Part shown: positions 1 through 64,000 of the stretch, in pieces
Layout: each line of letters starts with the position of its first letter
Position numbering within the stretch: position 1 is the stretch's first letter
Virus record (IMG/VR): IMGVR_UViG_3300042923_001771
Coordinates: 111,446 to 175,445 of that record
Strand: one strand, 5' to 3'
From: a virus
DNA length: 64,000 nt
Program-made: the position numbers and the translations under genes
Notes under the pieces: model-generated
Told to the model about the DNA's origin: nothing
Seen by the model: the letters and a program-made list of their open reading frames with translations, nothing else
The model's database searches: none

Positions 1-99
1 GATTCTTTAGTTGAAGAGAGTTTATCAAAGTGGAAATGTTTAATTTGTAAAGAGGTTTTTGATGAAGCGTTTTTAGATCCTGAGGAGGATGAACAGTAA
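1..99 (+). CDS. C-terminal fragment of an unidentified protein (cut by window edge)
   Basis: An open frame enters from the left edge and stops with TAA at 97-99. The 32 visible residues contain one CxxC pair (K-C-L-I-C-K) and end in an acidic tail (DPEEDEQ). The stop overlaps the next start by one base (taATG), so the two genes are probably translationally coupled. The function cannot be judged from this fragment. Confidence 0.6.
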   Translation, partial: DSLVEESLSKWKCLICKEVFDEAFLDPEEDEQ

Positions 100-482
100 T
101 GTCAAATTTAACAGAAGAAAATAGACAATTATTTGAACAATTGCAGAATGCTTTTTTAGAGTCATCTATTACTCCAGATATTGAAGCAACGATAAAAAGT
201 GCAGTAAGTAGACGCGTTGAAAGAACACATCCAGATATATTAAAGGAAGTCAAGGTTACGATGAGACAAGAGAAGGCAGAGAAAGTATCTGCTTATATTG
301 ATGTTATGAATGTTAAGTTAATTTTAGACGAAAGCAAACATATAATGGCAACAATGTTGGATGAATTAAGGGGTAATTTGGACGAAATAGAAGTAATGAG
401 ATTATTAAAGGGAAACGCTAATCTTTACCGAGTAACTACTAGGATGAATTTAAAGATAGAAGTAGATATAGTCAGTGAATGA
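99..482 (+). CDS. Hypothetical protein, 127 aa, charged and helical
   Basis: The protein is not recognised. It is rich in Glu, Lys and Arg with no membrane segment, and looks like a soluble helical protein. The start overlaps the upstream stop by one base, and a GAGGAGGATGAA ribosome-binding region lies inside the previous gene. An intrinsic terminator follows directly, so this is the last gene of its operon. Confidence 0.75.
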   Translation: MSNLTEENRQLFEQLQNAFLESSITPDIEATIKSAVSRRVERTHPDILKEVKVTMRQEKAEKVSAYIDVMNVKLILDESKHIMATMLDELRGNLDEIEVMRLLKGNANLYRVTTRMNLKIEVDIVSE

Positions 483-485
483 TGA

Positions 486-519
486 AAAGGTAGGAGGTTA
501 AATACTCCTTCTTTTTTTA
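486..519 (+). terminator. Rho-independent terminator
   Basis: AGGAG (492-496) pairs with CTCCT (505-509) and is followed by a run of T. The loop contains TTAAA, as in many terminators of this window. It ends the operon at 99-482. Confidence 0.8.
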
Positions 520-536
520 TGTATAATGAAAAAATG

Positions 537-565
537 TTTACGTGTCAATATAATGGTGATATAAT
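537..565 (+). promoter_or_regulatory. SigmaA-type promoter with extended -10
   Basis: TTTACG at 537-542, a 17 bp spacer, TG at 557-558, and TATAAT at 560-565. It lies about 58 bp before the DUF262 gene. Confidence 0.8.
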
Positions 566-622
566 ATAAATAGGTGGAATCGTTCACACCGTGATCAGAA
601 CACAACAAGAGGAGGATTCTGA

Positions 623-1765
623 ATGAATGAGCTAACAAAATGGAAAGTAACATCAACAACTTATACTAAGAATATCGATGACATTGTGTCCGATATTAAA
701 AAAGGGTATAAGGGTGTTGGTGGAATAAGACTTAAGCCTTTTTATCAACGTGATTACAAATTTACGGTTGAGAAGGAGTCTTCAGTTATTGAATCATTAT
801 TATTGGGAATACCAATTCCTATGATTCATTTATCGTCTGACATTGCGCAAGACGTTCACATTAACAATGTAATTGATGGGCAGCATAGACTATATGCTAT
901 TTATCGTTATGTTAATGATGAATTCAGGTTGGCAAGGTTGAAGTTGGTACAAAACATTGAAGAATTTAAAAATGTTGATGGAAAGAAATTTTCCCAATTG
1001 CCAAAATCAATTCAAAACAAGTTGTTGTATCAAACTTCTCTGGAGTTTCAATCGACGCATGTGCAAGATAATCCTCGATTGGAGCTTGAAATTTTTACTC
1101 GTTACAATCAAGGAACAAATCCACTTACCGAACAGGAAATTAGAACGGTCGTTTATCATTGTCCGTTTAACGTTTGGGTATACAATGAGTTGATTCCAAT
1201 GTTTATTGAGAATCCCGTGTATCAAAAGATGTACAACGCACAAGGAAAGAGATTGTCGAATAAAAAATTACACGAACAAGTGTTCATTCTATATGCAATT
1301 CATAAGTACGGGTTAATTCCACGATTTAACGATTCACCTGATTATGCTGATGAAATCATGTTTAAGATGAGAAAGCTTAATGATGATTTTGTAGAAGACG
1401 AAAAGCAAAAGATGTTGAATTTTTTCGCTGATTTTACCGATTTGTACACGCGGGTGGCAGAAGAAATTGAAATTGAGTATCCTTGTTCTAAGGAACTTTT
1501 AGGTGAGGAACGTTCTGATAAATTTCACACCAGCATTGCTCTTGCTATGGTATCAATTTACAATTACCTTATTGAGAATGATATACCAAGAACGGAGTCG
1601 TCAGATTTGAGAAAGATTGCCAAATCTATTGAAGTTGGTTTGATAAGAGCTAACTTCTTAAATCCAGGGCAAATTTCTTCAACCGCTTATCGGTTTCAAT
1701 TGAGAGGGTTAAAGGAAGTTGTTTATGAATTGAAACAAGCCTTTAATCTTCAAGAAGTTGTTTAA
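623..1765 (+). CDS. DUF262 (GmrS-N / ParB-like nuclease fold) domain protein
   Basis: The N-terminal ~130 residues carry DUF262 hallmarks: the FYQRDYKF segment near residue 40 and IDGQHRL at 84-90, followed by the hydrophobic YAIYRY helix. Family members include GmrS/GmrD-type modification-dependent restriction enzymes and other nucleotide-dependent enzymes. The second half has no HNH motif that I can see. The start follows GAGGAGGA with good spacing. The gene is monocistronic between a sigmaA-type promoter and a bidirectional terminator. As a lone DUF262 protein it could be an anti-host nuclease or a defence-related enzyme; the role is inferred, not shown. Confidence 0.8.
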   Translation: MNELTKWKVTSTTYTKNIDDIVSDIKKGYKGVGGIRLKPFYQRDYKFTVEKESSVIESLLLGIPIPMIHLSSDIAQDVHINNVIDGQHRLYAIYRYVNDEFRLARLKLVQNIEEFKNVDGKKFSQLPKSIQNKLLYQTSLEFQSTHVQDNPRLELEIFTRYNQGTNPLTEQEIRTVVYHCPFNVWVYNELIPMFIENPVYQKMYNAQGKRLSNKKLHEQVFILYAIHKYGLIPRFNDSPDYADEIMFKMRKLNDDFVEDEKQKMLNFFADFTDLYTRVAEEIEIEYPCSKELLGEERSDKFHTSIALAMVSIYNYLIENDIPRTESSDLRKIAKSIEVGLIRANFLNPGQISSTAYRFQLRGLKEVVYELKQAFNLQEVV

Positions 1766-1805
1766 TATAAAAAAAGAGTAGAGAATATTCTCTACTCTTT
1801 TTTTA
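1766..1805. terminator. Bidirectional intrinsic terminator
   Basis: A near-perfect palindrome (AGAGTAGAGAA / TTCTCTACTCT) is flanked by an A-run on the left and a T-run on the right. It serves the convergent genes at 623-1765 and 1820-3664. Confidence 0.9.
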
Positions 1806-1819
1806 TACATTTCGATTCT

Positions 1820-3664
1820 TCAAATTAATTTCTCTACTCTAAATTCATCCCAAGTACTTGGAAAGCCAGTAACAGCAGTTCCTCTATCATGGCGAATACC
1901 AACGAGAGTGTTATTTCCATACTTTGTATTTTCTGCATCTGAAAGAGTGTATTCAAGTACAAATTTCTTATCAACAAATGCTCTTATTGTTTTACCTTTG
2001 CATATAACCATTAATTCATATTCTCTTTCATCAACAAATGTTAAATCAATAGCTGTAGCTAAAACAGTTTCTGTACCTGTATCAATTTTTACAAGCTGAA
2101 CTTTATCACCGTGAAAAATTCTAAGACCAAGATTATTTGGTTTGTCTAGAGCTTTGAAAACAATACCAGGACAAGCCCAAGAAGTTAACCAAGAACTTGT
2201 ATTAGGATCTGCCCAATTATATTTACCAGCAACCTTTACACTAAATGAAAAATCCTTAGGATTAGATGAACCATAATCTATTAGACCCATTGCTCCATTA
2301 AATTGATCTACAGAGTATCCTTTGTTTCCAGAAATACCAAATGTACCACCACCAACCGCTCCCCACACTTGTCCTGTATCTGCAGTCCCTTGTGTTGTTG
2401 TGCTATTAGCTCTTGTAAAAGAATCATATAATAAAGTTAAAGGATTTGAAGTTATCACTCCACTTGCGTTAACTGACAATGAAAATCTAGTTCCAATTGG
2501 AGATGTTAAAATGACGTTTTCGGGTTTTGTTATATTCTTCCAACCAGTCTTTTCAAAATTTGATACTGAAGCGTAAAGATCATTTTCAAACATAGTAAAT
2601 TGTCCTTTACTTGTTGGAAAGTCACCTATCGTCAAACTTGTAAGAGCATTTGGATTTTGAGCCACCGAATCACCAGTATATAACCCATTAAATGGAGGAA
2701 TTATAAAACCTCTATGTTGTGTTCTAGTTTGATCGTATATTGCTTTTTTAGCAGCATCACCACTATATCCGCCAATCCATTGCATGTACCATGAATAATG
2801 TGGTTGAGCATTATATACAGTCGTTGTAGGACTATCTCCAACTTCACCAATAGCAATAAGTTTTCCGTCTGCACCACCAGCAAGAGCCAAAATTGCATCG
2901 TAATTTATTTGAGCATATTCATAACCAACTGTATGATTTGTGTCATGATAAATATCATAAGCTAAAACATCACACTTGTTCAAACCAACCCAAATTTTTG
3001 TTGTATCATAAATAGCAACAGGTGTATAATCACCAGGAATATGCGGAGACCAAACCCAAATCAAATTATTTAAATTATGAAAATTAGTAAAGTAATCATA
3101 CATAATATCCCATAATTTTGTAAATCCAATTTTATTTCCCCACCAAAACCAGTCTCCATTCATTTCATGAAATGGACGCCATAAAAGAGGGATATCTGCA
3201 TCTCGTAATTGTTTAAGATACGGAACTATTAAATCAAAATCGCTAAGTAATTGTTTATGCATAACACTACCATTAGTAATAATGGCATCAAATTCAGTTT
3301 GTGTCGTTACTCTTTTTGTATTAGCAAAAGTTCTAGCAGAAGTTGGATATACTATGTGATATGTTGCAGTAGAAATACATCCAAGTTTTGTATATTTAAT
3401 AATTGCATTTGTTGTTAATTGAAGGTGATTATTGTAAGTTGTAAGATCTTGACTATCCATCCATCCAAATTCAGTACCGTGAATTGCAACATTTGTATTT
3501 CCCAATGCTGCACTATTAGAAACAGAAATCATATTACCTTCTGGATTCATGATGTAATTATGCAAACCTGAAAGGGTTTTTATACCTTTAACGCTATAGA
3601 AATAGTTTAAAACTTTTTTGACTGATAGTGAAGCATTAGGATTAATGGGTTTATAATTAGACAT
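1820..3664 (-). CDS. GH26 beta-mannanase-like glycoside hydrolase with C-terminal LamG-like domain
   Basis: Residues ~15-310 read as glycoside hydrolase family 26 (endo-beta-1,4-mannanase type). The acid/base region is RPFHEMNGDWFWWG with Glu167, and the nucleophile region is AIGEVGDSP with Glu274; both family glutamates are present. Residues ~410-610 look like a beta-rich LamG/concanavalin-type domain (YDSFTRAN at its start, a C-terminal WDEFRVEKL). No signal peptide is visible, which suits a virion-borne or lysis-released depolymerase better than a secreted enzyme. The ribosome site TAAAGGAGATTAATT precedes the ATG. The gene is alone on the minus strand. The substrate (mannan, or a host exopolysaccharide with mannose) is inferred from the family. 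Confidence 0.87.
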   Translation of the reverse strand: MSNYKPINPNASLSVKKVLNYFYSVKGIKTLSGLHNYIMNPEGNMISVSNSAALGNTNVAIHGTEFGWMDSQDLTTYNNHLQLTTNAIIKYTKLGCISTATYHIVYPTSARTFANTKRVTTQTEFDAIITNGSVMHKQLLSDFDLIVPYLKQLRDADIPLLWRPFHEMNGDWFWWGNKIGFTKLWDIMYDYFTNFHNLNNLIWVWSPHIPGDYTPVAIYDTTKIWVGLNKCDVLAYDIYHDTNHTVGYEYAQINYDAILALAGGADGKLIAIGEVGDSPTTTVYNAQPHYSWYMQWIGGYSGDAAKKAIYDQTRTQHRGFIIPPFNGLYTGDSVAQNPNALTSLTIGDFPTSKGQFTMFENDLYASVSNFEKTGWKNITKPENVILTSPIGTRFSLSVNASGVITSNPLTLLYDSFTRANSTTTQGTADTGQVWGAVGGGTFGISGNKGYSVDQFNGAMGLIDYGSSNPKDFSFSVKVAGKYNWADPNTSSWLTSWACPGIVFKALDKPNNLGLRIFHGDKVQLVKIDTGTETVLATAIDLTFVDEREYELMVICKGKTIRAFVDKKFVLEYTLSDAENTKYGNNTLVGIRHDRGTAVTGFPSTWDEFRVEKLI

Positions 3665-3830
3665 AATTAATCTCCTTTATTAAAGTATTTGTGTTGAAAT
3701 TTTTATAATATATAAAATAATTTAAAAATTTGTAATTATAATAAAAAAATATCAGTATAAATAAAAGTCAATTTCTTAGAGTGGTAACGAAATCTGGCCT
3801 ACTAAAATGAGATTATGAACAAATTAACAT

Positions 3831-3857
3831 AAGTGTTAAAACTCATCCACTTTTTTC
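3831..3857 (+). terminator. Degenerate orphan terminator of the TTAAAACTCA type
   Basis: AAGTG (3831-3835) and CACTT (3848-3852) flank the loop TTAAAACTCATC, followed by T6. No plus-strand gene lies upstream, since the neighbour is on the minus strand. It matches the terminator halves at 6562, 10176 and 14744 and sits directly before the same bipartite element. Confidence 0.5.
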
Positions 3858-3885
3858 ATATTATACACTGTATAATTATTATTTA
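3858..3885 (+). promoter_or_regulatory. Bipartite intergenic element (candidate phage-specific promoter)
   Basis: ATATTAT, then exactly 10 nt, then ATTATTATTTA, ending 14 bp before the start of the gene at 3900. The same arrangement with the same spacer occurs at 6593, 10205 and 14774. No sigmaA -35/-10 pair is visible here, so this is a plausible promoter for a non-host or modified RNA polymerase. Confidence 0.55.
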
Positions 3886-3899
3886 GGATGTGATAGTAG

Positions 3900-4304
3900 A
3901 TGGAATTTAAGGAGAAAGTCCAAGAGGTTAAAGATATAATGGAAGAATTTTACATACTACTTAGTTTGTCTCTGGGTACAGAATTGAAGTTAGGAGTTCA
4001 AGAAAATATTGGAATCAAAAACCAAGAAGATAGAGTTTTTGTTACTATCTACAATCCTCGACATCCATATATCATGAGGGTTGGAGTATATAAAAATGAA
4101 ATCGTTGTGGTTCTTGACAAAAGCAGATACAATAGTGGAATAATATTTCACTACAAATTGAGAAATTATAAGAAGGACGCGCCACCGTGTAATGAGATTG
4201 GTAAAAACATTGTTGGTTGCTGGTACGTTGTCTCCAATGAACCAGAAATGCTTAGAGATGTTATAAGTGTTATTAATAAGAGAGTGAAGGTGTATAATAC
4301 ATGA
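3900..4304 (+). CDS. Hypothetical protein, 134 aa
   Basis: Not recognised. The sequence alternates beta-like stretches (DRVFVTIYN, MRVGVYKNEIVVVLD) and helices, and has no membrane segment. Its stop overlaps the start of the CCA-adding-like gene by 4 bp (ATGA), so the two are probably co-translated. It is the first gene after the bipartite element. Confidence 0.7.
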   Translation: MEFKEKVQEVKDIMEEFYILLSLSLGTELKLGVQENIGIKNQEDRVFVTIYNPRHPYIMRVGVYKNEIVVVLDKSRYNSGIIFHYKLRNYKKDAPPCNEIGKNIVGCWYVVSNEPEMLRDVISVINKRVKVYNT

Positions 4305-5194
4305 TTACAAATATTCATGAAGATGTAAAGATATTGCTTAATGAATTAAATATACTTGGTCAAGCAGTTATCTTTGGTGGTTACTTGAGAGATTTGTATT
4401 TTGGTAGAGTACCAAGTGATGTTGATATTGCAACAAATGTTTCTATTGACGTGATTGAACACAATTATGGGTATTTAGAAAAAGCATCTAGACGTAAAAC
4501 TATTAGTGGACATGATGTATTTTCATTTAAGATGCACCGTACGGAAAAAATATTTGTCGAGATAGTTTGTACTAATGATAATCTATTAGATAAGGCAAAA
4601 CAAGCTGATTACACAATTAATTCATTATTGTACGATGGAAAACAAATTATTGATTCTCAGGGTTGTTTCAATGATATGATGTTGGGGACGATTAGAGAAG
4701 TTGACATCAAAATCATTAATAGCGATTTAAGTACAAGACCTTATTTGTGGCTTAAGACTATCAGATTGACATCAATGCTTGGTCTTGGGTTATCTGAAAA
4801 AGTATATGCTGCATTGCAAAAACATAGAGATGTTATTAGTAAAATTAGTCCTGAGATTATGCAGGCTGAAGGTCATAAAACTCTTAATGGCAAGGGTGTT
4901 TTGAGAGCTATTCAATATTTAGGTGCAAATGACTTTATCACAAGAGATTATGAAAGTACTGGTTATCATGAAGATAAATTTAGTGTTCAAATTCAACCTC
5001 ACCAAAAACTAGTGTTGGTTGCTTTATTGACTAACAAACAAGTTGCTGACGAATACATTAAATTTTATCATTTTCCTTTGGCTTTGAAGGAGAAATATGA
5101 AGAATTGTATGAAGCTTATCATAGTGAAGAAAAACCAGCAAATAGATTAAAACATCAAGTAATTACCATTAAGAAAATAATAGAGAAGAGGTAA
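4301..5194 (+). CDS. CCA-adding enzyme / poly(A) polymerase family nucleotidyltransferase
   Basis: This is a class II nucleotidyltransferase head domain. GGYLRD at residues 26-31 and the metal-binding DVDIATN (Asp40/Asp42) are intact. They are followed by the DYTINSLLYD motif, IDSQGCFNDM, and RPYLWLKTIRLTSMLGL, which correspond to the RRDFTIN, glycine-turn and RiLRa.Rf motifs of bacterial CCA enzymes. At 297 residues it is shorter than typical (~400), with a reduced C-terminal helical body. It probably repairs or adds 3' CCA on tRNA, or adds A tails to RNA. No tRNA gene was seen in the window. It overlaps the preceding gene by 4 bp. Confidence 0.88.
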   Translation: MITNIHEDVKILLNELNILGQAVIFGGYLRDLYFGRVPSDVDIATNVSIDVIEHNYGYLEKASRRKTISGHDVFSFKMHRTEKIFVEIVCTNDNLLDKAKQADYTINSLLYDGKQIIDSQGCFNDMMLGTIREVDIKIINSDLSTRPYLWLKTIRLTSMLGLGLSEKVYAALQKHRDVISKISPEIMQAEGHKTLNGKGVLRAIQYLGANDFITRDYESTGYHEDKFSVQIQPHQKLVLVALLTNKQVADEYIKFYHFPLALKEKYEELYEAYHSEEKPANRLKHQVITIKKIIEKR

Positions 5195-5197
5195 ATT

Positions 5198-5488
5198 ATG
5201 ATTAGATTTACTCAGACAAGATACGATATGGATCCGTTATCATTTGGAGCAAGAATGCTGCGAGCGGGTGTTGACGGATATAAAAGCATCTCTTATGATA
5301 TAGAATGGGACAATTATGTACTCTTATCTACTGCTACCCCAAAAGAAATAGAAACTTATACTGAAAAAGAAATGCTTAGTATTTTTGAAGAATTAGAAAC
5401 ACTTGGAGAGAAAGAATCAAAAGAATTCATATTAAGCAGTGGAGAAGTTGTAGAATTGTATTGGGAAATTGATTGTTTCTCAAAATAA
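5198..5488 (+). CDS. Hypothetical acidic protein, 96 aa
   Basis: Not recognised. It is an acidic, Glu-rich soluble protein. It starts 4 bp after the CCA-adding-like gene with the ribosome site AGAGAGG, so it belongs to that operon and is its last gene before a terminator. Confidence 0.65.
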   Translation: MIRFTQTRYDMDPLSFGARMLRAGVDGYKSISYDIEWDNYVLLSTATPKEIETYTEKEMLSIFEELETLGEKESKEFILSSGEVVELYWEIDCFSK

Positions 5489-5501
5489 GAAATAAAAATG
5501 G

Positions 5502-5529
5502 AGTGAGATTAATTTCTTGCTCTTTTTTA
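5502..5529 (+). terminator. Rho-independent terminator
   Basis: GAGTGAGA pairs with TCTTGCTC (two G-T pairs) around a TTAATT loop, followed by T6. It closes the 3900-5488 operon. Confidence 0.7.
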
Positions 5530-5634
5530 TTTTGTAAGTAACAAGCTAGATTTTAGTTATACTATCAATCTCCTGGTGTATAGTTTTATTACATTGCAAT
5601 TGTTGAAATTGTCAATGTAAGGAGAGTGATTTTT

Positions 5635-6551
5635 GTGCCAAATATAATCAAAGAGCGCATTTATTACGCAAACGGCATTTTAAAGCATTGTGAGGGAAAC
5701 TACAGTATTTCTGCTACTGACGTAAGGTACATTAAGTTTGACAAGGGTACTTACACAATGAAATTAGTTTGGAGTAAGGGTAAGAGAGTTTCACAATTAG
5801 TTGCAGAGCATGGAGCAGACTATGGGTTTAATTTTCCGTTTTTTTGGGATGGTAACCCAATAGCTGATTGTAAAATTGGTAACACGATTTTAAGTCAAGG
5901 TATGATACTGTTGGTGGGGCACAGCAAACAAAATGGCATGGTTTAGCTTACAGAAATGGTCAGCCTGAAATCGGACAATTCAGTATTAATGAAAATTTCG
6001 GTGCTGATGGATTTTTAGTAAAAACAACACCTTTACTTTTAAATGGACAAGGGTCAGAAGTGTGGGACTGGTATAGACAACAAGACGGAACTGCTACTGA
6101 TATTGGTAAGGATTCTAATGGTAATTATGTACGAGCTCAAAGAACGTTTGTTGGTCTTGATGCTGCTGGTAATTTTCACCTTGCTGTTGGGGATGGAAGA
6201 ACTTCTTCAGATAGAGGTCTTGACCTTCGTGAGATGGCTATGTATTTGAAAGAAAAAGGGTGTATGTGGGCATTGAATGGTGATGGTGGTGGTTCTTCTG
6301 TGATCGCAGATAAAACTGGCTCTCTTGGTCAAAATGCTGGATACAACGAAAGAGCTGTCAATCATGCAATTCTAGTTTATATTAAACAACCAGATCCGTT
6401 AAAGGAATTAAGAGATAATGCGGCAGAACTTAAAAATCAAGTATTGTATATGTCGAGCTTAATTGATGGTTCTGGTAGTGGTGTAGAACAATGGACATTA
6501 AATTATCTTAAAGAAGTATATGATATTATGAAGTCTAAAGATCTGTTGTAA
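5635..6551 (+). pseudogene. Phosphodiester glycosidase (NAGPA/DUF2233-like), frameshifted
   Basis: Two frames together read as one NAGPA-type protein. The first half, from GTG 5635 (after AAGGAG; the GTG at 5626 is too close to the site), carries NFPFFWDGNPIADCKIGNTIL and runs to a stop at 5946. From about 5895 the -1 frame continues as YDTVGGAQQTKWHGLAY and ends at 6551 with the hallmark NGDGGGSSV and NERAVNHAILVYI. One missing base near 5893-5905 would explain the break. No slippery heptamer is visible. It could be a real mutation, a sequencing error or, less likely, programmed frameshifting. The C-terminal ~50 residues (KELRDNAAELKNQ) look coiled-coil. The family cleaves sugar phosphodiesters; the target here is unknown. 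Confidence 0.72.
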
Positions 6552-6561
6552 GAAATTTTTG

Positions 6562-6592
6562 GTGAATGGGTTAAAACTCATTCACTTTTTTT
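6562..6592 (+). terminator. Rho-independent terminator, TTAAAACTCA loop type
   Basis: GTGAATG (6562-6568) pairs with CATTCAC (6579-6585) around a loop containing TTAAAACT, followed by T7. It abuts the bipartite element at 6593. Confidence 0.88.
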
Positions 6593-6620
6593 ATATTATT
6601 GATTATATAATTATTATTTA
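6593..6620 (+). promoter_or_regulatory. Bipartite intergenic element (candidate phage-specific promoter)
   Basis: ATATTAT, 10 nt, ATTATTATTTA directly behind a terminator, and 1 bp before the AAAAGGA ribosome site of the next gene. Same half-sites and spacer as at 3858, 10205 and 14774. Confidence 0.6.
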
Positions 6621-6636
6621 AAAAGGAATGATAGGC

Positions 6637-6948
6637 TTGGCGCAAAGAGTAAAGGGTGGATATAAGAACCGCATTACTGCGGAGAGAAATAAAAGTGCTG
6701 AACTTGAAGAGAAATTATCTCTTCATCAAGAGTACCAGAATGCAATTAAGGTTGATATTGATTATCTTTCAACGCTTTTCATAGCAATTGTAGCGTCATG
6801 GATTTTTCTTCCATTTGTTATTGGACTTGATTTTTCGACTGTAGTTAAGACCTCATTGTTTATTTTATTAGCATGGTGTTTACCTAGAATTTTTAAGACT
6901 TCAAGAATTAAAGTGCGTTTAAACGAAATGGAAGAAAACAGAAAGTGA
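6637..6948 (+). CDS. Small membrane protein, 103 aa
   Basis: The TTG at 6637 lies about 10 bp after AAAGGA; the ATG at 6628 is in frame but only 1 bp from that site. A basic, helical N-terminus is followed by hydrophobic stretches around LSTLFIAIVASWIFLPFVIG and VVKTSLFILLAWCL, so two membrane helices, with a charged C-terminus. Function unknown; the following genes are separated by only a few bases. Confidence 0.65.
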   Translation: MAQRVKGGYKNRITAERNKSAELEEKLSLHQEYQNAIKVDIDYLSTLFIAIVASWIFLPFVIGLDFSTVVKTSLFILLAWCLPRIFKTSRIKVRLNEMEENRK

Positions 6949-6962
6949 TGGTGAAGTAAAAG

Positions 6963-7388
6963 ATGAAATTTGAAATTTTAGCGTCTAAAAACAAGAAGAT
7001 TAAAGAGGGTTTCTTTATTAAAATAAATAGTATGCTTGGCGATGGCGACTATTATGATGCATTTACTATGGGCCCATTCCCTAAAGACAAAATTGAATAT
7101 CTTGAAGAAGTTGTTTCCTTGCTTGAAAAAATGAGCAAGAAGAGAAATTCTGAAGATTACGACGATATGGAAGGTTTTCAATTTTGGTTTAATGAGTGTA
7201 ATATTCAAAATTATGATGAAGAAGACCCAAAGGTAAAATTTTATAGTGATATTAAATTTAAGAGTGAAACAACTTCTAGTTGTTATGGTTGGAAGTCATA
7301 TGAAGGATACAACTATGTTCTTCAAACATATGAAGTTTTTTACATCAATGCTGATGGTTCTAAAAGTGAAGTGAAAGTAACTTATTGA
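6963..7388 (+). CDS. Hypothetical acidic protein, 141 aa
   Basis: Not recognised. Acidic, with aromatic-rich segments (FQFWFNECN, CYGWKSYEGYNYV) and no membrane helix. It lies between a membrane protein and the Pth2 gene in a tight operon (14 bp and about 10 bp gaps). Confidence 0.65.
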   Translation: MKFEILASKNKKIKEGFFIKINSMLGDGDYYDAFTMGPFPKDKIEYLEEVVSLLEKMSKKRNSEDYDDMEGFQFWFNECNIQNYDEEDPKVKFYSDIKFKSETTSSCYGWKSYEGYNYVLQTYEVFYINADGSKSEVKVTY

Positions 7389-7398
7389 GGTGAATTTA

Positions 7399-7758
7399 GT
7401 GGATGAAATAGTACAATATTTTGTCGTTAATAGCGAATTAGAAATGTCTCCTGGTAAAATTGCTGCACAGGTTGGTCATGTGGCTACGATGATAGCTTAT
7501 CATGCTGGTAGAGATTCAATAACTACACAAAGTCAAGAAACAAAGTGGTTTTCTGATTGGTTTTATAATGACCAGAAGAAAATTGTACTTCGCGGTAAAC
7601 AAAAAGAACTGGAAAATCTAATTGCAAAGGGTTTTATTTATATTAGAGATAATGGATTAACGGAAATACCGGCTGGTTCACTTACGGTTGTAGGTCTTAC
7701 TCCAATGCCTAAAGATATAGCTCAGGAATATGTAAAGAGATTACAATTATTCAAATAA
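7399..7758 (+). CDS. Peptidyl-tRNA hydrolase, PTH2 family
   Basis: A full-length PTH2 fold protein of 119 aa. The N-terminal helix motif SPGKIAAQVGHVA matches the family signature M..GK.aAQ..HA. It is followed by KKIVLRGKQKELENLIAKG, DNGLTEIPAGS and the C-terminal TVVGLTPMPKD. It would release peptides from stalled peptidyl-tRNA. The GTG at 7399 is preferred over the GTG at 7390, which lies inside the GAGGTG ribosome site. With the CCA-adding-like gene at 4301 it suggests that the phage maintains the tRNA pool. Confidence 0.9.
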   Translation: MDEIVQYFVVNSELEMSPGKIAAQVGHVATMIAYHAGRDSITTQSQETKWFSDWFYNDQKKIVLRGKQKELENLIAKGFIYIRDNGLTEIPAGSLTVVGLTPMPKDIAQEYVKRLQLFK

Positions 7759-7789
7759 AAATAGTAGGATTTTTCCTACTATTTTTTTA
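7757..7789. terminator. Intrinsic terminator, possibly bidirectional
   Basis: ATAGTAGG pairs with CCTACTAT around ATTTTT and is followed by T7. It ends the pth2 operon. The minus-strand gene at 7779-7958 also ends here. Confidence 0.85.
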
Positions 7790-7958
7790 TTAGTCTATAA
7801 TCTAGCTTTTCTTCAATACCCATTACTATTTCTTGTTGAATTCTTCTATATATTTTTTCAAGTTGTTGTCCTGACCAACTATTAATTTTATCCGGGTCCC
7901 AAGTTGGTTTCCAATTTAATAGTTTTTCCTTCTTATATTCTTCTGTTACACCAGCCAT
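7779..7958 (-). CDS. Small hypothetical protein, 59 aa
   Basis: An ATG at 7958 (minus) follows GAGGTGATAGC, a good ribosome site, and opens 59 codons with balanced composition. Readable segments are KLLNWKPTWDPDKINSWSG and QQLEKIYRRIQQEIVMG. It is not recognised. It lies antisense between two plus-strand operons, and the length, ribosome site and convergent terminator support a real gene. Confidence 0.55.
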   Translation of the reverse strand: MAGVTEEYKKEKLLNWKPTWDPDKINSWSGQQLEKIYRRIQQEIVMGIEEKLDYRLIKK

Positions 7959-8005
7959 GCTATCACCTCTTTATTATCATAAAGTAACTTAAAATTTTTA
8001 TATTT

Positions 8006-8036
8006 AGAGTGGGTATAAACTTCCACTCTTTTTTTA
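8006..8036 (+). terminator. Orphan rho-independent terminator
   Basis: AGAGTGG pairs with CCACTCT around GTATAAACTT, followed by T7. No plus-strand gene ends here, since pth2 already has its own terminator, so it may insulate the next operon from readthrough. Confidence 0.75.
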
Positions 8037-8072
8037 TTGTTTAAGTAGTTGATAAAAAAATGAGGTGCTGAA

Positions 8073-8126
8073 ATGACTTCAGTTTCTGACTTAAAAAATA
8101 TTTACAAAGTGAGGAATATTATATGA
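8073..8126 (+). CDS. Possible 17-codon leader peptide
   Basis: ATG 8073 after TGAGGTG opens 17 codons and stops with TGA overlapping the ATG of the next gene (ATGA). The arrangement suggests translational coupling of 8123-8386. It could also be chance, since the next gene has its own GTGAGG site. Confidence 0.3.
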   Translation: MTSVSDLKNIYKVRNII

Positions 8127-8386
8127 AATTGACATCGAGGTTGAAGAAAAAGAATATGAAAAAAGAAGCAGCATATACTATTGGTACAACGGAGGAAGAC
8201 GTTTTAAGTAAATTTCCTAATGCGGAGAAAATAAGCGATTATCAGTATAGAGCTAAGCAAAATGGTATGACTTATTACATTGGTCATGATAGTGTTTTTG
8301 ACTGTTGGAAAGTTTTTGGTAGAACGCAAGATGAGCCAGGAGTGTTTCAAAGATTGATGGACTTTTTCATTAGTTCAAAAAATTAA
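8123..8386 (+). CDS. Hypothetical protein, 87 aa, with basic N-terminus
   Basis: Not recognised. It begins MKLTSRLKKKNMKKEA, which resembles the RLKK tag found at the ends of several other proteins here, then a compact domain with DVLSKFPNAEKISDYQYRAK and GHDSVFDCWKVFG. A GTGAGG site precedes the ATG and a terminator follows. The relation to the tagged group is tentative. Confidence 0.65.
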   Translation: MKLTSRLKKKNMKKEAAYTIGTTEEDVLSKFPNAEKISDYQYRAKQNGMTYYIGHDSVFDCWKVFGRTQDEPGVFQRLMDFFISSKN

Positions 8387-8406
8387 TTAGAATGATTAAA
8401 TTAGAA

Positions 8407-8438
8407 GAAGTCAGTTAAAAACGCTGGCTTCTTTTTTT
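8407..8438 (+). terminator. Rho-independent terminator
   Basis: GAAGTCAG pairs with CTGGCTTC around a TTAAAAACG loop, followed by T7. Confidence 0.85.
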
Positions 8439-8478
8439 AATATAATCTTATATTTACAAAAAGGAGACAGAGAAATAA

Positions 8479-8769
8479 ATGTTTGAAAACATTCAATGGG
8501 ACAATTTTGAAGTAACTTACAATGAATTCAATATTGATAGAAAAAAACCACTTAATGAGCAATTAGATGAATTAAAAGAAGATATGTTGCAAGCTGAATT
8601 TGGAGACTATATTATTGATATTGGTTATAGTTCAGATTTTGAGGAAGATGGCTATTTCACAGTTAGCTTGATTAAAAATAAAGACTGGTTAGATCCGTTT
8701 ATGCAAAAACGTACTAAAGATTTGAAGCAATTAGAGAAAATTGTACAAGATTTCGTTTACATGGTTTAA
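8479..8769 (+). CDS. Hypothetical acidic protein, 96 aa
   Basis: Not recognised. Acidic and soluble, with a C-terminal helical stretch (RTKDLKQLEKIVQDFVYMV). A strong AAAGGAG site precedes the ATG. It is followed after 3 bp by a 57-codon gene. Confidence 0.65.
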   Translation: MFENIQWDNFEVTYNEFNIDRKKPLNEQLDELKEDMLQAEFGDYIIDIGYSSDFEEDGYFTVSLIKNKDWLDPFMQKRTKDLKQLEKIVQDFVYMV

Positions 8770-8772
8770 GTC

Positions 8773-8946
8773 ATGAACAACTACATTATCTATTTTTATG
8801 ATAAATATAGTATAGTTGATAGTTTTAAATTCACAACATATGATGATTTTTCAGCAATTAAAAAAGCTGAGAGAGTATTTTCTATGATTGCATATACAAA
8901 AGCTGGTCTCTATAGGGGTTCAAAACAAATTAAACGTTTTGATTAA
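8773..8946 (+). CDS. Small hypothetical protein, 57 aa
   Basis: An ATG at 8773, three bases after the previous stop, opens 57 codons. The N-terminus NNYIIYFYDKYSIVDSFKF and the helix AIKKAERVFSMIAYTK look like a small alpha/beta protein. The ribosome site is weak (translational coupling likely), and the stop lies in the left arm of a terminator. Confidence 0.5.
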   Translation: MNNYIIYFYDKYSIVDSFKFTTYDDFSAIKKAERVFSMIAYTKAGLYRGSKQIKRFD

Positions 8947-8973
8947 GAGTGGATATTTATTCCACTCTTTTTT
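8946..8973 (+). terminator. Rho-independent terminator overlapping a stop codon
   Basis: AGAGTGGA pairs with TCCACTCT around TATTTAT, then T6. Its first base is the last base of the 8773 gene's stop codon. Confidence 0.85.
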
Positions 8974-8982
8974 AAATTTTTG

Positions 8983-9011
8983 TTTACAAAAACAAGCATA
9001 TGTGATATAAT
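8983..9011 (+). promoter_or_regulatory. SigmaA-type promoter with extended -10
   Basis: TTTACA, 17 bp spacer with TG at 9003-9004, TATAAT at 9006-9011. The gene starts 22 bp downstream. Confidence 0.88.
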
Positions 9012-9033
9012 ATTAATATAGGTGGTGGAAAAA

Positions 9034-9405
9034 ATGATCTATACCCTTCTTAACAGTGATACATACTTTAAACTCCCATACAATATTGAGAAAGAGTTTG
9101 AGGAAGAAATGGACGCAATCATTACAATGCTAGAACTTTCCGGCTTAGAATATTCTTATGGTCTTTGTGAAAGACAAAACGTTGGTAAAAATTGCGCTTG
9201 CGATGGACATATTATGGTTGAAAATGGAAGTCAAATTTGTTTCTTTGTTAATTACACTGGTTTTTTAGAAAAGATGCAAGTATTTAGAGACTACGATTTA
9301 GCAAAACAATATTATATGGGCAATTTTATGGAAGCAATTCATGATTTTAAAAAAGCTACTTGGGAGGCAAGAGATGGAATTGCAATCACTTATAATCAAT
9401 CGTAG
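9034..9405 (+). CDS. Hypothetical protein, 123 aa
   Basis: The ATG at 9034 follows AGGTGG; the in-frame GTG at 9022 lies inside the ribosome site. Acidic, with a cysteine cluster (CERQNVGKNCACDGH) that could bind a metal. Not recognised. Its end overlaps the next gene by 32 bp in another frame. Confidence 0.7.
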   Translation: MIYTLLNSDTYFKLPYNIEKEFEEEMDAIITMLELSGLEYSYGLCERQNVGKNCACDGHIMVENGSQICFFVNYTGFLEKMQVFRDYDLAKQYYMGNFMEAIHDFKKATWEARDGIAITYNQS

Positions 9406-9805
9406 AGAAAGGTGTGATGAAGTATTTGAATATTTTGATGGAATAGTTGTGGCTAGAGAATTAGCTGGCAATAGGAGATATAAGTTGATATGTGCTCACA
9501 ACACAGTTAATGAACCATGTTCTAGAGTAATGTACAATATGTTTGCAATTACATTTAGTGGCTGGGATAACAATTTAGTTTTCCGTTCTTGCTTAGATAG
9601 ATATGAACTAAAAGTCTCTATCAAGGTTAAATTATCAGACTCTAACACTCGTAATAAATTCAAAGGTATTTTTAAACAATATGGATATGATTATGATTGC
9701 AAACCATACGCTACAAGTCTTACCTACAGGATTAGATTTAAAGATGATTTTAAACTTGAAGAACTTACTTTTATATGCAGGTTTTTCTTACAATATATGA
9801 AATAG
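9374..9805 (+). CDS. Hypothetical protein, 143 aa
   Basis: The start was chosen at ATG 9374, preceded by GGGAGG at 9362-9367; the longer in-frame start at 9341 has no such site. Basic and Arg/Tyr-rich, with a repeated YKLI/YELKV pattern suggesting beta structure. Not recognised. Overlap with the 9034 gene indicates translational coupling. Confidence 0.65.
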   Translation: MELQSLIINRRERCDEVFEYFDGIVVARELAGNRRYKLICAHNTVNEPCSRVMYNMFAITFSGWDNNLVFRSCLDRYELKVSIKVKLSDSNTRNKFKGIFKQYGYDYDCKPYATSLTYRIRFKDDFKLEELTFICRFFLQYMK

Positions 9806-9819
9806 GAGATGTAATCTAA

Positions 9820-10155
9820 ATGGAAATTTTAAATACTACAACAGAACTTACAGGTATAGCTTGGTGGATTGGATTTCCAGGAATTTTTGGTTCAATGACT
9901 GCTATCTCAATGTTAATTATTTTTCTTAGTAACAAAAAATACAAAAACGCATTGTTCACATTTATTATTTTGGTATTGTGCATTTTTAGTTTCAAATTTG
10001 CGTATGTGCCTTATTACAATTCCCCAAAAGGACATTATGTGTACCACGAAGTTTTATTGAAAGATGGAGAAAAAATAGATGAAAGCATATACAAAATTAA
10101 AGAACAAAAAGGAAAAATCACAGTTATTCAAGAATTACATCCTAAATCAAAATAA
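9820..10155 (+). CDS. Small membrane protein, 111 aa, two transmembrane helices
   Basis: Hydrophobic segments near residues 12-36 (WWIGFPGIFGSMTAISML) and 44-64 (ALFTFIILVLCIFSF) are followed by a polar C-terminal domain (GHYVYHEVLLKDGEKID). An AGGAG site precedes the ATG. Function unknown; it is the last gene before a terminator and could act in the host membrane. Confidence 0.65.
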   Translation: MEILNTTTELTGIAWWIGFPGIFGSMTAISMLIIFLSNKKYKNALFTFIILVLCIFSFKFAYVPYYNSPKGHYVYHEVLLKDGEKIDESIYKIKEQKGKITVIQELHPKSK

Positions 10156-10175
10156 TCAATTGAATATTTTTTATA

Positions 10176-10205
10176 GGGATGGTTAAAAGCCATCTCCTTT
10201 TTTCA
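10176..10205 (+). terminator. Rho-independent terminator, TTAAAA loop type
   Basis: GATGG (10178-10182) pairs with CCATC (10190-10194) around TTAAAAG, followed by T6. It abuts the bipartite element at 10205. Confidence 0.75.
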
Positions 10206-10232
10206 TATTATACACAATGTAATTATTATTTT
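10205..10232 (+). promoter_or_regulatory. Bipartite intergenic element (candidate phage-specific promoter)
   Basis: ATATTAT, 10 nt, ATTATTATTTT directly behind a terminator. The downstream gene starts at 10263. Confidence 0.55.
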
Positions 10233-10262
10233 ATCTTCATTATTTATAAGGAGAGATGGAAT

Positions 10263-10541
10263 TTGAGAACAGTGACTTACGTTGGTTATGAAACTCGTAA
10301 TGCTTTTAGCATGGCTAATATGTTTATGCATTGGGGAGCCAAAGGATATAAGGAAGCATTTCCTATTGAAGATGCAGATATGGACATGCTGTTAACAACT
10401 GGCGATGTCGAATTTGAAGACTATTGGGACGATGCTGACGTTAGCAAATGCTATGAATTGTTGCAAGAAATGCAAAAAGGAGAAACCAAATTGCACACCA
10501 TTTCTAATGGTCAAGTAGTAACTTTGGTTAAAGAACAATAA
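10263..10541 (+). CDS. Hypothetical acidic protein, 92 aa
   Basis: The TTG at 10263 follows GGAGAGATGG; an upstream in-frame extension runs through the terminator and bipartite element and is unlikely to be translated. Acidic (IEDADMDMLLTTGDVEFEDY), not recognised. The stop overlaps the next start by one base (taATG). Confidence 0.65.
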   Translation: MRTVTYVGYETRNAFSMANMFMHWGAKGYKEAFPIEDADMDMLLTTGDVEFEDYWDDADVSKCYELLQEMQKGETKLHTISNGQVVTLVKEQ

Positions 10542-11272
10542 TGTGGGGAGGACCAAGTTTTTCATTCTGGGAAATTGTTAAAATCATACTTCTTTTTCCG
10601 TTTTTACTTATAAGACATTTCTTTAAAGTTTATAATCCAATAAGTTATACTGAAGATAACAAGCTTATAGACAACCTCTACGATTTGTTGGAGGAAGCAG
10701 AAAAACTTACTCACTACATGGGTAAAGGACCATCATATCTGGAAAGTTTCAGGCTTAAAAATGCTATTAGTGAACATCATATTGAATATAAATATGGTAG
10801 CACTGAATTTAGTGAACAACATCGTATTGCATTTTTCTTAACACGTGGTAAAAAAAATTTTACTTTATTTACTGGTGGTAATTCTGGTGGTGGCGGAAGT
10901 TACTACAACAAAGAAAATATCAATTATGAAGAACTAGCTGAAAGAGTATACAGTAATATAGAACGTTCCAGAGATCGCAAACAAGATATTCGCCAATGGA
11001 GTAACAACTTTCATGAGTGGGAAAAATGGAGAGAAGAATCAATTAAAGCTATCATTGATAATTACATTTCATCAATTATTCAAGATAAAGAAATGTTTTA
11101 TTACTTGAGAAGAGCACTTATAATATCAACTCATGAAGAAACTCACGTTCGTTACATTAAGGCAAAGAATGAATTGATTTCAATTTTAAATGATGAAGTT
11201 CTTGTAATGAATATGGTGAATGAAATTGACGAAGCATATTCCGGTAAGATAGTTATGAATGAAATAATGTGA
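10541..11272 (+). CDS. Hypothetical membrane-associated protein, 243 aa
   Basis: A hydrophobic N-terminus (FWEIVKIILLFPFLLIRHFF, ~residues 8-27) suggests a membrane anchor. A central glycine-rich loop (TGGNSGGGGSYYN) is followed by a helical, charged C-terminal half. Coupled to the previous gene by a 1 bp overlap and lacking a clear ribosome site of its own. Not recognised. Confidence 0.65.
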   Translation: MWGGPSFSFWEIVKIILLFPFLLIRHFFKVYNPISYTEDNKLIDNLYDLLEEAEKLTHYMGKGPSYLESFRLKNAISEHHIEYKYGSTEFSEQHRIAFFLTRGKKNFTLFTGGNSGGGGSYYNKENINYEELAERVYSNIERSRDRKQDIRQWSNNFHEWEKWREESIKAIIDNYISSIIQDKEMFYYLRRALIISTHEETHVRYIKAKNELISILNDEVLVMNMVNEIDEAYSGKIVMNEIM

Positions 11273-11281
11273 GGTGATAAT

Positions 11282-11641
11282 ATGCGAGCAAAAAAAGAGC
11301 AAATTAAACGTGTTCACATAAGCCCTAGAAAATTCTATGAATATGCTATAGCTAACGGTATTGACCCTGGAGAATTGCATTTAGTATTATCAGCTGAAGA
11401 GTTGGAACAATTTGAAATTGGACCTAAGAAATTTCCAACTGGATTTTTACCACTTTATAATCATTATGAGTGTTTTAATTGTGGTAAAAAGACTGGATGG
11501 TTAGATAAACATCTTGGTTTATTTATGTGCAGTGAAGAATGTAGGGACGCTATTGACATTCGCTATAATGCTGGTGAAGACTTTGAACCACACCCAAAAT
11601 ATGTACAACTTTGTGAAGATCATATGAAAGACTTTGAGTAG
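11282..11641 (+). CDS. Zinc-finger-like hypothetical protein, 119 aa
   Basis: The middle contains C-F-N-C-G-K then, about 17 residues on, C-S-E-E-C (CxxC...CxxxC), a treble-clef-like pattern likely to bind zinc. GAGGTGATAAT precedes the ATG. It is the third gene of the operon that starts at 10263 and runs into a terminator. Function unknown. Confidence 0.7.
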   Translation: MRAKKEQIKRVHISPRKFYEYAIANGIDPGELHLVLSAEELEQFEIGPKKFPTGFLPLYNHYECFNCGKKTGWLDKHLGLFMCSEECRDAIDIRYNAGEDFEPHPKYVQLCEDHMKDFE

Positions 11642-11661
11642 GAGAAATCCTACTCTTTTTT
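11636..11661 (+). terminator. Rho-independent terminator overlapping a stop codon
   Basis: GAGTAGGA pairs with TCCTACTC around GAAA, followed by T6. The TAG stop of the 11282 gene is inside the left arm. Confidence 0.88.
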
Positions 11662-11686
11662 ATTTATGGTCTAAATGTGATATAAT
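11658..11686 (+). promoter_or_regulatory. Extended -10 promoter with weak -35
   Basis: TGA-TATAAT at 11678-11686. The -35 position holds TTTTAT, which is poor, so the promoter would rest on the extended -10. Confidence 0.5.
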
Positions 11687-11721
11687 ATGAATATAATTAA
11701 ATAAGAAGAGGAGGAGATAGG

Positions 11722-11748
11722 ATGTCTTTATCTAAAGCTTCGCAATAG
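11722..11748 (+). CDS. Possible 8-codon leader peptide
   Basis: ATG 11722 lies just after a very strong AGGAGGAG site and encodes MSLSKASQ before TAG. The next gene has its own CGGAGGG site 18 bp further on. Such a placed mini-ORF could be regulatory; no terminator/antiterminator pair is obvious. Confidence 0.35.
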   Translation: MSLSKASQ

Positions 11749-11778
11749 CAAGAAAATTATACCTTCGGAGGGATTATT

Positions 11779-12519
11779 GTGATAATTGAAGGATTAGAAA
11801 ACAGAAAAACTCAACCAGATATTTCGTTTACTACAGTTAAAATTAAGGTAGGCGACTTAGTACAATTGATTAAGAAGGAGAAAACTATTGAAGTTTATTA
11901 CAATAATCAATACCACCTTGGCACTGTTCCCAGCAAATACACATCGGAAATTAATATTAAACTTTATCATAATGCAGTCATCAAGATGATGAATCCTAAA
12001 GCTGTCACAGTTGATTTTACCTTGGAGTGTATAACGGATTTTGATGTAGAAATTCGTAATGCATTAGCTGATTTGGAAGAGTTAGAAGCAATTAACTCAA
12101 GTGAATTTGAAAAACTAGCACTCTTATTTCGCGACAAAAAGATATATTACTTGAACTACCCTCAGAATAGAAATATGGAAAATAAACTTTATGGCACTAA
12201 TGAACATCACAATCGAAATTATTTGAGAAATAAGATAAAAATTGAATTGGAAAGTGGAAACATATCTGATCGTACAATATATGAAACGTTCAACAAGATG
12301 AATGAAAAAAGTGCTCTCGAACCACGCTTAGAAAAACGGATCAAGGAACTAGATAATACTTATGGAATCAATATTCCATTAAATAGTTTTCCTAATATAC
12401 GAACAACGGTTTGCTGGAAATGTGGCTTATCACTTACCTCCTACACTCATAAAGAGTGCAATTCTTGCAGATGGTTAGTGTGTAAGTGCGGAGCATGTAA
12501 ACAAGGCTGTAGTTTATAA
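11779..12519 (+). CDS. Hypothetical protein, 246 aa, with C-terminal cysteine cluster
   Basis: The GTG at 11779 follows CGGAGGG. The N-terminal ~80 residues are beta-like. The last ~35 residues hold eight cysteines in a CxxC...CxxC...CxCxxC...C arrangement (CWKCG, CNSCRWLVCKCGACKQGC), likely two zinc sites. Not recognised; zinc-mediated binding to nucleic acid or protein is a guess. Confidence 0.7.
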   Translation: MIIEGLENRKTQPDISFTTVKIKVGDLVQLIKKEKTIEVYYNNQYHLGTVPSKYTSEINIKLYHNAVIKMMNPKAVTVDFTLECITDFDVEIRNALADLEELEAINSSEFEKLALLFRDKKIYYLNYPQNRNMENKLYGTNEHHNRNYLRNKIKIELESGNISDRTIYETFNKMNEKSALEPRLEKRIKELDNTYGINIPLNSFPNIRTTVCWKCGLSLTSYTHKECNSCRWLVCKCGACKQGCSL

Positions 12520-12555
12520 AGCGCTTGATTGTGGTTATAAATTTAATGAGGTGGT

Positions 12556-13038
12556 ATGATGTCTATAGATATTGAGCTTGAAATTGCTGAAATGCTTCGC
12601 AATGGTAAGAAAATATTGGTTGTAGGTTCAATTAGTATGGGAAAAACTTATCTTACAAATGAAATATTAAAACATTTTGATACTGATGATGTGATAAAGT
12701 ATTATGCAGAAAGCAAAGATAGTCAATCATACACTACTCCACTTAGAGTGCTAAATGATAATGTTTTTATTGATATGTTGTATAAAGCGCTAGTTTTTGA
12801 TTGCGGTTATGGTTTTAATGAAGTGGCTTTTACACAAAATAGGAAATTTGAAAAAGTAAGAAATTGCTTATGCGGGGTATTGATTACAGCAACATCGGGA
12901 ACTGGAGGATTAGTAGATCAAAAAGGGTTTGAAGAAATTAGAAACAGTATACCTACAATTGAATTCATGTTTGATGTTGTTATAGAGATTCTGCCCAATT
13001 ATGAATATAAATTGCATCAATATGAAAGAGTAGGTTAA
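12556..13038 (+). CDS. P-loop NTPase-like protein, 160 aa
   Basis: The N-terminus carries a Walker A motif (VVGSISMGKTYL, ~residues 22-33). A hydrophobic strand LCGVLITATSGTGG occurs near residue 107, but no clear DE-box Walker B is visible. A small ATPase resembling GspE/VirB11-type ATPases is one possibility; identity is uncertain. GAGGTGG precedes the ATG. Its TAA stop lies in the loop of the following terminator. Confidence 0.65.
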   Translation: MMSIDIELEIAEMLRNGKKILVVGSISMGKTYLTNEILKHFDTDDVIKYYAESKDSQSYTTPLRVLNDNVFIDMLYKALVFDCGYGFNEVAFTQNRKFEKVRNCLCGVLITATSGTGGLVDQKGFEEIRNSIPTIEFMFDVVIEILPNYEYKLHQYERVG

Positions 13039-13053
13039 AACCTACTTTTTTTA
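13028..13053 (+). terminator. Rho-independent terminator with stop codon in the loop
   Basis: GTAGG (13030-13034) and CCTAC (13041-13045) close on the loop TTAAAA, whose TAA at 13036-13038 is the stop of the upstream gene. T7 follows. Confidence 0.88.
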
Positions 13054-13059
13054 TTTTTG

Positions 13060-13088
13060 TTTACATAATGAAGAATATATGATATAAT
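13060..13088 (+). promoter_or_regulatory. SigmaA-type promoter with extended -10
   Basis: TTTACA, 17 bp spacer ending TGA, TATAAT at 13083-13088. Confidence 0.88.
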
Positions 13089-13165
13089 ATTATTATAAAA
13101 AGAATGATTCCGAGATGATTCTAGTGATTCTCAGTATACATAATTAGGAAACGGAGAAAAATATT

Positions 13166-13525
13166 ATGTTGATGTCAAAAAGGGAACAAAGAGAAAGAGA
13201 GATAAAAAATAAAAAAGAAAAAGCCAACTATGATATAATGTATGATGCTCTTACTGAATTACTTCTTATTGATATTTTGACAGGTGACGATCAATATAAA
13301 CTTGAAAAAGAAGGTTTGAACAAATTATACATAAGATTTGGCAATGAATTTCAACCACGTTGTGTGCTTGTAGCGGAAGAGTACGAATTTAAGTTTTTAG
13401 GAATTAATAACCACGTAAATAAAAACATGCACGAAAAATACAAGTTACATCAAAATTGGTACTTTTTTAGAGATGTAGAAGGCTTAATGGATATGTTTAA
13501 AAGATGTGTTATGGGATTTAAATAA
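13166..13525 (+). CDS. Hypothetical protein, 119 aa
   Basis: A strongly charged N-terminal helix (SKREQREREIKNKKEK) is followed by a mixed domain. Not recognised. The ATG at 13166 follows AACGGAG; the ATG at 13172 is an alternative. Preceded by a sigmaA-type promoter. Confidence 0.65.
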   Translation: MLMSKREQREREIKNKKEKANYDIMYDALTELLLIDILTGDDQYKLEKEGLNKLYIRFGNEFQPRCVLVAEEYEFKFLGINNHVNKNMHEKYKLHQNWYFFRDVEGLMDMFKRCVMGFK

Positions 13526-13578
13526 GTATGTTGTTTTTAATATAATTTACATATACTAAAAAAGGATGGTGTTTCCAG

Positions 13579-13626
13579 GTGGAACAAAGTATTATTAGCG
13601 AAAAGATGGGTTCTGGTTTTTCTTAG
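13579..13626 (+). CDS. Possible 15-codon leader peptide
   Basis: A GTG at 13579 opens 15 codons and ends at TAG, 40 bp before the next gene. The upstream AGGATGG is somewhat distant. A third short leader-like ORF in this region; low support. Confidence 0.2.
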   Translation: MEQSIISEKMGSGFS

Positions 13627-13665
13627 ATTGATAAGCATTTCCCCGGCATCGAGGAGAATTTATTT

Positions 13666-14031
13666 TTGCATTTAGATGCTTTAGCTGTGATGTCAGAATT
13701 TGATGAACAAATGAGTTTTGAGGCGGACGCTATTGGTGCTAATATTAGATTTCAGCCAATTTCAGGGTTTTCCGTTTACATTAAATTTAATATTTATCAA
13801 AAAAGACTTGAACTTGATTTTGGTAGATGGCAAAACAAATTCAACGTCTCAGAAATAATCGAATTTATTGAAAAGCGAAATGGATTAATGATGGCGAGAG
13901 ATACTTCTTCTCATAATTCACTTTACAGTCTTAAGTACTCAGAAAGAAATTGTCAAAGATTAATCAAAATTCTTAACTCTTTATTTACTGAGTATTTTGC
14001 TGAAAAAAGGAGAGAATTAAGTGCAATTTAA
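13666..14031 (+). CDS. Hypothetical protein, 121 aa
   Basis: The TTG at 13666 follows GAGGAG (13651-13656). An alpha/beta protein with FSVYIKFNIYQKRLELDFG and a helical C-terminus. Not recognised. It overlaps the next gene by 11 bp. Confidence 0.65.
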   Translation: MHLDALAVMSEFDEQMSFEADAIGANIRFQPISGFSVYIKFNIYQKRLELDFGRWQNKFNVSEIIEFIEKRNGLMMARDTSSHNSLYSLKYSERNCQRLIKILNSLFTEYFAEKRRELSAI

Positions 14032-14227
14032 AGCTAGTGATACTATTGAATTTAAACGTGGTGATATGAAGCAACGCGGTAATGTTATAAGGATCGAAAA
14101 TGACAAAGCTATAGTTAATTTATTTGCAGCGTGCGTTCCACCTGGAAAATGGTATTATATGGGAGTATCAAATGAGACTCCAATTTTATTAAAAGACATT
14201 GAAGAATGTATTGTAATTGAAAGTTAA
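14021..14227 (+). CDS. Small basic/beta protein, 68 aa (SH3/KOW-like pattern)
   Basis: The GTG at 14021 follows AAGGAGAG within the upstream gene. The pattern FKRGDMKQRGNVIRIENDKAIVN resembles a small SH3/KOW barrel, but that is a resemblance only. It is followed by a terminator. Confidence 0.6.
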   Translation: MQFKASDTIEFKRGDMKQRGNVIRIENDKAIVNLFAACVPPGKWYYMGVSNETPILLKDIEECIVIES

Positions 14228-14243
14228 AATAGTTAACATTTTA

Positions 14244-14273
14244 GGAGAGTGGGTTAAAACCACTCTTTTTTTT
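14244..14273 (+). terminator. Rho-independent terminator, TTAAAA loop type
   Basis: AGAGTGG pairs with CCACTCT around GTTAAAA, followed by T8. Confidence 0.88.
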
Positions 14274-14313
14274 GTTTATAATTATAAATTAAAGTTGAAA
14301 GGGGAATTTTTTA

Positions 14314-14721
14314 ATGGGTCAAGTAGTAAAATATCAATGTATACAGTGCGAGGTTGTACATGAGGGAACAGAGACAAAGGTTCCTACTTGTATTTTTTGC
14401 AATACTTCTGAACGTATGAAAGCGCTAGAAGAACAAAAAATGTATCAGATAGTTATTGATTATGGACATGATTCCTCTGATGTTTTTATTGCTAATGAAG
14501 CTGCTAAAAGAAAGATACAAGTAGCTTTTAAATTGGGTGAAAAGATAACTTTGGAATTTTGGAAAGAAGAGTTAGATATCAATATGGAGTTTGTTCAAAA
14601 TATTAAGTATGAACTTTTATCACCAAAGAAAATATCTAGTTTTGAAAGTACGATGATTAAGAATCTCAATAAATATGATGTTGCCTTTAATAAGCGTAGG
14701 GTGACAGAGGATTGGGTTTAA
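14314..14721 (+). CDS. Zinc-ribbon protein, 135 aa
   Basis: An N-terminal ribbon with CIQC and CIFC (CxxC...CxxC) about 18 residues apart, then a soluble helical body. A GAAAGGGG site precedes the ATG. Function unknown; one of several small zinc-site proteins in this part of the window. Confidence 0.7.
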   Translation: MGQVVKYQCIQCEVVHEGTETKVPTCIFCNTSERMKALEEQKMYQIVIDYGHDSSDVFIANEAAKRKIQVAFKLGEKITLEFWKEELDINMEFVQNIKYELLSPKKISSFESTMIKNLNKYDVAFNKRRVTEDWV

Positions 14722-14743
14722 TTTGATTTGAATATAAAGTTTG

Positions 14744-14772
14744 GAGACTGATTAAAACTCAGTCTCTTTTTT
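14744..14772 (+). terminator. Rho-independent terminator, TTAAAACTCA type
   Basis: GAGACTGA pairs perfectly with TCAGTCTC around TTAAAAC, followed by T6. It abuts the bipartite element at 14774. Confidence 0.88.
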
Positions 14773-14773
14773 C

Positions 14774-14801
14774 ATATTATACATTAAATAATTATTATTT
14801 A
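14774..14801 (+). promoter_or_regulatory. Bipartite intergenic element (candidate phage-specific promoter)
   Basis: ATATTAT, 10 nt, ATTATTATTTA, immediately followed by the AAGGTGGG ribosome site of the next gene. Confidence 0.6.
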
Positions 14802-14815
14802 AGGTGGGATATGAG

Positions 14816-15205
14816 ATGGCAAAAGCTAAAAAATTGACTGTAAAAGAAAAAATGATTGACTTAATTGAACATATGTTAGTTAATGGTTGGAAGCCTAATC
14901 ACGAATGGTTGGGAAGTTTAAAGGGCACAGATGTAGATTTTGAAGAACTAATTTTTGGTAAAACTGGAGATTATAGCGCTCACCTTATTACTGAAGACGG
15001 TAAATTTACAGCAAAGTTTACCAACAAACGTCTTCAAATTTTTAGAAAAGATCCTAAGTGGCAAAAACTTGGTAATTTCCCTGTTGGTAAAGTTGAAAAA
15101 ATTGAAAATGGTATTATCTACAGAAAAATAAGCGGCATTGCTATTCAAAGTACAGAGATTATTGTGGTAGGTGAACATAGTGGAAGCAAGGAAGGGTTCG
15201 TTTAG
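14816..15205 (+). CDS. Hypothetical protein, 129 aa
   Basis: The ATG at 14816 follows AAGGTGGG; the GTG at 14804 lies inside that site. A helical N-terminus (MAKAKKLTVKEKMIDL) and a beta-like remainder. Not recognised. It overlaps the next gene by 26 bp. Confidence 0.65.
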   Translation: MAKAKKLTVKEKMIDLIEHMLVNGWKPNHEWLGSLKGTDVDFEELIFGKTGDYSAHLITEDGKFTAKFTNKRLQIFRKDPKWQKLGNFPVGKVEKIENGIIYRKISGIAIQSTEIIVVGEHSGSKEGFV

Positions 15206-15407
15206 AGTTTTAGGTAGTTGTAATTTTTGTAATAGAGGAAAGTTATCTGCTTGCGGGTATGATCTCATTTATCCATATACAGAAGTTTATCAAATTGAAG
15301 GCGATAGAATGAGTGTTAGAATGTGCGAAGATTGTTTAGAAACAATTAAAGATATGGATGCTTTAGTTGATGCAACAAAAGTGATGAGAGAGTTGGTTAG
15401 ATCATGA
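15180..15407 (+). CDS. Small zinc-binding-like protein, 75 aa
   Basis: Contains C-N-F-C near the N-terminus and C-E-D-C in the middle (plus a lone Cys between), a pattern for a single zinc site. The GTG at 15180 is preferred over the GTG at 15171, which overlaps the GTAGGTG site. It overlaps the next gene by 4 bp (ATGA). Confidence 0.6.
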   Translation: MEARKGSFRVLGSCNFCNRGKLSACGYDLIYPYTEVYQIEGDRMSVRMCEDCLETIKDMDALVDATKVMRELVRS

Positions 15408-15628
15408 AAATGAGAGATATTGGTATTAACATTGAAGTTAAGGATGAAGAACCTATTTTTATAGTTAAAGAGATTGTCGACAACGAACTTAGAATTAGAT
15501 TTATTCATAATTTTGAAGAAGCTGTTGAGTATAGCGATAGATTAATTAAGCTAACACCAGATATGAAATTAACTGTAATATTTAAAGGAAAATTTCCTGA
15601 TGACTTTATAGAAGGAGAAATAGTATGA
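15404..15628 (+). CDS. Hypothetical acidic protein, 74 aa
   Basis: Coupled to the previous and next genes by 4 bp overlaps. Acidic, alpha/beta (EEPIFIVKEIVDNELRIRF). Not recognised. Confidence 0.6.
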   Translation: MKMRDIGINIEVKDEEPIFIVKEIVDNELRIRFIHNFEEAVEYSDRLIKLTPDMKLTVIFKGKFPDDFIEGEIV

Positions 15629-16341
15629 TACGATATGTACACGGTTCAGAGGATTCTCTTGACTTAGATGTTTTCTACGTATTTGAAAGTATGCCGACAT
15701 TTGTAGAGTGTCAAAAGTTTTGTTCAGATAAAGAGGAGAATAGAAATATTATTGTAGTGAAGGAAGGTATTGTTTCACAATGTTTTAAGGGAACAATTGA
15801 TGAAATCAATAATGGGTTACTTCACACATACCCACTTCATGAACAACAATGTGAAAATATTGTAACTAAAACAGTTGAACGAGATGTTCTCATTAAAATT
15901 GTTAGGGTCATGCGTTGTTTGTTGTCTCATTGTTCTAGGACTCAATATCGTCTTGATGTAAAGAAAGTTTTGAAAAGTTCAAGTTGGAAAGACAGACTAA
16001 GTATGCTCGACAAAATTGACTTTACCTCAATAGACGATTATGGCAAGTCTGGTTCAAAAGAAGATGTATTGAAAGTATTTGCTTTTCAATTAGGTCAGGT
16101 GTTTGGCCTGATAGATGACAATAATGAATATTATACTAAAAGTTCTATTGCAAAGCAATACCCTTTGCTTCATAAATATCTGTATCGTCAACAAGATTCA
16201 GATATTTCTGATTTAGCTAATGAAATAGATATATTCTATCATTTAGCTGCTTCACTTAATATAACTGAAAAAGATGGAATAGTTACTTTTGTTGATTACG
16301 ATAAGAGCTTTGATTTAGTGAAAGAGCAATATGCAAAATAA
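15625..16341 (+). CDS. Hypothetical protein, 238 aa
   Basis: A GAAGGAG site precedes the ATG, which overlaps the upstream stop by 4 bp. An N-terminal beta-rich part and a C-terminal helical part (KEDVLKVFAFQLGQVFGLID). Not recognised. It is the last gene of the 14816 operon. Confidence 0.65.
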   Translation: MIRYVHGSEDSLDLDVFYVFESMPTFVECQKFCSDKEENRNIIVVKEGIVSQCFKGTIDEINNGLLHTYPLHEQQCENIVTKTVERDVLIKIVRVMRCLLSHCSRTQYRLDVKKVLKSSSWKDRLSMLDKIDFTSIDDYGKSGSKEDVLKVFAFQLGQVFGLIDDNNEYYTKSSIAKQYPLLHKYLYRQQDSDISDLANEIDIFYHLAASLNITEKDGIVTFVDYDKSFDLVKEQYAK

Positions 16342-16370
16342 AAAGAGAGCCTTAATTGGCTCTCTTTTTT
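16340..16370. terminator. Bidirectional intrinsic terminator
   Basis: AAAAAGAGAGCC pairs with GGCTCTCTTTTTT around TTAATT. It serves the convergent genes on both sides. Confidence 0.9.
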
Positions 16371-17236
16371 AGTCTTGTTGTTTTTATTTTTGCTGTAGAC
16401 TGTTCTTGATTTAAATTTGGATTAACTGTTTTATTTATTTGCGTATAGAATTCTTTACATTGTTCATATGCAATACTTAAGCTTTGCCATGAACCAGTGC
16501 TAATATATTTTTTAAAGTAATATTCAATATCCTCAAGAATTTCACGATCATACATGTCATACAAATAACGGAAGTCTAATTCATCAAATTTAACTCCAGT
16601 TATAGAATCTAGCTGAATTGGACCATAGTGAATGCACTGATTGGAATCTTTTAGTGTTTGTTTCCAAGGAAGTTCAGGATTATTCTTATTTACATATCCA
16701 TCATCCAAATCTGGTCCTAGAGCGTCTGTATCACACTCTATCTTGAATTCAGTGTTCCAAGCTGGAAGTTGCGCCCATGGTCTATTTTCCCATCTATTAC
16801 TTCTATACATACTTCTGTCAGGTCTGCCTGAGAGATAAATACCGTCAGATCCAGAAGGAGTAATGGTTTCAAGAATGTCAAGTTGGTCATCATTCATAAC
16901 TTGTTCGTAATCGTCTGGATGTTCAACCTTAATTTGGTCAACTATATCATTTATTTGTTTTTTTAATTCTTTTGTAGTATCAACACCAGAGTATTCACTA
17001 TTCATATCATCAAAAAGGCGTTTTATCGGATATGTTTTCATTTGATCAGGTGTGTGCACTGAAGGTTTAAATACATCTCTGTATGGTTCTGCTTCTCCAG
17101 TTCCATATGAAACCCTATCAACATAAGTTCCTGGAACTATTTGACCGTCGTCAACTATCATTGTAAATAATTGACTATTTGTTACGTGATAAAGGTTTAT
17201 TTTTTCCCATGCTTTTTTCTTAAGCAATCGTTTCAT
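16352..17236 (-). CDS. ART-like protein with KRLxKK tags at both ends, 294 aa
   Basis: The ATG at 17236 follows AGAGGTTGGTG and gives MKRLLKKKAWEKINLYHVT. The order LYHVT..., DDGQIVPGT, GIYLSGRPD, FKIECDTDALGPD and IHYGPIQLDSITGVKFDE resembles small ADP-ribosyltransferase-fold proteins (LYHxT start, final I..V strand), though catalytic residues cannot be assigned with confidence. The C-terminus ends TAKIKTTRLKKRAN. N- and C-terminal basic tags recur in other proteins here. Sits just downstream of the ParB-like gene and reads with it. Confidence 0.55.
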   Translation of the reverse strand: MKRLLKKKAWEKINLYHVTNSQLFTMIVDDGQIVPGTYVDRVSYGTGEAEPYRDVFKPSVHTPDQMKTYPIKRLFDDMNSEYSGVDTTKELKKQINDIVDQIKVEHPDDYEQVMNDDQLDILETITPSGSDGIYLSGRPDRSMYRSNRWENRPWAQLPAWNTEFKIECDTDALGPDLDDGYVNKNNPELPWKQTLKDSNQCIHYGPIQLDSITGVKFDELDFRYLYDMYDREILEDIEYYFKKYISTGSWQSLSIAYEQCKEFYTQINKTVNPNLNQEQSTAKIKTTRLKKRAN

Positions 17237-17255
17237 AATAACACCAACCTCTTTT

Positions 17256-17759
17256 TTAATTTTGCCATCCTCTTTTAGAAGCATCGTAATTTCCTTCTCC
17301 CAAGCCAAATCGACTGACTTGTCTTTGAGAATTACCCATGTATTGAATTTCGACAGGTACAGAAGTTAAACCTAATTGTATTGCTGCTTCTCTACGATGA
17401 TTTCCTTCACTAATTTTAGCGGTTCCATCTTTTTCAACTACAACGTGAAGTGGGTTTTGAATGCCGTTTGCTTTAATATCTTCCAAGAATCTATTCCACT
17501 TATCTTCTCTATAATCGCCAAAGTAATTATACGTCTGTCCGTCTTTAGGGTTAGTCCATTTTTCCCATTGTCTTTGTTCACCATTGCGTCCGGGTAAATC
17601 AAGAATATCTGCTAAATCAATTTCTCCTTGTTGAATTGCTGTAGTTGTCGTTGGACCCGCTTCGTAACTACTATTTGGACCTTCATCTATATGAAGTTTT
17701 GGTAAACCTACCCATCCAGCCTTTTTAATAAAGTTAGCAACTTTTTTTAATCTGCTCAT
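17256..17759 (-). CDS. ParB/sulfiredoxin-fold domain protein with RLKK N-terminal tag
   Basis: The N-terminus is MSRLKKVANFIKKAG. The second half carries the ParB-type core: FLEDIKANGIQNPLHVVVEK followed by ISEGNHRREAAIQLG and SVPVEIQYMG. This matches ParB N-terminal/Srx-like nuclease-fold domains, which bind or hydrolyse nucleotides or DNA. An AAGGGGGAA site precedes the ATG. It is followed after 19 bp by the ART-like gene. With no HTH segment it is not a full ParB. Confidence 0.75.
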   Translation of the reverse strand: MSRLKKVANFIKKAGWVGLPKLHIDEGPNSSYEAGPTTTTAIQQGEIDLADILDLPGRNGEQRQWEKWTNPKDGQTYNYFGDYREDKWNRFLEDIKANGIQNPLHVVVEKDGTAKISEGNHRREAAIQLGLTSVPVEIQYMGNSQRQVSRFGLGEGNYDASKRGWQN

Positions 17760-17827
17760 TTTTCTTCCCCCTTATTTCTATCCTTTTAATAAATAATGAA
17801 AACAGTTGCTAATAATTACATTATGCA

Positions 17828-17853
17828 ATAAAAAAAGAGTGATTTCTCACTCC
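17828..17853 (-). terminator. Intrinsic terminator for the minus-strand gene at 17856
   Basis: GAGTGA (17837-17842) pairs with TCACTC (17846-17851) with a run of A on the left, which is a U-tract on the minus strand. Confidence 0.8.
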
Positions 17854-17855
17854 TC

Positions 17856-18260
17856 TTACTTTGGTAAAAAGTTTTTAAATACCTCAAAAATGGTTTCCAC
17901 TTGATTTGATTCATTAAGTTCAAATCTATAGTGATGCCCATATTTATGTTTTGATTTTTTGTATTTTGGTATTCCAGCTGCTAAGAGTTGACTTCTCATC
18001 TTATGACCATCGAGTGACCAGTTACCGATAGAAAGATGTAATGCGCTTTTATCGATTTCTTCATCTTTCCCTCTGAGATAAAGTTTAATTGAATTAACAG
18101 GACAATTGTTATCAAATTCATATCTCACTAGAATTGTGTTGTCATTTATTTTCATAACATCTTTATCGATTTCTTGTCCAGTTAGAATATGAATTACAAA
18201 TTGTGAATCAATATAGTCTATTACGTGTTCATGTTTATTTGCAATTTCGTTTATATCCAA
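17856..18260 (-). CDS. Hypothetical protein, 134 aa
   Basis: A TTG at 18260 (minus) follows GAGAGGTG at a normal distance; the in-frame GTG at 18269 is inside that site. His-rich C-terminal half (KSKHKYGHHYRFELNE). Not recognised. It has its own minus-strand promoter, divergent from the AAA-type gene at 18363. Confidence 0.65.
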   Translation of the reverse strand: MDINEIANKHEHVIDYIDSQFVIHILTGQEIDKDVMKINDNTILVRYEFDNNCPVNSIKLYLRGKDEEIDKSALHLSIGNWSLDGHKMRSQLLAAGIPKYKKSKHKYGHHYRFELNESNQVETIFEVFKNFLPK

Positions 18261-18278
18261 GCTTTTCACCTCTCTTAT

Positions 18279-18307
18279 ATTATAATTAAAAGATAAAGTT
18301 TTATAAA
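18279..18307 (-). promoter_or_regulatory. Minus-strand sigmaA-type promoter
   Basis: On the minus strand TTTATA (18302-18307), 17 bp, TATAAT (18279-18284). It is back-to-back with the plus-strand promoter at 18311. Confidence 0.65.
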
Positions 18308-18310
18308 CAG

Positions 18311-18339
18311 TTTACAAAAACACAAGATTGTGATATAAT
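18311..18339 (+). promoter_or_regulatory. SigmaA-type promoter with extended -10
   Basis: TTTACA, 17 bp spacer ending TGA, TATAAT at 18334-18339, followed by AAGGAGG and the start at 18363. Confidence 0.9.
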
Positions 18340-18362
18340 ATTCTTATAAGGAGGTATTGAAC

Positions 18363-18938
18363 ATGCGACTTAGAACTCCAGAATTTATTGATATAGATAA
18401 AAAATTATTTAACAAATATCCTGTAAAATTTCCATTAAAGGATCGTGTTAGTATTATTCATGGTCTTAATGGTACTGGTAAAACAAAAACTTTAGAAGTA
18501 CTTGTAGAGTACTTTAAGGAGCAGGGTGAACATGTAATTTATTTTCCATCTGATAGAGTTTTTAGTTTTGATATAGATGAAGTTGAAGCTCTTGAAGTTA
18601 TGTGGGCTATGACTGATGAACAAAACATATTGAAGAAATACGGATTTCATATTTACCCTTGGGATATTAATGATATGAAAGGGCAATATATTGACTCTGG
18701 AATGTTGCAACTTATTAATTTATTTGGAACATTGGCTTTTCTCGATAAACCTTCAGTGATAATAATTGATACGCTTGAAAGAAGTTTGCACGCAGTTATA
18801 AGAAGATCAATTCTTAAAGATTTGATGGCTGTTCCTAAAATTCACAAACTAATAGTAACTTCTTATTCTCCTGAAGTTTACAGAGATTTTGAAGATTTCA
18901 CAATTAATATTAGAGAATGCGTTCAATTAGGAAGTTAA
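18363..18938 (+). CDS. AAA/ABC-type P-loop ATPase, small, 191 aa
   Basis: Walker A IIHGLNGTGKTKTL (~residues 33-46) and a Walker-B-like strand SVIIIDTLERSLH near 140, with the following strand KLIVTSYSPEVY. The layout resembles compact RecF/OLD-type AAA-21 ATPases, but a signature (LSxG) motif is not evident. The ATG at 18363 follows AAGGAGG. Function unknown. Confidence 0.7.
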   Translation: MRLRTPEFIDIDKKLFNKYPVKFPLKDRVSIIHGLNGTGKTKTLEVLVEYFKEQGEHVIYFPSDRVFSFDIDEVEALEVMWAMTDEQNILKKYGFHIYPWDINDMKGQYIDSGMLQLINLFGTLAFLDKPSVIIIDTLERSLHAVIRRSILKDLMAVPKIHKLIVTSYSPEVYRDFEDFTINIRECVQLGS

Positions 18939-18987
18939 ATTAGCACTATTTACTATATATAATACTCTCAATAAGGAGGGTGTTATA

Positions 18988-19341
18988 TTGGACGGATCGC
19001 ATTATACTCTAAGATTATTTACTCATCAAAATCTTAGCAACCCACAAAATGGAGATGCTTATATAAATTACCATGGTGAGTTAGAGATTTACCACAACTA
19101 CCGTTGGAATAAAATGGTTTCACAACAAAACTTTTATAGCATGTTAAGTGCATCACCCGTTAAGCCACCACCAATGAGTCATGAAATTTGGAGTAGAAAT
19201 TTCAGTAAAAATCTAGATCAAATAGTTGAAGCTCTGATATTATTAATGATTAGAAATGGCACGTTAGAAAATGTTCAAGAATTTAAAGATTTATTGGATT
19301 CAAAAAAAGTAGCAGAAGAACTAACTCAATATGAAAAATAA
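18988..19341 (+). CDS. Hypothetical protein, 117 aa; paralog of the 39137 gene
   Basis: The TTG at 18988 follows AAGGAGGG. The N-terminal PQNGDAYINY...HNYRW and the C-terminal helix IVEALILLMIRNG...VQEFKDLL align with PQQGDMYHDS...HNNSW and ILDTMLALLIRAN...VDEFKEIM in the protein at 39137. This shows a duplicated phage family. Function unknown. Confidence 0.7.
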   Translation: MDGSHYTLRLFTHQNLSNPQNGDAYINYHGELEIYHNYRWNKMVSQQNFYSMLSASPVKPPPMSHEIWSRNFSKNLDQIVEALILLMIRNGTLENVQEFKDLLDSKKVAEELTQYEK

Positions 19342-19344
19342 TTA

Positions 19345-19376
19345 AAAGAGAGTGATTAAATCGCTCTCTTTTTTTA
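19345..19376 (+). terminator. Rho-independent terminator
   Basis: AGAGAGTGA pairs with TCGCTCTCT around TTAAA, followed by T7. Confidence 0.88.
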
Positions 19377-19415
19377 TTGTAATAACGTTTAATTGAACTA
19401 ACGGGAGGATTGAAA

Positions 19416-20393
19416 ATGAAACGTCTTGCAAAATTAAAAACAGAAGTAACAAGTGATGAATTTTCATTAAGAGTTTTAGCATTTGATGACGAATCTGAAA
19501 TGCCAGAAGAGCCCGTAATGTGGCTTGATGCGACGCTTGAATATGAAAACGAACATCCATCTTATTATGAATCAGAAGAAGAAATTGAGTACTACAATGA
19601 ACAAGAACATGACAAAGGAAAACTCAAATCTATTTATGTAAGTGTAATTGATTTTGACAATAAATTGTATTTTGCGATGCCTGAAGCTAGACAAAGAGCT
19701 TGTGGTTCTACTCTTATAAAAAAATTTATAAGATACTACACTCAACATTATGGTAAAAATACAGACAATTGGGTTCCTGTACATGCATCATTTGCAAATT
19801 ACGATCTCCAAGAACAATTTAAAAATGCTGTAGATGCAGGGATTTTTCCTCCGCAATCAAAAGATATGATTATGGAAACAACAGAAGAGAATTATAGAAA
19901 ACAAAGAACTTACAATTTAGATAATCGTAGATTGTTAAATGAAATGAAAGAAAACCCACAGAAATTTTTTGGAAATTTTGAAATTGTTGGAGGCTTCATG
20001 ATCAACCCTAAGTTTTCACAAATCGAAGAATTAATTACTAGTGTTAGAGATAAATATGGTTTTGAGTTTAAGAATTTTGAGGGCATGATTGAAGATGGCG
20101 ATCTCACGGTTATGTTACCAACTGCAGGTCATGATTTACCATACGATGCAACAAATTTTTATTTTGATCCAGATTCAAAAGTTGTTGTCTTTAGTAATGC
20201 TGAATCACCAGATAATATTAAGAGAATAATTCAAGGTAAAGAATCAGTTATGGCGAGTTTGTTTGACTCAGTAACTGAAATTTGTTTTGGTTGGTTGGGT
20301 GGAGATCCTATTACGCCACAAGAGTTTTTCTCGTCACAAGAAAAAACTGCAAGCAACATTAGGAGATTATTAAGAAACATAAAGAGAGGGTAA
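19416..20393 (+). CDS. Hypothetical virion/host-interaction protein, 325 aa; paralog A, tagged at both ends
   Basis: The ATG at 19416 follows GGGAGG and gives MKRLAKLKTEV. The C-terminus is TASNIRRLLRNIKRG. The body aligns along its length with the 21588 protein: VIDFDNKLYFAMPEARQ, TLIKKFIRYY, GIFPPQSKDM and NLDNRRLLNEMKENP each have counterparts there. The family is not recognised. It lies upstream of codY with a terminator whose loop contains its TAA. Confidence 0.75.
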   Translation: MKRLAKLKTEVTSDEFSLRVLAFDDESEMPEEPVMWLDATLEYENEHPSYYESEEEIEYYNEQEHDKGKLKSIYVSVIDFDNKLYFAMPEARQRACGSTLIKKFIRYYTQHYGKNTDNWVPVHASFANYDLQEQFKNAVDAGIFPPQSKDMIMETTEENYRKQRTYNLDNRRLLNEMKENPQKFFGNFEIVGGFMINPKFSQIEELITSVRDKYGFEFKNFEGMIEDGDLTVMLPTAGHDLPYDATNFYFDPDSKVVVFSNAESPDNIKRIIQGKESVMASLFDSVTEICFGWLGGDPITPQEFFSSQEKTASNIRRLLRNIKRG

Positions 20394-20407
20394 CTCTCTT
20401 TTTTTTG
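20384..20407 (+). terminator. Rho-independent terminator with stop codon in the loop
   Basis: AGAGAG and CTCTCT close on GGTAA; the TAA at 20391-20393 is the stop of the upstream gene. T8 follows. Confidence 0.85.
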
Positions 20408-20426
20408 TCATAATCATGATATTAAT

Positions 20427-20476
20427 TTACAAAATATGACAATTAGTTACACAGTATTACAAGATATGACACAATT
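20427..20476 (+). repeat. Direct repeats upstream of codY (possible operator)
   Basis: TTACAAAATATGACAATT (20427-20444) and TTACAAGATATGACACAATT (20457-20476) start 30 bp apart, about three helical turns. A palindrome ATCATGAT lies just before at 20413-20420. Two well-spaced copies in a 300 bp non-coding stretch suggest a binding site. Confidence 0.55.
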
Positions 20477-20531
20477 TCTCACACTATGTTAAAAAAATTT
20501 TATACTTTTTTAATAATATAAAATCAAGAAA

Positions 20532-20623
20532 AACAATAGACTTAAAAACAAGTATTGTTGCATTAAGAAAGGAAGCGTAGTTCGTGTTTAATACGCAATA
20601 GGGTGAATATTTAAAAAATATAT
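20532..20623 (+). other. Structured leader upstream of codY
   Basis: Within the 302 bp gene-free stretch 20394-20695, three hairpins can be drawn in a row: AACAATA with TATTGTT (20532-20559), GCGTA with TACGC (20575-20596), and AATATT with AAATAT (20606-20623). They may form a transcribed leader that controls codY. No known RNA class was recognised. Confidence 0.35.
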
Positions 20624-20695
20624 ACTAACAGGCCAGATACGTTGCAAAGTACATTATAATACAATAATATTAAAAACAACTTGGGGGTTCTCATA

Positions 20696-21385
20696 ATGAA
20701 TGTAATTGAAAAGGCTAAAACTTTTTCTGCTTTACTACAACAAAGCGGCGCAGATGTTGTTGAAACAAATAATATGATTAACGCTTTACACGAAATTACA
20801 AATGCAAATGTAACATTTTTAAATACAAATGGAGAAATTAAAAATCAAGATGTGAAACATCTTGATTTAGATTTTCCATCAAATAATCAAATTAATAGTA
20901 TTAATGATGTTGAGCAAGTAACGCAATTAGAAAATGGATTTGCAGTTATTGCTCCAATTTGCAATAATAGTAAACGTCATGGTTCAGTTGTTGTTGTTAC
21001 TAGAGACTATCCAACACACGAAGATATTGCTTTTTCTAATATTGTTGCATCATTGATTGGTAAATCAATCGTTATAACTTCATCAAATGAAGAAGAAGTA
21101 GACAATAGAAATAAGATGGCTGCAAGAAATGCACTTAAATCTTTAAGTTTTACTGAGATTTGTGCAATACAAAGTATCTTTGATGAGCTTCAAGGAAATG
21201 AAGGTTTACTAGTAGCTTCAAAAATTGCAGATAGAGTTGGATTCACAAGATCAGTTATTGTAAATGCTGTACGCAAACTAGAAGGTGCAAGCGTTGTTGA
21301 GTCACGTTCTTTAGGTATGAAAGGTACTCATATTAAAATTCTTAATAATCACCTCTTGCCAGAACTTGCAGCACTAAACAAATAA
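20696..21385 (+). CDS. codY: CodY-family transcriptional regulator
   Basis: The C-terminal half is clearly CodY: EGLLVASKIADRVGFTRS, VIVNAVRKLEGASVVESRS and LGMKGTHIKILNN form the conserved winged HTH of Bacillota CodY. The N-terminal ~140 residues correspond to the GAF ligand domain but are strongly diverged and shortened (229 versus about 259 residues in hosts), so sensing of branched-chain amino acids or GTP is uncertain. The ATG at 20696 follows GGGGG; the in-frame TTG at 20681 is unlikely. In hosts CodY represses nutrient-limitation genes. The phage copy sits between two paralogous genes and could redirect host metabolism. A strong bidirectional-looking terminator follows. Confidence 0.93.
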   Translation: MNVIEKAKTFSALLQQSGADVVETNNMINALHEITNANVTFLNTNGEIKNQDVKHLDLDFPSNNQINSINDVEQVTQLENGFAVIAPICNNSKRHGSVVVVTRDYPTHEDIAFSNIVASLIGKSIVITSSNEEEVDNRNKMAARNALKSLSFTEICAIQSIFDELQGNEGLLVASKIADRVGFTRSVIVNAVRKLEGASVVESRSLGMKGTHIKILNNHLLPELAALNK

Positions 21386-21396
21386 TATTTTTATTC

Positions 21397-21431
21397 AAAA
21401 TGAGACCAAATTAATTTGGTCTCATTTTTTT
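21397..21431. terminator. Intrinsic terminator after codY
   Basis: AAATGAGACCAAATT pairs with AATTTGGTCTCATTT, flanked by A- and T-runs. Confidence 0.9.
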
Positions 21432-21461
21432 ATACATAACTCTATAGAATGAAACACAGTA

Positions 21462-21492
21462 TTAAAACTCATTTTTAATAGATTATTATTTA
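21462..21492 (+). promoter_or_regulatory. Degenerate copy of the intergenic cassette
   Basis: TTAAAACTCA (21462-21471) followed by ATTATTATTTA (21482-21492): both conserved pieces of the terminator/bipartite cassette, but the stem and the ATATTAT half are eroded. The next gene starts at 21588. Confidence 0.35.
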
Positions 21493-21587
21493 GATAAAAC
21501 ATTTTAGCTTAAAAGTTTAAATCTTGATAATAAAAAAGATTACATTTAATATTCTAAAATAGAAACAAAACACAGGAGGAAAGTGTA

Positions 21588-22523
21588 ATGAGTATTTTTG
21601 AAAGAATGGCTGAATTAAAGTCTGACATACTAAATGCAACAGATAGAGATTTAAAAGTAGTTGTTTATGATACAGAAGCTAAAGATCCAAGTAAGCCAGT
21701 AGCGTGGTTAAATGCTAATTTTCAATATGAAGGAAATACTCCAAATCTACTTTATGTCGATGTAATTGATTTTGATGATGACGCTCTTTTCAGTATGCCT
21801 AAGAATAGAAAGGACATGTGCGGAGCTGTACTTTTGAAGAAATTCATGAGATACTATAGAGATAATTTCGGAAAAGACAACAAGAAAGACAACCCGTGGT
21901 TACCTGTTGGTGCTAATTTTATCAATTATGAAATACAAGAAAAATTTGACAAATTATTAGATTCAGGTATGTTTCCACCACAATCAAATGATCATGTTCA
22001 AAGAACTACAAAAGATCAATTTAATAAAGAACTACACTATAATAAAGATAATAGAGAAATGATGCACAACATAAAGACTAATCCAGGAGATTACTTTACA
22101 ACATTGCACATTGAAAATAATTATTCAATAAACGATTCTCTTTCTGAGATTAATAGTGCTTTAGAAAAATTTACGAAGGAATTCCCTGAAGCAGCTGAAA
22201 ATAGCTATAGGTTTGATATTTTATCTGGGCACATTAAAGATGGTAATGTTTACGTCATGCTACCAGTAAATGATGAATTACCTTCAGATCAAGAAACCAG
22301 TTTTCAATATTATAAGCAAGAGGGAAATTTGTTCTTTGAAAATGCTTTCACATTAGAAGATGCTAAAAATTTTGTTGGTGATAATAAAGAAAACATCAAG
22401 AAATCATTTGATGCAGTTCAAACAATTCAATGCATAAACACAGATAAACTACCAGTTGGATCTTTATTTAATGACAATACAGAGGCGAGTATGATTAAGA
22501 GATTAATTAAACGTTCAAAATAA
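21588..22523 (+). CDS. Hypothetical virion/host-interaction protein, 311 aa; paralog B
   Basis: Aligns with the 19416 protein over most of its length (VIDFDDDALFSMPKNRK, VLLKKFMRYY, GMFPPQSNDH and NKDNREMMHNIKTNP). The start MSIFERMAELKSD lacks the KRLxKK start, but the C-terminus EASMIKRLIKRSK keeps the tag. A CACAGGAGG site precedes the ATG. The pair flanks codY. Function unknown. Confidence 0.75.
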   Translation: MSIFERMAELKSDILNATDRDLKVVVYDTEAKDPSKPVAWLNANFQYEGNTPNLLYVDVIDFDDDALFSMPKNRKDMCGAVLLKKFMRYYRDNFGKDNKKDNPWLPVGANFINYEIQEKFDKLLDSGMFPPQSNDHVQRTTKDQFNKELHYNKDNREMMHNIKTNPGDYFTTLHIENNYSINDSLSEINSALEKFTKEFPEAAENSYRFDILSGHIKDGNVYVMLPVNDELPSDQETSFQYYKQEGNLFFENAFTLEDAKNFVGDNKENIKKSFDAVQTIQCINTDKLPVGSLFNDNTEASMIKRLIKRSK

Positions 22524-22526
22524 AAA

Positions 22527-22560
22527 AGAGACGATAACAATAGAGTTATCGTCTTTAGTG
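22527..22560 (+). terminator. Intrinsic terminator
   Basis: GACGATAAC pairs with GTTATCGTC around AATAGA, followed by a T-rich but interrupted tail. Confidence 0.7.
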
Positions 22561-22641
22561 CTTTTTCTATTATATCGATTAAGCTACATATTATTTAACA
22601 TTAGATGCTCTTATTGTGTTTGAAAGGGAGGGAATTATAAG

Positions 22642-25600
22642 ATGGCAAATGAAGATTTTAAGTTTGACACAAGTTATAATCCAGACTCAGCTTTTACAAG
22701 GGTTAAGTTTGGTGTAAATAGACCAATTTTAGAAACAGAATTAAATGAATTACAAAAAATCAATGAAGAACGTTTGATGAATTTTATCAGACAAAATTCA
22801 CCTACTGGTTTTTGGGAAATCGTGAAGAGGGATTTTATTGGTGCCCCTATCGTATACAACCCTAATGGAAAAGAAAATTCAATAGCTATTTCTCCCGCTA
22901 GATTGCTTTTAAATGGTTATAACGTTGTTGTTGAGGGTAACGATACTGTTAATGGCTTCAGTGGATATACGATTATTGATTTTGGGGAAGCTCCGGATAG
23001 CGGGTCCTCATTTTACAATTTTGCGTATTTGGAGTTATGGTTTGAAGAGCTTAATTCTCAATCCACTATATATAAAAATGGTTATATTGATGGTGATGCA
23101 TTACCTAATAATCTAGTTGATGATAGGGTTGGTGGAGAAACATCAAGAAGAGTTGCATTGAGATACAAATTCAACGTAAAAAATGATGTTGACTTTGATA
23201 GATGGCCACAAGGTTTTGGCTTTGAAAACATTTCTGAATACTCACCTATTTATGCTAGTGGGCCTAATAATGTTTCGATCACTAATCATAAATATCTATT
23301 TATCAGTGCTCTAAGTCCAGAATTTAGAAACACAACTTTTTATGGTGACAGTGGTTTATATGTTGCTGGTAGACCAGATCACCCTAATACCAACGTTGAT
23401 TTTGGAATACTTGAAAACTATATTTTTGCTATTCCAGTTTTGAGTGTTAAGAGAAGAAACAAAAATACTTATTCTTCTTCTAATTCAAATGGTGCTGATA
23501 AATATATCAATGAAGGTTCTTTAAGTAATAGACCAGATGGTTTATTTTTTAATAGGATTGACCCAAGAGATGTTAATGACTTAAGAAAAACAGTAACTTT
23601 AGGTCAAGTAAATACAACTAAGATGTTGGATCAAAGCCTTAAGAATTTAATGAATGGTGCACTTAAAACCAGTAAAAAGGAAACTCTCTTAAGATCTCAA
23701 TTTGGTGTAGCACCAATTGAATCTTATGAAGATACAAGCTATAATAATAATGCTATTTTTCATGTTAAATTCAGAAATCAAAATTTAACTCCAACTATAG
23801 GTTTAGTGGGAACTGTCGATGGGACACCAGAGTATCATTTGGCAGCTTCAGGTTATGGACTATCATTGGATGGGAATATCGAAGTAAAATATCCAATCAA
23901 TACATTTTATCAAGAAGCTGGCACAATCGATTTCTTCTTAAAACCATATTGGGATGGAGCAGACCAAAACATATCTCAAACTATTTTATCTGTAAGTAAC
24001 GAGACTGGGTATCCATTGATGCTTTTAAAAAAAATTCAGGGCAAGTTGGTATTAAGACTTAATTATAGTCAAGACGAGACTTTATCAACATATACAATGG
24101 CTTATTTAGATCAAAATCCAATCTATAATAATGAGATTTATCACATTAGATTAACTTGGCAATCATCTATTAATGGTAGTGATTCTAAAATCTATATCAA
24201 CGGTAATCTTGCAGCTTCTGGTATATACATTCACTCTGCATTAGCTCCAAAATATATAACATTAGGTGCAAAGAACGAAAATATCAATTCATACTCTCCG
24301 GATTTCGTTGGTTGCGTAATTGATGAATTAGTTATGTATAGTAAAGTACTTGATAATGGATTCTTACAATTAAGTAGTGATATTGTAAATGGTGATGCTA
24401 GAATTCACTCTTCATTTAATGGTGTTTTAAGTAGTTTTAAAGATAATACAAATACTCAGACCACTATTACTCCAGTAACAACTGTTCCGGCAAGTACTAG
24501 TTTAACATTATCTGTACCATATGGATTAACTATTGATAGCAGTTCTCCATTAAATGTTTACAATCCACAAACTAACGTTTCTTATACTGGGACGTGGGAT
24601 AATTTTGTTAATAACACAGCAGTATTTACGCCTACAGACCCAGCGACATTCACTGGAGAAACAATTTGGGTAGTACATGGAGTTACATTGTCTGGTGGAT
24701 TTGGAATTAAAGATATTCCAACAAAAGTATTGAAGGCTACAATTAATAATGAAGAAATGTCTTTTGCTAGTACTATGGAAGATAAAAGACAAATTACGCT
24801 TGTTAATGCAGATAACACTATAGAAAAAGAGCACAAAGCATTTGACTATAATTCTGATCGTGATGCTCGATCAGCTTTCGCTAGATTGCTTGAATACAAG
24901 TTTATAAGTAATGGTACCAATATTTATGTGTTGCCAGCAACATTATATGGACGTGCAGTTATTGGTATCAAGAAGGTTGATAAACCATTATCATCTGTAT
25001 TAAAAAATGCTAATGGTTCATATGAAATTATTTTGATCGAAGAGCTACCATATAACGAAACTTTCATTGTAACAGTTGCACTTGGTGGATATGCTTTTGA
25101 ATATGAAACTTATACAAAATCCCCAATTGTAAACACAATGAGAGCTGCAACTATTAAAATACCAACTACTGGTAATACTAAGATTTATGCGATTTCAGCT
25201 ACGGGAGCAATACCAGGGAGCAACATTGTTGATCCTGCTGGTGGTGTAATAGTATCCTTCTTAGGTTTGGATGGATATGATGAAGATTACAATTCAGTTG
25301 ATTTTGGTACTAATGTTTTTGTAACTGGTAGTCAATTCAATTATTTTGCAAATGCTACAGTTACTGGTATTGGTACTCCAATCATCAATATAAATTTTGT
25401 TACAACACCACAGGCTGGTCACTTTATTGAAATTCCAGTGTTAGTAAGTTATCAACCAAGAGCTACCGATATAATTTCAGTTTGGTATGATTATGTCCCT
25501 TATCAAGGAGTTTTGAATAAGAACATTCAAAAAGATTTGAGACGTTTAACAGATTGGAAAATATTTTGTACAACTTTAGGTTCTGGTAAAATGCTGGTAA

Positions 25601-26106
25601 ATAAAATTAAAGATAAGAGTATTAACAATGCTTCAAATAGATTACCTGGCGGACAAAATTATTCATATTTGTTAGACGGTTCTGATATTGAGTTTGAAGG
25701 GGAACAAATGACAATTCCTGCATCTTATGGCGCTAGTTACAGTGTTAATAGAAAATTAGTATTTAGAAATGAATTTACTGAATTAGTATTTAACAATGAG
25801 TATGATGATGATGTGAATTCATTAAATACTGAATTTAGTATTTCTAAACTCTATGGCCAGAATCATCAAGATGCTTTTATTTCATCTTTAATTAGCGAAG
25901 TCAATTTTTGTATTCAAGATACAAAAGTAGCAATCAATAAATATCTTGGAGCTGCTTGTTTAGTGGCAGATGAAGAGGGGAATATTTTCTTACTTGTAAT
26001 TGGTGAAATTAAAACATCAAAAACCAAATCTTCAATTATTAAGCCAACTCACGGTGATCTATTCAAAATTGAAAACAACCCAATTGTTGTTGTTAGAAAA
26101 TATTAA
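22642..26106 (+). CDS. Large tail-fibre/baseplate-like structural protein with LamG domain, 1154 aa
   Basis: The N-terminal ~60 residues (NPDSAFTRVKFGVNRPILET, then ELNELQKINEERL) match the start of phage tail or baseplate-associated proteins that carry a VKFG...VLETELNE segment. Residues ~395-565 form a LamG/concanavalin-like domain (AGTIDFFLKPYW, YHIRLTWQSS, IYINGNLAASG, VGCVIDELVMYSKVL). The remainder is beta-rich and Thr/Asn-rich. A GGGAGGG site precedes the ATG. Host-surface recognition is likely by analogy; receptor unknown. Confidence 0.8.
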   Translation: MANEDFKFDTSYNPDSAFTRVKFGVNRPILETELNELQKINEERLMNFIRQNSPTGFWEIVKRDFIGAPIVYNPNGKENSIAISPARLLLNGYNVVVEGNDTVNGFSGYTIIDFGEAPDSGSSFYNFAYLELWFEELNSQSTIYKNGYIDGDALPNNLVDDRVGGETSRRVALRYKFNVKNDVDFDRWPQGFGFENISEYSPIYASGPNNVSITNHKYLFISALSPEFRNTTFYGDSGLYVAGRPDHPNTNVDFGILENYIFAIPVLSVKRRNKNTYSSSNSNGADKYINEGSLSNRPDGLFFNRIDPRDVNDLRKTVTLGQVNTTKMLDQSLKNLMNGALKTSKKETLLRSQFGVAPIESYEDTSYNNNAIFHVKFRNQNLTPTIGLVGTVDGTPEYHLAASGYGLSLDGNIEVKYPINTFYQEAGTIDFFLKPYWDGADQNISQTILSVSNETGYPLMLLKKIQGKLVLRLNYSQDETLSTYTMAYLDQNPIYNNEIYHIRLTWQSSINGSDSKIYINGNLAASGIYIHSALAPKYITLGAKNENINSYSPDFVGCVIDELVMYSKVLDNGFLQLSSDIVNGDARIHSSFNGVLSSFKDNTNTQTTITPVTTVPASTSLTLSVPYGLTIDSSSPLNVYNPQTNVSYTGTWDNFVNNTAVFTPTDPATFTGETIWVVHGVTLSGGFGIKDIPTKVLKATINNEEMSFASTMEDKRQITLVNADNTIEKEHKAFDYNSDRDARSAFARLLEYKFISNGTNIYVLPATLYGRAVIGIKKVDKPLSSVLKNANGSYEIILIEELPYNETFIVTVALGGYAFEYETYTKSPIVNTMRAATIKIPTTGNTKIYAISATGAIPGSNIVDPAGGVIVSFLGLDGYDEDYNSVDFGTNVFVTGSQFNYFANATVTGIGTPIININFVTTPQAGHFIEIPVLVSYQPRATDIISVWYDYVPYQGVLNKNIQKDLRRLTDWKIFCTTLGSGKMLVNKIKDKSINNASNRLPGGQNYSYLLDGSDIEFEGEQMTIPASYGASYSVNRKLVFRNEFTELVFNNEYDDDVNSLNTEFSISKLYGQNHQDAFISSLISEVNFCIQDTKVAINKYLGAACLVADEEGNIFLLVIGEIKTSKTKSSIIKPTHGDLFKIENNPIVVVRKY

Positions 26107-26121
26107 GCTGGGAGTATTTCG

Positions 26122-26316
26122 ATGAAAAGACTTATTAAAAAGGCTAAACAAAATTTTGCCGTTGGAGATAAGGTAATTTATAAAACTCATCCTTACGACA
26201 ATACTACAATATATACAGTTGAAGAGGTTTTGACGGGTGGAACTTATTTTATAGCAAATGAAGAAACAGCTTATACGGATATTAACGGTAGAAACTTGGA
26301 AAAGTTAAATTCATAA
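26122..26316 (+). CDS. Small SH3/KOW-like protein with KRLIKKA tag, 64 aa
   Basis: Begins MKRLIKKAKQNFAVGDKVIY, exactly sharing MKRLIKKA with the 44197 protein. The remainder (GDKVIYKTHPY, YTVEEVLTGGTYFIA) looks like a small SH3-like barrel. It lies 15 bp after the fibre gene. Possibly a packaged virion protein; function unknown. Confidence 0.65.
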   Translation: MKRLIKKAKQNFAVGDKVIYKTHPYDNTTIYTVEEVLTGGTYFIANEETAYTDINGRNLEKLNS

Positions 26317-26354
26317 AAAAAAGCTATCTAGTTTTTACTAGATAGCTTTTTTTT
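26314..26354. terminator. Bidirectional intrinsic terminator
   Basis: AAAGCTATCTAG pairs with CTAGATAGCTTT around TTTTTA, with A8 on the left and T8 on the right. Confidence 0.92.
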
Positions 26355-27387
26355 ATTTTTTTGTAATTTGTTCTAGTTCTCTAATTGTTCTTTCCAATGC
26401 TTCTTTGTAAGGTGATTGTTGACTTGGCAAGGAAAATCTATAGTAGAATAAAATAGCAACTATGATAATGAACAACGTAATAAAGACGGAGGTAATAAAT
26501 GCGTTGTAAAGTGCCGCTGTAACAATTCGAGTTATTTCATCAAATTTAGTAGTAACGGCAATCTGACTTACATCATTATTAATGTTAGTAACATTCATTT
26601 TAGTAACGTATTGATTACCAACCTTTGTACTACTTTCATCAAAGTAGTTTTTTGAATTAGTTCCTGGTGGACTATTTTCAAAGCGGATATCAATAATGTT
26701 TTCATTGTCTTCATTAATTGTTTTTAAACTACCAATTAAATCAATAACGCTTGGATCTTTGATATCACTAACTGATAAACTGATTTCTAGTACAATGAAT
26801 CCAACTTTATCAATATATCCAACTCCTTTATAAGCTAACTTATTAAAGTCATAGGGATATTTTGGAGATTGAGAGAATTTATCAACATAAATTTCTTTGT
26901 TCTTTAAAACATCATTGAAAATTTTATTCCAGTCTGTGTCAGTTCTATCTTTATAAATACTAGCTGAGTTTAAACCAATATCTGCAGAATCTGTTGAGTA
27001 CTTAACCATTCCATTATCATCAAGTACATAAATATTAGTTATGTTATACTCCTTTTTGAGGTTTTGAAGAGCGGTATTATCAACAGTTCCAATTGATTTA
27101 ATTTCAGTTTCCATAGATAGCAATATGCTCTTCATTGTGTCAGCAACAAATGGCTCTACAGCAAGAACAAACTTGTTAACGCCTTCATACCTGTCTTTAG
27201 CATTCATAGTAATAAGTTTAGAGAGTTTATATGAGTCGGCTTCGGTTGCTGATTTTAATTGGAAGAAGTTTATCCAAATAGTACTTAAACTAAACAAGCA
27301 AATTAATGCAAAAGATAACAAGAAAAACCTAAGTGTTTTTGCTTTAGGACTCCTAGGATTCTTAACTTTTTTATTTTTAAGTTTCAT
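26353..27387 (-). CDS. Membrane protein with extracytoplasmic Cache-like sensor domain, 344 aa
   Basis: Two transmembrane helices, at ~25-45 and ~290-312 (AFITSVFITLFIIIVAILF), bracket a ~240-residue outer domain. Its sequence (NITNIYVLDDNGMVKYSTDS, then GFIVLEISLSVSDIKDPSV) resembles the dCache/sCache sensors of chemoreceptors and histidine kinases. The C-terminus is only about 35 residues with no kinase, HAMP or signalling domain, so it has no obvious output. Reads toward the terminator at 26314. Its upstream neighbour on the same strand is an XhlA-like protein. Possibly a decoy or interfering partner for host receptors. Confidence 0.75.
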   Translation of the reverse strand: MKLKNKKVKNPRSPKAKTLRFFLLSFALICLFSLSTIWINFFQLKSATEADSYKLSKLITMNAKDRYEGVNKFVLAVEPFVADTMKSILLSMETEIKSIGTVDNTALQNLKKEYNITNIYVLDDNGMVKYSTDSADIGLNSASIYKDRTDTDWNKIFNDVLKNKEIYVDKFSQSPKYPYDFNKLAYKGVGYIDKVGFIVLEISLSVSDIKDPSVIDLIGSLKTINEDNENIIDIRFENSPPGTNSKNYFDESSTKVGNQYVTKMNVTNINNDVSQIAVTTKFDEITRIVTAALYNAFITSVFITLFIIIVAILFYYRFSLPSQQSPYKEALERTIRELEQITKK

Positions 27388-27399
27388 AAAAACACCCCC

Positions 27400-27729
27400 T
27401 TATTTAATGATATGCTCTAAGACGTAAGTTAAAAGCGAAATTGCAAGAGTTGTTGCTGTACCTAATAACCACATTTGAATTTTGTTGAATCTTTCATCAA
27501 TCTTTTCATCCAAAGAGGCATCGGTACTGTTAATTGTTTCTAATAACTGTCTCTCGTTGTCAATGATTTTGTCGATTTTGTCTTCAAGTTTTTGAACCTT
27601 AGCAATTAATTGCTCTTCATTTTTGTTAATTCTTTCATCTTGCTGTTCTTGCCATCTTTCAATTGAACTAACTTTAGCCTCTAAAGCAGCCACTTTTGCC
27701 ATTAATTCATATCTTTCATTTTCTCCCAT
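27400..27729 (-). CDS. XhlA-like membrane protein, 109 aa
   Basis: An N-terminal coiled coil (ELMAKVAALEAKVSSIERWQ onward to about residue 80) is followed by a single C-terminal membrane helix (MWLLGTATTLAISLLTYVLE). This is the layout of XhlA-type haemolysin/holin-associated proteins of Bacillota phages. No endolysin gene is next to it. It lies 12 bp upstream of the Cache membrane protein on the same strand, preceded by GGGGAGGGGG. A role at lysis or in the membrane with the neighbour is possible. Confidence 0.75.
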   Translation of the reverse strand: MGENERYELMAKVAALEAKVSSIERWQEQQDERINKNEEQLIAKVQKLEDKIDKIIDNERQLLETINSTDASLDEKIDERFNKIQMWLLGTATTLAISLLTYVLEHIIK

Positions 27730-27949
27730 TCCAACCCCCTCCCCACATTAATTTAATAAAGAAATGAGATTATAAAGCGTTTTTAAAAAAAATTATTTAC
27801 CAAAAATAAATAAATCCTTCCTACTATACGAATAAATGATAAATCTTTAATTATATCTCCAATAGAGAATCAACAACGCTGGAAAATAACTTGTTAAAAT
27901 TATGAACGCAATTGATAATAATATCTCCATTAGGAGGTGCATTTAAATA

Positions 27950-28207
27950 ATGGCATGGGAAGATAATTACAGTAAATTAGTAGAAATTATGCATCCAATC
28001 AACGACAACAAAGAATGGAGATTGGTACTTGAGGAACATAAAACAAAGGGTACTCTTCATGTAAACATTAGAGCTTTTCAAACTGAGGGAGCTTACACTG
28101 GTCCTACAAAAAATGGTATGAATTTTGCAGTTAATTCCATTGAAGAACTTGAACAATTTCAGGTTGCGTTAAATCAATTTTTTGCAAAAGCTAAAGAAAT
28201 GCTTTAA
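27950..28207 (+). CDS. PC4/YdbC-like ssDNA-binding-domain protein, 85 aa
   Basis: The core LVLEEHKTKGTLHVNIRAF, YTGPTKNGMNFAV and a closing helix VALNQFFAKAKEML match the four-strand-plus-helix pattern of PC4 (p15) family proteins, which bind single-stranded or melted DNA. An AGGAGGTG site precedes the ATG. It has its own terminator. The assignment rests on pattern only. Confidence 0.55.
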   Translation: MAWEDNYSKLVEIMHPINDNKEWRLVLEEHKTKGTLHVNIRAFQTEGAYTGPTKNGMNFAVNSIEELEQFQVALNQFFAKAKEML

Positions 28208-28231
28208 GGTCGAATTTTTCGACCTTTTTAT
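28207..28231 (+). terminator. Rho-independent terminator
   Basis: AGGTCGA pairs with TCGACCT around ATTTT, followed by T5. Confidence 0.8.
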
Positions 28232-28259
28232 TTATAAAAAATTGAAAACATAATATAAT
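28231..28259 (+). promoter_or_regulatory. Probable sigmaA-type promoter
   Basis: TTTATA (28231-28236), 17 bp, TATAAT (28254-28259). It starts inside the tail of the preceding terminator. Confidence 0.55.
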
Positions 28260-28309
28260 AAAGATACAACATACTTTGAAAAATATATCTTGTGCATCGG
28301 AGGTGTAAA

Positions 28310-28696
28310 TTGAAACTAGATTTTAATTGGACTACAATAAATAGAGAAGAAATTAAACTTCCGCATGAAGAGCTTGAAGAAATGCTTGATTCTTTAATTG
28401 TTTCAAATTTATTGATTGGTTTTGAGGTTAATTTTTCTATGTTGGAAGCTTCAAACGATATAAGATTTTCAATTGATTTTGTAATTAATGACACAAGAAT
28501 AAATGTTATGATAATTGAACGAGAAAATCAATTTAATTACATTAGTTTTAGTTTATTTTCTCGTATGGATTCTCTATCATATCAAAAAGTTTATGATAAA
28601 TGTGGCATTCATAGTCGTGCTCGAACAAATGAAGAGATTATAGAATTATTGCTTAATGTTGATAAGATACTAAATATCGTGCATAAGTGCAAGTAA
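28310..28696 (+). CDS. Hypothetical protein, 128 aa
   Basis: The TTG at 28310 follows CGGAGGTG; the in-frame GTG at 28292 is upstream of that site. A helix followed by repeated beta stretches (LLIGFEVNFSML, IRFSIDFVIND, RINVMIIE). Not recognised. It lies ahead of the nucleotidyltransferase gene. Confidence 0.65.
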   Translation: MKLDFNWTTINREEIKLPHEELEEMLDSLIVSNLLIGFEVNFSMLEASNDIRFSIDFVINDTRINVMIIERENQFNYISFSLFSRMDSLSYQKVYDKCGIHSRARTNEEIIELLLNVDKILNIVHKCK

Positions 28697-28740
28697 ACAA
28701 ATCGTTTAACAAATGTTATACATAGAAAGGAGGAGTCACA

Positions 28741-30312
28741 ATGTCAAAATTGGAAGACTTCGGACAATTAATCAGAACGACGGTTGCTGGATCAAATAGT
28801 TATGGCACAGCACGTAAACCATTACTTGATGCAAATGGAAATGAAATCCCAGGGAGCGGTTCTGATTATGATGAGAGAGGAATTTTTATTCCTCATCGTA
28901 AGTTTTTGGTTGGTTTACACAATGTGGAAGTTTTTCAAGACAAAAGTAATGATGATATTGAGTATTTCTCATTACAAAAATTTGTATCATTAGCTCTTGA
29001 GGGAAATCCAAATGTCGTTGAACAATTGTTTGTAGACAGAAAACATGTTTTATTTGAACATGAGCTTGGTAAAGAGCTTTATGATTTACGTTATGAGTTT
29101 CTTACCAAAAATGCTTATGGCAGATTCGGTAGTTACGCGTTTGCTCAGATGAAACGTTTAAACTCCAAAAATAATGGTTCGCATCATGGTTCTCATAAAG
29201 ACATCATTGATGAGTATGGTTATGATACAAAACATGCTATGCATCTTGTTCGTCTTTTTCAAATGGGTATTCAAATTCTCACCCATAGAGAATTGTATAC
29301 GTTTAGACCGAACTGGGAAGAATTACTTGCAATCCGTTATGGTAAATATACTTTGGCACAAATTCTTGCATATGCTGAAGAACTCAATAGACAACTTGAA
29401 GAAGCTATGATGAAGTCGACTATTCCAGATTATCCTGACTTTGATAAGCTAAATAAATGGATAATCAGTGCAACTGATAGAGCTCACGGTTTGATTACTG
29501 ATAAGGGAATATTTAAAGGAGCTCAATTTAATGTTCTTCCTTTAGAATATGAAATGGTTGATAAATGCGCCCTTGTTTCTGTTTCAAACAGACTTGTTCG
29601 TAGTAAAAACAAGTCAGAAGCTATGGGAGTTGTTATTCCATATAAGGATTGGTTTACTGGGTTAAGAAATTTTTCTGAGTTTAAATTTGAAAACACTAGT
29701 ATTGATAGTGTTTATAAGTTTGTAAACAAAGCTAGAGCTTGTGATCCAAAAACAATTGATTTATTGTTTGCTTCAGATAAGCATGTTTTGTACCAACATG
29801 AAATGGCTAATGAATTTAAAGAAAAAATGAAAACTCTCTTTACAACAAAAGCTGCTTATCATAAAGCTAAAAACTATGCAGCTGGTAATCTGAAAAACAT
29901 GTTGTATTGGGAACAATTAAAGGCCAAGTGGGAAAAGGGACGTCAAGCTTCTGGAAAGAAAATGACTGATTACCCACCAGTTCCGGAAAAGACCGAACCA
30001 GACCAAGCATCAATGATGACTAAGTATGGTTACAACACTATATTAGCATATGACATTGTTCATGTATTAAAGGTTATGACTGAGTTAATGAAAACGGGAG
30101 TTATTGTTGATAGTAGAGCGTATGAACCAGAATTATATGCAATCAAACACGCTAAATACAAAACATTTGAAGAGTATCATGAATATGTGAAGGAATTACT
30201 TCAAGAATTAGAGGAAGCAAATAAAAACTCTGTTCTTAGTAATCATAATTTTGAAGAGGTAGAGCAATGGTTAATTGAATATATTAATAGATTTCATGCT
30301 CAATTAAATTAG
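28741..30312 (+). CDS. COG3541/RlaP-like nucleotidyltransferase, internally duplicated, 523 aa
   Basis: The N-terminal half carries the polymerase-beta-type motif GSNSYGT (17-23) and SDYDERG (41-47), followed by the family pattern GIFIPHRKFLVGLHNV, KYLS/SLQKF and NVVEQLF. The second half (from ~residue 275) repeats the same order: GVVIPYKDWFTGLRNF, SVYKFVNKA and KTIDLLFASDKHVLYQHE, then YGYNTILAYDIVHVLKV aligning with YGYDTKHAMHLVRLFQM. The second copy lacks the GSxxYGT and DxD residues and is probably non-catalytic. Family members are linked to RNA repair or nucleotide transfer. An AAAGGAGGAG site precedes the ATG. Confidence 0.85.
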   Translation: MSKLEDFGQLIRTTVAGSNSYGTARKPLLDANGNEIPGSGSDYDERGIFIPHRKFLVGLHNVEVFQDKSNDDIEYFSLQKFVSLALEGNPNVVEQLFVDRKHVLFEHELGKELYDLRYEFLTKNAYGRFGSYAFAQMKRLNSKNNGSHHGSHKDIIDEYGYDTKHAMHLVRLFQMGIQILTHRELYTFRPNWEELLAIRYGKYTLAQILAYAEELNRQLEEAMMKSTIPDYPDFDKLNKWIISATDRAHGLITDKGIFKGAQFNVLPLEYEMVDKCALVSVSNRLVRSKNKSEAMGVVIPYKDWFTGLRNFSEFKFENTSIDSVYKFVNKARACDPKTIDLLFASDKHVLYQHEMANEFKEKMKTLFTTKAAYHKAKNYAAGNLKNMLYWEQLKAKWEKGRQASGKKMTDYPPVPEKTEPDQASMMTKYGYNTILAYDIVHVLKVMTELMKTGVIVDSRAYEPELYAIKHAKYKTFEEYHEYVKELLQELEEANKNSVLSNHNFEEVEQWLIEYINRFHAQLN

Positions 30313-30323
30313 GAGGAAATATA

Positions 30324-30536
30324 ATGAAAACAATATTTACAGGTTTATCAATGTTAGCTTTAGTTATTCTTGATTTTTATTTCTTTGTCAATGCTTTGGA
30401 TCTTGGCTTTAATCAACATATTTATGACAAGGCAACTTTTTACAGTGTAATTGTTGTTTATTTAACTATTGTTTTAAATAATCTATCAAAAGCAATAGAT
30501 AAGGACAATAAGAAAAAAGGGAAAGAAGGGGAGTAA
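30324..30536 (+). CDS. Small membrane protein, 70 aa, two helices
   Basis: Hydrophobic stretches around residues 5-26 and 40-56, basic Lys-rich C-terminus (DKDNKKKGKEGE). It follows the nucleotidyltransferase after 11 bp with an AGGAGG site. Its TAA lies in the loop of the following terminator. Confidence 0.6.
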   Translation: MKTIFTGLSMLALVILDFYFFVNALDLGFNQHIYDKATFYSVIVVYLTIVLNNLSKAIDKDNKKKGKEGE

Positions 30537-30554
30537 AATCTCCTTCTTTTTTTG
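30524..30554 (+). terminator. Rho-independent terminator with stop codon in the loop
   Basis: GAAGGGGAG and CTCCTTC (two bulged G) close on TAAAAT; the TAA at 30534-30536 is the upstream stop. T7 follows. Confidence 0.8.
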
Positions 30555-30556
30555 TG

Positions 30557-30585
30557 TTAAAAACATATCTAAATCCTTATATAAT
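30557..30585 (+). promoter_or_regulatory. Probable promoter before yyaC-like gene
   Basis: TATAAT at 30580-30585 with TTAAAA 17 bp upstream; the -35 is weak. Confidence 0.45.
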
Positions 30586-30616
30586 AATCATATAACAATT
30601 ACGGGAGGAATAACCG

Positions 30617-31162
30617 ATGTTTAAAAAACAAGAATTCAGTAAATTGACTGATGTTGCTGGCGTTTCAAATGCAATTAAGAAAATAGTACCAAAAGGATAT
30701 ACGAATGATGATGTCGTCTTTGTTTGTGTTGGATCAGATAGAAGCACTGGAGATTCTCTTGGCCCTTATGTTGGAACGCAATTGCAAAAGATGGGTTACA
30801 CTAACGTCTATGGTACATTGATTGATCCAGTTCATGCTATGACTTTGGAAGAAACTTTGGAAAAACTTCCAACAAATAAATATGTAATTGCTATTGATGC
30901 TTGTTTAGGACAAGTTTCAAGTGTTGGCACAATCTTTATGAGAGAAGAACCATTAAAGCCTGGTGCTGGAGTAGATAAAGAATTACCTCCGGTTGGAGAT
31001 TGTGCTATTTGTGGAGTTGTAAATGTTTCTGGATTTATGGAATACTTTGTACTTCAAAATACTCGATTGAGCTTGGTCATTGGAATGGCTGAAACAATTG
31101 TTGATGCCATTAGTGAAGCATTACCAACAATTCAGCGCCGACAATTTTATTTTAAGCATTAA
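30617..31162 (+). CDS. YyaC-family (DUF1256) protein
   Basis: Full-length match to the Bacillota YyaC/DUF1256 family of HybD/GPR-like putative proteases: VFVCVGSDRSTGDSLGPYVG, NVYGTLIDPVHAMTLEE, YVIAIDACLG and GDCAICGVVNVSGFMEYFVLQ are its conserved blocks. In hosts it is a sporulation-associated protein. The ATG follows CGGGAGG. A phage copy implies a spore-forming host and a possible role in sporulation or germination control; that role is inferred. Confidence 0.88.
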   Translation: MFKKQEFSKLTDVAGVSNAIKKIVPKGYTNDDVVFVCVGSDRSTGDSLGPYVGTQLQKMGYTNVYGTLIDPVHAMTLEETLEKLPTNKYVIAIDACLGQVSSVGTIFMREEPLKPGAGVDKELPPVGDCAICGVVNVSGFMEYFVLQNTRLSLVIGMAETIVDAISEALPTIQRRQFYFKH

Positions 31163-31181
31163 AATAGAGGTCAAAGTTTTA

Positions 31182-31208
31182 AAAAGAGGAGGAATACATT
31201 CTCCTTTC
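31182..31208 (+). terminator. Possible weak terminator
   Basis: AAGAGGAG pairs with CTCCTTT around GAATACATT at about 31182-31207; only a short T-tail follows. Confidence 0.35.
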
Positions 31209-31267
31209 TAAAAATCAAACTGAAATCAATCAGTGAAATAAAATAATAATAATTTAGAGGTGGAAAA

Positions 31268-31573
31268 ATGAAAACCTATGTATTCAGCGTTAATGAAGCA
31301 GAGAATTGGAACAACAAGAAAATAACTTCTTTAATGATATGCGATAAACTTTACTGGTTACAAGAGGGACATTGTTATGATAGTCACATTAGCGGAGAAG
31401 ATGAAGCTCTTGATATCGTTCTTGATGAGCTTGGTTTAGAAGAAGTATCGGAGTCAATATTTGAAACTGATTTAACGCCGGAGGTTGTAAAAGAAAAACT
31501 CTTGAAATATCCAAATTTTGAGTTTGACGAAAAATTTCAAGAACTTATTGATGGTTATAATGATTTAAATTAA
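31268..31573 (+). CDS. Hypothetical acidic protein, 101 aa
   Basis: Not recognised. Acidic, no membrane helix (DIVLDELGLEEVSESIFETD). GAGGTGG precedes the ATG. Followed by a perfect terminator. Confidence 0.65.
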   Translation: MKTYVFSVNEAENWNNKKITSLMICDKLYWLQEGHCYDSHISGEDEALDIVLDELGLEEVSESIFETDLTPEVVKEKLLKYPNFEFDEKFQELIDGYNDLN

Positions 31574-31587
31574 ATAACTAATATAAT

Positions 31588-31618
31588 GTAAGGGTACATT
31601 AGTACCCTTACATTTTTC
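31588..31618 (+). terminator. Rho-independent terminator, perfect 10 bp stem
   Basis: GTAAGGGTAC and GTACCCTTAC around ATTA, followed by a T-rich tail. Confidence 0.85.
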
Positions 31619-31728
31619 AATCTTATGGGACTTAAATGTTAAATTTGATTATTATTTTACATAATATATTCAAGAATAATAATTATTTAATATTAATTAA
31701 ATCAAATAATCAGGAGTGAAAACCTAAA

Positions 31729-32034
31729 ATGACAACATTAGAGAAAATTTTAGCCAAAGAAGTATTTAACATTCAAGACCTTGCTGAAGTAACTAAACGT
31801 AAAACACAGACCATCCGTTCTTGGGAAAAGAAAGATATTATTTTAGATGCTGATATGAGAAATGAAAACAACTGGAGACAGTATTCTAAACAAAGGTTTA
31901 TTGAAATTTTAACTCAAATTCTTCAACATCCTTGGGAACGTCAAGTTATTAAGAATGTGGCAGAAGTTGAGTTCGTAATCAATGAATTGCAAAACCCGGC
32001 AAAAACAACTACAGGGGTAGCAAGTGAGCAATAA
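31729..32034 (+). CDS. MerR-like winged-HTH protein, 101 aa
   Basis: Residues 12-50 (VFNIQDLAEVTKRKTQTIRS and WEKKDII) match the N-terminal wing of MerR-type regulators, with no effector domain. A helical tail follows. It overlaps the helicase gene by 11 bp. It could regulate or anchor the helicase operon; no cognate palindrome was seen. Confidence 0.7.
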   Translation: MTTLEKILAKEVFNIQDLAEVTKRKTQTIRSWEKKDIILDADMRNENNWRQYSKQRFIEILTQILQHPWERQVIKNVAEVEFVINELQNPAKTTTGVASEQ

Positions 32035-33508
32035 GGTACACATTGTACTAGACAATGTTTATGCTAAAATTATTGGCGCCGATAAAGATACTGAGTTTAC
32101 AATTTGGAATGAACTTTCGTTCCAAGTTGAAGAATTTGGTCAAGATCATGTAACTCGGCGTCATTTATTTAATCGCAAAACAAAAAAGACATACGCCGGG
32201 CTTATTCCATATGTTGAGCGAATCCTTAAGGAAGCACAAATTGATTATGACATTGTTGATAGTAGAATTAGACCGGAAGAAAATGCTGACTTCTCTTTAG
32301 TGAAGGAAATTGATATTGGTGGGGGCAAAAAGATACCTTTGACTGCTCGTCCATATCAAGAAAAGATTATGAATGATTGTGAGCCACGTGAGTGTTTGCA
32401 GGCTGCTACGGGGGCCGGCAAGACTTTTATGATGGCAGGTATTATAGCTAAATTTAATGTCAAACCTGTATTAGTTTTTGCTGATAAAATGTCGCTTGTT
32501 TCTCAAATTAAAGAAGAGTTTGAGAAATTCCTTGGCACTGAAGTTGGAATTATTGGTGGTGGAATGAAAGACATAAAAGATATTACTATTTGTTCTGTTC
32601 AGTCAGCAGTTAACGAAGATGAATTACTGAAAAGTGCTCAAATGATTATGTTTGATGAGTGTCATCACCTACCTTCCAATACTATGAATGAAGTAGCAAC
32701 AAAAGCAGACAATGCTTACTTTAGAATTGGTGTTTCTGCAACTCCTTGGCGAGATGGTGGAGATGATTTACTTATCGAAGCTATATTATCAAAACGTAAA
32801 CCTGAACATTCTATTAATGCATCTAAATTGATCGAGCTTGGGTTCTTAGTACCAGCCACAATTTATTTTGTTCCGATGAAACAGGTTGTTACAGGAAAAA
32901 CTTATCATACAGTCTATAAAAAAGCTATTGTTGAAAACAAAGAGCGTAATGAGTCTATTGTTAAAATCGCACATAAGATGTTAACGACAAGACAAATGAC
33001 AACTTTGATTCTCATTCAACAAGTTGCTCATGGTGAGATTTTACAAAAGATGTTGTTTGATTTAATTCCAGAAGAGACATTTACTATGACAGTGACTAAT
33101 CCTAAAACTGGTAAAAGCCAACTTGTTAGAGTTAGAAACGTTGAATTTTTATCTGGCCAGGATGATGCTATAAGAAGAAAAGCTGTAATTCAAGCAACTA
33201 AAGAGAAGAAAGTAAAAATCCTTATTGGGTCAACTATCGCTGATGAGGGATTGGATGTTCCCAGTTTAGATTGTTTGATTCTTGCTGGTGGTGGTAAATC
33301 TTCTACTCGTGCTTTTCAACGTATTGGTCGCGTACTACGTTTATTTAAAGATCCTATTACTGGTGAAGAGAAGAAGCGTGCAGTTTGTTTCGATTTTCAA
33401 GATTTCACTCCAATGTTAAGGCGACATGCAAGGGTGAGAGAGAAACTCTATCTTACTGAGGAAAAATGGGACATTAAGTATTTTAATCCCGAACTATTAA
33501 ATGACTAA
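32024..33508 (+). CDS. SF2 DEAD/DEAH-box helicase, UvsW-like, 494 aa
   Basis: Walker A AATGAGKT (127-134), DECHH (Walker B, motif II), GVSATPWRDG (III), and the C-terminal SSTRAFQRIGRVLR (VI). The layout, with a ~110-residue N-terminal domain, matches T4 UvsW-like repair/branch-migration helicases. Start is GTG 32024, in the end of the MerR-like gene. It precedes the origin-like region, so replication-recombination is the likely role. Confidence 0.9.
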   Translation: MSNKVHIVLDNVYAKIIGADKDTEFTIWNELSFQVEEFGQDHVTRRHLFNRKTKKTYAGLIPYVERILKEAQIDYDIVDSRIRPEENADFSLVKEIDIGGGKKIPLTARPYQEKIMNDCEPRECLQAATGAGKTFMMAGIIAKFNVKPVLVFADKMSLVSQIKEEFEKFLGTEVGIIGGGMKDIKDITICSVQSAVNEDELLKSAQMIMFDECHHLPSNTMNEVATKADNAYFRIGVSATPWRDGGDDLLIEAILSKRKPEHSINASKLIELGFLVPATIYFVPMKQVVTGKTYHTVYKKAIVENKERNESIVKIAHKMLTTRQMTTLILIQQVAHGEILQKMLFDLIPEETFTMTVTNPKTGKSQLVRVRNVEFLSGQDDAIRRKAVIQATKEKKVKILIGSTIADEGLDVPSLDCLILAGGGKSSTRAFQRIGRVLRLFKDPITGEEKKRAVCFDFQDFTPMLRRHARVREKLYLTEEKWDIKYFNPELLND

Positions 33509-33532
33509 GGGTGGCAAAAGCCATCCTTTTTT
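33507..33532 (+). terminator. Rho-independent terminator
   Basis: AAGGGTGGC pairs with GCCATCCTT around AAAA, followed by T6. It overlaps the helicase stop codon. Confidence 0.85.
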
Positions 33533-33686
33533 AATTTATTAAAACTGTCAATCTTTCTAGAAAAAATTGATATATAAAAAGATTAATATTTAGTGTTATC
33601 ATTACATGAAAATTGTGTTTGTCTGTTGTTTTTGATAATTTACATACGGCCGTTCAAGAAACCCCGATAAAATGATTGTTTAGTGT

Positions 33687-33703
33687 TTATTCATAGAGTG
33701 CAT
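33687..33703 (+). repeat. Iteron / DnaA-box-like repeat 1
   Basis: TTATTCATAGAGTGCAT. One base differs from copy 2 in the box core (TTATTCATA versus TTATTCACA). Confidence 0.6.
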
Positions 33704-33722
33704 TGATATCGTTATGACTCAC

Positions 33723-33739
33723 TTATTCACAGAGTGCAT
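33723..33739 (+). repeat. Iteron / DnaA-box-like repeat 2
   Basis: TTATTCACAGAGTGCAT. The first nine bases fit the DnaA-box consensus TTATNCACA exactly; 36 bp from repeat 1. Confidence 0.7.
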
Positions 33740-33820
33740 CTATAAATATAAAGATCTATTTAATAATAAAAGAATAATAAAGAATAGAGAAAGATAGAGC
33801 AAGTCTACCGACTTGCGTAG

Positions 33821-33831
33821 TCTGTGAATAA
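33821..33831 (-). repeat. Inverted DnaA-box-like repeat 3
   Basis: TCTGTGAATAA is the exact reverse complement of TTATTCACAGA of repeat 2. Confidence 0.65.
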
Positions 33832-34058
33832 CGAATTCTCTTGTCTGTATCTACTCTACTTTATTAGTCTATCAATTATAACAGATGCAATCTGAAACAA
33901 ATAATATCACCTCGTTGGTAATTTCGATATGTTAATCATGTATTCTCTAATGTCAAAAACGTATTAACTACTTTTTAAAATGAATCCAACTTTTTATTAC
34001 GATAATATAAGATATTATCACAAGGTTCTCGTTATTAAGATTTGAAAGGGAGATCGCA

Positions 34059-36284
34059 TTGAGTAACGAAAAACAACAAGTAAAAGATAATTTGAATCAA
34101 CCATCCTTTTCAATATCCAAATACATTGTACATGCTGTTTTGCCAAAATGCACTATGATTTATGGAGAAGTTATTCCATCTACATTTTTTCAAATAGCTT
34201 TAAATGTAAATCATAAAGTTGATGCTCCTAAATGGCAAAGAAATAAAAGTTGGGTTGGTCTTAAGACCATTTCAAAAATTACTGGTTTTAATTTTAGAAC
34301 AGTAAGTAGAGGAGTTAAGGTTTTAATTGATATTGATTTATTACACCAATCTTATCACGGTAAATTAAAGACATTCCAATTAATAAACAACGATATTGTT
34401 GATGTTGAGGATATGTTAAAATTTATCGAAAGTGTTGAAGATAAATTATTGCAAAGTATAGATTCAGAAAAAAGAGATTCGTACCGAGAAAAGTTTTTAG
34501 AACTTAACGAAAAGTTAGGTTTAACTTCTAAATTTCACTGTCAACAATTACTTAAGAAAATTTGGATTCCAGATATCATGTCTTTAAGAGAATCTTTAGT
34601 AAAAGCAGAATCAATTTACAAAGGTTCATCCTTGTTTCTTATTAATTTAATAAACCAACAACTATCATTTAAAAAAGAAACAATAGTGACAGATAATATA
34701 ATATCTGAAAAAGAACGTAGTCTAATGATAGGTTGTAGTCAATCAACGTTAAATAGATACATTAAAGCTTATGAAGCTGCAAGTCTAATTGAACGTGAAA
34801 GCCAAAATGGTTCTTATAGTATTAGATTTAATTTTAACAAAAACGATGACACTAAAAAAGAAGAGGGAGTGGTGAATTCTAAAATGGAAAATAATCAACT
34901 TGTTTGTCCTCTATGCGATAGACTGTCTAAGGATGCTCGTTCTTTCAATTTACATTTAACTAAACAAAAAGATGCTTCACATAAATTTTTAAATGAATTA
35001 AGAAGAATAAAATACACTTCAATATATGAAGAAACAATAGAACTATACAATCAGAATAAGCCAACTTTTGATTCTATGGTTGATGAGGAGGATGAAGAAT
35101 CAGTGATTGAAACTAAAACTTTTGAAAAAGTAGAAACACAAAAAACAAGTAATTATATGAGCGTTCCGTGTGAATGCAGAATATCTTGCGAAGAATGTTT
35201 CAAGGATTGGAAAAGTGATTATTTCGATGGATGCAAACGACCAAGAAAAGAAGCCTATACAGAGGAGTTCAGTATTGGAGCAACTAAACAAGAAGAAAAA
35301 CCAAAAAGAAACAAAAAAGAAGTTAAAGAAAAAGTTAGTAGTTTTGAAGATATACCATCAGTTAAAAAACAACCATCTGAAGATACAGCACCAGGTTTGT
35401 TGAAATTCTTCTATGATATGACCGAAAAGAGAAGTCCAAACTGGGGTAAAGAAAGTAGACAGATTAAAAATTTACTTACAAGTAAGGAGCAACCACTTAC
35501 GGCGGAACAAGTTCGCATTGTACTTAAGTACATGGCAAGAAGAGGTTACGATGATGTTAGATTCTTAAGTTCAAGTATAACAGAAGCGTTGTTAGAACAC
35601 GAATACTTAGAACAAATAAATAAAGAAGGCACAGCTGCTCATTTGTTGAAACGCTTTTACAATGGTCACAACATGGAACTAAATCTACAAACTTTTACAA
35701 GAGAGGTTCGTAAAGTACAAGAAACAATTAATAGCGGGTTAAGTTACGAAGATACTAAATTTGTTATTGATTATATGATTGAAACTGGATGCACGACAAT
35801 TAACTTTATTGGTTCTAAACGTAACGATGCTCTCTCTAGTAAGAGTTTAGGTAGCGCGGTTAAAACTAACTCAAAAGATAATAATAATTTTAAAAATAAT
35901 CCTTCATTCTTTGACCAAGATTTTATCAACATTATCAGGGATGAATTAATTAGCGGAAGAGCTAATTTAAGGAAGGTAGAGGAAGCTCAGAAAGAATCAG
36001 CAAAAGTTTTAGCGAGACAATTATTTGTAGAACGTAAATTTACAAATAGATATACTAGTTTCGAATGGGCTTGGAGAACTGGTCTTGAATTAGATAACGA
36101 AACTTATGAGTTAGGTTGTAAGGAACTAGAAAGAGTTACTTATTTGGATTCAGTAATTAATTCTGGTAAACTTAATGAAGATCAACTTAACACATATAAA
36201 AAACTTAAGACAAAGTTTGAAGCTTGGCTACAACAACAACATGATGTTTTTAGAAATAGCAACTGGATTTCAAATAACTCTTAA
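34059..36284 (+). CDS. Replication initiator-like multidomain protein, 741 aa
   Basis: The TTG at 34059 follows AAAGGGAG. The N-terminal ~120 residues are helical with a winged-HTH-like segment (WVGLKTISKITGFNFRTVSR), as in Gram-positive phage and plasmid initiators; a second such segment lies near 220 (IGCSQSTLNRYIKAYEAA). A C2H2-like motif (CPLCD...HLTKQKDASHKFL) and Cys pairs (CRISCEECF) follow. The C-terminal half (RQIKNLLTSKEQPLTAEQVR) has two similar helical repeats. It sits between the origin-like region and the loader gene. DnaD/RepA-type function is inferred. Confidence 0.65.
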   Translation: MSNEKQQVKDNLNQPSFSISKYIVHAVLPKCTMIYGEVIPSTFFQIALNVNHKVDAPKWQRNKSWVGLKTISKITGFNFRTVSRGVKVLIDIDLLHQSYHGKLKTFQLINNDIVDVEDMLKFIESVEDKLLQSIDSEKRDSYREKFLELNEKLGLTSKFHCQQLLKKIWIPDIMSLRESLVKAESIYKGSSLFLINLINQQLSFKKETIVTDNIISEKERSLMIGCSQSTLNRYIKAYEAASLIERESQNGSYSIRFNFNKNDDTKKEEGVVNSKMENNQLVCPLCDRLSKDARSFNLHLTKQKDASHKFLNELRRIKYTSIYEETIELYNQNKPTFDSMVDEEDEESVIETKTFEKVETQKTSNYMSVPCECRISCEECFKDWKSDYFDGCKRPRKEAYTEEFSIGATKQEEKPKRNKKEVKEKVSSFEDIPSVKKQPSEDTAPGLLKFFYDMTEKRSPNWGKESRQIKNLLTSKEQPLTAEQVRIVLKYMARRGYDDVRFLSSSITEALLEHEYLEQINKEGTAAHLLKRFYNGHNMELNLQTFTREVRKVQETINSGLSYEDTKFVIDYMIETGCTTINFIGSKRNDALSSKSLGSAVKTNSKDNNNFKNNPSFFDQDFINIIRDELISGRANLRKVEEAQKESAKVLARQLFVERKFTNRYTSFEWAWRTGLELDNETYELGCKELERVTYLDSVINSGKLNEDQLNTYKKLKTKFEAWLQQQHDVFRNSNWISNNS

Positions 36285-36304
36285 TCAGAAGGAAGAGTGA
36301 CAAA

Positions 36305-37090
36305 ATGATTTTTTCGAGAGAGGAACACCAGCAAGAAGTAAAGAGATGGCAAAACCGATTAGTGAATAATTGTCAGATTTGTAAAGGGTCAGGTTCTATT
36401 GATAAGCCTGGCTCCAACAAGGCAATTATGTGTACATGCCAAGAGCAATCTATGCTTAATGCTCATTTAGCGTCTCATGGCATTCCAAGAAAGTACTTGA
36501 ACGAAACATGGAATTGGGAAGGTTTAAATAACAATAAAGAATCAACTGAAAAAGTAAAGCAATACGCAGCAGATTTTAAAAACTACTACTATGATGGAAA
36601 AGGACTTTACATCTATGGCCAACAAGGTAGAGGTAAATCTCTTTTGGAATCTCTAGTTGCTAGAGAAGTTGCAGCATTAATCAATGACGATCATGGCAAA
36701 CACTTTAGAGTTATATTTATGATTTATGAGGAAATGGTTCAATTATCACATCAAGGTAGAAGCGATTTAAAAGCAAAGGAACTTTTATCTAAGATAATTG
36801 GTAAATCTGATTTGCTTATCGTTGACAATATTGGTTCTGAAACTGGAAGTAAAGAATACAATACAAAGCTACTAGAGTTCGTATTGAGAAAGAGAGATAA
36901 TGATAATGTACCAACTATCATTTCTTCTAATTATACTCCAGAACAACTTAAACAAGCCTATAGCGATACAATTCACGATTTCGTAAAACAAAATAGTGAA
37001 TATGTATTAGTACAAGGTGAAAACTTCAGAAAGAAAGATGGAGTAATATTGGACGATGGATTCGCAGATTTACTTGAGGAGGATTTGTAA
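36305..37090 (+). CDS. DnaC/DnaI-like helicase loader (AAA+)
   Basis: A zinc-ribbon-like N-terminus (CQICKGSG...CTCQEQ) is followed by an AAA+ domain with Walker A IYGQQGRGKSLL (~100-112) and Walker B DLLIVDNIGSE (~171). It ends with the DnaC/IstB-type sensor pattern TIISSNYTPEQL. It should load the DnaB-like helicase encoded 4 bp downstream. Confidence 0.88.
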   Translation: MIFSREEHQQEVKRWQNRLVNNCQICKGSGSIDKPGSNKAIMCTCQEQSMLNAHLASHGIPRKYLNETWNWEGLNNNKESTEKVKQYAADFKNYYYDGKGLYIYGQQGRGKSLLESLVAREVAALINDDHGKHFRVIFMIYEEMVQLSHQGRSDLKAKELLSKIIGKSDLLIVDNIGSETGSKEYNTKLLEFVLRKRDNDNVPTIISSNYTPEQLKQAYSDTIHDFVKQNSEYVLVQGENFRKKDGVILDDGFADLLEEDL

Positions 37091-37093
37091 TAA

Positions 37094-38509
37094 ATGGCTG
37101 ACACATCAATCAATAGAGTAGACAAAATTCAAAAGAAGTTTTTAGCATATCTATTTTCAAATAGACGTTTTATTGCAGCATCTTTTGGAAGAATCAAACA
37201 ACACCATCTTCCCGACTATCATGAAGTATATAAGTTGCTAACTGGATACTATCATCGTCATAAAGATGTTATCACTGACGATGTAATTGAAATTATGTTT
37301 GCTAAAAAGAATGCTGATGCAAACACAATCATAAGCTACAAAACAACAATTGCAGAACTCAGAGGCATGTTAAATAATGGCGGCGCTTTTGCTGGTAATG
37401 ATGCTGAATTTAATGCACTAATTGAAGAATTAGAAGAAATTCAAAAGCGTAAGGACTATGTAAAAATTGCTGAAACTATCATTGAAACAAATCCGTTAGA
37501 TTGTTCAACCGATAAGCTTAGTGAAATGGAAAAAACAGTCAAAGAAGACCTTACGCAAATAACTGCTCGAACTGGTGAGACTCGTAAGGAAGGTACAATT
37601 AAAGATTCAGCAGTTGAACGTCTAGAGGCATATCGCAAGGTAAAGGCTGATCCGGGAGTAATTAAAGCAATTCCAACTGGATTTAGTGCAATTGACGATA
37701 TGAATGGTGGTTTTAGAGCAGGTGAATTGATTTACGTAATCGGTCGTAAGGGTGATGGTAAATCAGTAGCTCTATTGAATTTTGGTTTTAATGCATGGAG
37801 CCAAGGATTCAATGTAATTATCTTTACGTTGGAAATTAGTAAAGAAGACTATGAGAGACGTTTTGACTCAAGAGCAGCAGGAGTATCTTCTAATGGTTTG
37901 AAGATGGGTAAGATGGAACCTGAAGAAGAAACTATTTTTGAAGCTTATATTGAAAATTTGAAAAAGGGTAAAGTAGAAATCTTGGATAAAGATTCTGGAA
38001 ATCCTAAGTTTAGCAATTGTGGTACAATGTATATTGTAGATTGTCCATCTGGTTGTACTCCGGCATTTGTTGAATCCAAGTTGGATACAGTTGAACAACT
38101 TCTTGGAATTAAGTTCCACATGATAGTTACAGACTATGCTGGTATTATGACACCAAATATTCAATTGGCTGAAAAACGTCACCAACAAGGTCAAATTGCT
38201 TTGGATCAAAAGCGAATTGCTCGTGAAAGAGATTGTGTGGTACTTTCAGCAGCTCAAATGACAAGAGCTGGAGCAAAAGAAAAAGAAGCTGATTCTGGTC
38301 AAGTAGCAGAATCTGACCAAGTAGCCGATCACTTGGACTGGGGTATTGCAGTTCGAAGTGTAAGTGAAACTACCGGTATGATGATGAGCTTTAAAACTCG
38401 TGATGCAGCACCGTTTAAGTTCCACTTTGCCAAGAAATATTCACAAATGAAAATGGTGGAATTGGAAGATACACTTTCAAGCTGGGATAGCTTAGGTGGA
38501 ATCGAATAA
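37094..38509 (+). CDS. DnaB-family replicative helicase
   Basis: Residues ~1-110 resemble the DnaB N-terminal domain. The RecA-like core holds PTGFSAIDDMNGGFRAGELI and Walker A GRKGDGKSVALL (~210-221), followed by the strand NVIIFTLEISKEDYERRF. The linker TRTGETRKEGTIKDSAVERL precedes it. Starts 4 bp after the loader gene; GAGGAGGATTTG is the ribosome site. This completes an initiator-loader-helicase module. Confidence 0.93.
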   Translation: MADTSINRVDKIQKKFLAYLFSNRRFIAASFGRIKQHHLPDYHEVYKLLTGYYHRHKDVITDDVIEIMFAKKNADANTIISYKTTIAELRGMLNNGGAFAGNDAEFNALIEELEEIQKRKDYVKIAETIIETNPLDCSTDKLSEMEKTVKEDLTQITARTGETRKEGTIKDSAVERLEAYRKVKADPGVIKAIPTGFSAIDDMNGGFRAGELIYVIGRKGDGKSVALLNFGFNAWSQGFNVIIFTLEISKEDYERRFDSRAAGVSSNGLKMGKMEPEEETIFEAYIENLKKGKVEILDKDSGNPKFSNCGTMYIVDCPSGCTPAFVESKLDTVEQLLGIKFHMIVTDYAGIMTPNIQLAEKRHQQGQIALDQKRIARERDCVVLSAAQMTRAGAKEKEADSGQVAESDQVADHLDWGIAVRSVSETTGMMMSFKTRDAAPFKFHFAKKYSQMKMVELEDTLSSWDSLGGIE

Positions 38510-38534
38510 GGGAGTCTAAAAACTCTCTTTTTTA
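38509..38534 (+). terminator. Intrinsic terminator
   Basis: AGGGAGT pairs with ACTCTCT around CTAAAA, followed by T6. Confidence 0.75.
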
Positions 38535-38557
38535 CATAAAAGAAAGGTAGTGTAACA

Positions 38558-38833
38558 ATGGCGATTTTTTTAAAGAAAACAACTATTTTCGATATAGACG
38601 GTAGGATGTTAATAGGTACAATAACTAAAAAATCTTCAGATAAATCTTTTTTGTTTGCTCCAAAGGTAGAAACAATCATCAACAGAATGAATAGTAATGG
38701 AACATGGAGTGCATATGCTATTGATAAATTAATTGAAGAGCTTGAATTACTTAAAGACTTTATGTCTGCTCAAGAGATTGCTGAAGAATTATCTGGACAA
38801 AACGGAAATGGAGAGATAAAACTTGAACCATAA
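38558..38833 (+). CDS. Hypothetical protein, 91 aa
   Basis: GAAAGG precedes the ATG. Beta-like N-terminus and helical C-terminus (DKLIEELELLKDFMSAQEIA). Not recognised; in the replication operon. Confidence 0.65.
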   Translation: MAIFLKKTTIFDIDGRMLIGTITKKSSDKSFLFAPKVETIINRMNSNGTWSAYAIDKLIEELELLKDFMSAQEIAEELSGQNGNGEIKLEP

Positions 38834-39137
38834 AAATAAAAAATGGGATAAGCACGAATCTGAATGGGCGACCAAGATGAATAAGTGGAAAATTAAAGAT
38901 ATGAGAGAATTGCTTAATAAATTAGACAATGATCCAGATACAGAAAAACGTAAGGAGCGTCAAATTTGTAAATATTGTCATTACAATATAAGAATGGCCT
39001 TACAAGCTTTTACAGATACTCAATGCGGTAAATGTGATACACCAATGACTTTCTCAAATTCAGATACTGGTATATTGTGTAAGAGATGCGCTACAATGTT
39101 TGAAAGTTGTACACACTGTGGAGGTGAAATGGACTAA
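38823..39137 (+). CDS. Zinc-ribbon protein, 104 aa, four CxxC pairs
   Basis: Four CxxC units (CKYC, CGKC, CKRC, CTHC) in the C-terminal two-thirds suggest two zinc ribbons. The TTG start overlaps the upstream gene by 11 bp. Function unknown; possibly a nucleic-acid-binding accessory of replication. Confidence 0.65.
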   Translation: MNHKNKKWDKHESEWATKMNKWKIKDMRELLNKLDNDPDTEKRKERQICKYCHYNIRMALQAFTDTQCGKCDTPMTFSNSDTGILCKRCATMFESCTHCGGEMD

Positions 39138-39433
39138 TGAATAATATTATTCCAAGTCAATATGCAAAAGGATATATACCACAACAAGGTGATATGTACC
39201 ACGATTCAAATACTGGACTACAAATGATCTGGCACAATAATTCGTGGAAAACACTCGCAATTGCAGATAAAAAGAAACAAAGAATGTTTGAGCAATTAAA
39301 AGATGAAAAAATGGAAGATATTTTAGACACGATGTTAGCTTTACTAATTAGAGCAAATATCGTTAAAGATGTAGATGAGTTTAAAGAAATAATGGAAGCT
39401 AATAAATTAGCAAGTGAATTATCGAATAATTAA
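39137..39433 (+). CDS. Hypothetical protein, 98 aa; paralog of the 18988 gene
   Basis: Shares PQQGDMYHDS/HNNSW and the C-terminal helix with the 18988 protein. Its start overlaps the previous stop by one base. Function unknown. Confidence 0.7.
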   Translation: MNNIIPSQYAKGYIPQQGDMYHDSNTGLQMIWHNNSWKTLAIADKKKQRMFEQLKDEKMEDILDTMLALLIRANIVKDVDEFKEIMEANKLASELSNN

Positions 39434-39440
39434 TCATTTG

Positions 39441-39467
39441 AGGATATAGTTTCTATATCCTTTTCTT
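39441..39467 (+). terminator. Intrinsic terminator
   Basis: GGATATAG pairs with CTATATCC around TTT, with a T-rich tail. Confidence 0.75.
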
Positions 39468-39542
39468 TTTGACTCAGTGTTTAAAATTGTTAACAAAAAG
39501 ATTACTATATAACAAGAAGAAATGACGGAAGGATGTTGAAAA

Positions 39543-39839
39543 TTGAAGAATAAAGTAATTCAATTTCCAGTAAGTACAAATCACCTAAATTTAATAAAAG
39601 GCCAATATGTGCAAATCGATATTAATGAAAAAGATGGGAGTTCGTTTCATCAAAGTTATGTAGTTGATGTATTTGACACGTTTGTATTAGTTAAATGGGA
39701 CGATGGTACGCTTTTTAAATATGATTTTGACACTGATGATAAAAAATATGAATTGGTAGTACCAACTAGAGATGGAAAAAGAGTGATGGCAAAAAAAAAT
39801 ATTTTTGGAAGATATACAACCGAACCAGATATGAGGTAA
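39543..39839 (+). CDS. Hypothetical protein, 98 aa
   Basis: A TTG start after GGAAGGATG. A beta-like pattern (LIKGQYVQIDINEKDG, TFVLVKWDDGTLFKYDF). Not recognised. It is followed by the primase-zinc gene after 4 bp. Confidence 0.65.
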   Translation: MKNKVIQFPVSTNHLNLIKGQYVQIDINEKDGSSFHQSYVVDVFDTFVLVKWDDGTLFKYDFDTDDKKYELVVPTRDGKRVMAKKNIFGRYTTEPDMR

Positions 39840-39843
39840 CTAT

Positions 39844-40473
39844 ATGAGCAATTACAGATATGAATACGTTAAAAATCAAATAGATACTCAAGAATACATT
39901 TCAAGATTTGTAAGTTTGAAAAAAGTGGGTCTAATTTATCGAGGTAATTGCCCTATTCACGGAGAAAAGACACCATCATTTACTGTTTATCCTGCTGGTT
40001 ATAATGATCCAAAGACTGGCCCACAACAACATGCATCTTATTTTTGTTTTGGTTGTAAAAGTGGTGGAGATGTATTTTCATTCAAAAAAGCACATGATAA
40101 TTTAGATACCAAGTTTGAAGCATTAAAGAAGCTTGAAGAAGAGCTTGGTATTGACATGAATGATGATGAAGTACAACAAAACTATTTAAAAGAACAATTG
40201 GAAAGAATTAAGACCATTAAAGAACAAACGTTGTCAACACCTGAAATTAACATGGCATGCTCCAGTATATGTAGAAACTACATTATGTGGGTAAGTGAGA
40301 ATTTTCCCGAAAAATACGAGGAAGAAATTGGCGCAATAGATAAATTCTATCTATATTTTGATAAAGCGTTTGATGAAAAACCAGCAATAGAGTGCATGAA
40401 GATAATTGACGAGGTGCAACAAAAGATTTCTTCAAGAAGGGAGAAATTAATGAATGCTCAAAGAGAAGAATAA
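39844..40473 (+). CDS. CHC2-type primase zinc-binding protein, 209 aa
   Basis: CPIHGEKTPSF, YFCFGCKSGGDVFSF match the zinc-binding domain of DnaG-type primases (CxxH...CxxC). The rest is helical and no TOPRIM catalytic core follows, so this is a separate zinc module. The catalytic primase must be encoded elsewhere or supplied by the host. It fits the replication module around it. Confidence 0.88.
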   Translation: MSNYRYEYVKNQIDTQEYISRFVSLKKVGLIYRGNCPIHGEKTPSFTVYPAGYNDPKTGPQQHASYFCFGCKSGGDVFSFKKAHDNLDTKFEALKKLEEELGIDMNDDEVQQNYLKEQLERIKTIKEQTLSTPEINMACSSICRNYIMWVSENFPEKYEEEIGAIDKFYLYFDKAFDEKPAIECMKIIDEVQQKISSRREKLMNAQREE

Positions 40474-40545
40474 GTGGAAATATAATTGATGAAATAGATG
40501 CTTTTATTGTTATGTTAAATTTTGAGAAATCATAAAGTTTGCACA

Positions 40546-40576
40546 AGAAAACGAGATACTTCGTTTTCTTTTTTAT
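40546..40576 (+). terminator. Intrinsic terminator
   Basis: AGAAAACGA pairs with TCGTTTTCT around GATACT, followed by T6. Confidence 0.85.
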
Positions 40577-40589
40577 TTTTAAAAATCTA

Positions 40590-40618
40590 TTTACAAAAAA
40601 TCAAGAATATGATATAAT
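40590..40618 (+). promoter_or_regulatory. SigmaA-type promoter with extended -10
   Basis: TTTACA, 17 bp spacer ending TGA, TATAAT at 40613-40618. Confidence 0.88.
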
Positions 40619-40654
40619 AAATATATAATATAAAAATAAGAATGGAGGAAAGAA

Positions 40655-42046
40655 ATGAACTGGTTTAATATAATTACAGTATGTTTATGCATTATTTTGC
40701 CAATCTATCATATGGCTACAAGTTTAACTTTTTTGAAAAGAAAGAAAGAGAAAGAGATGGAAATATTATCAAATAAAGGGTTTTCATTGCTAATACCTTG
40801 TTATAACGAAGAATCTATTTTAGAGACAGCTATTAATGGTATTAAGAGACTCAACTACAAAGATATTGAAATTCTATACATTAATGATGGTTCAAAAGAC
40901 AATACTCTTAAAATGCTGAATGATTTTTTAATACTTGAAAAATGTGAAAGAAAGCCAAATGGCTATTTAGAGTCTGAAAGAGTAAATGATTTTTATCAAT
41001 CTTCAATATATCATAATGTGTATGTAATCGATAAAGTTAATGGTGGAAAAGCAGATTCACTTAACGCTGGTACTAACTATGCGTCAAAAGAATATATAAT
41101 AACTTTAGATGCTGACAGCGTTTTGGATGATAGTGCTCTAGGTATTGTTAATGGACATTTACAGAAAAACAATGTTGTTGCTGCGGGTGGAACAGTTCAA
41201 ATACTTCAAGGTAGAGATTTTCAAAATCTAATATCAAAACCATCATTATCGTTAAAACACATTATCAGATTTCAAATATTTGAGTATTTAAGAGGGTTTT
41301 ATGTATATAAATTATCTCTTGCCAAATTAAACGCTTTAGCAATAATATCTGGAGCATTTGGAATATTCAATAAAGAAGTTTTAAATCAAGTTGGCGGTTA
41401 TCGTAAAACAATTGGTGAAGATATTGACATCACTTTGAGATTTCAAGAATACGTGCTAAATAATCCAGACAAGAAAATTGTTTACATACCAGAAGCTATT
41501 TGTTACACAGAATGTCCCGAGAATTGGTTGGACCTTTTTAAGCAGAGAGTTAGATGGCAAAAAGCCTTTATGGATTGTGTTATTAAGTTTAGAGGTTTGT
41601 TTTTCAAAACTTTCCTTAGTAGATCTTTATCTTTCTTTGTTGTAGTTGATTCTCTCTTTGTAGGTATTTTTTCTACATATATGTCTTTCTTATCATTGAT
41701 TGTTGTAGCATTAAAACCATCAATTCAGTCAAAGGAAATTCTTTTAACATATGCTATTATTACTTTAATTTGCAACTTAACATATACTATTGTAGCGTTA
41801 ATTATAGCAAAAAGCTATGGTCTTTCATTCAAGAAAAGCGAAATGCTAAAGATAATAAATACTCTACTTATGGATTTATTTATTTTCCGTTTCATATCTG
41901 TTTTCTTTATTCTTTATGGAAGTATTGCTTATTTTTTCAATAAGCATGATTGGAATAAAGTTGCTAGAACCGGAAGAAACTATCAAATTAAACCCATTAT
42001 AGAAAATATTGATGTGCTTAAAAACACCCATACCAACAATTTGTAA
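40655..42046 (+). CDS. Membrane GT2 processive glycosyltransferase, 463 aa
   Basis: N-terminal membrane helix, then GT2 motifs: SLLIPCYNEES, YINDGSKDNT, a DxD-type LDADSVLDDSA, GED region and QRVRWQKAF (QxxRW). Three C-terminal membrane helices follow. This is the layout of IcaA/hyaluronan-type synthases that extrude a polysaccharide. Own promoter and terminator. The polymer is unknown; it may modify the host surface during infection, for example to block superinfection. Confidence 0.88.
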   Translation: MNWFNIITVCLCIILPIYHMATSLTFLKRKKEKEMEILSNKGFSLLIPCYNEESILETAINGIKRLNYKDIEILYINDGSKDNTLKMLNDFLILEKCERKPNGYLESERVNDFYQSSIYHNVYVIDKVNGGKADSLNAGTNYASKEYIITLDADSVLDDSALGIVNGHLQKNNVVAAGGTVQILQGRDFQNLISKPSLSLKHIIRFQIFEYLRGFYVYKLSLAKLNALAIISGAFGIFNKEVLNQVGGYRKTIGEDIDITLRFQEYVLNNPDKKIVYIPEAICYTECPENWLDLFKQRVRWQKAFMDCVIKFRGLFFKTFLSRSLSFFVVVDSLFVGIFSTYMSFLSLIVVALKPSIQSKEILLTYAIITLICNLTYTIVALIIAKSYGLSFKKSEMLKIINTLLMDLFIFRFISVFFILYGSIAYFFNKHDWNKVARTGRNYQIKPIIENIDVLKNTHTNNL

Positions 42047-42065
42047 AAAATTTTTCTTATGTAAG

Positions 42066-42089
42066 CGAGACTACTAAGTCTCGTTTTTA
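42066..42089 (+). terminator. Intrinsic terminator
   Basis: CGAGACT pairs with AGTCTCG around ACTA, followed by T5. Confidence 0.85.
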
Positions 42090-42195
42090 TTTTTGTCTAA
42101 AAAAGGTAATAAAAGCAAGATATAATTGTATATATAAACGTGAAACAAATACAATCAATTATGTTGATAACATAAATAGAGAGGGAAATGAATCC

Positions 42196-42522
42196 ATGAA
42201 AAACAAAAAGCCAAATTGCGGTAAAGTCCAATACTTTGATTTTACGCCAAAACGCTCAAGAAGAACAATGACGAAAAAACATTCCTCTAATAGACCAGCA
42301 AAGATTTTTAGCATCATGACCTATTGCCAGGTTTGTAAGAAAGAAATTACTAAAAAATATGAAGTAAATGACTTTCACTTATGTGATAAATGCCATAACT
42401 TGACCCCACCTGAAATTTATTTAGAAGTTACAAAAAATGATAAAGAAATACAAAGATATGTGAATTGGGATGCTGACTTAGAACACTTATATTATCATTT
42501 TTGGCTAGATGATACAAAATAA
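42196..42522 (+). CDS. Zinc-ribbon protein, 108 aa
   Basis: CQVCKKEI and CDKCHNL form a CxxC...CxxC zinc site. The N-terminal ~40 residues are basic (KRSRRTMTKKHSSNRPAK). A GAGGG site precedes the ATG. Possibly nucleic-acid binding. Confidence 0.7.
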   Translation: MKNKKPNCGKVQYFDFTPKRSRRTMTKKHSSNRPAKIFSIMTYCQVCKKEITKKYEVNDFHLCDKCHNLTPPEIYLEVTKNDKEIQRYVNWDADLEHLYYHFWLDDTK

Positions 42523-42551
42523 AAAGACAACCTATTTAGGTTGTCTTTTTA
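42520..42551. terminator. Intrinsic terminator
   Basis: AAAAAGACAACC pairs with GGTTGTCTTTTT around TATTTA. Confidence 0.88.
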
Positions 42552-42562
42552 TTTAAAATATG

Positions 42563-42591
42563 TTTACATAATTCCTTTTGGATGATATAAT
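42563..42591 (+). promoter_or_regulatory. SigmaA-type promoter with extended -10
   Basis: TTTACA, 17 bp spacer, TATAAT at 42586-42591. Confidence 0.88.
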
Positions 42592-42627
42592 ATTAATATA
42601 AGGAAGAAACATGAAAGGACGAATAAA

Positions 42628-43686
42628 ATGACTACTAGCACAAAAGAATTAAAAAGAAAATATACAAAACGCAAACCTTTAAAAGAAAGAAAGACTCATG
42701 TCAGATCTTATTCTGAAGATCAAATAGCATTTGTTTTAAATGTTTTTAAAATGAGAAATGAAAAAAAATCAATTGGCTACATAGCTGATAAGCTTGGCAC
42801 TACTCGTCAAAACATAAGTCTTATACTAAATGGTAAGAGTAATAAGGCAATAATAGATAAATATAATTTGACGTTGAGTCCAGAAGTAAAGGGACAACAT
42901 ATTAGTATGGAAAAAACACCTGATGATATTATTTTAACTATATTTGAACTCTATAAGCAAGATGTAAAAATCGAGGAAATAAGCGAATTAATGAATATTA
43001 AATTATTTACATTGCAATCTATACTTACCGGTAAAGCAAAAACAAAACAACTCCAAAGACTTCATATTAAACCATATGAAACATTAGCAAATAAACAATT
43101 TTCAAAAGATGACATAGTTGAAATATTCGCTCTAAAAAAGCAAGGTATGTCACAAGTTAAAATAGCAGAGAAATATAGCACTTGGCAAACAACTATTTCT
43201 TCAATTTTAACTGGAAGAATGTATAATAAAGAAAGAGAAGAACTGGGGTTAGAACCAATAGCACTTAAAAATATGTTTAATGAAGATGATATAAAAAAGA
43301 TCTTTAAGCTACAAAATAAAATGATGACACATGAAGAAATTGCTAAAAAATTTGATTGTAAAGCTGGAACGATATCAGCAGTTTTAAACAAAAAAATATA
43401 TAAGGAAATTTCCGATACGTTTAATTTAAAAGCTATAAAACATTGGCGCGGTCAATACATCAAAAAAAATAAAAAAGCAAAAACAAAAGAAGTAAAACAA
43501 AGATTTAGTAAATTGTTAAGAACACTTTCAGAAGAACAAGTATTAGAGGTATTTAGATTAAGAAGAAAAGAGAAAGTATCTAGAGCTAACGTTGCTAAAA
43601 TGTTTAATCTAGGACCAACAGCAATTGAAAAATTAGAAAATGGTAGAACATATAAAGACATAATAAAAAAGCATAATTTATTGTAA
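42628..43686 (+). CDS. Tandem HTH-repeat protein, 352 aa
   Basis: Five repeats of about 60-70 residues, each with a helix, an HTH-like core and a short closing strand, near 30-90, 95-150, 155-210, 220-270 and 300-350. The recurring cores are IADKLGTTRQNISLILNGKS, IAEKYSTWQTTISSILTG, IAKKFDCKAGTISAVLNK, and VAKMFNLGPTAIEKLENG. The basic N-terminus is KRKYTKRKPLKERK. No nuclease or other catalytic motif. It could bind a long DNA site as an array; function unknown. Confidence 0.75.
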   Translation: MTTSTKELKRKYTKRKPLKERKTHVRSYSEDQIAFVLNVFKMRNEKKSIGYIADKLGTTRQNISLILNGKSNKAIIDKYNLTLSPEVKGQHISMEKTPDDIILTIFELYKQDVKIEEISELMNIKLFTLQSILTGKAKTKQLQRLHIKPYETLANKQFSKDDIVEIFALKKQGMSQVKIAEKYSTWQTTISSILTGRMYNKEREELGLEPIALKNMFNEDDIKKIFKLQNKMMTHEEIAKKFDCKAGTISAVLNKKIYKEISDTFNLKAIKHWRGQYIKKNKKAKTKEVKQRFSKLLRTLSEEQVLEVFRLRRKEKVSRANVAKMFNLGPTAIEKLENGRTYKDIIKKHNLL

Positions 43687-43694
43687 TGTTTCTT

Positions 43695-43722
43695 TAAAAA
43701 CCTCCATAATGGAGGTTTTTTT
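43695..43722. terminator. Intrinsic terminator
   Basis: AAAAACCTCC pairs with GGAGGTTTTT around ATAAT, with T7. Confidence 0.88.
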
Positions 43723-43777
43723 ATTTTAAAATTTTCCATTAGTTTTATTAGATTAATAATAAAAGGAGTTGAATAAA

Positions 43778-44182
43778 ATGGCTTTAGAGATTAGTTCTGA
43801 TTGGCAAGAAATAGCAGATGCAATTATTCAAAAATATCCTATAGCAATGGGACATATAGAAATTGATAAGGTTTTGTTTTTGAACGAAACTGAAAAGACA
43901 CCTAAGATGAAATATGCTGATACAAGAAATGTTGCATATCCATTCAATTTCATCACAGACTATAAATATATCATTATATTTTATGCAAACAATATTCAAG
44001 CAATGACAGAAGCACAAAAGCACATGCTTTGCTTTCATGAATTACTGCATATTGATGAAACATTTGAAAAACTTAGAAAACACAATATCGAAGACTTTAG
44101 AGAGTTAGTCAGTACTTATGGAATCAACTGGGATATTGATCCCAATCTAATAGATATATTGTCAGATGAAGCAGAAGAATAA
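43778..44182 (+). CDS. Putative phage metallopeptidase (HExxH-type), 134 aa
   Basis: The active-site helix CFHELLHIDETF matches HExxH, with a downstream KHNIEDF likely providing a third ligand and the ending STYGINWD typical of the phage metallopeptidase family. The ATG at 43778 follows AAAGGAG. Upstream of the ART-like gene on the opposite strand, separated by a bidirectional terminator. Confidence 0.8.
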   Translation: MALEISSDWQEIADAIIQKYPIAMGHIEIDKVLFLNETEKTPKMKYADTRNVAYPFNFITDYKYIIIFYANNIQAMTEAQKHMLCFHELLHIDETFEKLRKHNIEDFRELVSTYGINWDIDPNLIDILSDEAEE

Positions 44183-44219
44183 AAAAGAAAGTAGTCTTAA
44201 TTGACTACTTTCTTTTTTA
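44180..44219. terminator. Bidirectional intrinsic terminator
   Basis: A 16 bp stem (AAAAAAGAAAGTAGTC pairs with its complement) around TTAATT serves both convergent genes. Confidence 0.92.
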
Positions 44220-45174
44220 CTAATCTTTTTGCTGTTTGTTGTTGACCAGAATTATTTTGTTGCTCAGTATTGTATTGCATCTCTAAGTCGGAAAAAGGTA
44301 TTTCATCAGCACTGTCAAATAAACATAAAATACTGCTATTAAAGACAGTTTTAATATTCTCAATAGTGTTTGGATATTGAGAAAAATAATCCATAAGTTT
44401 ATTTACCGTAGTATCGTAAATGCTTAATTCATTACTTTCAGCATTATAATTAATGTCTATTCCTGAAGGACTTATAACATGCATGAACTTTACCACTATG
44501 CTAACATCTCCATTAGTGATTGAACCCCTATTTGAGTAAATTGGAGCACCGTACTCGCCACAAATATTAGCATAATTTGCAATGGACTGATTAATAATTA
44601 ACCCAGTACTATCAAATATGTAACCCGCATATTTTAATTTATTGTAAAAATCTTCATGAGTAGATTTCTTTGGTTTTTCTTTGATGTAAGCGTCCTCTTC
44701 TTTTTCAAATAAGCTTTTCTTTTCTGCGTATACTTGTTCAGCTTTGTCAATAGTTGTTTCTGTAACTTCTTTCATAGTGTAAGGGTTATACAAATAAACT
44801 TTTTTAATATAATCTGTCGTTACAATACCTAAAAGTTTAACTTGATCGTTATGATTAGAGCTATCTTGCCAAGTTTTAGCAAAAGGAGCATCGTTGTCGT
44901 CTGGTTGTAATGCATCTTCTGATACGTCAACCTCTAAAACGACTTTTGGACCTTCTCCTTTAGCCCAATTTGCATAAGTTTTAGCTCTATCAATTGTTGT
45001 AGCTAGAAAAGTAAATCCATCAAATAATATTGGGTCCGCGCCTGCAGGTCCAGCACCATTATTTTTTTGCTCGTTCGGATAGATGCCTCCCATTTGTATG
45101 ATTCCAAGTAAACCCTCATAACTTGTACCATGATACAAGGTTTTTCCAAATGCTTTCTTAATCAATCTTTTCAA
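44197..45174 (-). CDS. ADP-ribosyltransferase-like protein with KRLIKKA and C-terminal tags, 325 aa
   Basis: A TTG at 45174 (minus) follows GGAGG (an in-frame ATG 15 bp upstream overlaps that site) and gives MKRLIKKAFGKTLYHGTSYE. The order LYHGTS, GIIQMGGI, FTFLATTIDRAKTYA, VVLEVDV and GIVTTDYIKKVYLY matches ART-fold enzymes that begin with LYHGT and end in an I..V strand. The C-terminus, after a Gln-rich linker, ends TAKRLVKKKVVN. The T4 Alt protein, an injected ART, is the precedent for a packaged enzyme of this kind. Target unknown. Confidence 0.7.
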   Translation of the reverse strand: MKRLIKKAFGKTLYHGTSYEGLLGIIQMGGIYPNEQKNNGAGPAGADPILFDGFTFLATTIDRAKTYANWAKGEGPKVVLEVDVSEDALQPDDNDAPFAKTWQDSSNHNDQVKLLGIVTTDYIKKVYLYNPYTMKEVTETTIDKAEQVYAEKKSLFEKEEDAYIKEKPKKSTHEDFYNKLKYAGYIFDSTGLIINQSIANYANICGEYGAPIYSNRGSITNGDVSIVVKFMHVISPSGIDINYNAESNELSIYDTTVNKLMDYFSQYPNTIENIKTVFNSSILCLFDSADEIPFSDLEMQYNTEQQNNSGQQQTAKRLVKKKVVN

Positions 45175-45258
45175 AGTTTTTACCTCCATGATTTGACTTT
45201 ATTAGAGAATAAATAAACATGGACAAAATAAAATACTTGTTAAATTTTTAAATTTCAG

Positions 45259-45287
45259 TTTACAAAATAAAGAAAGTATGATATAAT
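45259..45287 (+). promoter_or_regulatory. SigmaA-type promoter with extended -10
   Basis: TTTACA, 17 bp spacer ending TGA, TATAAT at 45282-45287. Confidence 0.88.
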
Positions 45288-45338
45288 TAATATGTACCTA
45301 AAAAAAATCCGTTCCTATTATATAAGGAGGTTTTAACA

Positions 45339-45782
45339 ATGTGGCTTGGACTGCTCGGAGTGTCATTGGTGTTAATGACTATTGGTTTATTAATGATATT
45401 TCTTACTGTATTTAAAGCATATTTAAAGTTTGTATTTAGAGGATTAAAAAAATGGATAGAAGCAATATCATTCTATTTCTTTTATTTATTCGATAAAAAA
45501 TTTGTTGTCGATAAAGGCAAATCTGTTCCTTACAAGGATGAAATTCAAATAAGAATTGAAGCAGAAGAAGTTAGAAAACAAACATTATATGCAGATAGAA
45601 GTGCCAAAGAATTTCTTGGCGCAGTTAATTTCGTTGAAAGTTTAAAGGTAAAATACCCTATGGCTGATGAGTACTTATTTCACAATATGACAGAAAATGT
45701 ACTAAATGCTAAAAACATAAATATCTTTAAAGAACTTGAAGAAACAGTAAAACACAGTCATAACACAAACAAGGCAAATTAA
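45339..45782 (+). CDS. Membrane protein, 147 aa
   Basis: Long hydrophobic N-terminus (WLGLLGVSLVLMTIGLLMIF, on to ~35) and then a charged cytoplasmic-looking part. AAGGAGG precedes the ATG. Not recognised; monocistronic with own promoter and terminator. Confidence 0.65.
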   Translation: MWLGLLGVSLVLMTIGLLMIFLTVFKAYLKFVFRGLKKWIEAISFYFFYLFDKKFVVDKGKSVPYKDEIQIRIEAEEVRKQTLYADRSAKEFLGAVNFVESLKVKYPMADEYLFHNMTENVLNAKNINIFKELEETVKHSHNTNKAN

Positions 45783-45807
45783 AATTGCATACAGGAATAC
45801 ATAAGAT

Positions 45808-45837
45808 AAGCTTATCAAAATAGGTAAGCTTTTTATT
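45808..45837 (+). terminator. Intrinsic terminator
   Basis: AGCTTATC pairs with GGTAAGCT (one G-T) around AAAATA, followed by T5. Confidence 0.7.
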
Positions 45838-45854
45838 ATGTAGATAAAAAACAG

Positions 45855-45883
45855 TTTACATTGTTAAGAAAATATGATATAAT
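45855..45883 (+). promoter_or_regulatory. SigmaA-type promoter with extended -10
   Basis: TTTACA, 17 bp spacer ending TGA, TATAAT at 45878-45883. Drives ligA and possibly the CoaB/CoaC genes. Confidence 0.88.
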
Positions 45884-45916
45884 AATAATATAAGGTAATC
45901 AAGGAGGAAGAATAAA

Positions 45917-47950
45917 ATGTCAAAGGCAATTAAATTAAAGATGGACAAATTGGTTGACACAATTCAACTACACAATCACAAATATTTCGTTGAAAACAAT
46001 CCAGAACTTCCTGATTTAGTATTTGATCAATTAGTAAAGCAACTACAATATTTAGAAGAAAAATATCCTGAGTACGCAAATGGACAAAGTCCAACTAAGT
46101 TTGTTGGTGAACGTTCTGACATTAATACCTTTGAGCAAGTTAAACACAAACGCCCTATGCTTTCACTTTCCAAAGCGATGAATATGGATGAACTTAAAGA
46201 ATTCTTATACAAACTTATTGCATCTGGTGTTCGCGACTTCACACTTGAACCTAAAATTGATGGATTGGCATTGTCCTTGTATTATGAAACAGGTACACTT
46301 GTAAGGGCAGTTACAAGGGGAGATGGAACAACAGGTGATGATGTTACTAAAACAGCGTTATGTATCAACGACATCCCTAAGAAATTATCATTTAGCTTCA
46401 CTGGAGAAGTTCGTGGAGAGGCATATTTAAAGAAATCAGTCTTAGAGACTTTCAATAAGACTCGCGAATTACTTGGTCTTAAGAAATATAAAAATGTACG
46501 TAATACAGCATCTGGCTTAATGAAACGTAAAGAAGTAACTGAAGAAAACTACATCTTGAGCTTCTTTGCTTACAGTATTTTTGATGACAAGAGAGAGTTC
46601 TTCACATATGAAGAATCAATTATGTCATTGAAAGATATGGGTTTCCCAACAACGTTATTTACTAGAGATAACGTCAAGCATTTATTAATTTCTCATGCTA
46701 TTACAATTAATGATTTTAGCAACATGCAACTCGAAAACATGTATGAAATTGATGCAGCGCTTGAAAAAATTGTCAATGACTGGACTGAAATTAGAGATGA
46801 ATTAGATTATGATATTGATGGTCTAGTTTTGAAAGTAAACGATACTAATGAACAGCAAACTCTTGGTATGGACGACCATTCTCCAAATTGGGCTACAGCT
46901 TATAAGTTCCCAGCAACTGAAAAAGTAACAACTCTTCTTGGAGTAGAATGGACAATGGGCAATAAGGGTAACATTACTCCTTGTGCTATCATTGAGCCAG
47001 TAGAGATTGGTGGCACCGATGTTGTTGGTCCTACATTGCATAATGTCGATGAATTGAAAAAGCTAGGAGTTATGATTGGCGATCAAATCGTTGTATCTCG
47101 TCGCGGAGACGTTATTCCTAAAGTAGAAAGAGCATTACCAGAGTTGAGAACTGGAGATGAAACTCCAATTGAAATTCCAACTCATTGCCCAGCATGCGGA
47201 GCACCAACAGTTGTTAAAAGTGCTTTCATGGAATGTTCTGCTGGATTTAATTGTTCTTACATGGAATTTGCTAGAGTACAGAATTTTGTTCACTCGGTAG
47301 AAATCGACGAACTTGGTCAAGTTCTAATTGAAAAAATGCTTGAAGCAGAAATTATTGAAGATTTTGCAGACCTATACGATGTAAAATCTGAGCAAATCGA
47401 AACACTTGAAAGAATGGGCAAACGTTCTGCAGAGAAAGCAGTTAAGAACATTCAAGCTACTAGAAGTGTAGATTTGCACAAGGTAATTGCTGGCCTTACA
47501 ATTGATGGCGTAGGTTCAAGTACAGCGAAAGACTTAGCAAATAAATTCCAAGGTTGGGAAGCATTCCTTTATGCCACAGAAGAACAACTTCGTTCCATTG
47601 ATGGTATTGGGCCAATAGTAGCTAAAAATATCGTTGAATGGTGTCAAAACCCAGTCAATCAAAATCTGATTGGCAAACTCATTGATAGAGAAATTGGCAA
47701 ATATGAAGTATTTGTACCATCTTCTGGTAAGTTGAATGGTAAAGTATTTGCAACTAGTGGTACTCTAACTATTGGTCGCAAGGAACTTGAAAAAACTATC
47801 CTTGATAATGGTGGAGAGTTCACAAGTATTAAAAAAGGTGTTACTCACTTTATTGCTGGTGAAGGTTGCGTTGAAGCTAAAAAGGACAAGGCAGCAAAGC
47901 TTGGAGCAAAAGTAATTTCTGGACAAGACTTCTTTGAAATGGTAAAGTAA
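45917..47950 (+). CDS. ligA: NAD-dependent DNA ligase LigA
   Basis: Full-length (677 aa; E. coli 671). N-terminal NAD-binding Ia domain, then the adenylation lysine in EPKIDG (Lys113), RGDGTTGDDVT, the C4 zinc finger (CPACG ... ECSAGFNC), helix-hairpin-helix repeats (AGLTIDGVGSSTAKDLANKF, IDGIGPIVAKNI) and a C-terminal BRCT domain (KVFATSGTL). It seals nicks using NAD. An AAGGAGGAAG site precedes the ATG. Unlike the ATP-dependent ligases common in phages, it is the bacterial type. Confidence 0.96.
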   Translation: MSKAIKLKMDKLVDTIQLHNHKYFVENNPELPDLVFDQLVKQLQYLEEKYPEYANGQSPTKFVGERSDINTFEQVKHKRPMLSLSKAMNMDELKEFLYKLIASGVRDFTLEPKIDGLALSLYYETGTLVRAVTRGDGTTGDDVTKTALCINDIPKKLSFSFTGEVRGEAYLKKSVLETFNKTRELLGLKKYKNVRNTASGLMKRKEVTEENYILSFFAYSIFDDKREFFTYEESIMSLKDMGFPTTLFTRDNVKHLLISHAITINDFSNMQLENMYEIDAALEKIVNDWTEIRDELDYDIDGLVLKVNDTNEQQTLGMDDHSPNWATAYKFPATEKVTTLLGVEWTMGNKGNITPCAIIEPVEIGGTDVVGPTLHNVDELKKLGVMIGDQIVVSRRGDVIPKVERALPELRTGDETPIEIPTHCPACGAPTVVKSAFMECSAGFNCSYMEFARVQNFVHSVEIDELGQVLIEKMLEAEIIEDFADLYDVKSEQIETLERMGKRSAEKAVKNIQATRSVDLHKVIAGLTIDGVGSSTAKDLANKFQGWEAFLYATEEQLRSIDGIGPIVAKNIVEWCQNPVNQNLIGKLIDREIGKYEVFVPSSGKLNGKVFATSGTLTIGRKELEKTILDNGGEFTSIKKGVTHFIAGEGCVEAKKDKAAKLGAKVISGQDFFEMVK

Positions 47951-47959
47951 ATATTTATC

Positions 47960-47980
47960 AGGCTGCTTCGGCAGCCTTTC
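47960..47980 (+). terminator. GC-rich UUCG tetraloop hairpin after ligA
   Basis: AGGCTGC pairs with GCAGCCT around TTCG. It has a very weak T-tail, so it could be a weak terminator or an mRNA-stabilising hairpin between ligA and the CoaB-like gene. Confidence 0.5.
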
Positions 47981-48010
47981 ATACATACTAAAATTAGGAG
48001 ATGATTTAGA

Positions 48011-48784
48011 ATGAATATTCTTATTACTGCTGGTGGAACAAAAGAAGCTATTGACAAAGTACGTCATATCACGAATATGTCTAGCGGGTCTCTTGGACGT
48101 GAGATTGCTGCATACGCAACCACTAAAGAATCAATTAAAGAAATTCATTTCGTTGGTCCAAAAGAAGCATTCCCAAAAGTTAAGTTTGGTGATATGCAAG
48201 CTGTTGATAAATATGTTGGATATGTTGTTGATTCTGTCGAAGACCTTTCAAGTACGCTTGAAAAAATTCTTACTACAAAAAAGATCGATGTAGTCATTCA
48301 CTCTATGGCAGTAAGCGACTACACTGTTGATTATGTATGCAATTTAGAAGACATGGTGAACGGCATATTTGAGTATATGAGTGTTGATACTGAGTGTTGT
48401 CCTGCAGATGTAATTGATTACATAAAAAAGGGAGAATTTAGAATTGATACAAATTCTAAAATGTCTTCAAAAAGTGAAGATCCTATTATTAAATTGACAC
48501 CTACGCAAAAAGTAATTGGTAATATCAAGAAATGGGCTCCAGATACAGTGCTTGTAGGGTTTAAACTTTTGGAAAATGTATCTGATGATGAATTAATTAA
48601 GGTAGCTCGTCAACAAATGCATAAAAATAAATGTGACTTTGTTTGGGCAAATGATATTAAACGTATTAGAGAGACCGGTCACCAAGGGTTATTGATTGAA
48701 AATGACGGCGTGACTTGTTTCCATGGTAAAGAGTCAATTGCTAAAGGTATCATCGATGCAGTTATACATTATGTTAAGGAGTAA
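48011..48784 (+). CDS. CoaB-like phosphopantothenate-cysteine ligase domain protein, 257 aa
   Basis: Starts with the CoaB signature NILITAGGTKEAIDKVRHI then TNMSSGSLGREIA, followed by MAVSDYTVD, KMSSKSED, KLTPTQKVIGNIKKW (K..PK.i..I pattern), VGFKLLE and CDFVWANDI. These are the conserved blocks of the C-terminal half of Dfp/CoaBC. It would make 4'-phospho-N-pantothenoylcysteine from phosphopantothenate and cysteine for coenzyme A synthesis. It is separate and precedes the CoaC-like gene by 6 bp, the reverse of the usual CoaC-CoaB fusion order. Confidence 0.88.
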   Translation: MNILITAGGTKEAIDKVRHITNMSSGSLGREIAAYATTKESIKEIHFVGPKEAFPKVKFGDMQAVDKYVGYVVDSVEDLSSTLEKILTTKKIDVVIHSMAVSDYTVDYVCNLEDMVNGIFEYMSVDTECCPADVIDYIKKGEFRIDTNSKMSSKSEDPIIKLTPTQKVIGNIKKWAPDTVLVGFKLLENVSDDELIKVARQQMHKNKCDFVWANDIKRIRETGHQGLLIENDGVTCFHGKESIAKGIIDAVIHYVKE

Positions 48785-48790
48785 CTTAAT

Positions 48791-49378
48791 ATGAGAGCAC
48801 CTAATGGAGAAACAATTAACCAATTCATGAATAAAACATTTGTTGTTGGTATTACTGGTGGAATTGCATCGTATAAAGCTATTGGCTTATGTAGTTATCT
48901 TAAGCAACAAGGCGCTAGCGTATTTCCCGTTATGACACGTGGAGCAGCAAAAATGATCCAACCAGCTTCAGTTAGAGGTGTTGTAGGTAGAGACCCTCTA
49001 ATTGAAGTTTGGGAAGAGCCAATTCCAAATGCAATTGCTCATATCTATTTAGCTGAACAAGCTCATGCGATTATTGTGGCTCCAGCAACAGCTCATACAA
49101 TTGCTAAACACCATGCTGGGTTGGCAGATGATATGCTAACTAATATTCTTTTAGCGACAGAGAATAAAGAGAAAATACTTTTCTGCCCAGCAATGAACGT
49201 TCATATGTGGCAACACCCCGCAACACAAAGAAATGTAAATGAAATGAAGAGTTGGGGTATTCAATTTCTTGAGCCAACTTCCGGTAATCTTGCTTGTGGA
49301 GTAAATGATGTTGGTAGGCTCCCAGAAACTCCAGAAATTGTTGCAAAGATTAAGGAAATGACAGCATACAAAGCTTAA
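48791..49378 (+). CDS. CoaC-like flavoprotein decarboxylase, 195 aa
   Basis: HFCD-family flavoprotein. VGITGGIASYKAIGL (FMN-binding), AIAHIYLAEQAHAIIVAPAT with the catalytic His, NVHM after CPAMN (PAMNxxM), and LACGVNDVGRLPE with the flap Cys are all present. These match CoaC (phosphopantothenoylcysteine decarboxylase) rather than UbiX. An AAGGAG site precedes the ATG. It follows the CoaB-like gene; together they cover two steps of coenzyme A synthesis. Confidence 0.9.
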   Translation: MRAPNGETINQFMNKTFVVGITGGIASYKAIGLCSYLKQQGASVFPVMTRGAAKMIQPASVRGVVGRDPLIEVWEEPIPNAIAHIYLAEQAHAIIVAPATAHTIAKHHAGLADDMLTNILLATENKEKILFCPAMNVHMWQHPATQRNVNEMKSWGIQFLEPTSGNLACGVNDVGRLPETPEIVAKIKEMTAYKA

Positions 49379-49387
49379 ATAAGTTTA

Positions 49388-49425
49388 AAAATATCAGCTA
49401 TTTTAAAATAGCTGATATTTTTTTG
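49388..49425. terminator. Intrinsic terminator, possibly bidirectional
   Basis: AAATATCAGCTATTTT pairs with AAAATAGCTGATATTT with T8. Confidence 0.92.
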
Positions 49426-49474
49426 TGTTTAAATACGTATTCTGTAATAGAGTAAATAAAAAGGAGTGAATAAA

Positions 49475-50182
49475 ATGGCACGTTTAAAGAAAGTCGCTGA
49501 ACTTCAGGAGTTAAATGAGTTAAATATGTCATCTAACGTTTTGAATGTAATTATTCAAACTAAAGACGCGAGTGACACTGTAAGTAATGTTGTTTATCGT
49601 AGATTAATGAACAACAACACTAAGCTTGTTGTAGAGATTTGGGAATTAACAGGTGAAAAGTATGCAGTATTCTCTGGTCACTATCAAGGACAATGGACTG
49701 CGAATAATATTGAAATGAGCGAAATTTTTGATAGCTTGAATGAAGCTCAATTGTATGTTCAAACCGAACTTCAAGGTGAGGCAGAAGTAAACCAACTTAT
49801 TGTTAGTTTTAAGAGACTTAATAATTACAAAAAGATTATGGCTAAAGGCGGAGAGCCTAACTATAATCAAATAGCTAAAGATTTTCAAAAAGAAGTAAAT
49901 ATTCCAGATGTTGAGATGCATCATAAGGAACATATCAATAAGTATTATGGGCAATTTCAAGATTATATGAAACAATACTATCCAGAGTGGGCTAAATATC
50001 CTGCCTATATTTGGGGAGGTTGGGGTCACTTTACAAACCTAGTTAATCCTGATAATAGTAAAGATGAGCCAAAAGAAGAAACTCCAAAAGAAGAAGCTAC
50101 AGTTCCAGCTCAAACCTCTCCTGAGGTTGCACCGTCTGCACCAGTTGGCGGAGATATGGGCGGCGGTGGCGAAGGCGAATAA
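49475..50182 (+). CDS. Hypothetical protein with RLKK N-terminus, 235 aa
   Basis: The ATG at 49475 follows AAGGAG and gives MARLKKVAELQELNELNM. A beta-rich body with NKYYGQFQDYMKQYYPEWAK and a low-complexity tail (PKEETPKEEATVPAQTSPE, GGDMGGGGEGE). It shares the RLKK N-terminal tag but lacks the C-terminal tag. Function unknown; possibly a virion protein. Confidence 0.7.
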   Translation: MARLKKVAELQELNELNMSSNVLNVIIQTKDASDTVSNVVYRRLMNNNTKLVVEIWELTGEKYAVFSGHYQGQWTANNIEMSEIFDSLNEAQLYVQTELQGEAEVNQLIVSFKRLNNYKKIMAKGGEPNYNQIAKDFQKEVNIPDVEMHHKEHINKYYGQFQDYMKQYYPEWAKYPAYIWGGWGHFTNLVNPDNSKDEPKEETPKEEATVPAQTSPEVAPSAPVGGDMGGGGEGE

Positions 50183-50205
50183 TTTTCGTAAAAACTTTTA
50201 GTAAT

Positions 50206-50235
50206 TTGTTAAAAATGTGTGAGACTCCGTATATT
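50206..50235 (+). promoter_or_regulatory. Probable sigmaA-type promoter before the HU leader
   Basis: TTGTTA (50206-50211), 18 bp, TATATT (50230-50235). Confidence 0.5.
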
Positions 50236-50249
50236 ATATACTCATCAAA

Positions 50250-50357
50250 AGCAAATAGCTGCAAGGACATGATTCCTGCTATGTTGCTAGAAAATATTTA
50301 TAAAATTGCTTTATTCCAGCAGTTATAAATCGTTCTAGCGTTTATATATAGTAAACG
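50250..50357 (+). ncRNA. Structured leader upstream of the HU gene
   Basis: Three strong hairpins follow each other. The first (50250-50288) joins AGCAAATAGC with GCTATGTTGCT and closes on AGGA/TCCT. The second (50296-50330) joins ATTTATAA with TTATAAAT and an inner GCT/AGC. The third (50339-50357) joins CGTTTA with TAAACG. The 245 bp stretch has no gene. It could be a regulatory leader; no known RNA class was recognised. Confidence 0.45.
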
Positions 50358-50428
50358 GAAGAGTCCAAAGGCAAATAGTACCTTACATTCCAAAAAACTT
50401 TTGAAAACAAAAAACGGAGGTTTCACAC

Positions 50429-50716
50429 ATGAGAAAAGCAGAATTAGTATCTAAATTAGTAGACAGAGTAGAAGGTTTGAATGCAGACAAGGCGTCAAAA
50501 GCGGTAAATGCAATATTTGACATTATTTCCGAGGCTCTTGAAAAAGGCGATTCCTATAGCCAAGATAAATTCGGTACATTTAAAGTTGTAACTCGCGCTC
50601 CTCGTAAAGGTCGCAATCCTAAGACTGGAGAAACTATTGACATTGATGCTAAAGCAGCAGTTAAATTGGTTGTTTCTTCCCATCTTAAAGATTCTGTAAA
50701 CAACGCTAATAACTAA
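50429..50716 (+). CDS. HU-family histone-like DNA-binding protein
   Basis: The N-terminal helix ELVSKLVDRVEGLNADKASK and the core GRNPKTGETIDI of HU (KGRNPxTGE..) with its conserved Pro are present, and the length of 95 aa is right. The conserved VPAFKPGK segment reads KAAVKLVVSSHLK, so the arm base is diverged. It bends or wraps DNA, probably the phage genome or the replication fork. ACGGAGG precedes the ATG. Confidence 0.92.
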   Translation: MRKAELVSKLVDRVEGLNADKASKAVNAIFDIISEALEKGDSYSQDKFGTFKVVTRAPRKGRNPKTGETIDIDAKAAVKLVVSSHLKDSVNNANN

Positions 50717-50728
50717 GATATAAAAGAA

Positions 50729-50757
50729 AGAAGATACTTACCGGTATCTTCTTTTTT
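50729..50757 (+). terminator. Intrinsic terminator
   Basis: AGAAGATAC pairs with GTATCTTCT around TTACCG, followed by T6. Confidence 0.85.
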
Positions 50758-50815
50758 AATTTTTAAAATTTATACATAGCATATATATAATAATAAAAAG
50801 AAGGGAGAGATACTA

Positions 50816-51370
50816 GTGTCAGTTTATATTGCAGTGGAATTTGATCCAAAGACAATGCAACGATTAAAACAAAAACAATTGATAGTTAAACATAATAGTA
50901 AAAAGGGAGACTTTGTACAACCTGAAACTTTTCATGTAACGGTATTGTTTTGTAAAGGTGGCAACGCGGGATACAAAAGAGAAGATTATGTAAAAGCTAT
51001 TGATGAAATGGGTAAGAGATACAATCCTAAATCTTTCCAAGTTCAACTTGAAAATTTTGGTCAATTTGAAAATGGCGGAGACGAAGGTAATGTTGTATGG
51101 GTTGGTCTTAAAAATAGCTTACCATTATACGAGATCAAAAAGCAGCTTCAAGAAACAATGCAATCACTACAAGTATCCATTGAAAAGTCTCAGTTTCCTG
51201 GATATACTCCTCACGTTACTATGGGATATAACGTAATAATAAATGACAACTTTGATTGCAAATTCGAAGATGAGGAACCAGTAACTATAAAATCAATAGC
51301 ATTATGGGATAGCTTTAAGGCTAATGATGCGTATGTTTACAATAAGGTTCATGAATTATTCTTCAATTAA
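50816..51370 (+). CDS. 2H phosphoesterase (2'-5' RNA ligase/LigT-like), 184 aa
   Basis: Two HxT motifs, FHVTVLF (~residue 40) and PHVTMGY (~138), with the surrounding strands define the 2H phosphoesterase family. Such enzymes cleave 2'-5' or cyclic phosphodiesters of nucleotides and RNA; phage members include Acb1-type anti-CBASS enzymes and RNA-end processing enzymes. The GTG at 50816 follows GGGAGAG. Substrate unknown. Confidence 0.85.
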   Translation: MSVYIAVEFDPKTMQRLKQKQLIVKHNSKKGDFVQPETFHVTVLFCKGGNAGYKREDYVKAIDEMGKRYNPKSFQVQLENFGQFENGGDEGNVVWVGLKNSLPLYEIKKQLQETMQSLQVSIEKSQFPGYTPHVTMGYNVIINDNFDCKFEDEEPVTIKSIALWDSFKANDAYVYNKVHELFFN

Positions 51371-51392
51371 TTTAATTACATGTTAAAAGATA

Positions 51393-51406
51393 TACACAAT
51401 ATGATT
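51393..51406 (+). promoter_or_regulatory. Weak match to the ATTATTAT-type element
   Basis: GATTATTATATAAT at 51393-51406 resembles the right half of the bipartite element. The left half is not clear, although AAAGATATACACAATAT precedes it. The next gene starts at 51465. Confidence 0.25.
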
Positions 51407-51464
51407 ATTATATAATTATAAAAAAGAATAAAACAAAACCCACAAAAAGAAAGAGGTAATTTAA

Positions 51465-52022
51465 ATGTCTAAAAAGAGCTGGTTAGAAAAAATTGGTTTG
51501 GTTGAGTCTACTAACAATACGGATCACGAACTCTCAAAATTGGAAGCAACATATGGATCATCATTAGCTGATGACAATTATGTCCCGACTGTAGAAGTAG
51601 ATATGAGTGGCGAAGATTTCTTGGATGTACCAGCAATTTATGAACGCTCCGGCTTGGCAGATAAAAGTCGTTCCATTTTCAAGGTTGATGAATTTACTAA
51701 AGTACTTCCTGACAGCATGACTACTGATCAAAAACGTCAATCCGTCATTGGTATCCTTGCAGTCAATGGCCTAACCATTGAAGAACTTCAGGCTGATGCT
51801 GAACAACGTCTTGGAGCGCTTCAAACTGTAAGCGAAACAACTACAAATAATACTGCTGCGCTTATTATTGAAAAAGATGCAGAAATTACTAGATTGTTGA
51901 GCGAGGTAGATGCTCTCAAACAGCAAATCAATGAGCGTAAGCTTTCTCAAGAGCACGAAGACAAGCTTATTAAAGAAGAAGTAGATAAAGTTTCAGCTAT
52001 TGTAAAATTCATTAGTGCTTAA
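51465..52022 (+). CDS. Hypothetical coiled-coil protein, first gene of the PspA/OmpA cassette, 185 aa
   Basis: Starts KSWLEKIGLVE, then an acidic part and a C-terminal coiled coil (IIEKDAEITRLLSEVDALKQ and on). No membrane helix. It lies 33 bp before the PspA-like gene. Function unknown; its place suggests it partners that protein. Confidence 0.7.
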   Translation: MSKKSWLEKIGLVESTNNTDHELSKLEATYGSSLADDNYVPTVEVDMSGEDFLDVPAIYERSGLADKSRSIFKVDEFTKVLPDSMTTDQKRQSVIGILAVNGLTIEELQADAEQRLGALQTVSETTTNNTAALIIEKDAEITRLLSEVDALKQQINERKLSQEHEDKLIKEEVDKVSAIVKFISA

Positions 52023-52055
52023 TTTACTAATTCTAAAAAACGGAGGAAATTCTAA

Positions 52056-52799
52056 ATGGAAACTTTAATTGTAGTTCTAATTGTTGTAGCTTTGATTGCT
52101 GTTTTATTGTTTGGCGGTGGAAAGCTTCGAATTCTCATGAAAGGGTTTGTTGGACTTTTCGTTGAGGATCTTGCAAAAACTCCTGATGGTGCTGCAGCAG
52201 TCTATACTGCTGCTATTGATAAAGCTCAAAATCAATATAACATTGCAAACGACACATTACAGAGGGTAGCTGGTCAACTTGAGGCAGCAAAATCTGATTT
52301 GGAAAATACCAAAAAAGAACTTGCTGAATGTGAAAACAAAGCAGAAGCTTTTGCAAAAGCCCAACAATGGGATAAAGTTGAATTATTTGCAAATCAACGT
52401 AATGATTTGGTTGAAGAATGTGAAAACAAAGCATCTGATATAGCTCGTTTAGCACCTATCTTTGAAGAAGCAAAGCTTATTAATAACAACTTGGAAGCTA
52501 AACTTGTTAAGTTGAAGAAAGATAAGATTCGTGTTGTAAATGATCTTAAGATGAACAAACAACTTAAAGGTATGTATGATGATATGGACGAGTTGAAAAA
52601 CAACAACGACATTGACAAGATGGTTGATGCTGTTAAAACTGGCGTTCGTGATAGTCGTGAAACAGCAGTCGGCGCACGGACTGTCCATGATAACAAAATT
52701 TCAACTAAGATCACAAATGCAAATGCTGAAGCAAAAAAACTTCAAGGTTCAGACTATGCTAATGAGCTTAAAAAGAAATTCAATCCCGGTCAAAAATAA
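52056..52799 (+). CDS. PspA/IM30-like coiled-coil protein with N-terminal membrane helix, 247 aa
   Basis: An N-terminal hydrophobic helix (LIVVLIVVALIAVLLFGGGK) followed by ~150 residues of coiled coil with the repeating heptad pattern of PspA/IM30 (AAVYTAAIDKAQNQYNIAND, AKAQQWDKVELFANQRNDLV). PspA/Vipp1 are membrane-remodelling ESCRT-III-related proteins. An ACGGAGG site precedes the ATG. The N-terminal helix differs from cytosolic PspA, which has an amphipathic helix. A membrane-repair or stress role is inferred. Confidence 0.72.
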   Translation: METLIVVLIVVALIAVLLFGGGKLRILMKGFVGLFVEDLAKTPDGAAAVYTAAIDKAQNQYNIANDTLQRVAGQLEAAKSDLENTKKELAECENKAEAFAKAQQWDKVELFANQRNDLVEECENKASDIARLAPIFEEAKLINNNLEAKLVKLKKDKIRVVNDLKMNKQLKGMYDDMDELKNNNDIDKMVDAVKTGVRDSRETAVGARTVHDNKISTKITNANAEAKKLQGSDYANELKKKFNPGQK

Positions 52800-52818
52800 C
52801 GTTAATATATTCTATTCG

Positions 52819-52857
52819 ACAAGGTTGAGGATTATTCCTCAATCTTGTTTTATTTTT
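52819..52857 (+). terminator. Intrinsic terminator
   Basis: A 12 bp stem ACAAGGTTGAGG / CCTCAATCTTGT around ATTATT, followed by a T-rich tail. Confidence 0.88.
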
Positions 52858-52876
52858 GAAAAGTTTATAAAATCCG

Positions 52877-52904
52877 TTTACAAAATTCGAGAATGTGATA
52901 TAAT
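52877..52904 (+). promoter_or_regulatory. SigmaA-type promoter with extended -10
   Basis: TTTACA, 16 bp spacer ending TGA, TATAAT at 52899-52904. Confidence 0.85.
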
Positions 52905-52943
52905 AAATATATAAGGAAATAAGAAAAGGAGATGAAATTCAAA

Positions 52944-53204
52944 ATGTTTGAAAAAATCAATGTTGATAGTCAAGAGAAGTTTGACAAAAGATACGGTGAT
53001 AAAATGTCACTAAGTGATTTTCTTGAATCATGTGAAGATGGTAGTTTTATTGATTACGATGGATTTGCCTCCGAAATTATTCTAAATGGCAACGTAATAC
53101 ATAAAGCGCACTTTTATCCTTCTGATGCGTTAGAAAATAAAAACAAACTACTAGCGCTTCAAAATGAACTTGGAGAATTGGAGATTGTTTGGTATAATCG
53201 ATGA
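52944..53204 (+). CDS. Hypothetical acidic protein, 86 aa
   Basis: The ATG at 52944 is preferred over the ATG at 52932, which touches the AAAGGAG site. A single-domain acidic protein (KMSLSDFLESCEDGSFIDYD). Not recognised. Confidence 0.65.
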   Translation: MFEKINVDSQEKFDKRYGDKMSLSDFLESCEDGSFIDYDGFASEIILNGNVIHKAHFYPSDALENKNKLLALQNELGELEIVWYNR

Positions 53205-53252
53205 TTTAAACTTCTTGAAATGTATGTTAAAAAAAGATAAACTCTTATTTAA

Positions 53253-53275
53253 GATTATTACATAATTATTATTTA
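53253..53275 (+). promoter_or_regulatory. Bipartite-element-like sequence with short spacer
   Basis: GATTATT, 5 nt, ATTATTATTTA; the right half matches the element but the left half and the spacer differ. A TTAAAA run at 53226-53233 precedes it. The next gene starts at 53307. Confidence 0.4.
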
Positions 53276-53306
53276 AAATAATTCAAAATAAAAGGAGCAA
53301 ACTAAA

Positions 53307-54869
53307 ATGAACACTAAAAAAATCACCACAGCCGGTAAACTTGTAATCTTTCTCTTTGTTTTGATTATCGCAGGCGCAGGAACTTATTTTGCGGGTGGAT
53401 TTAACTTTTTGAAAAAAGGAACAACCAATGCAAGTGATTCTACAACCAAAGTAACAACTCCAGTTCAAAATGGTACACCAGTAGTAAATGGAACATCCGG
53501 CAACAATGCAATTAATCTTTCCATTAGTGAAAAAATTAACTGGAAGCCTATTCTTGATGCTAATGGTGGATTAACAACACAATCCGGATCTATTTACGAT
53601 AAGCTAGGAATTAAAGTTAATATTAAGTTAGATAATAACCCAGATAATTCAAGTCAAGAATTTATTGATAACAAAGCACACGCGCTTGGTTACACAGTCA
53701 ATGGTTATTCTGCATTGTACAAAAAATTTCAAGACAATAAGGTTGAAACAGTAATGCCTTACATTGTTGATTCCTCCGTTGGCGGAGATGGTATCATTGT
53801 TCGTGGCGAAATTAACAGTATTAATGATTTTGTAGGTAAGAAAATTGGTGTTCCAAAATCTTCTTCTGATTATGCAATGGTAGTATGGTTGATGCAACAA
53901 TCCGATTTAAATGCAGACCAAATCGAACAAATCAAAAAGAACATTGTGGTTTATCCTTCAGTTGGTAAAGTAGCAGATGCTTTCTTTAAAGGTGAAGTTG
54001 ATATTGCTGGTGTACGTCAACCTTACTTAACACAAGCCAAAAATACTCAAGGTACGAAAGTAATGTTTACAACTAAGTCAGCTAAGAACATTATTGCAAA
54101 TGGTATTGTATTCCGTAAAGACTTCGCTGATGCTAATACTGATACTGTAACAAAATTCATTGATGGTGCATTCCAAGCAATTGGTACAAAAGGTTTTGAT
54201 AACGTAAAAGTTCAACCAGCCTTTAAAGATGCTAAAGATGCTGATCTTGAGCAAATGTTAACAGAATTGAAGTTCAATGGCTATACTGAAAACATGACAT
54301 ATCTCAATGGTATGACTCAAACACTCTTTGAAGATATGAATAAGGTTTGGGAAGCTACCGGAGAAAAAGTTGTACATGGTGCATCCACAACAGCACTTAC
54401 AAAATCTTACATTGAAAAATTAAGTGGTAAGTATAAAATGGAAGCTGTAACAACCACTAAGATTGATGATGCAACAAAAGCAAAAGCTAAATCACAAGAT
54501 GATAGTCAAACACTTTTGAAAAAATCAGCAACAATCAACTTTCAACCGAACAGTGCAAACTTTGTAAATGCTGACGAAGCAGCAACTGCATTAGAAGAAT
54601 TCGTTAAGATTGCTAAGTTCTTGGATGGAGCGGTAATTCAAGTTGAGGGTAATGTTGCTAATGTTGGTACAAACGACCCAACGGCAGCAGAAAAACTCTC
54701 TTATGCTCGAGCAACTACAGTTGCTAAGTATCTTACAGATAAGGGTGTTGACCCTACGCGGTTTATCGTAGTAGGAAATGGTATCTCAAAACAAATTGGA
54801 GACAACAACACCAACGAAGGTCAAGCTAAAAATAGACGTACAGATATATCCTTCAAAGTTATTGAATAA
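53307..54869 (+). CDS. Membrane-anchored solute-binding-protein/OmpA fusion, 520 aa
   Basis: A membrane anchor at ~12-30 (VIFLFVLIIAGAGTYFAGGF) and a Thr/Ser-rich linker to ~70. A substrate-binding-protein-like domain follows at ~75-345 (VVYPSVGKVADAFFKGEVD, DIAGVRQPYLTQAKN pattern of the NMT1/SsuA type). It ends with an OmpA-like peptidoglycan-binding domain at ~410-520 (VDPTRFIVVGNGIS...NRRTDISF, AEKLSYARATTVAKYL). It faces outward and should tether to the cell wall. An AAAGGAGC site precedes the ATG. With the PspA-like gene it forms an envelope-directed cassette; ligand unknown. Confidence 0.85.
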   Translation: MNTKKITTAGKLVIFLFVLIIAGAGTYFAGGFNFLKKGTTNASDSTTKVTTPVQNGTPVVNGTSGNNAINLSISEKINWKPILDANGGLTTQSGSIYDKLGIKVNIKLDNNPDNSSQEFIDNKAHALGYTVNGYSALYKKFQDNKVETVMPYIVDSSVGGDGIIVRGEINSINDFVGKKIGVPKSSSDYAMVVWLMQQSDLNADQIEQIKKNIVVYPSVGKVADAFFKGEVDIAGVRQPYLTQAKNTQGTKVMFTTKSAKNIIANGIVFRKDFADANTDTVTKFIDGAFQAIGTKGFDNVKVQPAFKDAKDADLEQMLTELKFNGYTENMTYLNGMTQTLFEDMNKVWEATGEKVVHGASTTALTKSYIEKLSGKYKMEAVTTTKIDDATKAKAKSQDDSQTLLKKSATINFQPNSANFVNADEAATALEEFVKIAKFLDGAVIQVEGNVANVGTNDPTAAEKLSYARATTVAKYLTDKGVDPTRFIVVGNGISKQIGDNNTNEGQAKNRRTDISFKVIE

Positions 54870-54877
54870 TTGAACAA

Positions 54878-54913
54878 AAATAAACCCTCCTATTTAAGGA
54901 AGGTTTATTTTTT
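54878..54913. terminator. Bidirectional intrinsic terminator
   Basis: AAATAAACC..TCC pairs with GGA..GGTTTATTT around TATTTAA, T7. It serves convergent genes 53307 and 54905. Confidence 0.85.
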
Positions 54914-55465
54914 TGATAATTTCTCTAGTTGAAAAGAAGTAATGTGATCTATCATTGTAGTTGGGTCAATTAAATAAATTTGATAAGAATTTTCGTTAAT
55001 CCCAAATACACTATTTATCTTATATAAAGTTTCATCACTTAAAATTCTTTGTTCCCTTAAAATGCTGTGAAATAAACTTTCAGAAACATTAATTCTTTCA
55101 ATGATGTTTTTTCTACTCAATTTTGTTTTAGTGATAATTAATTTTTCTACAAAGTTCATAAAATCAACTTGGTCAAAATCATTTCTCTTTTGTTTTTTAG
55201 TAATTGCTATTCCGTTATCGATTTGCTTATTACAAGAAACCCATTCAAGATAATTGTCTATGTCTTTATTTACGTGTTGTAATGTTTCATTAATAAATTT
55301 GTAAGAAAGAGGTGCTCGTTTATTGTATATGTCACCAATGTGACTAGATGAACGCGGTACCCTTAATGATAAATCAACAAAATTATCAGATCCAGTAATA
55401 CTTAATAGATATTCTATAAAAAATTGTTGATCTATGTTAGGTCTGTCAGTAATTTGTCTATTCAA
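54905..55465 (-). CDS. XRE-like HTH regulator, 186 aa
   Basis: A TTG at 55465 (minus) follows AAAGGGG. A C-terminal segment (LSRKNIIERINVSESLFHSI, ILSDETLYKINSVFGI) has an HTH-like pattern; the N-terminal half has a second helical segment (LRVPRSSSHIGDIYNKR) that could be another. It is divergent from gyrB across a 240 bp gap that holds a palindrome. A repressor of one of these genes is plausible. Confidence 0.6.
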   Translation of the reverse strand: MNRQITDRPNIDQQFFIEYLLSITGSDNFVDLSLRVPRSSSHIGDIYNKRAPLSYKFINETLQHVNKDIDNYLEWVSCNKQIDNGIAITKKQKRNDFDQVDFMNFVEKLIITKTKLSRKNIIERINVSESLFHSILREQRILSDETLYKINSVFGINENSYQIYLIDPTTMIDHITSFQLEKLSKK

Positions 55466-55496
55466 ATTTGTTAGCCCCTTTAATAGTATTTGATAT

Positions 55497-55506
55497 TAGT
55501 ATACTA
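55497..55506. promoter_or_regulatory. Small palindrome, candidate operator
   Basis: TAGTATACTA is a perfect 10 bp palindrome about 31 bp upstream of the minus-strand HTH gene, so a possible autoregulatory operator. Confidence 0.35.
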
Positions 55507-55644
55507 TGCTATTACTAAAGAAATGATAAATTAAATCTGTTAATCTCTAGTTAATTTTAGTGATTTTAAGAAATATAATGATATATCTCAAAAAAATGTA
55601 AAAATGAGCTTAATATTAGCAATGAGACAAATTAAAAAAAACTG

Positions 55645-55673
55645 TTTACACTGTACCTTATATATGATATAAT
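55645..55673 (+). promoter_or_regulatory. SigmaA-type promoter with extended -10
   Basis: TTTACA, 17 bp spacer ending TGA, TATAAT at 55668-55673; it drives gyrB. Confidence 0.9.
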
Positions 55674-55715
55674 ATACATATAAGGTATGGGTGGTAAAAC
55701 ACAGGGGTGGAACAT

Positions 55716-57764
55716 ATGAGCGAACAAGACAAAACTACATTTGAAGTCCAAACTGAATATGGTACTGGACAAATTGATTCCTTAGAGGGACTCGAAGCTG
55801 TACGAAAAAGACCGGGTATGTATATTGGTTCAACATCACAACGGGGAATAACTCATCTGGTTTGGGAAGTAGCGGATAACTCTATCGATGAATTTGTTGC
55901 TGGTGTTGGCGAAGACATTTGGATTACAGTTCAAAAGGATGGGACAGTTACTGTAATTGATAATGGTCGTGGTATTCCAGTTGGTCCCCATCATAAGTGG
56001 AAAAAACCGAACGGTCAACCATTAGATACACTAACTGGTATCTTGACAATCTTACATGCTGGCGGTAAATTTAATGGTAAAGATTCTGGCTACAAAGTAT
56101 CTGCTGGTCTACACGGTGTAGGAGCTAAGGCAGCGAATGCGCTTTCTGATAGTTTTATTGCAACTGTAAAGCGTAGTGGTCAAATTTGGCAACAAGAATT
56201 TTCTAGAGGAGTACCTCAAACTGAAGATCCAATTATGATTGGTACTTACGATCAATCAGAAGAGTCCTCCGGTACCACAATTTCATATCATCCAGATAAG
56301 GATGTTTTCAAAGAGACTCTTTTGCCAGATTGTAAAGATCTTCAAGCTCGCATGGATGAATTAGCATCTCTAAACGCTGGTTTACACATTTATTATTCAA
56401 ACGAAAGTACAAATTTCGATCATGAGTATTTCTATCATGATGGTATCGTTGGTTACACTCGTCGTATGGCTGGTGAAACTCCCTTACTTTACGATGATGT
56501 AGTGTTTATAAAGGATTCTTATGATTTTAAAACCACAGTAACTGAAAAAGATGAAAAAGGTCATGAAATCCAAGTACCAGTTAATAGAACCATTTTGGTT
56601 GAAATTTCATTTATACATCAAGATGACGAAGGCGAAACAACTCGTTCATTCGCCAATAACATTAATACAAAAGAACATGGATTCCACTATGATGGATTCA
56701 GAAATGCATACCGTCGTTTATTTAATAAATACGGAAATGACAAAAAGCTTCTCAAGGAAAGTTTGTCCATTAAGTATCTTGTTGAAGGTCTTAACGCGGT
56801 AATCTCAGTTAAAGTTCCTGAAGCAGAATTTCAAGGACAAACCAAAACAAAGCTTGGTAATTTTGAAGCTCAAGAGGCTGTAGATAGTGTTTTTGAAAAA
56901 GCATTTCTTCAAATGCTTAAAAACCCTAAGTATGATGGCATCTTTGAAACAATTATCGCTAATAGTCTTAGAGCAAAAGAAATTGACGAGGCTGTTAGAA
57001 AAGCAAAAATGATGGCAAAGCAAGGCAAGAAAATGAAGAAAATGAGTTTGCCTGGTAAGTTGGCAGATTGTGACCCTAAATCACCTTATTCTGAAATATA
57101 TATTGTAGAAGGAGATTCTGCAGGTGGTTCTGCAAAACAAGGTCGTGAGCGTTATTTCCAAGCTATTCTTGCTCTTAGAGGTAAATTACTTAACGTAGAA
57201 AAAAGTACATTAGAAAGACTTCTTAAGTCTGAAACCATTACAAATATCATTGGTGCAATTGGCGCAGGTTTGAATATTGAAGACGAAGAGTTGAAGAAAA
57301 ACTTCGGAGCTTTTAATATTGAAAATGTTCGTTATGACAAAATTATTATCATGACGGATGCCGATATTGACGGAGCACACATTAAAACTCTATTGTTGAC
57401 CTTACTGTACAATTACATGAGACCTTTAATTGAACAAGGTTTTGTATATGTTGCTCAACCACCTCTTTACAGAGTTGTTAAAAAAGGTGAAGCGGAATAT
57501 CTTGCAACTGAACATGATTTAAAAGAGTATCGTAAAAAATCTCCAAATGCTGAAGTTCAACGTTTTAAAGGACTAGGTGAAATGAATCCTGATCAACTAT
57601 GGGAAACTACCATGGACCCAGCAAAAAGAATTTTGGTAAGAGTTTCTATGGACGATGCTCAAAAAACAGCAGAAGTATTTTCTACATTAATGGGTTCAGA
57701 AGTAAAACCTCGTAGAGATTTTATTGAAGCTAATGCTCACAAGGTTGATTTATCGTTTGAATAA
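55716..57764 (+). CDS. Type IIA topoisomerase ATPase subunit (GyrB/ParE)
   Basis: GHKL ATPase: EVADNSIDEF, DNGRGIPVG, GLHGVGAKAANALSD. TOPRIM: EGDSAGGSAKQGR and MTDADIDGAHIKTLLLT. The length of 682 aa fits bacterial type. The ATG at 55716 follows CAGGGGTGG. It works with the GyrA/ParC-like gene at 58328, with a HIRAN gene between them. Whether it is gyrase or topo IV cannot be decided from the B subunit. Confidence 0.96.
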   Translation: MSEQDKTTFEVQTEYGTGQIDSLEGLEAVRKRPGMYIGSTSQRGITHLVWEVADNSIDEFVAGVGEDIWITVQKDGTVTVIDNGRGIPVGPHHKWKKPNGQPLDTLTGILTILHAGGKFNGKDSGYKVSAGLHGVGAKAANALSDSFIATVKRSGQIWQQEFSRGVPQTEDPIMIGTYDQSEESSGTTISYHPDKDVFKETLLPDCKDLQARMDELASLNAGLHIYYSNESTNFDHEYFYHDGIVGYTRRMAGETPLLYDDVVFIKDSYDFKTTVTEKDEKGHEIQVPVNRTILVEISFIHQDDEGETTRSFANNINTKEHGFHYDGFRNAYRRLFNKYGNDKKLLKESLSIKYLVEGLNAVISVKVPEAEFQGQTKTKLGNFEAQEAVDSVFEKAFLQMLKNPKYDGIFETIIANSLRAKEIDEAVRKAKMMAKQGKKMKKMSLPGKLADCDPKSPYSEIYIVEGDSAGGSAKQGRERYFQAILALRGKLLNVEKSTLERLLKSETITNIIGAIGAGLNIEDEELKKNFGAFNIENVRYDKIIIMTDADIDGAHIKTLLLTLLYNYMRPLIEQGFVYVAQPPLYRVVKKGEAEYLATEHDLKEYRKKSPNAEVQRFKGLGEMNPDQLWETTMDPAKRILVRVSMDDAQKTAEVFSTLMGSEVKPRRDFIEANAHKVDLSFE

Positions 57765-57765
57765 T

Positions 57766-57789
57766 AGAGGGCCCCTTGGCTCTCTTTTT
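57766..57789 (+). terminator. Intrinsic terminator
   Basis: AGAGGGCC pairs with GGC.TCTCT around CCTT, followed by T5. Confidence 0.7.
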
Positions 57790-57901
57790 ATATTTACATA
57801 AATAATAATCTTATTATGTCATAAGTTCATTCTCATGTTAAAATTTGTTGGGTTTTATTAAATAATATATCTATGGTAAAACCATGAAATGAGGTGAACT
57901 T

Positions 57902-58264
57902 ATGAACCTTGGTAGAATTGACAATGAGCATACAAATTTTGATTTCGAAGAAATTCCTTATGCAATTAATATAGCTGGTGTAACTTGGGAAAACAGACAA
58001 GATGTTGTTGCGCAGCTTATCCCTAGTTATGAAGTAGTTTTGCAAAGAGACTACAACAATCAACATGATAAAAATGCCATTGCTGTAAAGATGCAAAACG
58101 GTAATCAAGTTGGCTGGATACCTAAGCGACATGCTGAGACTCTAGCTTCAGAAATGGATGCTGGAATACCTTGGAGAGCAAGGGTAGATTCAATCTTGGG
58201 TGATGAACAACAGTTCAAAGGAGTTTTGATAAAGTTGTTTATTTCTCAACCAGATGTGATATAA
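57902..58264 (+). CDS. HIRAN-domain protein, 120 aa
   Basis: Stand-alone HIRAN domain: NIAGVTWENRQDVV, then YEVVLQRDYNNQHDKNAIAV and GNQVGWIPKRHAETLA match the domain core seen at the N-terminus of Rad5/HLTF and in some nucleases. It senses 3' DNA ends or damaged forks. It lies between the topoisomerase genes; a gyrA promoter starts inside its 3' end. Confidence 0.85.
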   Translation: MNLGRIDNEHTNFDFEEIPYAINIAGVTWENRQDVVAQLIPSYEVVLQRDYNNQHDKNAIAVKMQNGNQVGWIPKRHAETLASEMDAGIPWRARVDSILGDEQQFKGVLIKLFISQPDVI

Positions 58265-58265
58265 T
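58238..58265 (+). promoter_or_regulatory. Extended -10 promoter inside the HIRAN gene
   Basis: TGA-TATAAT at 58257-58265 with TTTATT upstream (58238-58243, 16 bp spacer). It overlaps the end of the HIRAN coding sequence and precedes gyrA. Confidence 0.65.
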
Positions 58266-58327
58266 AATATTATAAGGAATAATGTAAACGGCAAATTCAG
58301 GCAAATCGCAGAGGTGACGAGAAAACA

Positions 58328-60805
58328 ATGGCAAAAAAACAAACAAGAGTAAATTTTGACGAACTACTCGCAAATGAGAAAATTATTGATAGAGATGTAA
58401 ATGACGAAATGGAAGAAGCATCTCTGAACTATGCAATTAAAACCATTATTGACCGCGCATTACCAGATGTTAGAGATGGACTTAAACCAGTACAAAGACG
58501 TATTCTTTACGCCATGTATCACATGGGAGTATTTCCCCATAAGTCTTATGTAAAATCAGCTAAAGTAGCTGGCGAGGTTATGGGTTGGTTACATCCACAT
58601 GGTGACTCATATGGAGCAATGGTAAATATGGCCAATGAACTTTCTATTCGATATAGAATGGTTGATGGTCAAGGTAATTTTGGTTTTCCACTTGATGGCG
58701 ATGGACCAGCTGCTTCTCGTTATACCGAGTGTCGTTTGGATAAAAAAGGTGTAGCAATGCTTACTGATGTTGATAAGAGAGTAGTTGATTTTAAACCAAA
58801 CTATTCTGAAGATGAAGAAGAACCTACAGTTCTTCCAGCAGGTCTTCCATTCTTGTTAATAAATGGAGCAAGTGGTATCGCAACTGGTTACACTACAGAT
58901 ATCCCTTCTCATAATATTGGTGAAATTATAGATGCGTTATTAGCTCTCATTAAAAATGGTGAATTGACAGTACATGAACTAATGAAATATGTTAAAGGTC
59001 CTGACCTTCCAACCGGTGGCTATCTGGTTAATACAGATCAAATTGCTAAGTTGTATGAAACAGGTACGGGTTCTCTTAAGTATAGAGCAAAAATGAAAGT
59101 TGAAACAAATGATGATGGAGTAAGTAGCGTTATCATTTATGAGCTTCCGCCAGATGTTCGTAAGGCTGACCTTGAAAAAAGTCCTGGCTTGGTTTCAAAA
59201 CTTTACAACCTTTGTGTAACAGAGAAAAAGATTCCTCGCGTAGTTGACGTTCGAGATGAATCCTCTGCTAAGAAAGATGAAAAGAAAGATAAGAAGAAAA
59301 AGAGTAAAGATGATAGTGAAAGCGATGTTCGTATCGTTGTCGAACTTCATAAAACGGCAATTCCTGAAGTTGTAATGGCAGAACTTTATAAACAAACACA
59401 ACTTGAAAGAACTACCGGTTATACTCTAAGAGCAATTGTAAATCAAGCTCCAGCACTTCTCAATTTAAAACAAATGTTGGTTTATTTCTTAGATCATCGT
59501 AGAGAAGTGGTACTTAGACGTAATCAGTTTGACTTGAAAAAAGCTCAAAATAGATTGCACATCTTAGAAGGATTTAAAAAAGTTTTTGCAAATATGGATG
59601 ATGTAATTTCTATCATTCGTACGAGTGATGACCCAGAAGCTGATTTGATGACTAAGTATACTCTTTCAAAAGAACAAGTAACAGCTATTTTAAATATGCC
59701 ACTTCGTCAATTGTCTAAAATGAATGAAGACAAAGTTGATAATGAGATTCAAGAACGCAAAGATGAAATTGAAATGTATGAGTTCATTATTGCTAATCCA
59801 TCAGAAATTGATGCTATTATTATTCAAGAATTGAAAGATTCAAAATCACAATTTGGTGACTTCCGTAAAACCGACATTGTAGAGGATGGTTCAGCAATTG
59901 GTTCAAATGCACTAACAAATGAACCAATGGTATCTATCTTAACTGTTAAGAATTCTATCAAACAAATACCTGAATCTGCTTTGAATGATATGATGAATAA
60001 TGGTACATTAAAGGAACGCACAGAAGTTTATACCCAAGCTGTTAGATGCAAGGTAACAGATGACTTTGTATTAATTCTTGAAACTGGTGAATATGTAAAA
60101 GCATCGTTCAACGATTTAATGCTACTTGATTTTATTGAAGGTAAAAAAATTGTTGGATTCTTTGTCATTGACGAAAAAGATGATGATAAAAATATAGTTG
60201 TAATGACTCGAAAAGGTTACATCAAGAAATCTAAAATGTCATCCTTTAGAGCAAGAGCAAAACGCATAGCAAACTTCATGGACTTCAAGGTTGCAGACGA
60301 TTACGTAATTGGAGTAAAAATTTCTGATGGCGATGAAGTTAACAATACAATTGTTCTATCCACTAAAAAAGGTATCATTCACAGATTTAGTGAAAACGCA
60401 TTCAAAGCAACAAATCCTGGTGGAGAAGGTCTAGGTTGTATCTCTTCAGATGTAATTGAAGAAGGAGATGAAATTGCAGACTTCGACATGGTGAAAAAAG
60501 ATAATGATGACAAAAATATCGTAATCCTTTACATTAAGGAAGGTAACGATGCATTTTCAATGAAGAGTATGTCATTGGTAGAATTTATCACTAAAGGTCG
60601 AGTATCTAAAGGTATCCTTGGTGCAGCTAAAACTTTCGATGATGAGGTTTATAAAATCAAAGTTGCAAGTGATGACTTTATGATTATTGATAAAAAGGGT
60701 AATGTACACAAGCAAAAATTCGTATCTATCCCAGTTCAAAATCGCTACAACAAACCAAATCCTCTAAGTTTTGAACCTTTTATCACAAATTTTTATCTTG
60801 TATAA
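58328..60805 (+). CDS. Type IIA topoisomerase DNA-cleaving subunit (GyrA/ParC)
   Basis: The 825 aa protein carries the breakage-reunion domain (PDVRDGLKPVQRRILYAMY) with the catalytic tyrosine in AASRYTECRL and the GyrA-like core IYELPPDVRK. A Lys/Asp-rich insertion (AKKDEKKDKKKKSKDDSESD) interrupts the core region. The C-terminal beta-pinwheel (MTRKGYIKKSKMSSF, LSTKKGIIHRF) lacks a recognisable QRRGGKG GyrA box. That favours a relaxing or decatenating enzyme over a supercoiling one, as in topo IV; this is inferred. Confidence 0.95.
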   Translation: MAKKQTRVNFDELLANEKIIDRDVNDEMEEASLNYAIKTIIDRALPDVRDGLKPVQRRILYAMYHMGVFPHKSYVKSAKVAGEVMGWLHPHGDSYGAMVNMANELSIRYRMVDGQGNFGFPLDGDGPAASRYTECRLDKKGVAMLTDVDKRVVDFKPNYSEDEEEPTVLPAGLPFLLINGASGIATGYTTDIPSHNIGEIIDALLALIKNGELTVHELMKYVKGPDLPTGGYLVNTDQIAKLYETGTGSLKYRAKMKVETNDDGVSSVIIYELPPDVRKADLEKSPGLVSKLYNLCVTEKKIPRVVDVRDESSAKKDEKKDKKKKSKDDSESDVRIVVELHKTAIPEVVMAELYKQTQLERTTGYTLRAIVNQAPALLNLKQMLVYFLDHRREVVLRRNQFDLKKAQNRLHILEGFKKVFANMDDVISIIRTSDDPEADLMTKYTLSKEQVTAILNMPLRQLSKMNEDKVDNEIQERKDEIEMYEFIIANPSEIDAIIIQELKDSKSQFGDFRKTDIVEDGSAIGSNALTNEPMVSILTVKNSIKQIPESALNDMMNNGTLKERTEVYTQAVRCKVTDDFVLILETGEYVKASFNDLMLLDFIEGKKIVGFFVIDEKDDDKNIVVMTRKGYIKKSKMSSFRARAKRIANFMDFKVADDYVIGVKISDGDEVNNTIVLSTKKGIIHRFSENAFKATNPGGEGLGCISSDVIEEGDEIADFDMVKKDNDDKNIVILYIKEGNDAFSMKSMSLVEFITKGRVSKGILGAAKTFDDEVYKIKVASDDFMIIDKKGNVHKQKFVSIPVQNRYNKPNPLSFEPFITNFYLV

Positions 60806-60821
60806 TCAATAATCTTAATTT

Positions 60822-60858
60822 TAAGGACACGAGATTAACCTCTCGTGTCCTTTTTTTA
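60822..60858 (+). terminator. Intrinsic terminator
   Basis: AAGGACACGAGA pairs with TCTCGTGTCCTT around TTAACC, T7. Confidence 0.92.
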
Positions 60859-61085
60859 TGTGAATTAGGTTACATATAGGAACATAAAAATATCCCACAG
60901 AGATGAAATCCCCCGAATAATTATCCCTCATTACTCTATTTACCTTTTAAGTTCACATACTTTATCCAATTAGTCTTTAAAAAATATTCAATTTTTTCTT
61001 AATATATCTGTATACACTAAATGAACACGCATAGTAAATTAACGTTTGCAATGGAGAGTTGTTTAAAAACGAGGAGCTGAACAAC

Positions 61086-61922
61086 ATGGCAGATAATCAA
61101 ATGTGGCTTTCGCACTCAAGAATGAGCGCTTATGTAGAATGTCCATTGTATTATAAATTAGCCTATATCGACAAAGTACAATTAAACATTAAAGGAAATT
61201 ATCATACTGCACTAGGTAATGGCATTCACAAAGTTTTAGAGGAGATGTACCGTCAAGGCAAATACACTCTTCAATTTATGGAACAATGGTGGGATGTTGT
61301 TTGTCGCAATGGATACACTGAAAAAAACGGTATGGACGTTAAACCCATTCTTAAGGATGAACAATACGATTTTCCTAATGGAGACGAAGAAAAGAACATG
61401 TTTTTTTATCATGGTAGAAAACTCATCAGAGAATATTACCATAAGAACAAACATGACTTTGGAGTAAACCAGATAGTAGCTACAGAGTTAAATTTCAAAG
61501 TTCCAATAGCAGGTGGTAAAATAGTTCTTAATGGCTATATTGACCGCGTTGATAGGGCTCCAAATGGAATGCTTTACATCTACGATTACAAGACTGGTAA
61601 AGAAAAAAATCAAGAAGAAGTTGATGAAGACTTTCAAATGACACTCTATTCATTTGCAATCAGAAAAACTTTTGGCGAAGTCGAAGGTGGAGTAGGAATG
61701 CATTTTATAAAGAGTGGAAACATTGTTGTAAGCACAAGAGAAGCTGAAGATTTCATGAAACTAAGGGAACGCGTTAAATACGTTAAGGATGGAATCATGG
61801 CTGGCCGTTTTGAACCAAATCTTGGTGGACAATGTAGATATTGCTTATATGATTGCCCTATCAACGGTAACAAACTTAAAAAATCAATTGAAGACCCAGA
61901 TTTAATTGACCCTGAAGAATAA
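61086..61922 (+). CDS. PD-(D/E)XK nuclease, Cas4/AddB-like with Fe-S cysteines, 278 aa
   Basis: N-terminal LSHSRMSAYVECPLYYKL carries the first Cys; the catalytic core shows GYIDRVDR and IYDYKTGKEK (D...ExK pattern); the C-terminus has GGQCRYCLYDCP, three more Cys. Four Cys in this layout bind a 4Fe-4S cluster in Cas4/AddB/RecB-type nucleases. The ATG at 61086 follows CGAGGAG; the TTG at 61059 has no site. Probably a recombination or DNA-end-processing exonuclease. Confidence 0.88.
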   Translation: MADNQMWLSHSRMSAYVECPLYYKLAYIDKVQLNIKGNYHTALGNGIHKVLEEMYRQGKYTLQFMEQWWDVVCRNGYTEKNGMDVKPILKDEQYDFPNGDEEKNMFFYHGRKLIREYYHKNKHDFGVNQIVATELNFKVPIAGGKIVLNGYIDRVDRAPNGMLYIYDYKTGKEKNQEEVDEDFQMTLYSFAIRKTFGEVEGGVGMHFIKSGNIVVSTREAEDFMKLRERVKYVKDGIMAGRFEPNLGGQCRYCLYDCPINGNKLKKSIEDPDLIDPEE

Positions 61923-61937
61923 TTCAGGGTTTCTTAA
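61909..61937 (+). terminator. Hairpin with stop codon in the loop (weak terminator)
   Basis: ACCCTGAA pairs with TTCAGGGT around GAATAA, which contains the nuclease stop at 61920-61922. The T-tail is poor. Confidence 0.5.
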
Positions 61938-62043
61938 TAAATAATCAATATTTGTTAAAAATAGTCGGCTAGGTATTTATAATTCATTTATCAAGAAATA
62001 AAGAAACAAAAAAACACATAATATGGAAGGCAGGAACATTACA

Positions 62044-62628
62044 ATGAGTTTTATTCCAATGGTTGTTTCACAAGAAGGACGTAGCGAAAGAACATATGAT
62101 TTATTTTCCCGTCTCCTAAAAGATAGAATTATTTTTGTTCCAGAAGTAAATCAAGTAACTGCAAATCTAGTTATTGGACAATTACTTTTTCTCTTAAGTG
62201 ATAATGATAAATTGCCAATTAAAATGTACATTAATTCTCCAGGTGGAAGCATTCTTGATGGAGATGGAATTCTTGACACTATGGATTTTGTAAAATCACA
62301 AGGTGTAGTTATTGAGACCATGGTCATAGGTAAGGCAGCTTCATTTGGGGCACTTATTCTTCTTAATGGTACTAAAGGTCACCGCACAGTACTTCCGCGT
62401 TCTAGAGTAATGATTCACCAACCTCGTGGTGGAGCTCAAGGTACAGCTACTGACATGGAAATCGAAATGAACTTGATGAGGAACATGAAAAATGAGATTA
62501 ATCAATTTGTTACGGAAACAACAGGTCAATCTGCTGAGTGGGTTGCTCAACATATGGAACGTGATTCTTGGTTCCGTGGACAAGAAGCTGTAGACGTTGG
62601 TCTGGCTGACAATCTACTTCTGAAATAA
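62044..62628 (+). CDS. clpP: ATP-dependent Clp protease proteolytic subunit ClpP
   Basis: 194 aa, bacterial ClpP length. The catalytic triad is intact: Ser100 in GKAASFG, His125 in MIHQPRGG and Asp174 in [15 protein letters not shown] and the C-terminal [12 protein letters not shown] match too. The ATG at 62044 follows GGAAGGCAGG. The adjacent clpX completes a ClpXP protease. It may degrade host or phage proteins on a schedule, or mature virion proteins. Confidence 0.95.
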
Positions 62629-62680
62629 AAACAAAAATAGCACAATAACCCACTAAAAAAGAAGGATGTGTCCATTAACC

Positions 62681-64000
62681 ATGGCAAAAAAACCAGTATC
62701 CGATTTGAAATGTTCTTTCTGCAGTAAGAGTCAAGATTCTGTAAAAAAATTAGTAGCAGGTCCAAGCATTTATATTTGCGATGAATGCGTAGACCTTTGC
62801 AAGGAAATCATAGATGAAGAAATGCTTGATACTGATGTTGAAATTTCTTTGGAAGATATTCCTCTTCCAGCTGATATCGTTGGTTTGCTTAATAAACACG
62901 TTATCGGTCAAGAAAAAGCAAAACGCCAACTAGCAGTAGCAGTTTACAATCACTACAAACGTATTAATAGCATCAGTGACAAAAAGGACCCAGTAAAAAT
63001 TAGAAAATCCAACGTTCTCTTGGTTGGTCCAACTGGTTCCGGTAAAACATTGTTTGCTCAAACTCTGGCTGAAATGTTGCAAGTTCCATTAGCAATTTCT
63101 GATGCAACTTCTTTGACAGAAGCTGGTTACGTTGGTGAAGATGTTGAGAATGTATTGCTTCGTCTTATCCAAGCAGCAGACTACGACATTGAATTGGCTG
63201 AACGCGGTATCGTTTACATTGACGAAATCGATAAGATCGCACGTAAATCGGAAAATTCTTCCATTACAAGAGACGTTTCCGGTGAAGGTGTACAACAAGC
63301 TTTGTTGAAAATCTTGGAAGGTACAGTTGCTAAAGTTCCACCCCAAGGTGGACGCAAACATCCTCATCAAGAAATGCTTGAAATTGATACTTCAAACATT
63401 CTATTTATTTGCGGAGGCGCCTTTGATGGATTGGAAAAAATCATTGAAAAACGTCTTGGTAAAACCTCCATTGGTTTTAGTGGTAAGAGTACAGAAAAGG
63501 TTGAGGTTACAGACCAAAACAAAATCTTCACTCACTTACAACCACAAGATATCGTTCGTTTTGGTTTAATTCCAGAATTTATTGGACGTATTCCAGTAAT
63601 TGCAACTCTCAACAAACTTGACAAAGATACTCTTATTAGCATTCTTACTGAGCCTGAAAATGCTATCACAAAACAATATCAAAAATTGTTTAAGATGGAT
63701 GATGTCGAGCTTGAGTTTAATCATGACGCTCTTGAAGCAATTGCTGATAAAGCTATTAAAAACGATACGGGTGCTCGTGGTCTTCAAGCAATCATTGAAA
63801 GCATTATGTTAGATGTAATGTTTGAAGTTCCTTCTAAGAAAGCTGAAGTTGCAAAAGTAATTATTACGAAGGAAAACGTGGAAGGTACTGTTAAGGATCC
63901 AATCATAGTAGCAAAAGATCCAACTAACGATATCGAAGCAGCTTCAACAGCTAAGAAAAAAACAACATCTCGTAAGAAAACAACACCAAAAGCTGAATAA
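62681..64000 (+). CDS. clpX: Clp ATPase ClpX (complete to the window end)
   Basis: 439 aa. Zinc domain [15 protein letters not shown]...[10 protein letters not shown]; Walker [10 protein letters not shown]; Walker [12 protein letters not shown]; pore loop [11 protein letters not shown]-type loop TSIGFSGKS (the ClpP contact loop); sensor and C-domain [12 protein letters not shown]. It ends in a Lys/Thr-rich tail [15 protein letters not shown], which hosts lack. The ATG at 62681 is preferred over 62666, which touches the AAGGA site. The IGF loop suggests it docks onto a ClpP, probably the phage one. Confidence 0.94.

Follow-up and report, generated by a model that had tools for sequence, protein, structure and literature searches.

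According to a group of background papers, cited here collectively (PMC5646251, PMC9026906, PMC9503650, PMC7824862, PMC5694885, PMC5512222, PMC13282480, PMC8570332), phage T4 carries short terminal peptides on differing internal proteins, namely the capsid targeting sequence (CTS) of IPI, IPII, and IPIII and the propeptides of Alt. These terminal peptides are removed during head maturation, Alt being trimmed at both ends. The KRL-tagged proteins described below are similar in that a short N-terminal sequence is common to differing proteins, in that a head protease is encoded (in phage G), and in that ADP-ribosyltransferases (ARTs) are among the putative cargo. Loss of peptides from both ends of T4 Alt also provides a precedent for two-ended tags. 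In contrast to the T4 CTS, the KRL tag would serve more cargo families and is found at C-termini too, and its packaging and trimming are predicted. Since its sequence is unrelated to that of the T4 CTS, the KRL tag is not a CTS member and would only be CTS-like in its working. The heptapeptide MKTYQEF, a start of the T4 CTS, occurs twice in T4; a search of T4 with the KRL start pattern returned nothing.

Short terminal peptides also load cargo into HK97-fold shells in the case of the cargo-loading peptides of encapsulins and of the coat-binding tail of the P22 scaffold; these peptides are not known to share the sequence of the KRL tag. In other huge phages, the sequence IRLAxxNPxLRxxLLPLL recurs, like the KRL tag, at the start of many differing proteins and occasionally at an end, one copy lying close to the gene for the major capsid protein in LR745208, but it is longer, unrelated in sequence, and found in a different lineage. 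A literature search of titles and abstract openings, with most subscription journals outside its scope, returned no description of the KRL tag, and this absence therefore does not show that the tag is unpublished.

Terminal tags in the window and in related phages

The window is a stretch of 64,000 nt (positions 111,446-175,445 of IMG/VR record IMGVR_UViG_3300042923_001771). Judged by its sequence, the record is a fragment akin to Bacillus phage G. A sequence-only reading of the window had listed short basic tags at the termini of otherwise unrelated proteins, and all were recovered at the corresponding ORFs when the coordinates were re-read (Table 1). Proteins were considered unrelated if they had no BLAST match at 1e-5, and were grouped into families by matches at 1e-6 with 35% coverage.

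Table 1. Terminal tags of ORFs in the window.
Tag	End	Position	Strand	ORF	Remarks
MKRLIKKA	N	26122..26145	+	26122-26316	64 aa
(M)KRLIKKA	N	45151..45174	-	44197-45174	ART-like; TTG start
TAKRLVKKKVVN	C	44200..44235	-	44197-45174	ART-like
MKRLLKKK	N	17213..17236	-	16352-17236	ART-like; alternative start upstream possible
TTRLKKRAN	C	16355..16381	-	16352-17236	ART-like
MSRLKKVA	N	17736..17759	-	17256-17759	ParB-like
MKRLAKLK	N (weak)	19416..19439	+	19416-20393	GNAT-like fold possible
IRRLLRNIKRG	C	20358..20390	+	19416-20393	GNAT-like fold possible
IKRLIKRSK	C	22494..22520	+	21588-22523	paralogue of 19416
MARLKKVA	N	49475..49498	+	49475-50182	

In ORF 44197, the first codon of the tag is TTG (45174), and an ATG start located upstream would give MEVKTLKRLIKKA. 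The tag of ORF 19416 is a weak case, outside the strict pattern described below; a homologue in another phage begins with MSFFKRLAKLQ and terminates with NKRLIKKNSSK. Phage G relatives of ORFs 26122 (147651-147848) and 49475 (gp238) begin with MLKRLIKKS and MSYLRKIA, respectively, and gp141, related to ORF 16352, has the C-terminus KIKRLKKFNK. The sequence MKSLNKR at 42576, one of seven start-pattern matches in the window's record, was rejected as a tag. Nine further tag-like genes are present in this record outside the window.

Enrichment was assessed across seven related phage records (1,788 proteins in all), including phage G, G018, and the window's record, with gene starts assigned by a simple in-house caller blind to the motif. 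The motif [KR]RL.[KR][KR] had been stated in advance for the first and last 20 residues, and position-preserving shuffles provided the null. In the pooled records, the motif was present in 38 of 1,788 N-termini (shuffle mean 0.34), and the 14,486 interior windows yielded a single match. The corresponding values were 7/211 (shuffle mean 0.02) and 0/1,918 for the window's record, and 17/634 (0.19) and 0/5,177 for phage G. The N-terminal tag occurs far above chance, and its enrichment is overwhelming. A stricter N-terminal pattern yielded 75/1,788 (shuffle mean 6.1) and 29 tagged proteins in phage G, but it was designed post hoc, with tags already seen, so that the fair test is the pre-stated motif. 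When no motif was imposed, KRLIK was among the top shared N-terminal 5-mers in three records; G024 remained within shuffles in this test (3 pairs; shuffle maximum 5).

The consensus of the tag is roughly (M)-(K/S)-R-L-(I/K/V)-K-(K)-(A/S). Ala or Ser occupied position +5 in 50 of 77 tagged proteins, compared with a background of 9.2%, and 18 RLIKK tags were encoded in 16 different codings. MKRLIKK opens five called genes of G003, a single 110-kb phage contig; a sixth possible start is present at 44467 of this contig, in a short frame without a gene call. Starts of the form MKRLIKK[AS] were found in at least 119 bacterial stretches, with one match apiece among the 80 matches listed.

The C-terminal part of the finding is small. 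In the last 20 residues, the pre-stated motif was found in 6 of the 1,788 pooled proteins for 0.35 expected, including 2/211 in the window's record (shuffle mean 0.03) and 1/634 in phage G (0.15). A profile trained on N-terminal tags retrieved, at its highest threshold, 8 of 1,788 C-termini (shuffle mean 0.38, maximum 2) versus 9 of 18,345 interior windows. The motif-free test of C-termini did not recover the tag, with 1 pair in the window's record (shuffle mean 2.1); C-termini exceeded shuffles in phage G, G003, and G024, owing to the common words ENDRYLA or NKLKK rather than the tag. Ala was located near the tag in 8 of 10 cases (P 2e-4), a count that is exploratory because, of the fourteen top-ranking matches of the profile at C-termini, it covers ten and omits four of interspersed rank (own_70977, G017_14894, G003_43629, and G018_168183).

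Tagged families and their relation to head genes

The 77 strictly defined N-tagged proteins fell into 42 families, with bodies that include ARTs, ParB-like, GNAT, SLOG, and ferritin-like proteins. In phage G, gp9, gp10, gp17, gp20, gp53, gp141, gp284, gp336, gp346, and gp508 are among the proteins that carry a tag. Of the differing bodies previously proposed in the window, the ART and ParB-like assignments were supported, and the SH3-like assignment of ORF 26122 was under the cut-off (PF24203, E 0.018, under the curated score). ART membership of the bodies of ORFs 44197 and 16352 was indicated by a profile of ten related proteins, which matched DarT1 (8baq, E 4.6e-7); an AlphaFold model of ORF 44197 alone had a pLDDT of 33 and was not used. 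For ORF 19416 (model pLDDT 60.5), the top structural matches were GNATs, with Z up to 7.4, followed by metallo-beta-lactamases, up to 6.7. The body shared by ORFs 19416 and 21588 gave no Foldseek match at E ≤0.001, the family of ORF 19416 had nothing under E 0.35 among PDB sequences, and tblastn of this ORF against the phage collection gave no match. In searches for related loci, the ART alignment revealed no conserved stretch, and ORFs 44197 alone and 26122 retrieved nothing.

The tag behaves as an add-on. It was gained or lost between related proteins, and the ART, SLOG, and GNAT families each mix tagged and untagged members, the ARTs gp532 and gp568 of phage G being untagged. In six records, tagged genes accounted for 26 of 173 genes within the 24 kb that precede the gene for the major capsid protein versus 39 of 1,516 elsewhere, an enrichment of about six-fold (odds ratio 6.7, Fisher p 9.5e-11), in counts that come from related genomes and are statistically non-independent. 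Phage G gp19 matched the head maturation protease family PHROG 18299 (E 2.6e-19) and had relatives in five other records; the abstract of Gonzalez et al. 2020 reportedly names a candidate head protease. The window's record is devoid of a head module, so that its own head protease was not seen. Tagged genes, gp17 and gp20, are located on either side of gp19. The gp20 family was tagged in five of six records under a looser rule and in four under the strict rule; in the sixth record, the tag was internal to a fused protein, at the start of the gp20 body.

Readings of the tag

These observations make it rather likely that the tag acts at the protein level as a short address, attachable at either end, into the assembling head of phage-G-like megaphages. 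Tagged proteins are probably packaged and then injected into the next bacterium. The idea of a virion-packaging signal akin to that of T4 gains from the location of tags near head genes and beside the head protease, from their add-on behavior, and from their presence on several effector-like enzyme classes of the host-takeover type, for which the literature predicts or in part shows packaging. According to PMC8570332, a mass-spectral analysis of phage G is contained in Gonzalez et al. 2020 (PMC7316594). Several observations count against a head address: most tagged genes lie beyond the head module (39/65 in six records), C-terminal copies are few, tags are unevenly distributed among phages (see below), and no shared late promoter was found in upstream k-mers of 41 tagged versus 940 untagged genes. 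The k-mer comparison gave AT-rich words such as TATTTTA (raw p 1.2e-5, 342 words tested), located at inconsistent distances, and a promoter of this kind was rejected.

Mechanistically, the basic amphipathic tag could dock on the shell or on an acidic protein of the core or scaffold. A candidate for the latter is the gp11 family, which is acidic in six of six records (net charge -38 to -99). A gp19-type head protease might then cut beside the Ala or Ser flanking the tag, and the body would enter the cell by injection with the DNA. Untagged ARTs, such as gp532 and gp568, would remain in the producing cell, as T4 ModA and ModB do in contrast to packaged Alt.

We consider it unlikely that the tag is instead a generic basic amphipathic peptide binding DNA, the nucleoid, or a membrane, and acting as an intracellular tether with at most passive packaging. 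The alternation of basic residues with L, I, and A does resemble that of an amphipathic helix, one tagged ferritin-like protein matches a PHROG DNA-binding family, and the tagged genes beyond the head module fit this explanation, but the enrichment beside head genes does not, and the conserved R-L core with Ala or Ser at +5 exceeds the specificity that charge alone needs. Less probable again is a degradation signal that would mark short-lived proteins for a phage ClpXP. ClpX recognizes N- and C-terminal signals alike, and the window's phage encodes ClpX, as well as genes related to those for ClpP and ClpX in phage G, but neither clustering in the head module nor conservation on gp17 and gp20 is predicted by this function. 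Very improbable, finally, are a secretion-signal start (in small viral contigs that are unrelated, a secretion-signal-like sequence has the identical start MKRLIKKA), a codon effect at translation starts (gene starts of AT-rich genomes favor Lys codons), and functionless copied DNA, since a borderline hydrophobic stretch follows the tag in only 1 of 77 proteins, shuffles preserving start-region composition do not recreate it, its codings are diverse, and C-terminal copies exist.

Extending the head-address reading, we tentatively raise the possibility that lineage-specific tags of megaphages form a general cargo-loading code, whereby proteins tagged at either end would be loaded, trimmed at Ala or Ser, and injected, with dozens of effectors per virion; KRLIKKA and IRLAxxNPxLRxxLLPLL would then be two independent codes. 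If the head-address reading is right, the tag would extract from the mostly unknown megaphage genes a list of proteins predicted to be injected, with 29 in phage G by the strict pattern. It would also pick out candidate takeover and anti-defense effectors, help explain the many ARTs per phage, and offer a short portable loading signal for a phage head that ranks among the largest known.

Distribution among phages

The uneven distribution within the clade, counted against a head address, comprises the absence of the pre-stated motif from the 278 proteins of G018, the absence of tags from 21 ORFs around the capsid gene of L060, and the absence of the exact start MKRL.KK from 5 of 12 records searched, some of which hold variants such as SRLKK. 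A general feature of Bacillus phages or of T4 was rejected, as the start pattern had no match in SPO1, SP-15, BpSp, and T4; the same scan gave 7 matches each in the window's record and G003 and 9 in phage G. Two sequences matched in AR9 and the same two in PBS1, counted regardless of reading frame. A feature of the whole capsid lineage was also rejected, as a looser start pattern gave 35 matches in Tunturi_5, LR745208, Rctr197k, and Sebata combined versus 31 in the reversed control, and 14 versus 8 in Tunturi_5 alone. Capsid relatives outside the clade display no clear excess of tags.

Two proteins encoded just upstream of the Tunturi_5 capsid gene terminate with RLSRSRK and DRLLRK.

Kinship of the record and statistics of the terminal tag

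The window occupies bases 111,446–175,445 of a virus record of 175,445 bases. Bacillus phage G (Donellivirus, 497,513 bases) has relatives for 126 of the 223 predicted genes of this record, and the shared genes are mostly collinear over about 34–190 kb of phage G. Since gene relatives and gene order both match, the record is identified by comparative evidence as a piece of a phage-G-like megaphage genome, lacking the head module. For the ADP-ribosyltransferase (ART)-like protein at window position 44197, relatives were found in the phage collection searched only in two phage G entries, in the gp336 region (40% identity across 41% of the protein).

The sequence-only reading had listed short basic peptides at the ends of otherwise unrelated proteins, all of which were found in the window. 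To quantify them, the whole record and six relatives (one only partly taken) were translated into 1,788 proteins, each 60 residues or longer, by means of a start chooser blind to the motif, and shuffles preserved the composition at each position. The proposed pattern, [KR]RL.[KR][KR], was present near the start (first 20 residues) in 38 of the 1,788 proteins, versus about 0.34 expected, whereas a single one of the 14,486 interior windows contained it. The relative G018 had no protein with this pattern. The claim extended to C-termini, where 6 of the 1,788 proteins matched in the last 20 residues (0.35 expected) and 8 scored above the top threshold of a profile trained on the N-terminal tags (shuffle mean 0.38, maximum 2). 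Thus, the C-terminal part of the claim is real but small.

The tag was also recovered without a motif, by counting pairs of proteins lacking a BLAST match and having five residues in common near the start. There were 12 such pairs in this record (shuffle mean 1.6, maximum 6), 68 in phage G (21.6 and 32), and 9 in the 110-kb contig G003 (1.6 and 6), KRLIK being the top or joint-top shared word in all three. The related records G022 (KRLVK), G018 (KKRLI/KRLIA), and G017 also exceeded their shuffles; the N-termini of G024 did not. No mid-protein set exceeded its own shuffle maximum, and the tag did not emerge from C-termini in this test. Support for the tag itself is strong.

Alignment on R-L of the 77 proteins with a strictly defined N-terminal tag gave the consensus (K/S)-R-L-(I/K/V)-(K/R)-(K/A/I)-(A/S). 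Position +5, which the pattern does not constrain, was Ala or Ser in 50 of the 77 (background 9.2%). The 18 RLIKK tags displayed 16 different codings, indicating selection at the peptide level. Something resembling a signal-peptide core was detected in only one of the 77 proteins. The motif was internal in some proteins (15 listed), including one relative of phage G gp20 in which it is located at the start of the gp20 body.

Tagged bodies and modularity

The 77 proteins fall into 42 families. Among them are ARTs, whose family profile matched the DarT1 structure (E = 4.6e-7) and which also have a PHROG match, 13493. ParB-like tagged proteins included that at window position 17256 (PHROG, 6.3e-9) and phage G gp284 (Pfam, 3e-9). 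Other tagged phage G bodies were a GNAT (2.5e-5), a SLOG protein (3e-6), a ferritin-like protein (1.6e-13), a deoxyribosyltransferase-like protein (8.4e-16), and a protein with a WYL match under the cut-off (0.0012); many tagged proteins had no match. Phage G gp346 is a candidate packaged Dps-like protein.

Comparisons within families indicate that the tag is detachable from protein bodies. Two untagged ART relatives of phage G start with MEKVYHGTS and MKTLYHSTS, and the tagged ARTs carry about eight or more additional residues before the equivalent point. A SLOG-family protein is tagged in phage G and untagged in two relatives; a GNAT family combines N-terminally tagged members, one C-terminally tagged member, and untagged ones.

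According to statements in a survey of viral NAD/ADP-ribose systems, phage G carries at least ten ARTs, and ARTs, SLOG proteins, and Nudix proteins are argued to be often packaged (PMC9503650). DdrB of P1 contains a ParB-like domain and is described as processed and head-packaged, although the packaged portion was not established in that study (PMC5512222).

Coordinates of individual features in the window, in phage G, and in other contigs
Location	Feature	Matches and remarks
Window 20696–21385	CodY-like regulator	Pfam HTH_CodY, 8.4e-26; CodY GAF-like domain, 3.5e-13
Window 43778–44182	Putative phage metallopeptidase	PF18894, E = 1.4e-21; adjoins ART-like 44197
Window 48011–49378	Two neighboring genes	DFP, 1.7e-28; Flavoprotein, 1.6e-31; presumably corresponding to both parts of CoaBC, which acts in coenzyme A synthesis
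Window 62666–64000	ClpX with zinc finger	PF06689, 2.7e-17; gene continues past record end; adjacent gene similar to phage G ClpP
Phage G 255160–255879	gp346	Starts MKRLFKKA; ferritin-like domain and PHROG DNA-binding family match
Phage G 26743–27099, 27109–27432, about 350–383 kb (examples)	C-terminal word W.ENDRYLA	In many small proteins, some without BLAST similarity to one another; also in G024
L111:18719, loci L114–L173	LRSKLIRLAHxNPxLRPxLLPLLKEA	Second repeated terminal stretch, mainly N-terminal, in other huge-phage contigs including LR745208

Head genes and a possible targeting role

The 24-kb stretches that run up to the major capsid gene in the six capsid-bearing records hold 173 genes, of which 26 were tagged; outside them the figure was 39 of 1,516 (Fisher p = 9.5e-11, an optimistic value because the six records are related; odds ratio 6.7). 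The majority of the tagged genes (39 of 65) were located outside this head module. The order in phage G is portal gp14, gp17 (tagged), gp19, gp20 (tagged), gp21, decoration protein gp26, and major capsid protein gp27; gp19 matched the PHROG head maturation protease (E = 2.6e-19). The gp20 family is tagged in five of the six records under a looser rule and in four under the strict rule. In G024, a homologue of the window paralogues 19416 and 21588 is located between the relatives of gp17 and gp20, and both of its ends are tag-like in sequence.

In T4, an N-terminal sequence of ~10 residues is reported to bring internal proteins into the prohead and to be cut off afterwards by the head protease; for Alt, trimming is reported at both ends (PMC9026906; PMC5694885). 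A single reading, that of a head-targeting signal, unifies with moderate confidence the observed features of the phage G tag: the sharing of the peptide between proteins, its statistics, where it is placed, and how modular it is. This agrees with the packaging role first proposed. The tag would act similarly to the T4 capsid targeting sequence; it is not classed as one because its sequence is unrelated, and its trimming and packaging are what we infer here. The tag would dock in the prohead in the manner of the T4 sequence, and the candidate core partner bound by this basic peptide would be the gp11-family protein, which is acidic in all six records (net charge −38 to −99). Cleavage may occur beside the flanking Ala or Ser, on the body side of the tag, and the tagged proteins would be packaged, trimmed, and then injected. 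In an exploratory set of 10 hand-picked C-terminal tags, 8 had an Ala within six residues ahead of the tag. The sequences K-T-A, near the protease start in all six records, and L-I-x-K-A, near the major capsid protein start in six of seven clade members, look similar, a resemblance that is suggestive only. Mass spectrometry of phage G virion proteins exists, as stated in PMC8570332.

Distribution and a second terminal stretch

As far as tested, the tag is restricted to the phage-G-like clade and is patchy inside it. The exact start MKRL.KK was absent from 5 of 12 records, several of which have variants such as SRLKK. The capsid relative L060 had no tag among the 21 ORFs surrounding its capsid gene, and capsid relatives outside the clade showed no clear excess (35 matches versus 31 in the reversed control). 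In bacterial contigs, MKRLIKK[AS] starts were found in at least 119 stretches, with a single occurrence each among the 80 matches listed.

The capsid protein of LR745208 (485 kb), a distant capsid relative, shares 37% identity with that of phage G. LR745208 had no excess of KRL matches (16 versus 15) and contained six matches to a repeated stretch, IRLAxxNP, with none in the reversed control. The longer pattern IRLAxxNPxLRxxLLP detected 54 stretches in viral contigs. Among 55 occurrences in frames of these loci and the six LR745208 loci, with some genes counted repeatedly and some starts possibly wrong, 39 were close to the start (no more than 25 residues away), 3 were close to the end, and 13 were at other positions. 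If the KRL tag and the IRLA stretch are both cargo tags, such codes would have arisen more than once, which is the boldest reading considered. One IRLA copy lies two genes ahead of the LR745208 capsid gene, and the ten IRLA proteins scanned for domains included one Zeta-toxin-like kinase (4.8e-12) and one sub-threshold RelA/SpoT match.

Follow-up and report, generated by a model that had tools for sequence, protein, structure and literature searches.

What does a phage gain from three neighbouring genes whose products are directed to the cell envelope? Such a trio occupies positions 51465-54869 of the window, the whole 64,000-nucleotide stretch analysed (nucleotides 111446-175445 of a phage record of 175 kb). 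It encodes a 185-aa coiled-coil protein, a 247-aa PspA-like coil with a transmembrane (TM) anchor, and a 520-aa fusion of a solute-binding protein with an OmpA domain (SBP-OmpA); a 90-aa ORF also lies inside the locus. The original prediction, made from the sequence, regarded the trio as a module for membrane stress, wall anchoring or uptake. Here, its reality, its distribution and its most probable role are considered.

The three genes and the two coiled-coil products

The genes for the short coil (51465..52022), the TM-anchored PspA-like protein (52056..52799) and SBP-OmpA (53307..54869) all lie on the + strand. Good ribosome-binding sites for all three, together with the Pfam matches of SBP-OmpA and the N-terminal hydrophobic helix of the PspA-like protein described below, confirmed that the trio is real. 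The PspA-like and SBP-OmpA genes are separated by an intrinsic-terminator-like stem-loop with a 14-pair stem and a T-rich tail (52818..52849, + strand), a strong promoter-like site recognized from its sequence (TTTACA-16-TATAAT with a TG; 52877..52904, + strand), and the 90-aa ORF (52932..53204, + strand). Presence of the stem-loop and promoter-like site inside the trio suggests that, in the window phage, it is probably transcribed as two units. The 90-aa ORF showed a weak match to phrog_14149 and falls outside the conserved core of the gene set. Parts of the stretch 52847-52960 were repeated at six further places within the 175-kb record.

The 247-aa protein, which matched phrog_33389 (3e-94), starts with a hydrophobic helix (Kyte-Doolittle score of 3.09 over 19 residues from residue 4). 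An N-terminal TM helix was common to the window protein and all 18 aligned relatives, in agreement with the prediction of a genuine membrane-spanning segment, and in all 19 members it takes the place of helix 0, the amphipathic helix by which PspA usually contacts the membrane. An AlphaFold2 model (pLDDT 81) showed the TM helix at approximately residues 3-20, a linker helix, a hairpin of helices 43-101 and 105-181, and a helix at 184-242, and thus contained the long alpha1-alpha2/3 hairpin plus further helices that characterize PspA/IM30 proteins. The window protein itself did not match PF04012 (PspA_IM30); 16 of the 19 aligned family members did so at E <= 0.1, with a best value of 7.8e-11, the sole match seen above the curated cut-off. 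In a Foldseek search of the PDB, VIPP1 structures 7o3x and 7o3w ranked second and third (TM scores of 0.52 and 0.60, E 0.02) amid unrelated coiled coils, a background against which this structural match is weak. The predicted kinship with PspA was thus upheld by the family profile, with VIPP1 among the best structural matches. We conclude that the 247-aa protein belongs to the PspA superfamily as a divergent member with a TM anchor; this membership holds at the level of the family.

For the 185-aa coil protein, a confident structure prediction showed a disordered N-terminus carrying the KKSWLEKIGLVE motif, a small helical domain (residues 72-100) and then a 79-residue helix, with no TM helix. 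Profile and fold searches yielded no Pfam family and no fold neighbour in the PDB; the protein belongs to a new family for which no fold is known. Homologues with 24-48% identity occupy the same slot in related loci (the first lineage described below), and residues Y59, P82, D111, R115, L119, E172 and F182 were invariant in their alignment. These invariant residues and the constant place beside the PspA gene argue for a role of the coil as a dedicated partner of PspA.

A five-gene cassette in large phages

IMG/VR was scanned with alignments of the PspA and SBP proteins, followed by model-based annotation of the loci found. This analysis showed that the trio belongs to a larger cassette of five genes, encoding an ABC permease, an ABC ATPase, the coil, TM-PspA and SBP-OmpA. 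In a first lineage, the fixed order PERM-ATP-COIL-PSPA-SBPOMPA was found in 15 distinct phage or prophage contigs, a count that takes in Bacillus phage G and a prophage-like locus of Clostridium citroniae. The permease gene lies 4 kb from the cassette in one contig (L094), and in three others (L009, L021 and L022) no ATPase gene adjoins it. A scan seeded with Lak-type proteins identified a second lineage of 14 distinct contigs (L010, L011, L013, L014, L082-L089, L092 and L095) with the order COIL-PSPA-SBPOMPA-PERM-ATP, among them Lak-B5, Lak-C1 and contigs from phages with lengths of 462, 512 and 735 kb. The Lak megaphage-type cassette has the same five components as the window-type family and differs in gene order, in its larger TM coil and in PF04012 matches for only five of 15 members. 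Comparison of profiles between the lineages gave a probability of 94.4% for PspA (E 9.4e-8) and 90.5% for the coil (E 1.4e-6), while crossed-pair controls gave 0.3-5.6%; by these sequence profiles, each slot of one lineage is homologous to its counterpart in the other.

A chance trio of generic coiled coils was ruled out by the fixed order in approximately 30 contigs and by the low crossed-pair values. Homologues of every member of the trio occur in phage G and in numerous other phages, with gene order preserved, which sets the trio beyond chance. The neighbourhood was seen in about thirty distinct contigs of large phages, and the view that the combination is unusual in a phage was thus not supported. 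With the neighbourhood recurring, 16 of 19 aligned members matching PF04012 and VIPP1 among the top structural matches of the PspA-like coil, neither of the observations that would have spoken against the proposed module was made.

Capture of an ordinary host operon received little support from genome searches. A pattern scan across 84,980 species genomes turned up a single locus, and in the family to which its genome belongs the gene occurred in three of 397 genomes, twice as a full cassette in phage-like surroundings and once in a 378-kb phage-like contig. Among 399 genomes of the same phylum, one further, ordinary PspA was found; since the pattern was narrow and all sampled genomes came from this single phylum, divergent cellular copies may exist. 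Nearly all copies of the TM-PspA and coil genes that were found came from large phages and prophage-like loci.

Such a distribution would suit an ESCRT-III-like remodelling device, in which TM-PspA and the coil shape or seal membrane-bound compartments during large-phage infection. Assignment of PspA/Vipp1 to the ESCRT-III superfamily, which is established knowledge (see also PMC11237479), and the predicted helical hairpin fit this idea. However, gene order, with neighbours partly scanned, revealed no gene for a Vps4-like AAA+ ATPase inside the cassette in the window or its relatives; moreover, the TM anchor ties the protein to one membrane, and such a device would leave unexplained why an importer and a wall-binding SBP are linked to it. 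We therefore consider such a device highly improbable.

A cassette without its importer

Between positions 116 kb and 189 kb of phage G, the genomes of this phage and the window phage run collinear; the shared stretch includes the tape-measure region, helicases, primase, ligase, HU, LigT, gyrB, HIRAN, gyrA, ClpP and ClpX. Phage G genes gp243-gp250 are orthologous to the window genes and occupy the corresponding site, flanked by LigT and gyrB. There, phage G carries gp241-gp250, including an ABC permease (gp243), an ABC ATPase (gp245) and gp248, whereas in the window the interval between LigT and the coil gene is just 94 bp. Identity to phage G was 48% for the coil (gp246) and 61% for TM-PspA (gp247). 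Window SBP-OmpA was 46-47% identical to gp249 and 56% identical to gp250, the two SBP-OmpA paralogues of phage G. Phage G thus has a complete five-gene cassette with both paralogues, whereas the window phage has the gp250 type only and lacks the ABC permease, the ABC ATPase and the canonical SBP-OmpA (gp249) at this locus. The predicted envelope module was in this respect an incomplete description: the module amounts to a transporter cassette of five genes, and at the window locus its transporter is missing.

Pfam searches of the entire 175-kb record detected neither PF00005 nor PF00528, and six-frame searches with models specific to the cassette's permease and ATPase gave no match. The partner genes that an SBP-dependent importer needs, for permease and ATPase, were therefore absent from this fragment record. 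Both ends mark the record as a fragment: it stops just after clpX, where synteny with phage G would go on, and at its left end the next genes of phage G do not follow; the ABC genes could thus lie elsewhere in the genome.

The remaining receptor, a 520-aa protein with an N-terminal membrane anchor, matched OmpA (PF00691, 1.7e-14) and NMT1 (PF09084, 2.5e-11), each over the curated cut-off, as well as phrog_25518 (3e-196). The SBP-OmpA alignment matched taurine-binding (6ssy) and nitrate-type (3e4r) structures in the PDB, and both an NMT1/SsuA-like SBP fold and a C-terminal OmpA-like peptidoglycan-binding fold were recognized by profile in the window protein. No close relatives of it were found in IMG/VR. 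In a tree, it formed a clade with gp250 (support 100/100) on long branches, apart both from gp249 and from the SBP-OmpA proteins that other phages carry as single copies, which indicates that it is a derived paralogue of the gp250 type. In these two proteins, the tryptophan of the motif ATW[EQ]PYL is replaced by Arg, and the INDATxSSNAL and SEA motifs are lost; all three motifs were near-unchanged in the other 16 of 18 aligned SBP-OmpA proteins and probably line the ligand cleft. In OmpA-like domains, the Asp of the TD motif and the Arg of NRR hold diaminopimelate. The window protein retains the arginine and lacks the aspartate (GNVANVG in its place); the TD motif was present in six of 18 aligned relatives. 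Absence of this aspartate renders wall binding by the window copy uncertain. The proposed roles in uptake and wall binding are, for this copy, weakened by these changes.

A continued role in uptake would require either a transporter encoded in the rest of the genome or delivery of solute by SBP-OmpA to a host permease, with PspA and the coil as an accessory scaffold. Transporter genes are kept by 29 relatives, and the three contigs without an ATPase gene next to the permease, one of which (L022, 140 kb) showed no PF00005 match, make sharing of host parts plausible. In addition, PnuC/NMNAT or NAD-synthesis genes adjoin or lie inside the cassette in four contigs (L016, L020, L025 and L032), which suggests a theme of NAD-precursor supply. 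Density of NAD genes near the cassette was, however, no higher than in control phage DNA, and a specific NAD-precursor importer was not retained as a candidate. Since, moreover, 175 kb of the window record contain no transporter gene and the window SBP has lost motifs that 16 of 18 homologues conserve, uptake by the window phage is possible but rather unlikely.

The missing importer genes and canonical SBP-OmpA, together with the loss of motifs in the remaining SBP, make a structural job most likely. The importer half appears to be gone, with the receptor altered in step, and the window phage resembles a naturally occurring deletion of this half of the cassette; a loss of transport is what we infer from this pattern. 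With about even confidence, we propose that the window trio constitutes the membrane and wall portion of a five-gene envelope cassette conserved among phages, and that it serves not for import but as a scaffold of membrane and wall, which would help to keep the host membrane intact during a long infection. Topology, complex formation and membrane protection are here projected from the protein families concerned. In the complete cassette, SBP-OmpA would be anchored in the cytoplasmic membrane, grip the wall and hand a small solute to the ABC permease/ATPase. TM-anchored PspA would polymerize on the cytoplasmic face and scaffold or seal the membrane round this complex, with the short coil as its soluble partner or adaptor, so that a wall-gripping receptor and an importer would be embedded in a PspA-scaffolded membrane patch. 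In the window phage, SBP-OmpA might remain as a wall-to-membrane tether or sensor, while the PspA/coil scaffold could keep the membrane of the infected host both intact and energized.

Occurrence of the cassette in Bacillus phage G, clostridial prophages, Lak megaphages and phages of more than 450 kb suggests that large phages run host membrane integrity and solute exchange with a gene set of their own. A wider generalization, in which large phages share an envelope assembly, formed at the membrane of the host, of a TM-PspA/ESCRT-III-type polymer, a coil partner and a wall-gripping receptor, with a discardable importer, for membrane remodelling or protection in long infections, is unlikely in this full form. 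The importer-less window phage makes the PspA/coil/SBP-OmpA half testable apart from the transporter and, because phage G is cultivated, knockouts are possible in principle.

Comparison with known systems

The cassette was not mentioned in the searchable main texts of four papers on jumbo or huge phages (PMC7824862, PMC7162821, PMC6784885 and PMC11165621). The nearest TM-PspA relatives found outside ABC cassettes occur in TerD-TerD-TerD-TM-PspA cassettes on large phage-like contigs (L055 and L067-L073; 130-144 bits, PF04012 at 8e-6). These differ from the present cassette in their TerD partners, in a P-type ATPase in L055 and in the absence of SBP-OmpA and the coil.

PspA-type proteins counteract membrane damage. 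This activity, and the position of TM-PspA relatives after three TerD stress genes, would be compatible with superinfection exclusion or anti-defence, with PspA and a wall tether preventing injection by competing phages or mending membranes attacked by abortive-infection pores. Membrane and surface proteins of huge phages have also been suggested to change susceptibility to other phages (PMC7162821). PADLOC, however, gave no credible match to a defence system, but only weak cross-matches to coiled coils or OmpA/MotB, and an ABC importer, conserved in most copies, is unnecessary for exclusion. We regard this explanation as improbable.

Bacterial operons with PspA or Snf7-TM, an AAA+ ATPase, an ABC ATPase, a permease and PBPB-OmpA have been described (Ravi et al., 2024; PMC11237479). 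The cellular form of such operons has thus been known since 2024; viruses, and hence the phage form, are not mentioned in the main text of that paper. These operons and the phage cassette share a TM-bearing PspA-superfamily coil, an ABC transporter and a solute-/peptidoglycan-binding fusion. The phage cassette differs in being phage-borne, in showing no AAA+ gene and in its extra coil of unassigned family. A TM-bearing PspA-type coil beside ABC genes and SBP-OmpA was found in relatives of the window locus, whereas the window copy has no ABC genes.

As in the phage cassette, SBP-OmpA and an ABC transporter are linked to a membrane-stress protein in a Vibrio plasmid operon (L097, L098). This operon encodes TelA, a vWA protein and two SBP-OmpA fusions, the latter distant from the window family (approximately 22% identity), and showed no short-coil family. 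A 595-kb phage (L012) matches the Vibrio operon in six components and carries a PspA-like protein at the position of TelA.

Upstream genes and an apparent repeated leader in the window

The 90-aa ORF between the TM-PspA and SBP-OmpA genes was preceded by a promoter/leader stretch (window 52847-52960), portions of which were found again, at 77-93% identity, at six further sites of the 175-kb record G000:C1 (152008, 78696, 123119, 129740, 70930, and 157292). This stretch is apparently a phage promoter/leader that occurs in repeated copies and carries near-consensus sigma-A hexamers.

A gene for a 2H phosphoesterase/LigT protein (window 50816-51370) lies immediately upstream of the trio. Its product also matched the anti-CBASS Acb1 profile just above the cut-off (29.9 versus 27 bits); a counter-defence role could be envisaged for this gene. 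At window 48011-49378, two neighbouring ORFs resembled, by eye only, the phosphopantothenate-cysteine ligase and decarboxylase parts of a split CoaBC, a candidate that would be unusual for a phage.

NAD-salvage neighbours of the ABC cassette

NAD-salvage genes (NMNAT, PnuC, NadR-like, nicotinamidase, NAMPT, and NadE) adjoined the ABC cassette in contigs L016 (11601-14132), L025 (1647-5175), L032 (162-2434), and L020 (7159-8414), in the last of which they lay within it. Despite this proximity, overall NAD-gene density was not above that of control phage DNA.

Counterpart cassettes on phages and a plasmid

On five large phage-like contigs (L055, L067, L068, L071, and L072), three TerD genes were followed by TM-PspA; in L055 (locus 4964-10230), a P-type cation ATPase gene preceded them. 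This Ter/PspA cassette is a phage-borne counterpart, parallel to the ABC cassette.

Positions 11833-20395 of the 595-kb phage L012 corresponded, nearly gene for gene, to an SBP-OmpA/vWA/TelA/ABC operon of a Vibrio plasmid (L097, 4446-13284), with a PspA-like protein in the phage occupying the slot of TelA in the plasmid.
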